Below, in pieces: positions 1-22,864 of a stretch of 22,864 nucleotides of DNA. The notes below the pieces were generated by a model that saw only the letters and a program-made list of their open reading frames with translations, was not told the DNA's origin and did no database searches. The position numbers were made by a program, and so were the translations under genes. Numbering within the stretch: the stretch's first letter is position 1; each line of letters begins with the position of its first letter. Source of the DNA: an uncultured Eubacterium sp. (GTDB lineage Bacteria > Bacillota > Clostridia > Lachnospirales > Lachnospiraceae); assembly GCA_946611445.1 (NCBI GenBank), contig CAMODP010000007.1, positions 1 through 22,864 on the forward strand, in the 5' to 3' direction.

Positions 1-243
1 CTTTGTTCTGCACCTTTTTCCCGATGTACCCCATGGCGATCAGCGCGGCAAAGCCGGACAGCAGCGTCCAGATCACATTCTGTGTTTCAAAGGAAATCCA
101 CCGCCTGTGATCAAACATATCATACAGAAACTCCGAAGCCGCGCCAAGGATCAACAGCTTGACCACGTGGCTTCGCAGCCTTTCGGGCTTCTCCCGCAGA
201 TGACAGTAGCTCTCTGCTATCAGAAACGCATAAATAAAGAAAG
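1..243 (-). pseudogene. TraX-family protein remnant, 5'-truncated and cut by the left edge
   Basis: An open minus-strand frame encodes about 80 residues that read like the middle of TraX-family membrane proteins. It has a hydrophobic start (FIYAFLIAESY), then KLLILGAASEFLYDMF and, after a Trp, QNVIWTLLSGFAALIAMG. These correspond to the family pattern of a PIFAFLLVEG-like segment, LLIFALISE and QNVFFTLLLG. No start codon or ribosome binding site exists upstream. Going upstream, the frame passes through the terminator of the neighbouring SH3 peptide gene and meets that gene's TGA at 284-286. The first 30-40 residues expected in TraX are therefore missing, and the rest continues beyond the window. 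TraX proteins are multi-pass membrane proteins; the F-plasmid member acetylates pilin and most chromosomal homologues are uncharacterised. I infer a decayed or recombined copy. An out-of-frame start outside normal rules cannot be fully excluded. Confidence 0.6.
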
Positions 244-265
244 GGGCGGCATCTCTGCCGCCCCC
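231..265 (-). terminator. Intrinsic terminator of the SH3 peptide gene
   Basis: A perfect 9-bp GC-rich inverted repeat (243-251 pairs with 256-264, loop TCTC) lies 19 nt beyond the stop codon of the SH3-like peptide gene. On the minus strand it is followed by a T-rich run (TTTCTTTATTT). The layout is typical of a Rho-independent terminator acting on minus-strand transcripts. The TraX-like remnant starts directly after it. Confidence 0.85.
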
Positions 266-283
266 TGTCGGAGCTTCTGTCTG

Positions 284-595
284 TCAGCCGATGAATCTGT
301 CGTTCACCCAGCCGCTCTTGTTGATCCTCGGCGCCCATACCCAGATGTAGGACTGACCGTCACTGCTGGGGCCGCTGCCGTTTCCGATGATCTGCACGCT
401 GTCGCCGTTGTACAGCTGGCCGATCTCATTGCTGTAGTCGTAAACCGGTGCAGTCCTGATCGCCAGCCAGCCGGTCTTCAGGTTGCATACGGTTTTCCAG
501 GGTCCTTCATACAGTCCGACCTTGCCGTCCTGTCCGCCGGTAATCTCCTGCAGCTCTTCCTCTGTGATTTTCTTCAGATCGATGTTCTCGTTCAT
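284..595 (-). CDS. Double-glycine-leader secreted SH3-like peptide (103 aa)
   Basis: The protein starts with a short acidic, non-hydrophobic leader ending in the pattern ITEEELQEITGG (residues 10-21). This is the hallmark of peptides cut after Gly-Gly and exported by C39-peptidase ABC transporters. The predicted mature part (residues 22-103, one Cys) reads as a bacterial SH3-like fold: WLAIRTAP, then a YNGDSVQIIG turn, a Ser/Gly-rich loop, and a terminal SGWVNDRFIG typical of SH3_3/SH3b domains. The ATG at 595 is chosen because AAAGGA lies just upstream and because it puts the leader at the N-terminus; an ATG at 679 in frame has no such site. It is a single-gene unit with its own terminator. 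No transporter or immunity gene is in the window. The role could be a bacteriocin-like effector, a signal or a wall-binding peptide; the sequence does not decide. Confidence 0.8.
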   Translation of the reverse strand: MNENIDLKKITEEELQEITGGQDGKVGLYEGPWKTVCNLKTGWLAIRTAPVYDYSNEIGQLYNGDSVQIIGNGSGPSSDGQSYIWVWAPRINKSGWVNDRFIG

Positions 596-675
596 GATAT
601 TTCCTTTCTGCTCCCGAATTGCGTGGGACGCTCCCGCCGCTGCGGTGGATGAATTGGTTGTTTGTTTTTGTAAGT

Positions 676-786
676 TCAATATAACAGAAGAACTGTCACA
701 GAATTGTCACACAAAAGTCAGCAATCCGCGCCGCTGTCACGTTCTCCGGCTGTGTGACAGTTCTGTGAGTAATATTATGTATACTG
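676..786. promoter_or_regulatory. Divergent promoter region with paired TGTGACA direct repeats
   Basis: The minus strand shows TGTGACA-ATTC-TGTGACA (711-694), then 10 nt, then a -10-like TATATT (683-678). The plus strand shows TGTGACA-GTTC-TGTGAGT (753-770), then 9 nt, then TATACT (780-785). Both pairs have an 11-nt period and lie where a -35 box would be. This is the architecture of promoters activated by OmpR/PhoB-type response regulators; on the opposite strand the repeat reads CTGTCAC, as in the Escherichia coli Pho box. A further CTGTCAC is at 734-740. Neither promoter has a good -35 of its own. It would drive the SH3 peptide gene leftward and the PhoU-like gene rightward. The regulator is not in the window. 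Confidence 0.5.
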
Positions 787-833
787 TTATTGAAAACAAA
801 ACCCTGCTCCTTTGTCCTTTGAGAAATTGAGTC

Positions 834-1640
834 GTGAAGACCATCCCCTACAGCGAAGAAGAACTGCAGGAGCAGGAGGATGCCCTTCCGATTCTGGACC
901 CGCTCCTTCTCGCGGATCCCGCGTATGCGGTCAGGCAGGCAGCCGCGGCAGTAGACAGGGAGGCACAGGCGGCGGAAGACGCCTACACGTCTTACAGCCG
1001 TCTTGTGTCCGGCATGATGTCCGGCGCAGAGGAAGAAGCCGAAGTGCTGGCATCCATCCGCTCCGAGTGCGGCAGGATTGCGAAATTTGAAAAGCAGATT
1101 CAGGAATACCTGATAAAAATCTCTCACCAGACGATCTCGGCCGAAACCTCCAGAGAGATTGCATGCCTGCAGTCTGTCAGCTCGGATCTCAGCCGGATCG
1201 GCGGCCGGATAGAAAAGCTCCTGCAGATCCAGGAAGAAATGAAAAACATCGATGGCAGCTACTCTGAAGAAGCCTGCCGGGACCTGCGCCTCATGGGCGA
1301 GGCAGCCGGGGAAATTCTGTCAATCGCGGTCACCAGTCTTTCCCGGAGAAACACACGGCTGGCCGACACCGTATTCGCATACCAGGAGGCAATCTCCCGG
1401 CTCCAGGCCGCCGTCACCTCCCGCCACTTCCGGCGGCTGCACCGCGGCATCTGCCGGCCTGATCTGAGCAAGTCCTTTGCGGACAGCTGCTTCGCCTACG
1501 AGCAGATCGTCGACGACTGCGACAACATCGCCGGACACCTCCTGATGTACGCCGGAAACGGCACACCGCCTGAAAACCCGGCATACCTCAATCAGGTGTA
1601 CAGCCTGTTCCAGGACAAATACCTTGCGGTGACGGCGTGA
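834..1640 (+). CDS. Stand-alone PhoU-like protein (268 aa), resembling the tail of a Na/Pi cotransporter
   Basis: The protein is soluble, rich in Ala/Glu/Arg and mostly helical. Its N-terminus has a motif (LPILDPLLLADPAYAVRQA) like the segment that starts the cytoplasmic PhoU-like tail of bacterial Na+/Pi cotransporters (PF02690-type proteins). It continues with paired helices containing DLSRIGGRIEKLL, close to the PhoU-type pattern of DLERIGD-like helices. No membrane domain precedes it: an in-frame TGA sits at 828-830, one codon before the GTG start at 834, which has only a weak ribosome binding site. It may be a truncated transporter or a free regulatory helix-bundle protein. The reading frame is long and intact, with a promoter-like region upstream, so I keep it as a gene. 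It converges on the PHP phosphatase gene with a 19-nt gap. Confidence 0.65.
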   Translation: MKTIPYSEEELQEQEDALPILDPLLLADPAYAVRQAAAAVDREAQAAEDAYTSYSRLVSGMMSGAEEEAEVLASIRSECGRIAKFEKQIQEYLIKISHQTISAETSREIACLQSVSSDLSRIGGRIEKLLQIQEEMKNIDGSYSEEACRDLRLMGEAAGEILSIAVTSLSRRNTRLADTVFAYQEAISRLQAAVTSRHFRRLHRGICRPDLSKSFADSCFAYEQIVDDCDNIAGHLLMYAGNGTPPENPAYLNQVYSLFQDKYLAVTA

Positions 1641-1659
1641 CAGGGGACGGGGCAGGGTG

Positions 1660-2406
1660 TCACATCCGCCCCGCCCGCTCGTTCATATAGGAAAGAAAGC
1701 TTTCTTCCGTCAGGTTTATGATCAGCTCGGGCGGGAAATCTATGGATTCAAGCAGCTCCAGCATGGGCTTTACGTTCCCGACCATGGTGTGGAAGTGCGC
1801 GTCTGAGCCTATGCAGACTCTCTGCCGGTATTCTTTGCAGAGGAGCGCATAGGTTCTGATCCGGGAACTGTCGTAGATGCCGGAAGCCAGACGGTTGTTA
1901 TTCAGCTCGTTCACCTTGCCGAGCCTTCTGGCTTCCAGCACGACGGCCTCGAGATCACAGGGCACGTTTGGCTCGTCAGCGTGGCCGATGGTGTCTATGC
2001 AGGGGTTCCGGAGAATCTTCAGATAGGCTTCTGTATTCTCCTGTTCATTCCCGATCGTGATGCCGATGCCGCCGATGTGGTGAAAACTGGCGATCCCGAA
2101 TTCAAGCAGTCTTACATATCTGTCAGGGACGTCCAGATTTCCTTCCTGATCGAGAATATTGATCTCCATGCCCTTCCAGACGCGGATGCCGTCTACCGTT
2201 TCCGGCACCATCCGCTGGCTGTGCGGGGTATAATCAGGAGCCCCGCCTATAAGGGCGGGGCCATGCTCTGTCAGGCAGAGGCCTTTCATCCCCCGCCCTC
2301 TTGCGGCTGCGGCATTTTCAGTCAGTGTGCTCCATGCATGGCCGGACAGCACAGTATGCGTATGTGTATCTACTGCCGGCTGCAGTTCCGATAGCTTTAC
2401 TGCCAT
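1660..2406 (-). CDS. PHP-domain phosphatase, YcdX-like (248 aa)
   Basis: This is a PHP-superfamily metal-dependent phosphoesterase. Visible metal-ligand motifs in order are DTHTHT (residues 13-18), SGHAWSTL, TEHGP, KGMEIN, ASFHH, TIGHAD and GSDAH, matching the trinuclear YcdX-type active site. Its length of 248 aa is almost the same as Escherichia coli YcdX (245 aa). The ATG at 2406 has AAGAGG upstream at proper spacing. Members hydrolyse small phosphate esters, but the natural substrate here cannot be read from sequence. It lies 113 nt downstream of the TRAP transporter genes on the same strand. With no clear terminator between them it could be read through from that operon. That would be notable if the pathway makes phosphorylated intermediates, but this is speculative. 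Confidence 0.85.
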   Translation of the reverse strand: MAVKLSELQPAVDTHTHTVLSGHAWSTLTENAAAARGRGMKGLCLTEHGPALIGGAPDYTPHSQRMVPETVDGIRVWKGMEINILDQEGNLDVPDRYVRLLEFGIASFHHIGGIGITIGNEQENTEAYLKILRNPCIDTIGHADEPNVPCDLEAVVLEARRLGKVNELNNNRLASGIYDSSRIRTYALLCKEYRQRVCIGSDAHFHTMVGNVKPMLELLESIDFPPELIINLTEESFLSYMNERAGRM

Positions 2407-2485
2407 GGCAACCTCTTATTTCTTTTATTTATTGCGTTTTTTTATTGCGTATTTCTCACTGCGCCGCGTATCCCTTTGCTTTCAG

Positions 2486-2502
2486 GTCCGGCTCTGCCGG
2501 AC
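2486..2502. repeat. GTCCGGC-TCT-GCCGGAC hairpin
   Basis: A perfect 7-bp stem with a 3-nt loop lies between the TRAP permease stop and the PHP phosphatase start. Neither strand has a T-run after it, so it is not a standard terminator. The same GTCCGGC/GCCGGAC stem recurs at 9946-9962 and inside a longer stem at 7451-7484. Confidence 0.6.
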
Positions 2503-2519
2503 TTGCGCCGTGCGGCCGG

Positions 2520-3797
2520 TCAGAACAGCAGTCCCGGCAGGAATGTGGCAGTCTGCGGTATGAAGATCAGCAGCAGGATGCACACCACGACCGCAGCCAG
2601 ATAAGCCGGCAGGTATGGCAGGACTTCCTTCATCTTGGCCTTGCCGATACCCATTGTGATGAACAGGACGCCGCCTACCGGAGGCGTCACGCCGGCATAA
2701 ACCAGTGTGATGACCATGATCAGCGCGAACTGAATAGGATTGATCCCGAACTGCATTGCGACCGGCATCAGGATCGGCGCGCAGATGATCGTAGCGGACA
2801 GTGTCTCAATGAACATTCCGACGATCAGCAGGAAGATCACAAGCAGGATCATGATGACATACTTGCTGTCCGTGAACGACACCAGTGCGTTGACGATGAT
2901 GGTCGGCACTTTTGCGTACGCCACGATCCAGCTGAATACATTGGCAGAGGCCACGATCAGAAGGGCCATGGTAGAGCTGGCGGCAGCGCCGACAAAAACT
3001 CTCGGCAGATCCTTGATGCTCAGCTCATGGTACACGAAAATACTGATGAACAGGGCATAAAATACGGCGATCGCGCCTGCTTCCGTGGCCGTAAAGAGGC
3101 CGCTGACGATGCCGCCGATGATGATGATCGGCATGATCAGCGCGAGAACCGCGTCTTTTGTCGCCTTCCAGATCTCAGCGCCCGTCGCTCCCTTTTCACC
3201 CTTGATCCCGAGCTTCTTAGCGTAGAGGAAGGTGACCAGAGCGGTTGCAGCAGCGATGATGATTCCGGGAATGATGCCCGCCATAAAGAGCTCTCCGATG
3301 GACTGGTTGGTGATGGAGCAGTAGATGATCATCGTCATGCTCGGCGGAATGATCGGCCCCAGGGAGCCGGCTGTCGCCTGTATCACACAGGCCAGTCCCT
3401 TTGGATAACCCTTTTTCTTCATGGGCTCGATCATGATGGAACCGATGGCTGCCGTATCCGCCGCAGCGGAGCCGGAGACGCCGGCAAAGATAACGCTTGT
3501 CAGGATGTCTACCATTCCCAGTCCGCCCGTAAATCGTCCGACCAGCGCGGAAGCAAAGTTGACGAGCCTCTTCGAGATGCCTCCGGCAGTCATCAGCTCA
3601 CCGGAGAGCATAAAGAACGGAATGGCCATCAGGGAAAAGGAATTGATTCCGGAAAACAGTCTCTGCCCGACAACCGCCAGGGAATTTCCTGTCGCGGCGA
3701 TGCCTATGATAGATGCCAGCCCCATGGAGAACGCGATAGGCACGCCGAGAAACAGGAGGATAATAAAGATTACAAATGCTATGACGAACATTGTCAT
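2520..3797 (-). CDS. dctM: TRAP transporter large permease, DctM type (425 aa)
   Basis: This is the large membrane subunit of a tripartite ATP-independent periplasmic transporter, the channel that couples organic acid uptake to an ion gradient. It is strongly hydrophobic with about 11-12 membrane segments. It carries family hallmarks: IPFFMLSGELM near residues 58-68, SGSAAADTAAIGSIMIEPMKKKGYP in mid-protein, GPIIPPSM, and a C-terminal VTPPVGGVLF. Its length is normal for DctM (about 425). The ATG overlaps the stop of the small permease gene by 4 nt (ATGA), which indicates translational coupling, and GGAGGG lies upstream. The gene symbol is family-level; substrate cannot be deduced from this subunit. 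Confidence 0.93.
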   Translation of the reverse strand: MTMFVIAFVIFIILLFLGVPIAFSMGLASIIGIAATGNSLAVVGQRLFSGINSFSLMAIPFFMLSGELMTAGGISKRLVNFASALVGRFTGGLGMVDILTSVIFAGVSGSAAADTAAIGSIMIEPMKKKGYPKGLACVIQATAGSLGPIIPPSMTMIIYCSITNQSIGELFMAGIIPGIIIAAATALVTFLYAKKLGIKGEKGATGAEIWKATKDAVLALIMPIIIIGGIVSGLFTATEAGAIAVFYALFISIFVYHELSIKDLPRVFVGAAASSTMALLIVASANVFSWIVAYAKVPTIIVNALVSFTDSKYVIMILLVIFLLIVGMFIETLSATIICAPILMPVAMQFGINPIQFALIMVITLVYAGVTPPVGGVLFITMGIGKAKMKEVLPYLPAYLAAVVVCILLLIFIPQTATFLPGLLF

Positions 3798-4300
3798 GAC
3801 CGGTTACCCTCCTTTTCTGCCAGTTCCCTTGCCTCCTCTTCCGGACGCTCTTTCAGACGGCGGCGCCAGTACCCGACCTGTCCGAAGATCATCAGGAAGA
3901 AACCGATGGGAATCGCCGCGTTGACAAGCCCCATATTGAGGCCTGTCATGGGCGATTTCTGAATGCGGTTCAGCCAGGCGCTCTGTGTTGTGAGCACCAC
4001 GACTGTGACGCTGAAGATGAGACAGATGATATTGACTGCCGTAAACAGGACTGTAAACTTTTTGCCCTTTGCGCCTTCCAGAATCAGGTCAAATGTTATA
4101 TTCATGCCGCGGCTGACCGTAATGCAGCCGCCGATGTACGTGAGCCAGACAAAGGTAAACTTCGAGATTTCGTCGATCCAGGTCTGTGAAATATGAAACA
4201 GTCTGCAGATGATCTGGATCAGGACGATCGTTGTCAGGAACGCGAACAGTATGAATACAATCGTATGGATTATTTTTTGAATTACATCATATGCTTTCAT
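3794..4300 (-). CDS. dctQ: TRAP transporter small permease, DctQ type (168 aa)
   Basis: This is the four-helix small membrane subunit that partners DctM. It has an N-terminal helix (VFILFAFLTTIVLIQIICRLF), the conserved WIDEISKFTFVWLTYIGG segment typical of DctQ proteins, and two further helices, ending in a charged tail. The start at 4300 (MKAYDV) is chosen over the in-frame ATG at 4312 because GGGAG lies 6-7 nt before it; the upstream ATG has no site. The gene sits between the binding protein (49-nt gap) and DctM (4-nt overlap), the usual P-Q-M order. The assignment is secure at family level. Confidence 0.92.
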   Translation of the reverse strand: MKAYDVIQKIIHTIVFILFAFLTTIVLIQIICRLFHISQTWIDEISKFTFVWLTYIGGCITVSRGMNITFDLILEGAKGKKFTVLFTAVNIICLIFSVTVVVLTTQSAWLNRIQKSPMTGLNMGLVNAAIPIGFFLMIFGQVGYWRRRLKERPEEEARELAEKEGNRS

Positions 4301-4349
4301 AGAATCTCCCATAAGACAATCGAAGGCTGTGCAGTTTTGCCGCCAAATG

Positions 4350-5621
4350 TCAGCGGAGCGCGTCGATCTCTGCCATCACATCCTGCAGGTTATTCTTCTC
4401 AACGAATTCGTCAAGGGCGGGTTTGCAGGCTGCCATCAGGGCTTCCTTGTCCACGTCCTCGATAAAGGTAACGCCGGCGTCCTTCATAGCCTGGTCGCTC
4501 TCCTCCTCGATGGTCTCATAGACCTCGTAGAAGTAGTCCATCGCCTCTACGGCACACTCATTGAGCAGGGCCTTCTGGCTGTCTGTCAGGGACTGGTAGA
4601 CGTTCTCGCTGATGCAGGTGCAGGTGCAGGTAAAGATATGCTCTGTCTTGGAGAAGGTATCTGCCACTTCATAGTATTTGGACTGGACGATAAATTCGGA
4701 GTTGCCCTCAAGGCCGTCGGTGACGCCGGTCTGGACTGCCGTATACACTTCGCCGGACGGCATGGCAACGGGTGTCGCGCCGAGCGCTGAGAAGCAGGCC
4801 TCGATGGACGGGTTGTCCGGCACGCGGACTTTTACGCCCTTCAGGTCTTCCGGTGTACGGACTTCCTTGCCCTTGAGCAGGACATTTCTGAACAGGATCG
4901 GCTGGATGGTGAGCGGATGGATGCCTGTCGTCTCTGATGCCATCTCGTTGAGCTTCGCGCCGATCTCACCGCTTACGACCTTCTGCGCATGCTCTTTGCT
5001 GGAGAAAACGTAAGGCATGTCGAAGATGCCGTATCTCGGGTCATAGCTGCCGAGCGTTCCGGTGTCAATGATCGTCATGTCGACAGAGCCCGCTACCAGG
5101 GCTTCGCAGTTTTCGGTCTGTCCGCCGAGCTGGCCGTCGGTGTAGATATCGATCTTCATGTTGCCGCCGCTCTTTTCTTCAAGCAGCTCCGCGAACTTCT
5201 GGGCGTATTTCACGCAGCCGTGCTCAGCGCTCAGGTGCGTGCTCAGCTTAAATTCATGGGGATCTCCGTCAATCTCAGCCGCGGTCTCTTCGCCGGATGC
5301 GGCGGATGCCGCAGAGGATGCGGTCTCTTCAGCCGCTTCAGACGCGGCGGATGCGGAGGAAGCTGCTTCCTCCGTCCCGGAATCTGCTGCTTCTGTGGAT
5401 TCTGCCTTTTCTGCAGAGGCGGCGGTTTCTTCGGTCTCTTCCTCTGTAGAGGCGGATGCCGCAGATTCTGCTGTCTCTGCGGAGGATGCGGCTTCCGCAG
5501 AGGAAGCGGAGACGGCTGTTTCCGACTTCGCGGAAGAGCTCTTTGCAGAGGAGGAGCCTCCGCATGCCGTCATAGAGAATAACAGTGCGCCGGACAATAA
5601 TACTGCGATCGCTTTTTTCAT
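4350..5621 (-). CDS. dctP: TRAP transporter solute-binding lipoprotein, DctP type, with long Ser/Ala/Glu linker (423 aa)
   Basis: This is the extracytoplasmic binding component that captures the substrate. A lipoprotein signal (MKKAIAVLLSGALLFSMTAC) ends at Cys20, expected to be lipid-anchored in a Gram-positive cell. Residues 21 to about 117 are a low-complexity stretch made almost entirely of Ser, Ala, Glu and Thr. The DctP fold then begins at HEFKLSTHL. Family motifs include EDLKGVKVRVPDN, with the conserved Arg that binds a carboxylate in characterised members, and GEVYTAVQTGVTDGLEGN. DctP proteins are usually about 330-350 aa; the extra length is the linker. The start has GGAG at good spacing. 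The gene is 68 nt downstream of the E3 gene in the same orientation, so it probably belongs to the same transcript. The ligand is likely a carboxylate, identity unknown. Confidence 0.92.
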   Translation of the reverse strand: MKKAIAVLLSGALLFSMTACGGSSSAKSSSAKSETAVSASSAEAASSAETAESAASASTEEETEETAASAEKAESTEAADSGTEEAASSASAASEAAEETASSAASAASGEETAAEIDGDPHEFKLSTHLSAEHGCVKYAQKFAELLEEKSGGNMKIDIYTDGQLGGQTENCEALVAGSVDMTIIDTGTLGSYDPRYGIFDMPYVFSSKEHAQKVVSGEIGAKLNEMASETTGIHPLTIQPILFRNVLLKGKEVRTPEDLKGVKVRVPDNPSIEACFSALGATPVAMPSGEVYTAVQTGVTDGLEGNSEFIVQSKYYEVADTFSKTEHIFTCTCTCISENVYQSLTDSQKALLNECAVEAMDYFYEVYETIEEESDQAMKDAGVTFIEDVDKEALMAACKPALDEFVEKNNLQDVMAEIDALR

Positions 5622-5689
5622 GATTTTTCTCCTTTTTTAATGTTTTATAGTTCACTTGTGAAAAAACATCTTACAGTTTCTGTTCTGCA

Positions 5690-7417
5690 TTACAGCTTGT
5701 GGACGCTGAGATGCTCCAGATCGTGGAAGGCTTCCATGATGATCTCGCTGACCGTCGGATGCGGATGGATGGTATCTGACACTTCTTCGGCGGTTGCTTC
5801 TGCCTTCATGGCCACGGCGATTTCGGCAATCATATCCGTGGCGTGCGGCGCTACGATCACGCCGCCGAGGATCTCCCCAGTCCGGGCTTCCGTCACGACC
5901 TTCGCAAAGCCCTCCTGGCAGCCCAGGATGACGCTTCTGCCGTTGCCGGCTGTGGAGAACATACCGGTCTGCACCTGCAGTCCTTTCGCCTTTGCCTCTT
6001 CTTCTGTCAGTCCGACTGCCGCAATCTCAGGATTCGAGTAGATGCAGGAGGGAACGATGTCATAAGCCATCTTCTTTTCTCTGCCCGCGCAGTTTGCGGC
6101 CGCCGTCAGGCCCTGCGCGCTGGCCACGTGCGCCAGCTGGATCTTGCCGGTGATGTCGCCGATGGCATAAATGTTCGGCACGTTTGTCTGCATTTTGTCA
6201 TTGACATTGATGAAGCCGCGGTCTGTCTTCTGCACGCCGGCAGCCTCCAGGCCGAGATCAGCTGTCACGGGACGGCGGCCGATCGCCACCACAACGGCTT
6301 CGCCCTCTGCCTCCTGCCGTGTCCCGTTTTCTTCGTAGACTACCTTCAGGCCGTCCTGAATCTCTACAACCTTGGCTCCTGTATGGATAACGACGCCTTT
6401 GGATTCGAGCAGCGCCCTCATGGTGTCAGCGGCGTCTTTGTCTATGGTGTTCAGGATGCGGGGCAGCGCCTCGATGATCGTCACTTTCTTACCGAAGGAG
6501 CTGTACAGGGTGGCAAATTCAATGCCGATGACACCGCCGCCGATGATCACGACGGATTCCGGAAGGGTCTCCATCGCCAGGACGCCGTCGGAATTCATGA
6601 CGCCGTCTTTCTCTATGCCGGGAATCGGAATGCGCACCGGTTCGGAGCCGGAAGCCAGGATGAGTTTGTCAGCTGTATACGTCTTTCCGCCCGCTTCAAA
6701 GCTGTGGATGCCTGTGAGGCAGGCCTTGTCCTTGAGCAGGGTAATCTTTCTGGCCTTTACCAGTTTTTCCACGCCGCCGCTCATGCGCTTCACGACCATC
6801 TGCTTGCGGGCGGCTGCCTTTGCGTAGTCCACTTCCACATGATCCGCGATGATGCCCAGATCCTTGCCGGAGCGCATCAGTTCCTCATACGTCTCGGCGC
6901 TGTGCAGAAGGGCCTTCGTCGGGATGCATCCGCGGTTCAGGCAGGTTCCGCCCATCTCGCGGTATTCTGCGAGAGCCGTCTTCAGGCCGTATTGGGCGCA
7001 GCGTATCGCCGCCACATAGCCGCCGGGGCCGCCGCCGATGACTGCCACATCAAAATCATAGGAGGAGGCAGCAGGCGCTGCCGCGGCGGAAGGCGCGGCT
7101 GCAGTCTCCTGCGCGGTCTGTGCCGTTTCTGCGGCGGCCGGGGTGCCGGCTTCCGCGAGAATCGCGCTGATATCTTCTCCCGGGGTGCCGATGACGGCGA
7201 TCGTCTCGGTGATCGGCACGACATCTCCCTCTCCGTGAACGATCTTCAAAAGCGTCCCGCTGGCGGGCGCGTCCATTGTTATCGTCAGTTTATCTGTCTC
7301 CATCTCGAAGAGCGGCTTGCCCTCCTCACAGGTCTCCCCTTCCTTCACGATCCACTGTACGATCGTGCCTTCTGTCATCTGGAGTCCCTGTTTCGGCATG
7401 ATTACTTTTTCAGCCAT
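5690..7417 (-). CDS. lpdA: Dihydrolipoamide dehydrogenase (E3) with fused N-terminal lipoyl domain (575 aa)
   Basis: E3 reoxidises the lipoyl groups of the 2-oxoacid dehydrogenase complex and passes electrons to NAD+. Residues 1-80 form a lipoyl domain, with Lys43 in the ETDK motif as attachment site. An Ala/Pro-rich linker of about 38 residues follows. The flavoprotein part begins with VIGGGPGG (126-133), the redox disulfide GGTCLNRGC (Cys159, Cys164), a second nucleotide-binding GGGVIGIE, and the C-terminal active-site HPHPTVSE. The start at 7417 (MAEKVIM) is chosen because it aligns with the E2 start; an ATG at 7462 lies within a hairpin. The lipoyl domain is nearly identical to that of the neighbouring E2. 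Lipoyl-fused E3 occurs in acetoin- and pyruvate-dehydrogenase operons of Gram-positive bacteria. The gene is third-to-last in an E1-E2-E3-TRAP operon. Confidence 0.93.
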   Translation of the reverse strand: MAEKVIMPKQGLQMTEGTIVQWIVKEGETCEEGKPLFEMETDKLTITMDAPASGTLLKIVHGEGDVVPITETIAVIGTPGEDISAILAEAGTPAAAETAQTAQETAAAPSAAAAPAASSYDFDVAVIGGGPGGYVAAIRCAQYGLKTALAEYREMGGTCLNRGCIPTKALLHSAETYEELMRSGKDLGIIADHVEVDYAKAAARKQMVVKRMSGGVEKLVKARKITLLKDKACLTGIHSFEAGGKTYTADKLILASGSEPVRIPIPGIEKDGVMNSDGVLAMETLPESVVIIGGGVIGIEFATLYSSFGKKVTIIEALPRILNTIDKDAADTMRALLESKGVVIHTGAKVVEIQDGLKVVYEENGTRQEAEGEAVVVAIGRRPVTADLGLEAAGVQKTDRGFINVNDKMQTNVPNIYAIGDITGKIQLAHVASAQGLTAAANCAGREKKMAYDIVPSCIYSNPEIAAVGLTEEEAKAKGLQVQTGMFSTAGNGRSVILGCQEGFAKVVTEARTGEILGGVIVAPHATDMIAEIAVAMKAEATAEEVSDTIHPHPTVSEIIMEAFHDLEHLSVHKL

Positions 7418-7450
7418 GGTGATCGATATCCTTTCCTCATTTTTAAGGAA

Positions 7451-7484
7451 GCTGTCCGGCACGGGAAAACTGCAGCCGGACAGC
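7451..7484. repeat. 10-bp hairpin between the E2 and E3 genes
   Basis: GCTGTCCGGC (7451-7460) pairs perfectly with GCCGGACAGC (7475-7484) across a 14-nt loop, in the 115-nt gap between the E2 stop and the E3 start. The minus-strand sequence after it (TTCCTTAAAAATG) is only weakly T-rich. It could reduce read-through or stabilise transcript ends and so tune E2 versus E3 output. It contains the GTCCGGC/GCCGGAC stem seen in two other gaps. Confidence 0.6.
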
Positions 7485-7532
7485 CCTTCTTTTTACGTTA
7501 CGTTTACGTCTCCCGCGAAAACAGACCGCGGA

Positions 7533-8894
7533 TCACAGCATCAGAACCGGCTGCTCAATATAGTCGCGTACCCGCACCAGGAATTCCGCTGCCGGCGCGC
7601 CGTCCACGATCCTGTGATCATAGCTGAGGGTAATGGTCATCATCGGCCGGATCACGATCTGGTCGTCAACGACCACCGGCGTCTTTTTGATGGCGCCCAG
7701 CGCAAGGATGCCGGACTCCGGCGGGTTGATGATAGCGGTAAAGGCATCCAGGCCGAACATGCCCAGATTAGAGACTGTAAAGGTGCCGCCGCTCATCTCG
7801 TCCAGGTTCAGCGTATTGTCCTTTGCCTTGCCGCCCAGCTCCTTTGCGGTCTGGCTGATCTCCTCCAGACGCATCAGGTCGGCGTCCTTGATATTCGGAA
7901 CGACCAGCCCGTTATCGATCGCCACGGCCATTCCCAGATTCACGTAGTCGTGCATCTCGATGCCTTCATCTGTAATAGCCGCGTTCATCATCGGGAAATC
8001 CATCAGCGCGCAGGCCGTGGCTTTCAGCACGATGTCATTGTAGGAAACCTTGATGCCCTTCTTCTTATACACTTCACGCAGCGCGGCTGCCTGCGTCATG
8101 TCCACGCATACCTGGTGCTGCAGCTGCGCTTCTGTCTGCAGGCTTTCCAGCATGCGCTGGCCGATGATCTTTCTGGAACGGCTCATCGGCACGATGCGGG
8201 CCTTCCTGCCAGTGCTGCCGGCGGCGCCTTCCTTTGCCGCCAGTGCGGCCGCACGGGCAGCAACGGCTGCCAGAATGTCGTTTTTCATAATTTTGCCGTG
8301 AGATCCGCTGCCGGACACCTCCTGCAGCTCCACGCCCTCGAGAGACGCAACCTTTTTCGCCAGCGGGCTGGCCTTGACGGCCGGCTGCGGCACGTAGCCG
8401 AGGACATCTCTCTCAATAACCAGATTGTCGGGGCCGGTAGCCGGCACATCCGCGATGTCGATGCTTTTCTCTTCCGCGCGCATACGGGCCCTCGGCGTGC
8501 TGAATTTGCGTCCGCCGGCCTGCTGTGCCGCGGCAGGGGCTGCCGGGGTCTGTGCCGGGGCGGCAGAAGCCAGCGTTTTCTCCTGTGCGGGAGCAGCGGG
8601 AGCAGCGCCGCCCGCTGCAGACTGTGCCTCAGCTACGATGGCGGAAATATCCTCCCCCGGCGCGCCGATGACGGCGATCGTCTCGGTGATCGGAACCACG
8701 TCCCCTTCCGGGCGGATGATCTTCAGCAGCGTGCCGCTGGCCGGGGCATCCATTGTTATTGTCAGTTTATCGGTTTCCATCTCGAAAAGGGGCTTTCCCT
8801 CTTCACAGGTCTCTCCCTCTTTGACGAGCCACTGTGTGATCGTGCCCTCAGTCATCTGGAGTCCCTGCTTTGGCATGATTACCCGTTCTGCCAT
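7533..8894 (-). CDS. 2-oxoacid/acetoin dehydrogenase E2, dihydrolipoamide acyltransferase with two peripheral-subunit-binding domains (453 aa)
   Basis: This is the core acyltransferase, moving the acyl group from E1 to CoA. Domains in order are a lipoyl domain (1-80, Lys43 in ETDK), an Ala/Pro linker, a first peripheral-subunit-binding domain (about 131-166, STPRARMRAEEKSID), a second (about 174-210, KASPLAKKVASLEGVEL followed by GSGSHGKIMKNDI), and the catalytic domain from about 231. The catalytic motif DHRIVDG is at about 426-432. Two binding domains in tandem are unusual, as most E2 proteins have one. The start has a GGGGG-rich site upstream and aligns with the E3 lipoyl start. Only 18 nt separate it from the E1 beta stop. 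The E1 partners look acetoin-dehydrogenase-like, so acetoin or a related diketone is the best family-level guess, without proof. Confidence 0.92.
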   Translation of the reverse strand: MAERVIMPKQGLQMTEGTITQWLVKEGETCEEGKPLFEMETDKLTITMDAPASGTLLKIIRPEGDVVPITETIAVIGAPGEDISAIVAEAQSAAGGAAPAAPAQEKTLASAAPAQTPAAPAAAQQAGGRKFSTPRARMRAEEKSIDIADVPATGPDNLVIERDVLGYVPQPAVKASPLAKKVASLEGVELQEVSGSGSHGKIMKNDILAAVAARAAALAAKEGAAGSTGRKARIVPMSRSRKIIGQRMLESLQTEAQLQHQVCVDMTQAAALREVYKKKGIKVSYNDIVLKATACALMDFPMMNAAITDEGIEMHDYVNLGMAVAIDNGLVVPNIKDADLMRLEEISQTAKELGGKAKDNTLNLDEMSGGTFTVSNLGMFGLDAFTAIINPPESGILALGAIKKTPVVVDDQIVIRPMMTITLSYDHRIVDGAPAAEFLVRVRDYIEQPVLML

Positions 8895-8912
8895 AGTATT
8901 TGACCCCCTTTC

Positions 8913-9896
8913 TCAGAGTCTGTACAGAGAAGCCTTCGCGGCCTCAACGATCTCGGATACCTGCGGTACCGTCGCGTTCTCCAGATTCAGGGCAAACGGA
9001 AGCGGGCAGGCCTTGGCGCCCAGACGGATCGGCGCATGATCCAGGTACGGGAATGCTCTCTCGGAGATCTCCGCCGCCACCTCGGCTCCCCAGCCGGCTG
9101 TACGGTGCGCCTCATGCACGGTGATCAGGCGGCCGGTCTTTTTGACGCTCTCTGTGATCGTGTCATAATCAAAGGGCACCAGGGTCCGGGGATCGATGAC
9201 CTCTGCGGAAATGCCCTGCTTCTCCAGCTCGGCGGCAGCCTCGAGAGCGCGGGAAACGTAGAGCAGGTTTGCCACGATAGTCACATCTGTTCCCTGCTTC
9301 ACGACCTTGGCTTTTCCGAACGGGATCATGAAGTTGTCGTCATCCGGCACTTCGAATTTCGTGCTGTAGAGGGCCTTGTGTTCAAAGAACATGACCGGAT
9401 TGTCATCGCGGATGGCCGTGCGCAGCAGTCCTGCGGCATCTTCGCCGGTAGCCGGGCAGGCCACCTTGATGCCGGGGATGTGCATAAACATGGTCTCTAC
9501 AGACTGGCTGTGCGTGGCCGCATTGCCTCGTCCGATTCCCTGCTGACCGCGGATGACAAGCGGGATTTTCGCCTTGCCGCCGAACACGTAGCGGGTCTTG
9601 GCCACCTGGTTCAGGATCTGGTCCATGCACACAAAGGTGAAGTCCATGTACATCAGCTCTACTACCGGGCGCATTCCCGTGCAGGCCGCGCCGAGGCCGG
9701 CTCCCACGAATGCCTGCTCGGAAATGGGCGTATTGAAGCACCGCTCCACGCCGAATTCATCCGCCAGGCCTCTGGTGCATCCGAAAATACCGCCGAGAAC
9801 CTCTACATCTTCACCCATAACAAACACACGGTCATCCCTTCTCATCTCCGATGCCAGTGTGTCGCGAATTGCCATTGCATATGTTTTCTTGCTCAT
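8913..9896 (-). CDS. acoB: 2-oxoacid/acetoin dehydrogenase E1 component, beta subunit (327 aa)
   Basis: This is the beta subunit of the thiamine-diphosphate-dependent decarboxylase/lyase component. It begins SKKTYAMAIRDTL. It has MGEDVEVLGG, the FNTPISEQAFVGAGLG motif with Glu60, which activates thiamine diphosphate in this family, and C-terminal VTVHEAHRTAGWGAEVAA. Length is normal (about 325-340 aa). AAGGGG lies upstream of the ATG. It follows E1 alpha after a 111-nt gap and precedes E2 by 18 nt, the standard aco/pdh order. The acoB symbol reflects similarity of the set to acetoin dehydrogenase operons; branched-chain or other diketone substrates remain possible. Confidence 0.92.
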   Translation of the reverse strand: MSKKTYAMAIRDTLASEMRRDDRVFVMGEDVEVLGGIFGCTRGLADEFGVERCFNTPISEQAFVGAGLGAACTGMRPVVELMYMDFTFVCMDQILNQVAKTRYVFGGKAKIPLVIRGQQGIGRGNAATHSQSVETMFMHIPGIKVACPATGEDAAGLLRTAIRDDNPVMFFEHKALYSTKFEVPDDDNFMIPFGKAKVVKQGTDVTIVANLLYVSRALEAAAELEKQGISAEVIDPRTLVPFDYDTITESVKKTGRLITVHEAHRTAGWGAEVAAEISERAFPYLDHAPIRLGAKACPLPFALNLENATVPQVSEIVEAAKASLYRL

Positions 9897-9945
9897 CGCA
9901 CTCTACCCCTTCTGCGTATCTGCTTACTGTCAATCTCATGTAACT

Positions 9946-9962
9946 GTCCGGCTGCGCCGGAC
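9946..9962. repeat. GTCCGGC-TGC-GCCGGAC hairpin between E1 alpha and E1 beta genes
   Basis: A perfect 7-bp stem with a 3-nt loop lies in the 111-nt gap between E1 alpha and E1 beta. It has the same stem as the hairpin at 2486-2502. It has no following T-run on the minus strand and is therefore unlikely to be a full terminator. Confidence 0.6.
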
Positions 9963-10007
9963 GGTATAGTTTCTGTATGAACGGGAAATATCATTCCGGC
10001 TTCCCGG

Positions 10008-10970
10008 TCACTCGCCTTCGTAAAAAACGTCATCCAGCAGATGTGCCGGATCCGGTTCCGGGCTGGACAGAGCGAAGTCAACGGCCTTGTCCATCTCGGC
10101 GCGCACATCCTTGTGGATCTTCTCTACCTCTTCCTCTGTGGCAAAGCCCTGCTCTACAATCCACTTTCCGAAGGTGACGATCGCGTCTCTGCGCTTCCAC
10201 TCCTCAGTGACCTCTTTGTCGCGGTATACTTCCGGATCACCGGTCCAGTGGCCTCTCCAGCGGTAGGTCTTAACCTCCAGCAGCGTCGGGCCCTCGCCCT
10301 TCAGGGCGCGTTCCTTCGCCTGCAGGAATTTCTCGTCCAGGTCAAGCACATCATAGCCGTCTGCCTGCAGGCCGAGGATGCCGTATCCGACGGCGCGGTC
10401 GACAATATCCGGGTCCGCCGTGGATTCGGACAGCGGAACAGAGATGCCGAAGCCGTTGTTCTCACATACATAAATAACAGGCAGGTTGTGAATAGCGGCA
10501 AAGTTGATGGACTCGTGGAAGGTTCCCTCATTGGAAGCACCGTCTCCGAAGAAGCAGACGGCCACATTGTCTTTTTTCTGCATCTTGATCGCCAGGCCGG
10601 CGCCGGTCGCGATCGGGATGCCGCCGCCGACAATGGCGTTCGCGCCCAGATTGCCCTTCTCAAAATCTGCAATGTGCATGGAACCGCTGCGTCCCTTGCA
10701 GTATCCGGTGGCCTTGCCCATGAGCTCTGCCAGAGCCTTGTCCAGTTCGGCTCCCTTGGCGATGCAGTGGCCGTGACCCCTGTGCGTGCTGGTGATATAA
10801 TCCTTATCTGTCAGCGTCGAGCAGATCGTCGCCGCGCAGGCCTCCTCGCCGGTGTACAGATGCACGGATCCTCTCAGCTTATTCTGTTCAAACAGGCGGT
10901 AGGCCGCCTCTTCAAACTCGCGGATCTTGCACATAGTCTCCAATATCCACAGTGCCCGTTCTTTTTCCAT
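10008..10970 (-). CDS. acoA: 2-oxoacid/acetoin dehydrogenase E1 component, alpha subunit (320 aa)
   Basis: This subunit binds thiamine diphosphate and, with E1 beta, cleaves a 2-oxo or diketone substrate and acylates the lipoyl group of E2. It shows STHRGHGH, GYCKGRSGSMHIAD, NAIVGGGIPIATGAGLA and the cofactor motif GDGASNEGTFHESINFAA (from residue 142, with the following CENN). The GRSGSMHIAD and IVGGG region is typical of AcoA-type short E1 alpha subunits. The start at 10970 (MEKERAL) is chosen because AAAAGGAGG precedes it by about 10 nt; an in-frame ATG at 11030 lies in the operator region and has no such site. It is the first gene of the E1-E2-E3-TRAP unit, about 100 nt downstream of the predicted transcription start, and is under the tandem palindromic operators. 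Confidence 0.92.
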   Translation of the reverse strand: MEKERALWILETMCKIREFEEAAYRLFEQNKLRGSVHLYTGEEACAATICSTLTDKDYITSTHRGHGHCIAKGAELDKALAELMGKATGYCKGRSGSMHIADFEKGNLGANAIVGGGIPIATGAGLAIKMQKKDNVAVCFFGDGASNEGTFHESINFAAIHNLPVIYVCENNGFGISVPLSESTADPDIVDRAVGYGILGLQADGYDVLDLDEKFLQAKERALKGEGPTLLEVKTYRWRGHWTGDPEVYRDKEVTEEWKRRDAIVTFGKWIVEQGFATEEEVEKIHKDVRAEMDKAVDFALSSPEPDPAHLLDDVFYEGE

Positions 10971-11034
10971 CTTCTGAAATCCTCCTTTTGCCGCTGTGCC
11001 TTTCCTTAAACTGACATTTGTGATCAGCATGTGT

Positions 11035-11046
11035 ATAATCGATTAA
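11035..11046. promoter_or_regulatory. Operator A (ATAATCGATTAA)
   Basis: This near-perfect palindrome with core TAATCGATTA (11036-11045) lies in the 5' untranslated region of E1 alpha. Its centre is exactly 19 bp from operator B. It is probably a binding site for the GntR/FCD regulator encoded at 12180-12842. Confidence 0.65.
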
Positions 11047-11051
11047 AGATT

Positions 11052-11067
11052 TAATAATCGATTATTA
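11052..11067. promoter_or_regulatory. Operator B (TAATAATCGATTATTA)
   Basis: A perfect 16-bp palindrome, the longest of six related sites, sits at about +2 to +17 of the predicted transcript from the E1 alpha promoter. A bound protein there would block initiation or early elongation. The pairing with operator A at 19 bp is repeated by operators D and E near the other promoter. Confidence 0.7.
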
Positions 11068-11075
11068 TCATCTTT

Positions 11076-11103
11076 ATTATAGCCACGCCCGTGAAAAAGT
11101 CAA
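11076..11103 (-). promoter_or_regulatory. Sigma-A-type promoter of the E1-E2-E3-TRAP operon
   Basis: On the minus strand TTGACT (11103-11098) is followed by 16 nt and a perfect TATAAT (11081-11076). This predicts a start near 11069, immediately before operator B, giving a leader of roughly 100 nt. The 357-nt non-coding stretch 10971-11327 holds this promoter, operators A, B and C and the terminator of the upstream unit; I see no gene in it. Confidence 0.75.
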
Positions 11104-11209
11104 TCCGGACCGTGCCGTCCTTTTTGCCAATATTTCAAGCTTATATTTGTGATTTTTGCATGATTCCGGAATTGTGGGAACCGGCAGGCCAGGTCTTCTG
11201 CAAAGCCCG

Positions 11210-11223
11210 TATAATCGATTATA
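11210..11223. promoter_or_regulatory. Operator C (TATAATCGATTATA)
   Basis: A perfect 14-bp palindrome about 110 bp upstream of the -35 box of the E1 alpha promoter. Its distance from operators A and B (157 bp from B, centre to centre) would suit looping or a separate role. It belongs to the same site family. Confidence 0.65.
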
Positions 11224-11250
11224 TAGAAGTGAGAATAGAGTATAAGATCA

Positions 11251-11294
11251 TTAAAAAACGCTATGCTGCCGGATTTCCATGCAGCATAGCGTTT
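11251..11294 (-). terminator. Intrinsic terminator after yqeB
   Basis: A perfect inverted repeat, 11 bp GC-containing and 14 bp with flanking A/T pairs (11256-11269 with 11281-11294), is followed on the minus strand by TTTTTT at 11258-11253. It lies 33 nt beyond the stop of the YqeB-family gene. It closes the right-hand transcription unit and separates it from the E1 alpha promoter. Confidence 0.9.
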
Positions 11295-11327
11295 CAATGC
11301 GGCAGAGAACGATTCTCTGTCACACTG

Positions 11328-12122
11328 TCACATCTTTTTTTCGCGGGACAGCCACAGTACTGCTTCGAGAACGCCCCCTCCGATCGCGAGTGACTTATCC
11401 GAGACCGTCTTAAAGTCCGCGTCTTTTCCTCTGGGATCTACATCCCCGCATTTCAGCCCTTTGCTGACCCGCACACCGTCCTGCAGCAGGCCCCGGATCA
11501 TACCCGGTATACGCGCAGGCATCGGGCATGTTCCGACATACCCCACAGTCTCACCGGCCTGCACAAGGTCGCCGATGCACCTGCAGGAGCGGAAAATCCC
11601 GTCGGCCGGCGCGCGGAGAACGCGTTCCGCCCCGAATCCGGCAACAACCCCGGGAATACCGGTGTCCGCTATCGCGCTTCCGTTCCGGATCACTCTTCCC
11701 AGCGTGTGCCCCCTCTTTGTCTCGATGACGGCATGGCAGTCGACACCTGCCGTAAAGCCGGGCCCGACGCCGATCACAACGGGCGCCTCCCCGATGGATG
11801 TGCCCAGGTTTTTCTTTGCCATAATGGCGTCTACCAGTACATCCGGCGACAGCTCCCTGAAAATATCCGCTCCGGGATCCCATACAACTGCTATCTGGTT
11901 TTCCGCTGCCAGGGCGCGCGCTTCCTGCGCGGAACCGGCCCGTTTTGCTCTGATCTCCTCAACCGTACAGCTGCCGCACCGCATAGCCTCTGAAAAACTT
12001 ACCGTCCGGCGGACAGCCATTGGCTCTTTCAGTTCCGACATGACGACCTGCATGCCGGCATGATGGAGCCGGAGAGCAATCCCTGACGCGAGATCGCCTG
12101 CTCCTCTGATATAAATCAGCAC
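11328..12122 (-). CDS. yqeB: YqeB-family selenium-dependent molybdenum hydroxylase maturation protein (264 aa)
   Basis: Proteins of this family are tied genomically to selenium-dependent molybdenum hydroxylases and are thought to act in maturing their cofactor; the biochemical step is not settled. Visible features are an N-terminal Rossmann-like IRGAGDLASGIALRL, VDAIMAKKN, VIGVGPGFTAGVDCHAVIETKRGH (from mid-protein), NGSAIADTGIPG, ERVLRAPADG and a C-terminal IGGGVLEAVL. The length is normal for the family. The start is a GTG at 12122 with AAAGGAG 7 nt upstream. It is the last gene of the right-hand unit, 57 nt after the GntR gene and directly before a strong terminator. Its presence suggests that the hydroxylase encoded upstream contains labile selenium. 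The usual partner YqeC is not in this window. Confidence 0.85.
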   Translation of the reverse strand: MLIYIRGAGDLASGIALRLHHAGMQVVMSELKEPMAVRRTVSFSEAMRCGSCTVEEIRAKRAGSAQEARALAAENQIAVVWDPGADIFRELSPDVLVDAIMAKKNLGTSIGEAPVVIGVGPGFTAGVDCHAVIETKRGHTLGRVIRNGSAIADTGIPGVVAGFGAERVLRAPADGIFRSCRCIGDLVQAGETVGYVGTCPMPARIPGMIRGLLQDGVRVSKGLKCGDVDPRGKDADFKTVSDKSLAIGGGVLEAVLWLSREKKM

Positions 12123-12179
12123 ATATATACTCCTTTATCCCATTGGTATTTTCTGTATCCGTATATTCTCACGCAGCGT

Positions 12180-12842
12180 TTAAGCCGGCACGGTATCCTG
12201 CTGTTCATGCAGCCGGCTTATGATCTCCGTCCCAAAACCGCTGATATGCAGAAACATATAGGCGCCGGCCGTGTGATCCTTCCCGGAAGCGATGCCGTCG
12301 TAGAGCTGCCTGTGGGACTCGCTCAGTTCTTTCAGGGACATACTGGTTGCCAGCGTGCTCTCATAGGTCCACTCATATGTTGCCAGCGTATCCCAGGCCC
12401 GTTTCAGCGCCTTGTTTTTGGCGGCTTCCATGACAGCCTCGTGAAACTGGTGGTCGAGCGCGACGAACTGCTCCATGCTCCCGCAGGAATCCATTTCGTT
12501 CAGAATAAAGCGCATCTTCTTCAGCTCTTCTTCCGTAATATACTTTGCGGCGCGTTTTGCGGCGTATTCTTCGATATAAGCCCGGGCATTGAAATAATCC
12601 TCGATCTCATCCGCGTCCATGATCCGCACGTAGGAACCCGAGTAAGGCCGTTCCTCAAGGAGCCCCATGAAGCAGAGCTCAAGTATCGCTTCCCGTACAG
12701 GAGCCTGCGATACCTGCAGTTCTTTGGCAAGTCTGGTCTCAACGATCCTTTCTCCCCGCTTATATTTTCCTTCCGTGATTCCTTTCAGAATATGCTGCTT
12801 AATCTGTGTCCGGAGAGTATCCTTATTCGTTCCGTTCGCCAT
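12180..12842 (-). CDS. GntR-family transcriptional regulator with FCD domain (220 aa)
   Basis: An N-terminal winged helix (about 8-75) contains RLAKELQVSQAPVREAILEL, the classic GntR recognition region, and a wing ending SGSYVRI. The C-terminal all-helical FCD domain (about 85-215) shows the expected metal/ligand-binding residues in DHQFHEAV, ESHRQL and MFLHISG. FCD regulators sense small organic acids or acyl compounds. The start at 12842 (MANGTNK) has AGGA just before it; ATG at 12896 extends into non-conserved sequence. The gene lies between the hydroxylase FeS subunit (166-nt gap with a hairpin) and yqeB. No operator-like palindrome is seen in front of it, so it is probably expressed from the operon promoter and would control itself through operators D-F. 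It is the only regulator in the window and the best candidate for the TAATCGATTA sites. Confidence 0.9.
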   Translation of the reverse strand: MANGTNKDTLRTQIKQHILKGITEGKYKRGERIVETRLAKELQVSQAPVREAILELCFMGLLEERPYSGSYVRIMDADEIEDYFNARAYIEEYAAKRAAKYITEEELKKMRFILNEMDSCGSMEQFVALDHQFHEAVMEAAKNKALKRAWDTLATYEWTYESTLATSMSLKELSESHRQLYDGIASGKDHTAGAYMFLHISGFGTEIISRLHEQQDTVPA

Positions 12843-12920
12843 ATTTCCTGTATTCCTCCGTAATCTGCCGCCTGGAATTCCGCTTCCCTGCAGCACAGAA
12901 TCTCACCTTCTTCAGTCAGA

Positions 12921-12941
12921 CACCCGCCGGGTTTTCCGGCA
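12921..12941 (-). repeat. Intercistronic hairpin before the GntR gene
   Basis: In the gap between the FeS subunit and the regulator the minus strand can fold CCTGCCGG-AAAAC-CCGGCGGG, an 8-bp stem with one wobble pair. The sequence after it is not T-rich. It may lower expression of the regulator relative to the enzyme genes. Confidence 0.45.
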
Positions 12942-13008
12942 GGCCGCCTGATCTTACTTTATCATATGGCACCGCGTTTTTCAAATCCCTCCGGGCAGAC
13001 TGCGGATG

Positions 13009-13581
13009 TCACATTGTTGTATACCGCAGTTTCCATTCCTCATTAAACTGCTCATTTATGCCGGCAAATTGTGGCGCTGTTTCTCCGGCCTGCTCCGCCT
13101 CCGCGCGTTTCTGATCCATTTTCCGTACAGCCAGCAGTATCGCGTCGGCAATTCTCTGGTATCCCGTGCAGCGACAGATGTTCCCTTCCATTTCCTTCAT
13201 GATCTGCTCCCGGGTCGGATGCGGATAGCGGTTGAGACATGCAATGCCGCTCATCAGCATACCGGGCGTACAGTACCCGCACTGAATGGCGCCGGCTTCT
13301 ATAAAGGCCTCCTGCAGCGGATGCAGACGCTCGTCATCGGACAGCCCTTCCGTTGTCAGAACGGTCTTTCCGTCGAGCTCAGCCGCCAGCACAAGGCAGG
13401 AATTGACCGGACATCCGTCGACCAGCACCGTACAGGCACCGCATTCTCCTTCATCGCACCCTTCCTTTACGCTGTTCAGGAAAAGCTCTTCCCGCAGAAA
13501 ACGCAGCAGAGAGAGATTGGACGCAACTGTTTTTCTGTACTTTTTCCCGTTTACAGTAACCTGGATCTCTATTTGTTTCAT
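13009..13581 (-). CDS. Molybdenum hydroxylase, [2Fe-2S] small subunit (190 aa)
   Basis: This electron-transfer subunit of a xanthine-dehydrogenase-family hydroxylase carries two [2Fe-2S] clusters between the molybdenum site and FAD. The plant-type ferredoxin motif is GCDEGECGACTV with Cys42, Cys47, Cys50 and Cys62. The helical domain has IQCGYCTPGM (Cys101, Cys104) and GNICRCTGY (Cys136, Cys138). At 190 aa it is somewhat longer than the usual 155-165, because of a charged C-terminal tail after about residue 155. The ATG has GGAAGGG upstream. It follows the FAD subunit gene after 32 nt. The order large-FAD-FeS is one of the standard arrangements. Confidence 0.93.
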   Translation of the reverse strand: MKQIEIQVTVNGKKYRKTVASNLSLLRFLREELFLNSVKEGCDEGECGACTVLVDGCPVNSCLVLAAELDGKTVLTTEGLSDDERLHPLQEAFIEAGAIQCGYCTPGMLMSGIACLNRYPHPTREQIMKEMEGNICRCTGYQRIADAILLAVRKMDQKRAEAEQAGETAPQFAGINEQFNEEWKLRYTTM

Positions 13582-13613
13582 ACTGTCACCCTTCCTGTTT
13601 TTATATTCCGGCT

Positions 13614-14558
13614 CTAGAGCCTGATAACGGGCCTCGGCTCCAGCCCCTGCATACCCGCGTACTGGCGGGCAGGGATTTCTTCCGCCTTTCTGTCAAAAGG
13701 TCTCCCGGCTCGTTCGGCGGCTTCGTGAAGTACCATGACAGACACATCATGCAGCAGGCGTTTTCGGAACTCCGCGCTGGAGCGCCAGCTGGATCGGGGT
13801 TTTCCCTCCGCCTCGACGGCCTCCGCCGCCTCCAGGATGAGCGCATCAGAGATCTTCTTTCCTTCCAGTACCTTTTCCGCCATATGGCTCCGCACCGGTA
13901 CCGGCGCCGCCGTCGTCAGGGCAATACGGGGATTGCGTATCACGCCGCCGTCCAGTTCCATATACGCGCTGACGCCCATCAGCGCCAGATCCATGGCATT
14001 CCGGCGGCCGTATTTGAAATAGGCGCTTCCCGCATTTTCCGGGACCGGCGGAAGCAGGATGCGGCAGAGCAGTTCATCAGGACGGCAGTCAAAAGCCTTG
14101 AAACCGGTATAAAAGCTTTCCAGCGGGATCCTTCGTCTTCCCTCCGGTCCGGCAACGACACATTCCGCGCCGAAAGCCAGCATCGGTCCGACGGAATCCG
14201 CAGACGGCGCGCCGTTCATAATATTGCCGCCCAGCGTTCCACGGTACCGGATCTGCACGGATCCCACCTGCGAGCAGCCTTTGAACAGGGCAAAGTACCG
14301 CTCCTTTATCAGGTCCCATTCCTCTATGCTTCTGTGACTGGTAAGCGCCCCGAGATCGAGGCCGTCCTTTTCCGTAAACCTGATGCCCTGCAGCTCCGGC
14401 AGTCTCTTGATATCAACCAGCGCGCCGGGCGCCTTTTTTCCCCCGTAAAGATCTACAAATACATCCGTGCCGCCGGCCACAGGTTTCGCCCCTTCCGCTT
14501 TCAGGCGGCAGGCCTCATTCAGATCCGTCGGCATATACAGGTCAAATCTCGGCAGCAT
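13614..14558 (-). CDS. Molybdenum hydroxylase, FAD-binding medium subunit (314 aa)
   Basis: This subunit takes electrons from the FeS clusters to FAD and an external acceptor. N-terminal features are FDLYMPTDLNEACRL and AKPVAGGTDVFVDL, the FAD diphosphate-binding region. GTLGGNIMNGAPSADSVGPML is the second FAD signature. The C-terminal CO-dehydrogenase-flavoprotein-like domain includes RIALTTAAPVPVRSHMAE. The length is slightly above the usual 280-295. The start overlaps the stop of the large subunit gene by 17 nt, with AAGGAGG 9 nt upstream, indicating coupled translation. A small palindrome (GGCTCTAGAGCC) spans its stop codon. Confidence 0.92.
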   Translation of the reverse strand: MLPRFDLYMPTDLNEACRLKAEGAKPVAGGTDVFVDLYGGKKAPGALVDIKRLPELQGIRFTEKDGLDLGALTSHRSIEEWDLIKERYFALFKGCSQVGSVQIRYRGTLGGNIMNGAPSADSVGPMLAFGAECVVAGPEGRRRIPLESFYTGFKAFDCRPDELLCRILLPPVPENAGSAYFKYGRRNAMDLALMGVSAYMELDGGVIRNPRIALTTAAPVPVRSHMAEKVLEGKKISDALILEAAEAVEAEGKPRSSWRSSAEFRKRLLHDVSVMVLHEAAERAGRPFDRKAEEIPARQYAGMQGLEPRPVIRL

Positions 14559-16959
14559 CGTATTCTACCTCCTTGCGGAATAAGATGTGCTCCGGCTTGA
14601 TGGGGAGCGATGTAAAGCTGGCATTGCAGGCGTTGCAGACCGCGTTGGCGATCGCGCCGGCCGTCGGCACCATTCCCGGCTCTCCGATGCCCTTGGCGCC
14701 GTACGGCCCCTCGGGATGTCCGTTTTCAACCAGGGTAAGCTTTGCTTCAAATGCAGAATCCATAAAGGTCGGGACCTTGTAGTCTACCATATTTCCGTTG
14801 CGCAGCTGCCCGTCCTCGTAAATCATCTCTTCCATGAGCGCATGTCCCATGCCCATGATGATGGACCCCTCGATCTGCTGCAGGCAGCCGGTCGGATTGA
14901 TGGCCTTGCCCACATCATGACCGGCGCCGATCCGCTGTATCTTCACCCGCCCGGTAATGGGGTTAACCTTCACGACAGCCGCCTGTGCGCCTATCATCCA
15001 CATGACCGTAGGCCGTTCAGACTGCCGGCCGTCAAATGGCGGCGGATCAAAAATATCCGAAGATCCGTATCGTCCGATGGCGATCACCGGAGCCTGCTCA
15101 TGCATGATGCCGCTGCTGCCGACATCATTGATGTGAATTCTCTTTGTCTCATCTGTTTTGTGCTGGATCCAGCCTTCGCTGGTATAGTCGATCTCTTCCT
15201 CGCTGCAGCCCCATTTGATGGCCGCCAGGGCGCAGAGCTGCTGTTTGATGCCTTCGCAGGCCTCCAGGATCGCGTTGCCCGAATGGAAGGTAGACCGGGA
15301 GGATGTCGTTGTCTTGTCAAACGGCGTCTGATCGGTATCCACCTGCGGTACGCTGACTTTGTCAAAATCTATGCCGAGCGACTGTGCCGCGAACTGGGCC
15401 ATGGTCGTCGTCACGCCCTGTCCCATCTCCCGGCTGGCAGACCATATGAACAGTGAGCCGTTGCCGTTCATCTTCAGCACGCAGGAAGTCGTCGAAGGCG
15501 TTCCCGTGAGCTTGTTAAAGCAGCAGATTCCCTTCCCGCAGAGGTTGCCCTCTTCATCCGTCCAGCGCAGCGGCAGCTTTTCCCAGCTGATGTTGCGGGC
15601 GGCTGCCCGGAGGCATTCGTCCACCGCACAGGTGGAAATGATCTCACCGGTAATGCCGGAATCTCCGTCATGGAGACAGTTCTTCAGACGGAATGCCAGC
15701 GGATCCATCCGCAGCTTTCTGGCAACGATATCCATCTGCCGCTCATGCAGCGTGCATGCTTCCGACACGCCGAATCCCCTGTACGCGGTCCCCAGTGTCC
15801 TGTTTGTCATATATACCCAGGTATCCACCTGCGCGTTCGGGATCTTGTAAGGACCGTTCGCGGCAAAGCCGGCATTATAGTTCACGCGGGGGTTTGTCGT
15901 CACATAGGCGCCGGCGTCCCAGTAGCCGCGCACCTGCTGCGCGGTAATCGTTCCGTCCTTTTTTACACCCGTCTTGATATAATACTGCACGGCAGAGCGG
16001 CAGACAGAGGCAAGGAACTCTTCACTCCGGTCGAAAGTCAGCCTGACCGGTCTCCCGCCGCAGCGAAACGACAGGGCAATGGCGATCGGCTCTGCCCGGA
16101 CCTCATACTTGCCTCCGAATCCTCCACCGATCTCTGTCAGGGTCAGTCTGACCTTTTCCTCCGGAACATGGAAGATGCCAGCCAGCAGGCCCCGGATCCC
16201 AAACGGAGACTGATTCGGCGTCCAGACCCGGATCTCCTTCGTGTGCGGATTTGCGACAGCCGTCGCCGTATGCGTCTCCATCAGCGTATGCTGCAGCTGC
16301 CCCAGACGGAACTGGGACTCCACTACCAGATCCGCCTCGGCAAACCCCTTCTCCACGTCTCCCTTCTTCAGGTGGAACCGGTCTCCTATATTTGTCCCCT
16401 GCACAGGAAAGCAGGCGGAACCGCACTTGTAGCTGTTCCAGTCTTCGTGGATCAGCACTTCGTTTTTCATGGAATCCTCCAGGGAATTGACCACCGGAAG
16501 AAGCTCATATTCCACATCGATCAGTTTCAGAGCCTCCTGCGCGCTCTGTTCATCCTCGGCTGCCACCGCCGCCACAGGCTCGCCCTGATAACGCACCTTG
16601 TCGACTGCCATCATCGGCTGATCCGCGATAAAGGAACCAAAAAGATCCGGGTAGTCTTTCCCGGTGATTACGGCCCACACGCCGGGAGCCTCAGCGGCAC
16701 GGGACGTGTCAATGCTCTTGATCCTGGCATGCGGATGAGGACTGCGCAGCACCTTCGCGCACAGCTGCCCCTGCAGATTCAGATCCGCCCCGAACAGAGC
16801 CGTGCCAGTGACCTTTGCGACCGCATCCTTGCGCAGCTGCGTGTGGCCGATGATCTTTTCTGTTCCGTCCGTATCTTTCCGGTGCACTACGAGGCGATCC
16901 CAGTCGCTCCCTTCGGGATGAAACTCCTCACAGGGAACAAGTCTGTCTATATCTGACAA
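14542..16959 (-). CDS. Molybdenum hydroxylase, molybdopterin-binding large subunit (805 aa)
   Basis: This is the catalytic subunit of a xanthine-dehydrogenase-family enzyme, hydroxylating a ring carbon or aldehyde with water as oxygen source. Visible features are KDAVAKVTGTALFGADL, which opens the conserved region near residue 44, GGGFGGK (278-284), AYRGFGVSEA, EMGQGVTTTMAQFAAQSLG and the catalytic GAKGIGEPG with Glu760. The start is taken as TTG at 16959 because AAAGGAGG lies about 6-7 nt before it; an ATG at 17028 would include a hairpin and non-conserved sequence and has no site. The first 38 residues have no counterpart in the core family. The yqeB gene downstream points to the selenium-dependent subgroup. 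The substrate is unknown; xanthine is possible by family, but no purine-degradation genes are near. Confidence 0.92.
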   Translation of the reverse strand: MSDIDRLVPCEEFHPEGSDWDRLVVHRKDTDGTEKIIGHTQLRKDAVAKVTGTALFGADLNLQGQLCAKVLRSPHPHARIKSIDTSRAAEAPGVWAVITGKDYPDLFGSFIADQPMMAVDKVRYQGEPVAAVAAEDEQSAQEALKLIDVEYELLPVVNSLEDSMKNEVLIHEDWNSYKCGSACFPVQGTNIGDRFHLKKGDVEKGFAEADLVVESQFRLGQLQHTLMETHTATAVANPHTKEIRVWTPNQSPFGIRGLLAGIFHVPEEKVRLTLTEIGGGFGGKYEVRAEPIAIALSFRCGGRPVRLTFDRSEEFLASVCRSAVQYYIKTGVKKDGTITAQQVRGYWDAGAYVTTNPRVNYNAGFAANGPYKIPNAQVDTWVYMTNRTLGTAYRGFGVSEACTLHERQMDIVARKLRMDPLAFRLKNCLHDGDSGITGEIISTCAVDECLRAAARNISWEKLPLRWTDEEGNLCGKGICCFNKLTGTPSTTSCVLKMNGNGSLFIWSASREMGQGVTTTMAQFAAQSLGIDFDKVSVPQVDTDQTPFDKTTTSSRSTFHSGNAILEACEGIKQQLCALAAIKWGCSEEEIDYTSEGWIQHKTDETKRIHINDVGSSGIMHEQAPVIAIGRYGSSDIFDPPPFDGRQSERPTVMWMIGAQAAVVKVNPITGRVKIQRIGAGHDVGKAINPTGCLQQIEGSIIMGMGHALMEEMIYEDGQLRNGNMVDYKVPTFMDSAFEAKLTLVENGHPEGPYGAKGIGEPGMVPTAGAIANAVCNACNASFTSLPIKPEHILFRKEVEYDAAEI

Positions 16960-16998
16960 AATGCTCCTCCTTTCTCTCCTGCATCCGTTTAGCAAAGC

Positions 16999-17026
16999 GC
17001 GCTCTGACGGGCATCCGCCAGAGCGC
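16999..17026 (-). repeat. Hairpin between the dehydrogenase and the hydroxylase large subunit
   Basis: GCGCTCTG (16999-17006) pairs with CAGAGCGC (17019-17026); inside, CGG/CCG extends the stem after one mismatch, leaving a GCAT loop. It lies 13 nt after the stop of the dehydrogenase gene. No strong T-run follows on the minus strand. It may be a partial terminator or transcript-stability element and argues against an upstream start for the large subunit. Confidence 0.55.
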
Positions 17027-17039
17027 ATCCGCAGTCATC

Positions 17040-17990
17040 TTATTTCTCCGGCATCTCCCAGTTGAAGAAGCTCCAGTATGGTTCGCTGATCCGCTTTGCG
17101 AAATCAGCCATATCCACCTTGGACCAGTCGTAGTAGCCCTTGCCGGATTTTACGCCGAATTCTTTTTTCTCGTAATGTTCCCTGATCGAAGGCATTGCCT
17201 CTTTTGCGTCGCTCAGATCCTTGAACAGGTAGTTTTCGATGTCGTAATTCAGGTCTACGCCGGAGTTGTCGATGTGTTCAAAGATACCGATCTTCGTGTA
17301 CCGCGGCATAAAGCTGTACATGGCCGCCTTGTCCACGTCCCTGGGATCGGCGATGCCGCGCTCCACAATATTGATGGCTTCGCGGAACAGCGCGTGCTGC
17401 AGACGGTTCGCAATGAAGCCGGGCGCGTTCTTTTTCAGGACTACTACGGCCCTGTCAGCAGATTCCAGCAGTTCTACGGCGCCTTCCGTCACACCGTCTT
17501 TCGTTTTCACGCTCTTGACGACCTCGAAATACGGCACAAGATGCGGCGGGAAGAACGGATGGGCCACGATCATGCGGTCCGCGAATTTGTCCAGGCCTTC
17601 CACCAGATCATCCGCGGAAAGGGCGGATGTCGTCGAGATGATCGCCTTCGGATCCGTGATGTATTTTTCGATCTCCGCGTAGATCCCGTGCTTGACCGGA
17701 ATGTTCTCGAAAGCGCATTCAAAGACATAGTCCGCGTCCGCGATCGTGCTGTAATCCTGGGTGTAATGCAGGCAGCCACGGCAGGCCTCATACTGCGCCT
17801 CCGTCACCAGGCCCTGGTCCATCAGGGCCTTGAAGAATGTCTCATACTGCTGTTCGCTTTTTACCTGCAGCTCGTCATTGACGGCAAACAGGGTGGTCCT
17901 GTACCCATGACCGGTGAAAAGCACCGCCATGCTCGTGCCGATCATTCCGGTCCCGATAATGGCTATGTTGTGAATATGTTCCAGTTTCAT
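17040..17990 (-). CDS. 3-hydroxyacyl-CoA dehydrogenase-like NAD-dependent oxidoreductase (316 aa)
   Basis: This is an NAD-dependent dehydrogenase of the 3-hydroxyacyl-CoA dehydrogenase superfamily, oxidising a beta-hydroxy group. Residues 8-22 (NIAIIGTGMIGTSMA) form the nucleotide-binding turn. ISTTSALSADDL is the conserved mid-region and AHPFFPPHLVPYFEVVKS holds the catalytic His144. The C-terminal domain ends with GVKSGKGYYDW. The HPFFPP form, rather than the HFFNP of fatty-acid enzymes, is closer to the lambda-crystallin, L-gulonate 3-dehydrogenase and carnitine-dehydrogenase branch, which act on free beta-hydroxy acids. This suggests, but does not prove, a non-CoA substrate. AGGAGG lies 7 nt before the ATG. 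It follows the MBL-fold gene by 19 nt in one operon. Confidence 0.88.
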   Translation of the reverse strand: MKLEHIHNIAIIGTGMIGTSMAVLFTGHGYRTTLFAVNDELQVKSEQQYETFFKALMDQGLVTEAQYEACRGCLHYTQDYSTIADADYVFECAFENIPVKHGIYAEIEKYITDPKAIISTTSALSADDLVEGLDKFADRMIVAHPFFPPHLVPYFEVVKSVKTKDGVTEGAVELLESADRAVVVLKKNAPGFIANRLQHALFREAINIVERGIADPRDVDKAAMYSFMPRYTKIGIFEHIDNSGVDLNYDIENYLFKDLSDAKEAMPSIREHYEKKEFGVKSGKGYYDWSKVDMADFAKRISEPYWSFFNWEMPEK

Positions 17991-18009
17991 CCTGCGTCCT
18001 CCTGCCCCG

Positions 18010-18873
18010 TCACTTCCCGAGCTTGTTCATGACATAATCATAGGCGACCATGACGTTGTGCTCCTGGATATAGTCCATGGCGTCAGCCTGTCCGATATCG
18101 ACCGGGCAGCGGTCCGCAAAGCTGATCTTCTTCACGCACTCTTCTTTGGACCAGCCCTTTGCGATGCCGTCAGACACAGCAGAAAACCAGTCATAAAGGA
18201 GCTGTTTGTTCTCGTAGATCGCTTCCTTGCCGCAGACGGGGCCGTGGCCCGGAACGATGTATTTCACATCGAGCGTGTTCAGGAAATCCAGTGTCTTGAA
18301 CAGTTCATCCGGCATGGCGGAATGCAGCCAGATCTGGCAGTCCTTGAAGATGGTGTCTCCGACGAAGGCCACTTTTTCTTCGGGAACATAGATGATGATA
18401 TTCGCGTCGGAGTGGCCGGGCGCGTAATACAGTTCAAAGGTATGGTCGCCCAGCTTCAGCGTCATTCTCTCGGAGAAGGTGACCTGCGGCATGTTGATGA
18501 TGTAATCCTTCTCCTCCGGCATGTACTTCAGGCCTTCAGGATCCTGGTTTCTGATGACGTCCACGCTGTAGTCATAGGTAGTCTGGTTGAATGCGGGCGG
18601 AATCTTCCAGAAGGTTTTCTTCAGGTTCTCATGTCCGATGACGATGGACTCGCCGGCGAACCAGTGATTGCCGAAGATGTGGTCAATGTGCGACTCTGTG
18701 TTGATCAGATAGCGGATCGGTCCCCGTTCCCTGGCGAACGCGCGCATCTCGAGGAGGGGCGTGATCCACTGGGCGGTATCGATAAAGACGGATCCCTCGG
18801 AGGTGAATACAATACTGGGGTTGCAGCCCCGGATCTCTGTCTCGGCATATACGTTGGGTGTTAACTGCTGCAT
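18010..18873 (-). CDS. Metallo-beta-lactamase-fold hydrolase with a Glu in the first metal-ligand position (287 aa)
   Basis: This is a soluble MBL-superfamily hydrolase. The metal-binding motif reads NTESHIDHIFGN (58-69): His62, Asp64 and His65 fit the usual HxHxDH pattern, but the first His is replaced by Glu60. Other ligands are present: PGHS (His154), VGDTIF (Asp173) and VPGHGPV (His210). Superfamily members cleave thioesters, lactones, phosphate esters or amides. No signal peptide is seen, so it acts in the cytoplasm. The start at 18873 is chosen over an in-frame ATG at 18936 because AAGGAG precedes it and the longer form would overlap the upstream gene. It lies 25 nt after the HPr-kinase-like gene. 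In this pathway a thioesterase, lactonase or phosphoesterase role is plausible but undecided. Confidence 0.88.
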   Translation of the reverse strand: MQQLTPNVYAETEIRGCNPSIVFTSEGSVFIDTAQWITPLLEMRAFARERGPIRYLINTESHIDHIFGNHWFAGESIVIGHENLKKTFWKIPPAFNQTTYDYSVDVIRNQDPEGLKYMPEEKDYIINMPQVTFSERMTLKLGDHTFELYYAPGHSDANIIIYVPEEKVAFVGDTIFKDCQIWLHSAMPDELFKTLDFLNTLDVKYIVPGHGPVCGKEAIYENKQLLYDWFSAVSDGIAKGWSKEECVKKISFADRCPVDIGQADAMDYIQEHNVMVAYDYVMNKLGK

Positions 18874-18898
18874 ACTGTTCTCCTTATTCTCTGTGTGT

Positions 18899-19804
18899 TC
18901 AGAACTCCTGTTCCATAATCTTCTCAATCTCGTCAAACAGGATCTGCGGGGATTTCGCGCGGATCATGTAGAACGGTCTGCCGGCGGCAAACTGCGAGCA
19001 GAATTTCGCTCTGTGCTGTCTGCGGACGGGATCATCATCCACTACCGGCATAGCCAGGCCGTTCACGCCGCAGAGGAGCTGATTCATGCCAAAGAAGTTC
19101 ATCAGCGAATGGAAAAGCTGGTAGGAAGCCTCAAACTGTCCCATCTTGGTGACCTGGGTCTGGAAATGGCCGTCGATGCAGGGCATGATGCACAGATCCA
19201 TCTTGCAGGGCTCATATACCATCTTCATATCCGGCTCTTTGCCGAAGAACATGGTCACGCCCTGATCCTGATCCGGCAGGTCGCTTCGCTCGGTGCCTTT
19301 CGCCCTCTTGCGGACATAGATGTTTTTGGAGCCGTACAGCGCCAGCCCGTCTTCGTCGGTAACGGTCGTCTCAGTGGAGAACAGATCCGCGCCGCGCGCG
19401 CAGCCTTCCAGCTGTGTCATGGACTTGCCGTGGTTGTTCTCGCCGCCTACGAGCAGGATGCCTTTGCCCTTGTAGATGATGCTGGAGGAATGGAAAGGAT
19501 GCATGCCGCACTTGTCCATCTCATTGGCCAGCATGGATACCATGATCTTGTTGAGCTCGCCTTCCTCCCAGAAGCTGTTCAGAGTCAGGACCCCGTTTTC
19601 AAACGTGATGCTTTTCACCGGCTCGTCGTAGTTCCAGATGATATCCGCCTTCTCCTTTGTCACCTTGTCGGAAACTTCGACAGTTCCCAGACGGTAATTC
19701 AGGAAGGACATATCTTCAGCGATCTTATCTCTGTCCGGTCCGCCGATTACATCAAAGCGGATGGCCGCCTTGCCGGATGACAGCTGTTCAGAAAAAACCT
19801 TCAT
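18899..19804 (-). CDS. HPr-kinase/PEPCK-like P-loop protein (301 aa)
   Basis: The middle of the protein has SSSIIYKGKGILLVGGENNHGKS (about 106-128), ending in a Walker A motif GENNHGKS, with the preceding beta strand and spacing typical of HPr kinase/phosphorylase and PEP-carboxykinase-like domains. Following segments (ADLFSTETTVTDEDGLALYG) match the position of the strand carrying the second nucleotide/metal motif, though the acidic pair is not classical. The first 100 residues and the last 100 are not recognised; no membrane segment or signal is seen. GGAGAG lies 6 nt before the ATG. It sits between the ATP-binding phosphotransferase subunit (57-nt gap) and the MBL hydrolase (25-nt gap). 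HPr itself is not encoded nearby. It could phosphorylate a small molecule or regulate the phosphotransferase. The function is unknown. Confidence 0.6.
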   Translation of the reverse strand: MKVFSEQLSSGKAAIRFDVIGGPDRDKIAEDMSFLNYRLGTVEVSDKVTKEKADIIWNYDEPVKSITFENGVLTLNSFWEEGELNKIMVSMLANEMDKCGMHPFHSSSIIYKGKGILLVGGENNHGKSMTQLEGCARGADLFSTETTVTDEDGLALYGSKNIYVRKRAKGTERSDLPDQDQGVTMFFGKEPDMKMVYEPCKMDLCIMPCIDGHFQTQVTKMGQFEASYQLFHSLMNFFGMNQLLCGVNGLAMPVVDDDPVRRQHRAKFCSQFAAGRPFYMIRAKSPQILFDEIEKIMEQEF

Positions 19805-19861
19805 GTGTTTCTCTCCTTTTTAAAAATATCATTATACTGCGACTCTGCAGGAAGGGATTGC

Positions 19862-20815
19862 TTACAGCGTGGTGATCGGGCGGGACTGCAGCATATACAG
19901 CTGTCCGTCTTCCTCGAAGGCCCACTCCACGTCCTCGGGTTTTCCGTAGAACTCTTCGATCCGGTTGGCCACATCCACCAGGTCTTTGATATTCTGTTCC
20001 GTCAGGACCGGCTCCTCGCGGATCTCATCCGGCACCGGGATCTCCTTTGTGCCGCCTTTGTCAGACAGGCGCACAACCATGGTCTCTTTCTCGGAGATAT
20101 ACTCTGTGACGACTTCCAGTGTCTTCTTGTTGATCCAGAGGTTGTCAGGCGTCACGATGCCGGAGACGACACTTTCGCCGAGTCCCCATGCCGCCTCGAT
20201 CATGCAGACTGCAGGATCCTTTGTGACCGGATTCTGGGTAAACATGACGCCGGCCTTCTGGGAATTGACCATCTTCTGCACGACAACGGCGATGGAAACC
20301 TCTTCTTCCCTGAAGCCTTTCTCTCTGCGGTAAAAGATCGCGCGGTCATTGTAAAGGGAAGCCCAGCATTCCTTCACAAAGCGGACAAGATCCTCCTCGC
20401 CGATGACGAACAGATAGGTCTCCTGCTGTCCGGCAAAGGAGGCATCATCCAGATCCTCAGCCGTCCCGCTGGACCGCACCGCAACCGGTCCGTTGTTGAA
20501 CCTGGCGTAATACTGCTTCAGCTCCTGATCCATATCCTCCGGCATCGCCGTATCGCAGATTTTTTTCCGGATCTTCTCAGCCGTCTCGATCAGATTGGCA
20601 TTGCTGGAAAAATCGATTGTTTTGATCGTGTCCAGCGCAAACTGGCGGAGACCGCAGCGGTCCATAAACTCGTTGAACATCTCAGACCGGACGATAAAGC
20701 CCTCCGGCACCCGCAGTCCCGCGCGGAACATGCGGCACAGGCTGGCACCCTTGCCGCCGGCTGCCAGGGCCAGCTGCTCATCCGGTATCTCATCAAACCA
20801 TGCTAAACGTCCCAT
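19862..20815 (-). CDS. PEP-synthase-like ATP-binding subunit, stand-alone (317 aa)
   Basis: This protein corresponds to only the N-terminal, ATP-binding domain of PEP synthase. GGKGASL (20-26) is followed by VAVRSSGTAEDLDDAS (111-126) and FAGQQETYL, then VMFTQNPVT and EAAWGLGESVVSG. It ends with DVEWAFE and LYMLQSRPITT, exactly where the domain ends in full-length enzymes of about 790-870 aa. The domain transfers phosphate (AMP plus Pi products in the family) from ATP to a histidine on a swivelling domain. That histidine domain is in the preceding gene, so the two products should form one enzyme, as in phenylphosphate synthase of Thauera aromatica and in contrast to single-chain PEP synthase and rifampin phosphotransferase. 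GGAG lies 7 nt before the ATG. The gap to the preceding gene is 185 nt and holds hairpins. Confidence 0.88.
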   Translation of the reverse strand: MGRLAWFDEIPDEQLALAAGGKGASLCRMFRAGLRVPEGFIVRSEMFNEFMDRCGLRQFALDTIKTIDFSSNANLIETAEKIRKKICDTAMPEDMDQELKQYYARFNNGPVAVRSSGTAEDLDDASFAGQQETYLFVIGEEDLVRFVKECWASLYNDRAIFYRREKGFREEEVSIAVVVQKMVNSQKAGVMFTQNPVTKDPAVCMIEAAWGLGESVVSGIVTPDNLWINKKTLEVVTEYISEKETMVVRLSDKGGTKEIPVPDEIREEPVLTEQNIKDLVDVANRIEEFYGKPEDVEWAFEEDGQLYMLQSRPITTL

Positions 20816-20910
20816 TCTCTCACTCCATACTTATTCTGTGTACTGTATTATCTGTGCCTGTGTGTTCCCGATTTCTTCTGCTGTGCGCGGCAGAATGGAA
20901 TGATGAAAGT

Positions 20911-20963
20911 CAGAGCCAGCAGTCTGTATATGCCGCTGGCTCTGATCATCTGCCTTCCGGCAG
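20911..20963 (-). repeat. Two hairpins between the phosphotransferase subunit genes
   Basis: CAGAGCCAGC (20911-20920) pairs perfectly with GCTGGCTCTG (20935-20944) around a 14-nt loop, and a second small stem CTGCC-TTCC-GGCAG lies at 20950-20963. They sit in the 185-nt gap after the phosphohistidine subunit. The minus-strand sequence after the large stem (ACTTTCATCATTCC) is only partly T-rich. They could attenuate transcription or protect the upstream message, making more of the first subunit than of the rest. Confidence 0.55.
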
Positions 20964-21000
20964 GGAACCCCCATGCCCTGCGCGGAGAGCATCCTGTTTA

Positions 21001-22710
21001 TCAGGAAATAATCTCAACCTTTCCGGTATTGCCGTCTACGCGGACTCTGTCTCCGGTCTTGATCAGCTGTGTGGCGCGTCTTGTGCCGACGACACACGGA
21101 ATGCCGAACTCACGGGAGACAACTGCCGGATGGGACAGGGCGCCGCCGGTATCTGTGACGAGCGCGCCGATCTGCGAGAAGCAGACGACCCAGGCCGGAT
21201 TTGTCATCTTGCAGACGAGGACTTCGCCCTTTTTGACATCGTCCAGATCCTTCGGATCCGTGATGAAGCGGGCTGTGCCCTCGTAAACACCCGGATATCC
21301 CGGAATACCCTTCAGGACAGTCTTGGAAATTTCTGCGTTGGTCTTCAGTTCTTCCTGCTCAGCCTCAAATTTCTGAGGATATCCCCACAATGTCTTGTAG
21401 GGCTCTTCATAGATCTGCCACTGCGTAGCCGTTCCGTACCACTCTCTCGGATGATGCTTTCTGGCTTCTGCCATGGCCGCGCGGTTCTTTGCCGCGATCT
21501 CTTTTGCAGGATAGTTCTTGTCAACGCCTGCGCAGCGGATATCTTCATATCCGAGCATGAAGATGTCTTCCGGATCATCGAGGATGCCTTCCTTTACGAA
21601 CATCTTGCCGATCTCCAGGAACATCAGACGCATATGGCTGAATACGCCCTGGTCCAGATAGAAGTGATGGTCCGGCGTGATCGGAGCCATCTGTACGCAC
21701 AGATGCAGATAATGACGCATCTTCGTGACCTTCTCGGGATCCTTGATCTTCTCGAACATCCGGTCAATGGCTTCCTGCTGCTCTCTCTTACAGGTCTCGT
21801 AATGATCGTCGAAATTATAGTCGCTCTTCAGGTAATCCTTGATCGTATCCAGAACCGGTGTCGGATCCTCATATACCGTCTTGTAGATGTACTCATGGGT
21901 GTACAGCGCATGGAAGCCGTACTCCTTGCGGTAGTCGTTCAGCATGTTGAAGAAGGTCTTGCCGTCCTCCGTCTCCTGGAGCTTCTCCATGATGACTTCC
22001 TTTTCGTTCTCTTCGAACATCTTGCGAAGCGCCGGATGCCCCTTTACGAACTCCTTCATGTTCCAGAGCTCACGGAGAGAGTCCCAGTTCCTGTCGTCTG
22101 TAGAGACGTTGATCTTGCCGACCTCATCATCAACCTGTCCGATGACCTCTTTGTAGTAATCCACAAAGTCGCTGGAAGCCTTGAACTGGGCCAGATTGAT
22201 GATCCAGTGAATCTTGAATGCGCGCTCCTGCATATCCAGGCAGTCTTCCATATGGATCAGGGCCTGCGGAATGGTGCTGTGCTCAAAATCAAAGTTCAGG
22301 ATCTTCTCCCAGTAGCCCTTGATCTCCGGGATGTATTCGGTTCTCCATCTCTCATAGAAGGACTCCGCGTACTCCGGCATGACCGTCATATAGTAAGTAA
22401 ACAGGCTGTTGGTCTGCTCCGGTTTTGTCTTGGGCGGCACAACCGCTGTATAGACATAACCGCCGATTTTCTTTGCAATCCACTCGCTGCCGATCGGCGC
22501 GCCGAATCGTCTGTACATATACTCGCAGGTCGGTCCCCACCAGCCGTTGCAGTCAAAATACAGCGGGGAGATCGGGTTCGGGCAGTGCAGATCATCATAA
22601 AACCAGAACAGACCTTTATCTTCGTCATTTTTCCATTCCGGCTTAATCGGATCATTTTCTCCGAAATAAGTAGCAAGGATTTTTTCGCTGCTCAATTCAT
22701 TCACCTCCAT
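21001..22710 (-). CDS. PEP-synthase-like phosphotransferase subunit with phosphohistidine swivel domain (569 aa)
   Basis: The C-terminal 100 residues are a PEP-utilising mobile domain: DTGGALSHPAVVSREFGIPC with the phospho-accepting His at about residue 527, and a terminal GDRVRVDGNTGKVEI. The first 400 residues resemble the substrate domain of rifampin-phosphotransferase-like and phenylphosphate-synthase-alpha-like proteins (for example DYRKEYGFHALYTHEY followed by EDPTPVLDTIKDYL). They are rich in Trp, Tyr and His, as expected for a pocket binding an aromatic or polar ligand. There is no ATP-binding domain; that is the next gene. The ATG at 22710 has no ribosome binding site. GGAGGTG lies immediately after it and fits a TTG start at 22695 (MSSEKIL), which I consider equally or more likely. 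It is the first gene of the right-hand unit, directly below operators D-F. The substrate phosphorylated is unknown. Confidence 0.85.
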   Translation of the reverse strand: MEVNELSSEKILATYFGENDPIKPEWKNDEDKGLFWFYDDLHCPNPISPLYFDCNGWWGPTCEYMYRRFGAPIGSEWIAKKIGGYVYTAVVPPKTKPEQTNSLFTYYMTVMPEYAESFYERWRTEYIPEIKGYWEKILNFDFEHSTIPQALIHMEDCLDMQERAFKIHWIINLAQFKASSDFVDYYKEVIGQVDDEVGKINVSTDDRNWDSLRELWNMKEFVKGHPALRKMFEENEKEVIMEKLQETEDGKTFFNMLNDYRKEYGFHALYTHEYIYKTVYEDPTPVLDTIKDYLKSDYNFDDHYETCKREQQEAIDRMFEKIKDPEKVTKMRHYLHLCVQMAPITPDHHFYLDQGVFSHMRLMFLEIGKMFVKEGILDDPEDIFMLGYEDIRCAGVDKNYPAKEIAAKNRAAMAEARKHHPREWYGTATQWQIYEEPYKTLWGYPQKFEAEQEELKTNAEISKTVLKGIPGYPGVYEGTARFITDPKDLDDVKKGEVLVCKMTNPAWVVCFSQIGALVTDTGGALSHPAVVSREFGIPCVVGTRRATQLIKTGDRVRVDGNTGKVEIIS

Positions 22711-22731
22711 AAATATATTTACGTTGTCTGC

Positions 22732-22764
22732 TATGATCGATTATATCATCTATAATCGATTATT
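22732..22764. promoter_or_regulatory. Tandem operators D and E with an embedded -10 box
   Basis: Operator D (22732-22745, TATGATCGATTATA, one mismatch) and operator E (22752-22763, ATAATCGATTAT, perfect) have centres exactly 19 bp apart, the same as operators A and B. On the minus strand a perfect TATAAT (22745-22740) falls within D, about 30 nt before the first ATG, with only a weak -35 candidate upstream. Binding would cover the -10 and spacer, implying repression. This is the probable promoter of the right-hand unit. Confidence 0.6.
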
Positions 22765-22813
22765 AAAACCATATTTTTCACTCTGGAGGCACTTTTGGCA
22801 TATTAATCAAGTT

Positions 22814-22827
22814 TGTAATCGATTATT
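22814..22827. promoter_or_regulatory. Operator F (core TAATCGATTA)
   Basis: A 10-bp perfect palindrome (22816-22825) lies 63 bp upstream of operator E, centre to centre. It is the third member of the right-hand cluster, mirroring the two-plus-one layout of operators A, B and C. Confidence 0.55.
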
Positions 22828-22864
22828 TGTGCAGAATCACATATGGGGTTTTGTGTGATACAAG

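Follow-up and report, generated by a model that had tools for sequence, protein, structure and literature searches.

The anaerobic phenol pathway, which runs through phenylphosphate synthase and a carboxylase, is characterized by a UbiD-type carboxylase that adjoins the dikinase. In the hydroxyhydroquinone/hydroxybenzoquinone route of Azoarcus anaerobius, a PDH-type enzyme acts on the ring-cleavage product, and no dikinase is known to take part. Among the molybdoenzymes of the xanthine-oxidase family, in which a Glu has a catalytic role, 4-hydroxybenzoyl-CoA reductase carries an additional [4Fe-4S] cluster, located in its FAD subunit. The two-component dikinases HpeHI, CreHI and PpsAB phosphorylate phenols (PMC12167813). 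In phloroglucinol breakdown, ring opening falls to a 'cyclase'-family enzyme, and the free acid is handled by a protein that carries the annotation 3-hydroxyacyl-CoA dehydrogenase (PMC10470551).

The locus presented here lies within a window of 22,864 nucleotides (the whole stretch of DNA that was analysed) from an uncultured Eubacterium sp. With HpeHI, CreHI and PpsAB, to which it is likened by description, it shares separate ATP-grasp and substrate/swivel subunits, a fold similar to that of RPH and a catalytic His motif; a pathway-starting role in catabolism, proposed for the window, would be a further likeness. It differs from them in the partners of the dikinase, namely a Mo enzyme, a metallo-hydrolase, a 3-hydroxyacyl-CoA dehydrogenase-family protein (HCDH), a compact PEP-carboxykinase-fold protein (mini-PEPCK) and an E1-E2-E3 complex. 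Neither the UbiD nor the acetone-carboxylase family was matched among the 18 island proteins of the window, which separates the island from the anaerobic phenol pathway. The phloroglucinol pathway of Clostridium scatologenes (PGR-DPGC-TfD-TAL) resembles the proposed plan in that a metal hydrolase opens the ring before a 3-hydroxyacyl-CoA-dehydrogenase-family enzyme acts on the free acid, whereas the window features phosphorylation, a Mo enzyme and a TPP/lipoate complex instead; the SDR, cyclase and beta-keto-acid-cleavage families that would correspond to PGR, cyclase and TAL are absent from the window proteins. The Azoarcus anaerobius route resembles the proposal in its PDH-type enzyme but, unlike the window, is not known to include a dikinase. 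The initial annotation knew of no described pathway with this combination of enzymes, and none was found among the matches listed in searches of open-licence PMC papers. The best explanation of the island is a single catabolic regulon, initiated by phosphorylation, for a phenol- or enol-type compound, a reading with about an even chance of being correct.

Layout of the island

DctM (2520), the PEP-utiliser (22710) and the genes between them, 17 in all, share the minus strand, as had been claimed for the 2.5–22.7 kb range, and the proposed division into two units with matching operators was also confirmed: the operator ATAATCGATTAT precedes both, and a hairpin separates them, with YqeB on one side and the promoter region of E1-alpha on the other. 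The 20-kb extent originally assigned is correct for 2520–22710 but too short as a whole, as an 18th minus-strand gene after DctM, encoding a PHP-domain protein, is also a member. Family profile searches agreed with the earlier list of gene families and sharpened it at two points, the hydrolase and the 301-aa gene. The features are as follows.

22733–22744 (one mismatch), 22752–22763 (exact) and 22815–22826 (one mismatch), no strand: operator cluster of unit 1, from a pattern scan for the 12-mer
21001–22695, minus: PepC, predicted substrate-binding and swivelling phosphohistidine subunit of a two-component small-molecule dikinase; start TTG 22695 preferred
19862–20815, minus: PpsN, ATP-grasp subunit of the dikinase (PF01326, 355 bits)
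18899–19804, minus: mini-PEPCK, 301 aa, P-loop GGENNHGKS, by predicted-model fold match
18010–18873, minus: metallo-beta-lactamase-family hydrolase, motif TESHIDH, by family match; start ATG 18873 preferred
17040–17990, minus: HCDH, by family match
14542–16959, minus: MoL, molybdopterin subunit of a xanthine-oxidase-family enzyme; start TTG 16959 preferred
13614–14558, minus: MoM, FAD subunit of the same enzyme, by family match
13009–13581, minus: MoS, 2Fe-2S subunit of the same enzyme with 8 conserved Cys, by family match
12180–12842, minus: GntR/FCD regulator, by family match; start ATG 12842 preferred
11328–12122, minus: YqeB, maturation protein of selenium-dependent molybdenum hydroxylases (TIGR03309, 347 bits, cut-off 220)
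11253–11294, minus: terminator-like hairpin of unit 1, with T run (-25.9 kcal/mol), not listed by a consensus scan
11035–11222, no strand: operators of unit 2, at 11035 (one mismatch), 11054 (exact) and 11211 (exact), from the same pattern scan
11103–11076, minus: promoter-like TTGACT-16-TATAAT of unit 2, by consensus match
10008–10970, minus: E1 alpha of a TPP-dependent dehydrogenase complex, by family match; start ATG 10970 preferred
8913–9896, minus: E1 beta, by family match
7533–8894, minus: E2 acyltransferase with lipoyl domain, by family match
5690–7417, minus: E3 dihydrolipoyl dehydrogenase with N-terminal lipoyl domain, by family match; start ATG 7417 preferred
2520–5621, minus: TRAP transporter DctP-DctQ-DctM, by family matches; a companion only in this genome, as far as seen
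1660–2406, minus: PHP-domain (YcdX-like) protein, a possible phosphoesterase, by family match; a relative occurs in 12 of 18 locus sets

Enzyme families and their variants

The phosphoryl activation named in the initial annotation is borne out by the predicted model of PepC, which matches rifampin phosphotransferase in fold comparison, and by the ATP-grasp domain of PpsN; on these models, the pair is a split rifampin-phosphotransferase-type dikinase. The motif GGALSH, kept in all 17 aligned PepC sequences, fits the catalytic-His motif GGX(T)(S/C)H with Leu at the Thr position, and the ATP-grasp and substrate/swivel domains are placed on two polypeptides, as in the dikinase subfamily. Presence was counted in 18 locus sets (L015, L022 and L079 left out), in which genes were called by a simple script that leaves many ORFs without a name and several absences are contig ends. 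PepC and PpsN are both found in 16 of them; the dikinase is missing from the stretches examined of L017 and L018, which counts against the best reading.

At E 1e-3, neither Pfam nor NCBIfam matches the 301-aa protein, and its predicted model presents a PEPCK-type fold with P-loop, as in the PEP carboxykinase/HprK superfamily. It is not matched by PF01293 (PEP carboxykinase), a profile with two hits elsewhere in this genome, and its E value of 0.15 against the PEPCK profile is not significant alone. Compared with PEP carboxykinase, it corresponds to only about residues 98–456 of 515. HPr kinase proper was set aside, as the PEPCK matches span model residues 1–300 and those of HprK about 99–300. 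No match was obtained in the plasmid collection. The role of the mini-PEPCK is probably to act on an enol phosphate and the beta-keto acid paired with it.

Regarding the Mo enzyme, the closest PDB sequence to MoL is the alpha subunit of 4-hydroxybenzoyl-CoA reductase (334 bits), yet the score of 486.6 bits stays below the TIGR03194 cut-off of 994.55 for that reductase. The subunit set (Mo, FAD and 2x[2Fe-2S]), GIGE in 16 of 16 sequences and the conserved Cys of MoS place the enzyme in the xanthine-oxidase family, the three-subunit plan of which is shared by 4-hydroxybenzoyl-CoA reductase and the urolithin C dehydroxylase Ucdh. The window enzyme differs from both in its FAD subunit: over 16 sequences, MoM has only 2 conserved Cys columns and no conserved four-Cys cluster, and so lacks the mark of the additional [4Fe-4S] cluster. 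Purine catabolism, hinted at by the YqeB and xanthine dehydrogenase matches, was set aside because MoL is closer to 4-hydroxybenzoyl-CoA reductase. The claimed Mo-dependent hydroxylation stands as far as the enzyme family is concerned, while hydroxylation itself would be one possible reaction. The annotated hydrolysis and beta-hydroxy oxidation are upheld at family level by the putative metallo-beta-lactamase-family hydrolase and by HCDH, a predicted 3-hydroxy-acid-type dehydrogenase. HCDH, the closest PDB sequence of which is FHMPC 5-dehydrogenase (134 bits), hints at vitamin-B6 catabolism, which stays conceivable although no pyridoxolactonase is among the PDB matches listed for the metallo-hydrolase.

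These families also bear on the identity of the substrate. It is unlikely, albeit conceivable, that a hydroxylated N-heteroaromatic acid is consumed, in which case the Mo enzyme would hydroxylate the carbon next to N before or after phosphorylation of a ring OH, and the metallo-hydrolase would open the cyclic amide. Most xanthine-oxidase-family enzymes do hydroxylate, quinoline and nicotinate enzymes are among the PDB matches of MoL (240 and 223 bits), and the enzyme closest to HCDH acts, by its name, on a pyridine compound; nevertheless, MoL is nearer to 4-hydroxybenzoyl-CoA reductase, and none of the 18 window proteins matches an amidase family. An isatin amide hydrolase, placed in the 'cyclase' family, a member of which replaces the metallo-hydrolase in a related genome (G121), also fits such a substrate (PMC10470551).

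In G121, a 20-kb stretch keeps the dikinase, the mini-PEPCK and E1-E3, whereas the places of the Mo enzyme, HCDH and metallo-hydrolase are taken by an AFOR-type enzyme, an SDR and a PF04199 cyclase; PF04199 is the family that we take to open the ring of phloroglucinol. This replacement by function type was counted in favour of the best reading. Also in its favour, Thermomicrobium roseum, a member of another phylum, has Mo-enzyme, cyclase and FAH-family genes together with the dikinase. Against the best reading, some relatives combine the mini-PEPCK and Mo enzyme with SMP-30, a Zn-alcohol dehydrogenase and a split transketolase. The class around G112 (3 genomes) added nothing. YqeB and the TRAP transporter, both found in 0 of 18 locus sets, were rejected as core members because of this absence, and the uptake step assigned to TRAP thus falls away as a shared part.

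A polyhydroxy or reductone-type, sugar-acid-like substrate, also improbable, would imply that the dikinase phosphorylates an enediol and that lactonases open the compound, with HCDH in the part of an L-gulonate 3-dehydrogenase and the ketose cleaved by TPP enzymes. It draws on another relative, G607, in which sugar-type gene families stand behind the same exact operator (split transketolase, aldehyde dehydrogenase, Mo enzyme, dikinase, DUF1097, cupin and SMP-30, with a Zn-alcohol dehydrogenase and the mini-PEPCK on a contig with overlapping end). HCDH also matches lambda-crystallin (97 bits), a protein with L-gulonate 3-dehydrogenase activity, and DctQ and DctM show a likeness to diketogulonate TRAP subunits that falls far short of the cut-offs. 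However, the TRAP genes are not conserved, a Mo enzyme together with a cyclase would be unusual for such substrates, and phenols are the substrates of those two-component members of the dikinase subfamily that have been described (PMC12167813).

The operator and the E1-E2-E3 complex

The 12-mer ATAATCGATTAT ties the two units together. With up to one mismatch it occurs at 6 sites in the window against 0.03 expected (mean of 30 Markov shuffles), and its 3 exact copies in the 1.95-Mb source assembly (67% complete) are all inside the window, while the reversed control pattern has 0 occurrences in that assembly. In a one-contig 3.3-Mb relative, both exact sites are inside the island. Ten genomes were searched: every exact operator is on the island contig in 8 (G000, G112, G121, G596, G598, G600, G603 and G607), G605 has none in the genome, and G610 has it only outside its island stretch. 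In relatives, the site stands before PepC or between the PHP and GntR genes. The GntR/FCD protein of the island is the likely reader of this operator and probably represses, and the conserved site supports one regulon.

Evidence that the E1-E2-E3 unit is a partner of the rest of the island comes from co-occurrence. A close E1-beta (thresholds E 1e-40 and 1e-80) is present in 11 of 19 carriers of the 301-aa protein and 0 of 199 non-carriers of one family (Fisher p about 7e-14), the background being 200 genomes around G603, seed included, from two draws taken as one. The carriers, reduced from 20 to 19 as G564 and G606 have identical places, are partly related and mostly incomplete MAGs. Eight lack a close E1-beta (G596, G597, G600, G604, G606, G608, G609 and G121; best 29–51%), and four carriers additionally have E1-beta paralogs of 41–50% (G601, G602, G603 and G611); the complex called 'Aco-like' in the initial annotation is thus at most a candidate acetoin enzyme. 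E1-E3 adjoin the island in the window, G112, A57_49 and G607, and a more distant E1 does so in RUG100 and G121. In RUG100 a malic enzyme lies beside E1-E3, which malate as the product, on the pattern of the Azoarcus anaerobius route, would fit.

In 8 of the 11 genomes with a close E1-beta, E1-E3 are on a contig other than that of the island. Nine stretches (L067–L075, these eight and A57_49) contain no exact operator, and in 7 of them an operator-like site (up to 2 mismatches) precedes E1-alpha, against 3.6% of shuffles; a second GntR, 29–33% identical to that of the island, is also found in 7. Distances correlate with those of E1-beta for MoL (0.84, 12 genomes) and HCDH (0.69, 11 genomes), moderately for PepC (0.50, p 0.02) and the hydrolase (0.37, p 0.01), and not for the mini-PEPCK (r 0.23, p 0.17) or GntR (0.29, p 0.09).

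Independence of the two units across genomes, which would have spoken against one pathway, is therefore only half observed: location is often separate, yet presence is tied to the island and operator-like sites recur. Likewise, comparative genomics recovers most parts of the gene set and the co-occurring E1, but neither TRAP and YqeB nor a constant linkage of E1-E3. That the two units are unrelated and neighbours by chance, a dikinase/Mo unit next to a commonplace operon for acetoin or pyruvate dehydrogenase that includes a TRAP transporter, as the separate contigs without exact operator and the TRAP genes never found with the rest might suggest, is highly improbable given the shared operator that precedes each unit in the window and in G607, the co-occurrence, the adjacency also in G112 and A57_49, and the operator-like sites.

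Proposed pathway and significance

Under the phosphorylation-initiated regulon preferred here, GntR/FCD would repress at the ATAATCGATTAT sites until the substrate or an intermediate lifts repression. PepC and PpsN would transfer a phosphate of ATP, via phosphohistidine, to a ring compound at an acidic hydroxyl of phenol or enol type; the molybdoenzyme would then change the activated ring by two electrons, the metallo-hydrolase would open either the ring itself or a lactone/amide, the PHP protein would remove phosphate, and HCDH would oxidize a free 3-hydroxy acid. The mini-PEPCK would probably act on an enol-phosphate/beta-keto-acid pair. E1-E2-E3 would yield acyl-CoA and NADH by cleaving the alpha-oxygenated ketone or 2-oxo acid that results. 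The thiamine-dependent step of the initial annotation keeps its co-occurring TPP/lipoate complex, while cleavage to an acyl-CoA is a presumed outcome; the order of the steps and the ring nature of the substrate we likewise infer.

A bolder and rather doubtful version holds that the shortened PEP carboxykinase (de)carboxylates the phosphorylated ring compound after the dikinase and that the Mo enzyme, or an AFOR-type tungsten enzyme in variants, dearomatises it, so that strict gut and sediment anaerobes would need no CoA thioester to open a phenolic ring and would recover its carbon via a dedicated TPP/lipoate complex. The gene set does occur in some gut and sediment bacteria. Of 17 named records with the 301-aa protein, several are, judging by their titles, from animal guts (deer, sheep and water buffalo), which makes a plant-derived substrate a fair guess, and one bears the title Oscillibacter valericigenes strain An860. 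The analysis thus names an uncharacterised enzyme family, the PEPCK-fold family of the 301-aa protein, and furnishes a testable regulon, the kinase of which lends itself to screens against phenols and enols.

Gene layout and operators of the island

The window is the entire contig C7 (22,864 bases), part of an assembly of 1.95 Mb at 67% completeness. The initial annotation placed all genes between 2.5 and 22.7 kb on one strand, and this is borne out: 18 genes lie on the minus strand in a run that spans 1.66 to 22.7 kb. Unit 1 comprises, in transcriptional order, PepC, PpsN, a 301-aa protein (mini-PEPCK), a metallo-beta-lactamase-family hydrolase, a 3-hydroxyacyl-CoA-dehydrogenase-family protein (HCDH), the molybdoenzyme subunits MoL, MoM and MoS, a GntR/FCD regulator and YqeB; unit 2 comprises E1-alpha, E1-beta, E2, E3, DctP, DctQ, DctM and a PHP-domain protein. 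The last of these genes is convergent with that of a PhoU-domain protein (834-1640, plus strand), and in DctP (4350-5621) about 100 residues rich in Ser, Ala and Glu separate the signal peptide from the binding domain. The starts preferred from a reading of the upstream bases, and the end of unit 1, are as follows.

22695, minus: TTG start of PepC
18873, minus: ATG start of the metallo-hydrolase
16959, minus: TTG start of MoL
12842, minus: ATG start of GntR
11294-11253, minus: hairpin and T run at the end of unit 1
10970, minus: ATG start of E1-alpha
7417, minus: ATG start of E3

The proposal of two units with matching operators also held, as exact and one-mismatch copies of ATAATCGATTAT precede both PepC and E1-alpha (exact at 11054, 11211 and 22752; one mismatch at 11035, 22733 and 22815), against a chance expectation of 0.03 sites per window in 30 Markov shuffles. 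A promoter-like TTGACT-16-TATAAT (11/12 matches) stands before E1-alpha with the operators immediately behind it, where a repressor could block transcription; the promoter scan listed no comparable promoter before PepC. The exact 12-mer was searched in 10 genomes, with the reversed pattern, which gave zero matches, as control. All exact sites fell on island contigs in the window's own assembly (3), G121 (1), G598 (2), G600 (2) and G603 (2), as did both sites in the one-contig 3.3-Mb genome G112, the four across three contigs of G607, and the three matches of G596, two of which are a single site on overlapping contig ends. G605 had no exact operator, and neither of the two in G610 is on the contig of its island stretch; these lie at L111:5192 and L112:8792, before an MFS permease and a CoA-transferase/acyl-CoA dehydrogenase/ETF/HpaB-family cluster. 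In the fetched sets, GntR identity is at least 38% in all eight genomes with island sites, the window's own counted, whereas in G605 and G610 it is only 30-33%. The island GntR is therefore the likely reader of ATAATCGATTAT.

Distribution and variant clusters

Mini-PEPCK is present in 3/398 genomes of a phylum-wide draw and PepC (E below 1e-60) in four, the window's own included in both counts; in the family around G603, mini-PEPCK was found in 1/200 genomes, the seed itself. A scan of named genomes gave 17 loci, by title six Oscillibacter, three other Oscillospiraceae, three Lachnospiraceae and five others. Conservation of the complete gene set was confirmed only in part: among 18 fetched sets, every one selected for mini-PEPCK, PepC and PpsN each occur in 16, the hydrolase and HCDH each in 13, PHP in 12 and GntR (identity at least 48%) in 11, but TRAP and YqeB in none. 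MoL is found in 15, plus one cut, and its identity spread of 44-78% indicates that it is not a single ortholog group.

Other clusters combine different enzymes. In G121 (20 of 24 kb covered), an AFOR-type enzyme, a 4Fe-4S protein, an SDR and a PF04199 cyclase were found, and the Mo enzyme, HCDH and hydrolase were all without a match. G186 places two AFOR proteins and a cyclase beside the dikinase, together with fumarase-type subunits and an HMGL-like protein; the dikinase cluster at L079:928-15226 shows these same types, again with two AFOR-type enzymes, plus an AtuA-family protein, with no mini-PEPCK match within the 20 kb covered. Varying subsets of cupin, SMP-30, Zn-alcohol dehydrogenase, aldehyde dehydrogenase and transketolase genes lie near mini-PEPCK in L014, L017, L018 and L019, and G607 holds both cluster kinds under the same operator. 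Its stretch L110:4447-16793 runs from an exact operator through a split transketolase, aldehyde dehydrogenase, Mo enzyme, dikinase, DUF1097, cupin and SMP-30. In another phylum, a Thermomicrobium roseum plasmid record (L115:6505-18850) carries a dikinase, a three-subunit Mo enzyme, a cyclase, an FAH-family protein and GntR; Tm-1-like and PEP-hydrolase-family proteins are also present.

Linkage of the E1-E2-E3 complex

Whether the two units occur independently received a divided answer. E1-beta is present at 72-87% identity in 11 of 19 distinct carriers of mini-PEPCK (29-51% at best in the remaining eight), and in the 200-genome family background a close E1-beta is found in the seed alone (others at most 54%), giving a Fisher p of ~7e-14, although the carriers are related to one another and the background is a single family. 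In 8 of the 11 genomes with close E1-beta the complex is on a separate contig from the island, but it adjoins the island in G112 and A57_49, and G607 shows GntR, PHP, two operators, a GAPDH-family gene, then E1-alpha and E1-beta. The complex is also near the island in G121 and RUG100, with E1-beta at 50-51%. In RUG100 the order across overlapping contig ends is E1-alpha, E1-beta, E2, E3, lipoate ligase, a lactate-racemase-family protein, malic enzyme, operators and PepC.

L109:310-9141 and L005:42-1856: E1-E3-to-PepC region of RUG100

The E1-E3 stretches of those eight genomes and A57_49 (nine stretches, L067-L075) have no exact operator; an operator-like site (at most 2 mismatches) lies within 300 bases before E1-alpha in seven, two of them with one mismatch, versus 3.6% of 1800 shuffles. 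L068 (84 bases only) and L074 have none before E1-alpha, nor do L066, L109, L035 and L033 directly before it. A second GntR (29-33% identity), found in 7/9 stretches, could read these degraded sites; it is perhaps a relative of the island regulator whose recognition site has shifted. E1b distances correlate with those of MoL (0.84), MoM (0.73), HCDH (0.69), PHP (0.65), PpsN (0.55) and PepC (0.50), and less with the hydrolase (0.37), GntR (0.29, p 0.09) and mini-PEPCK (0.23, p 0.17).

Enzymes and proposed pathway

The predicted PepC model (pLDDT 88.5) best matches rifampin phosphotransferase in Foldseek (E 1.5e-19), with the next different protein at E 2e-5; its GGALSH motif is invariant in 17/17 aligned sequences, and a homolog search up to E 1e-3 gave 2393 sequences, 120 of them listed. 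PpsN is an ATP-grasp domain, and the same two-polypeptide split is seen in HpeHI, CreHI and PpsAB, two-component dikinases that phosphorylate phenols (PMC12167813). Against PDB sequences MoL is closest to 4-hydroxybenzoyl-CoA reductase alpha (334 bits), followed by carbon monoxide dehydrogenase (286) and quinoline oxidoreductase (240), but only two cysteines are conserved in MoM, the FAD subunit. Since a gut xanthine-oxidase-family enzyme dehydroxylates a phenol (PMC12771579), a reductive role of the predicted Mo enzyme is possible. YqeB (11328-12122) is a selenium-dependent molybdenum hydroxylase maturation protein, and the Mo enzyme may carry selenium. The usual metallo-beta-lactamase-family motif starts with His, which Glu replaces in the TESHIDH of the metallo-hydrolase (18010-18873), invariant in 14/14 sequences. 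HCDH is closest to FHMPC 5-dehydrogenase (134 bits).

The proposed pathway follows a plan that recurs among the clusters: the substrate would be phosphorylated, undergo a two-electron change by the Mo or an AFOR-type enzyme, be hydrolysed by the metallo-hydrolase or cyclase, be oxidized as a hydroxy acid and finally be cleaved by the TPP enzyme. A TPP/lipoate complex requires either a 2-oxo acid or a ketone oxygenated at the alpha position, so neighbouring oxygens are expected in the substrate; a malate-type product would fit the malic enzyme in RUG100, which hints at one. The substrate may also be sugar-acid-like or N-heterocyclic. The middle part of this plan resembles phloroglucinol breakdown (PMC10470551).

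The island is real, and both its operator and the co-occurrence of E1 speak for a dedicated, conserved regulon. As to the suggestion of an undescribed pathway, this gene combination was not found described in the open-licence papers searched. The island is rated as a new variety of phosphorylation-initiated catabolism, with mini-PEPCK (18899-19804) as an uncharacterised enzyme family within, which may contribute a new step to this type of catabolism.
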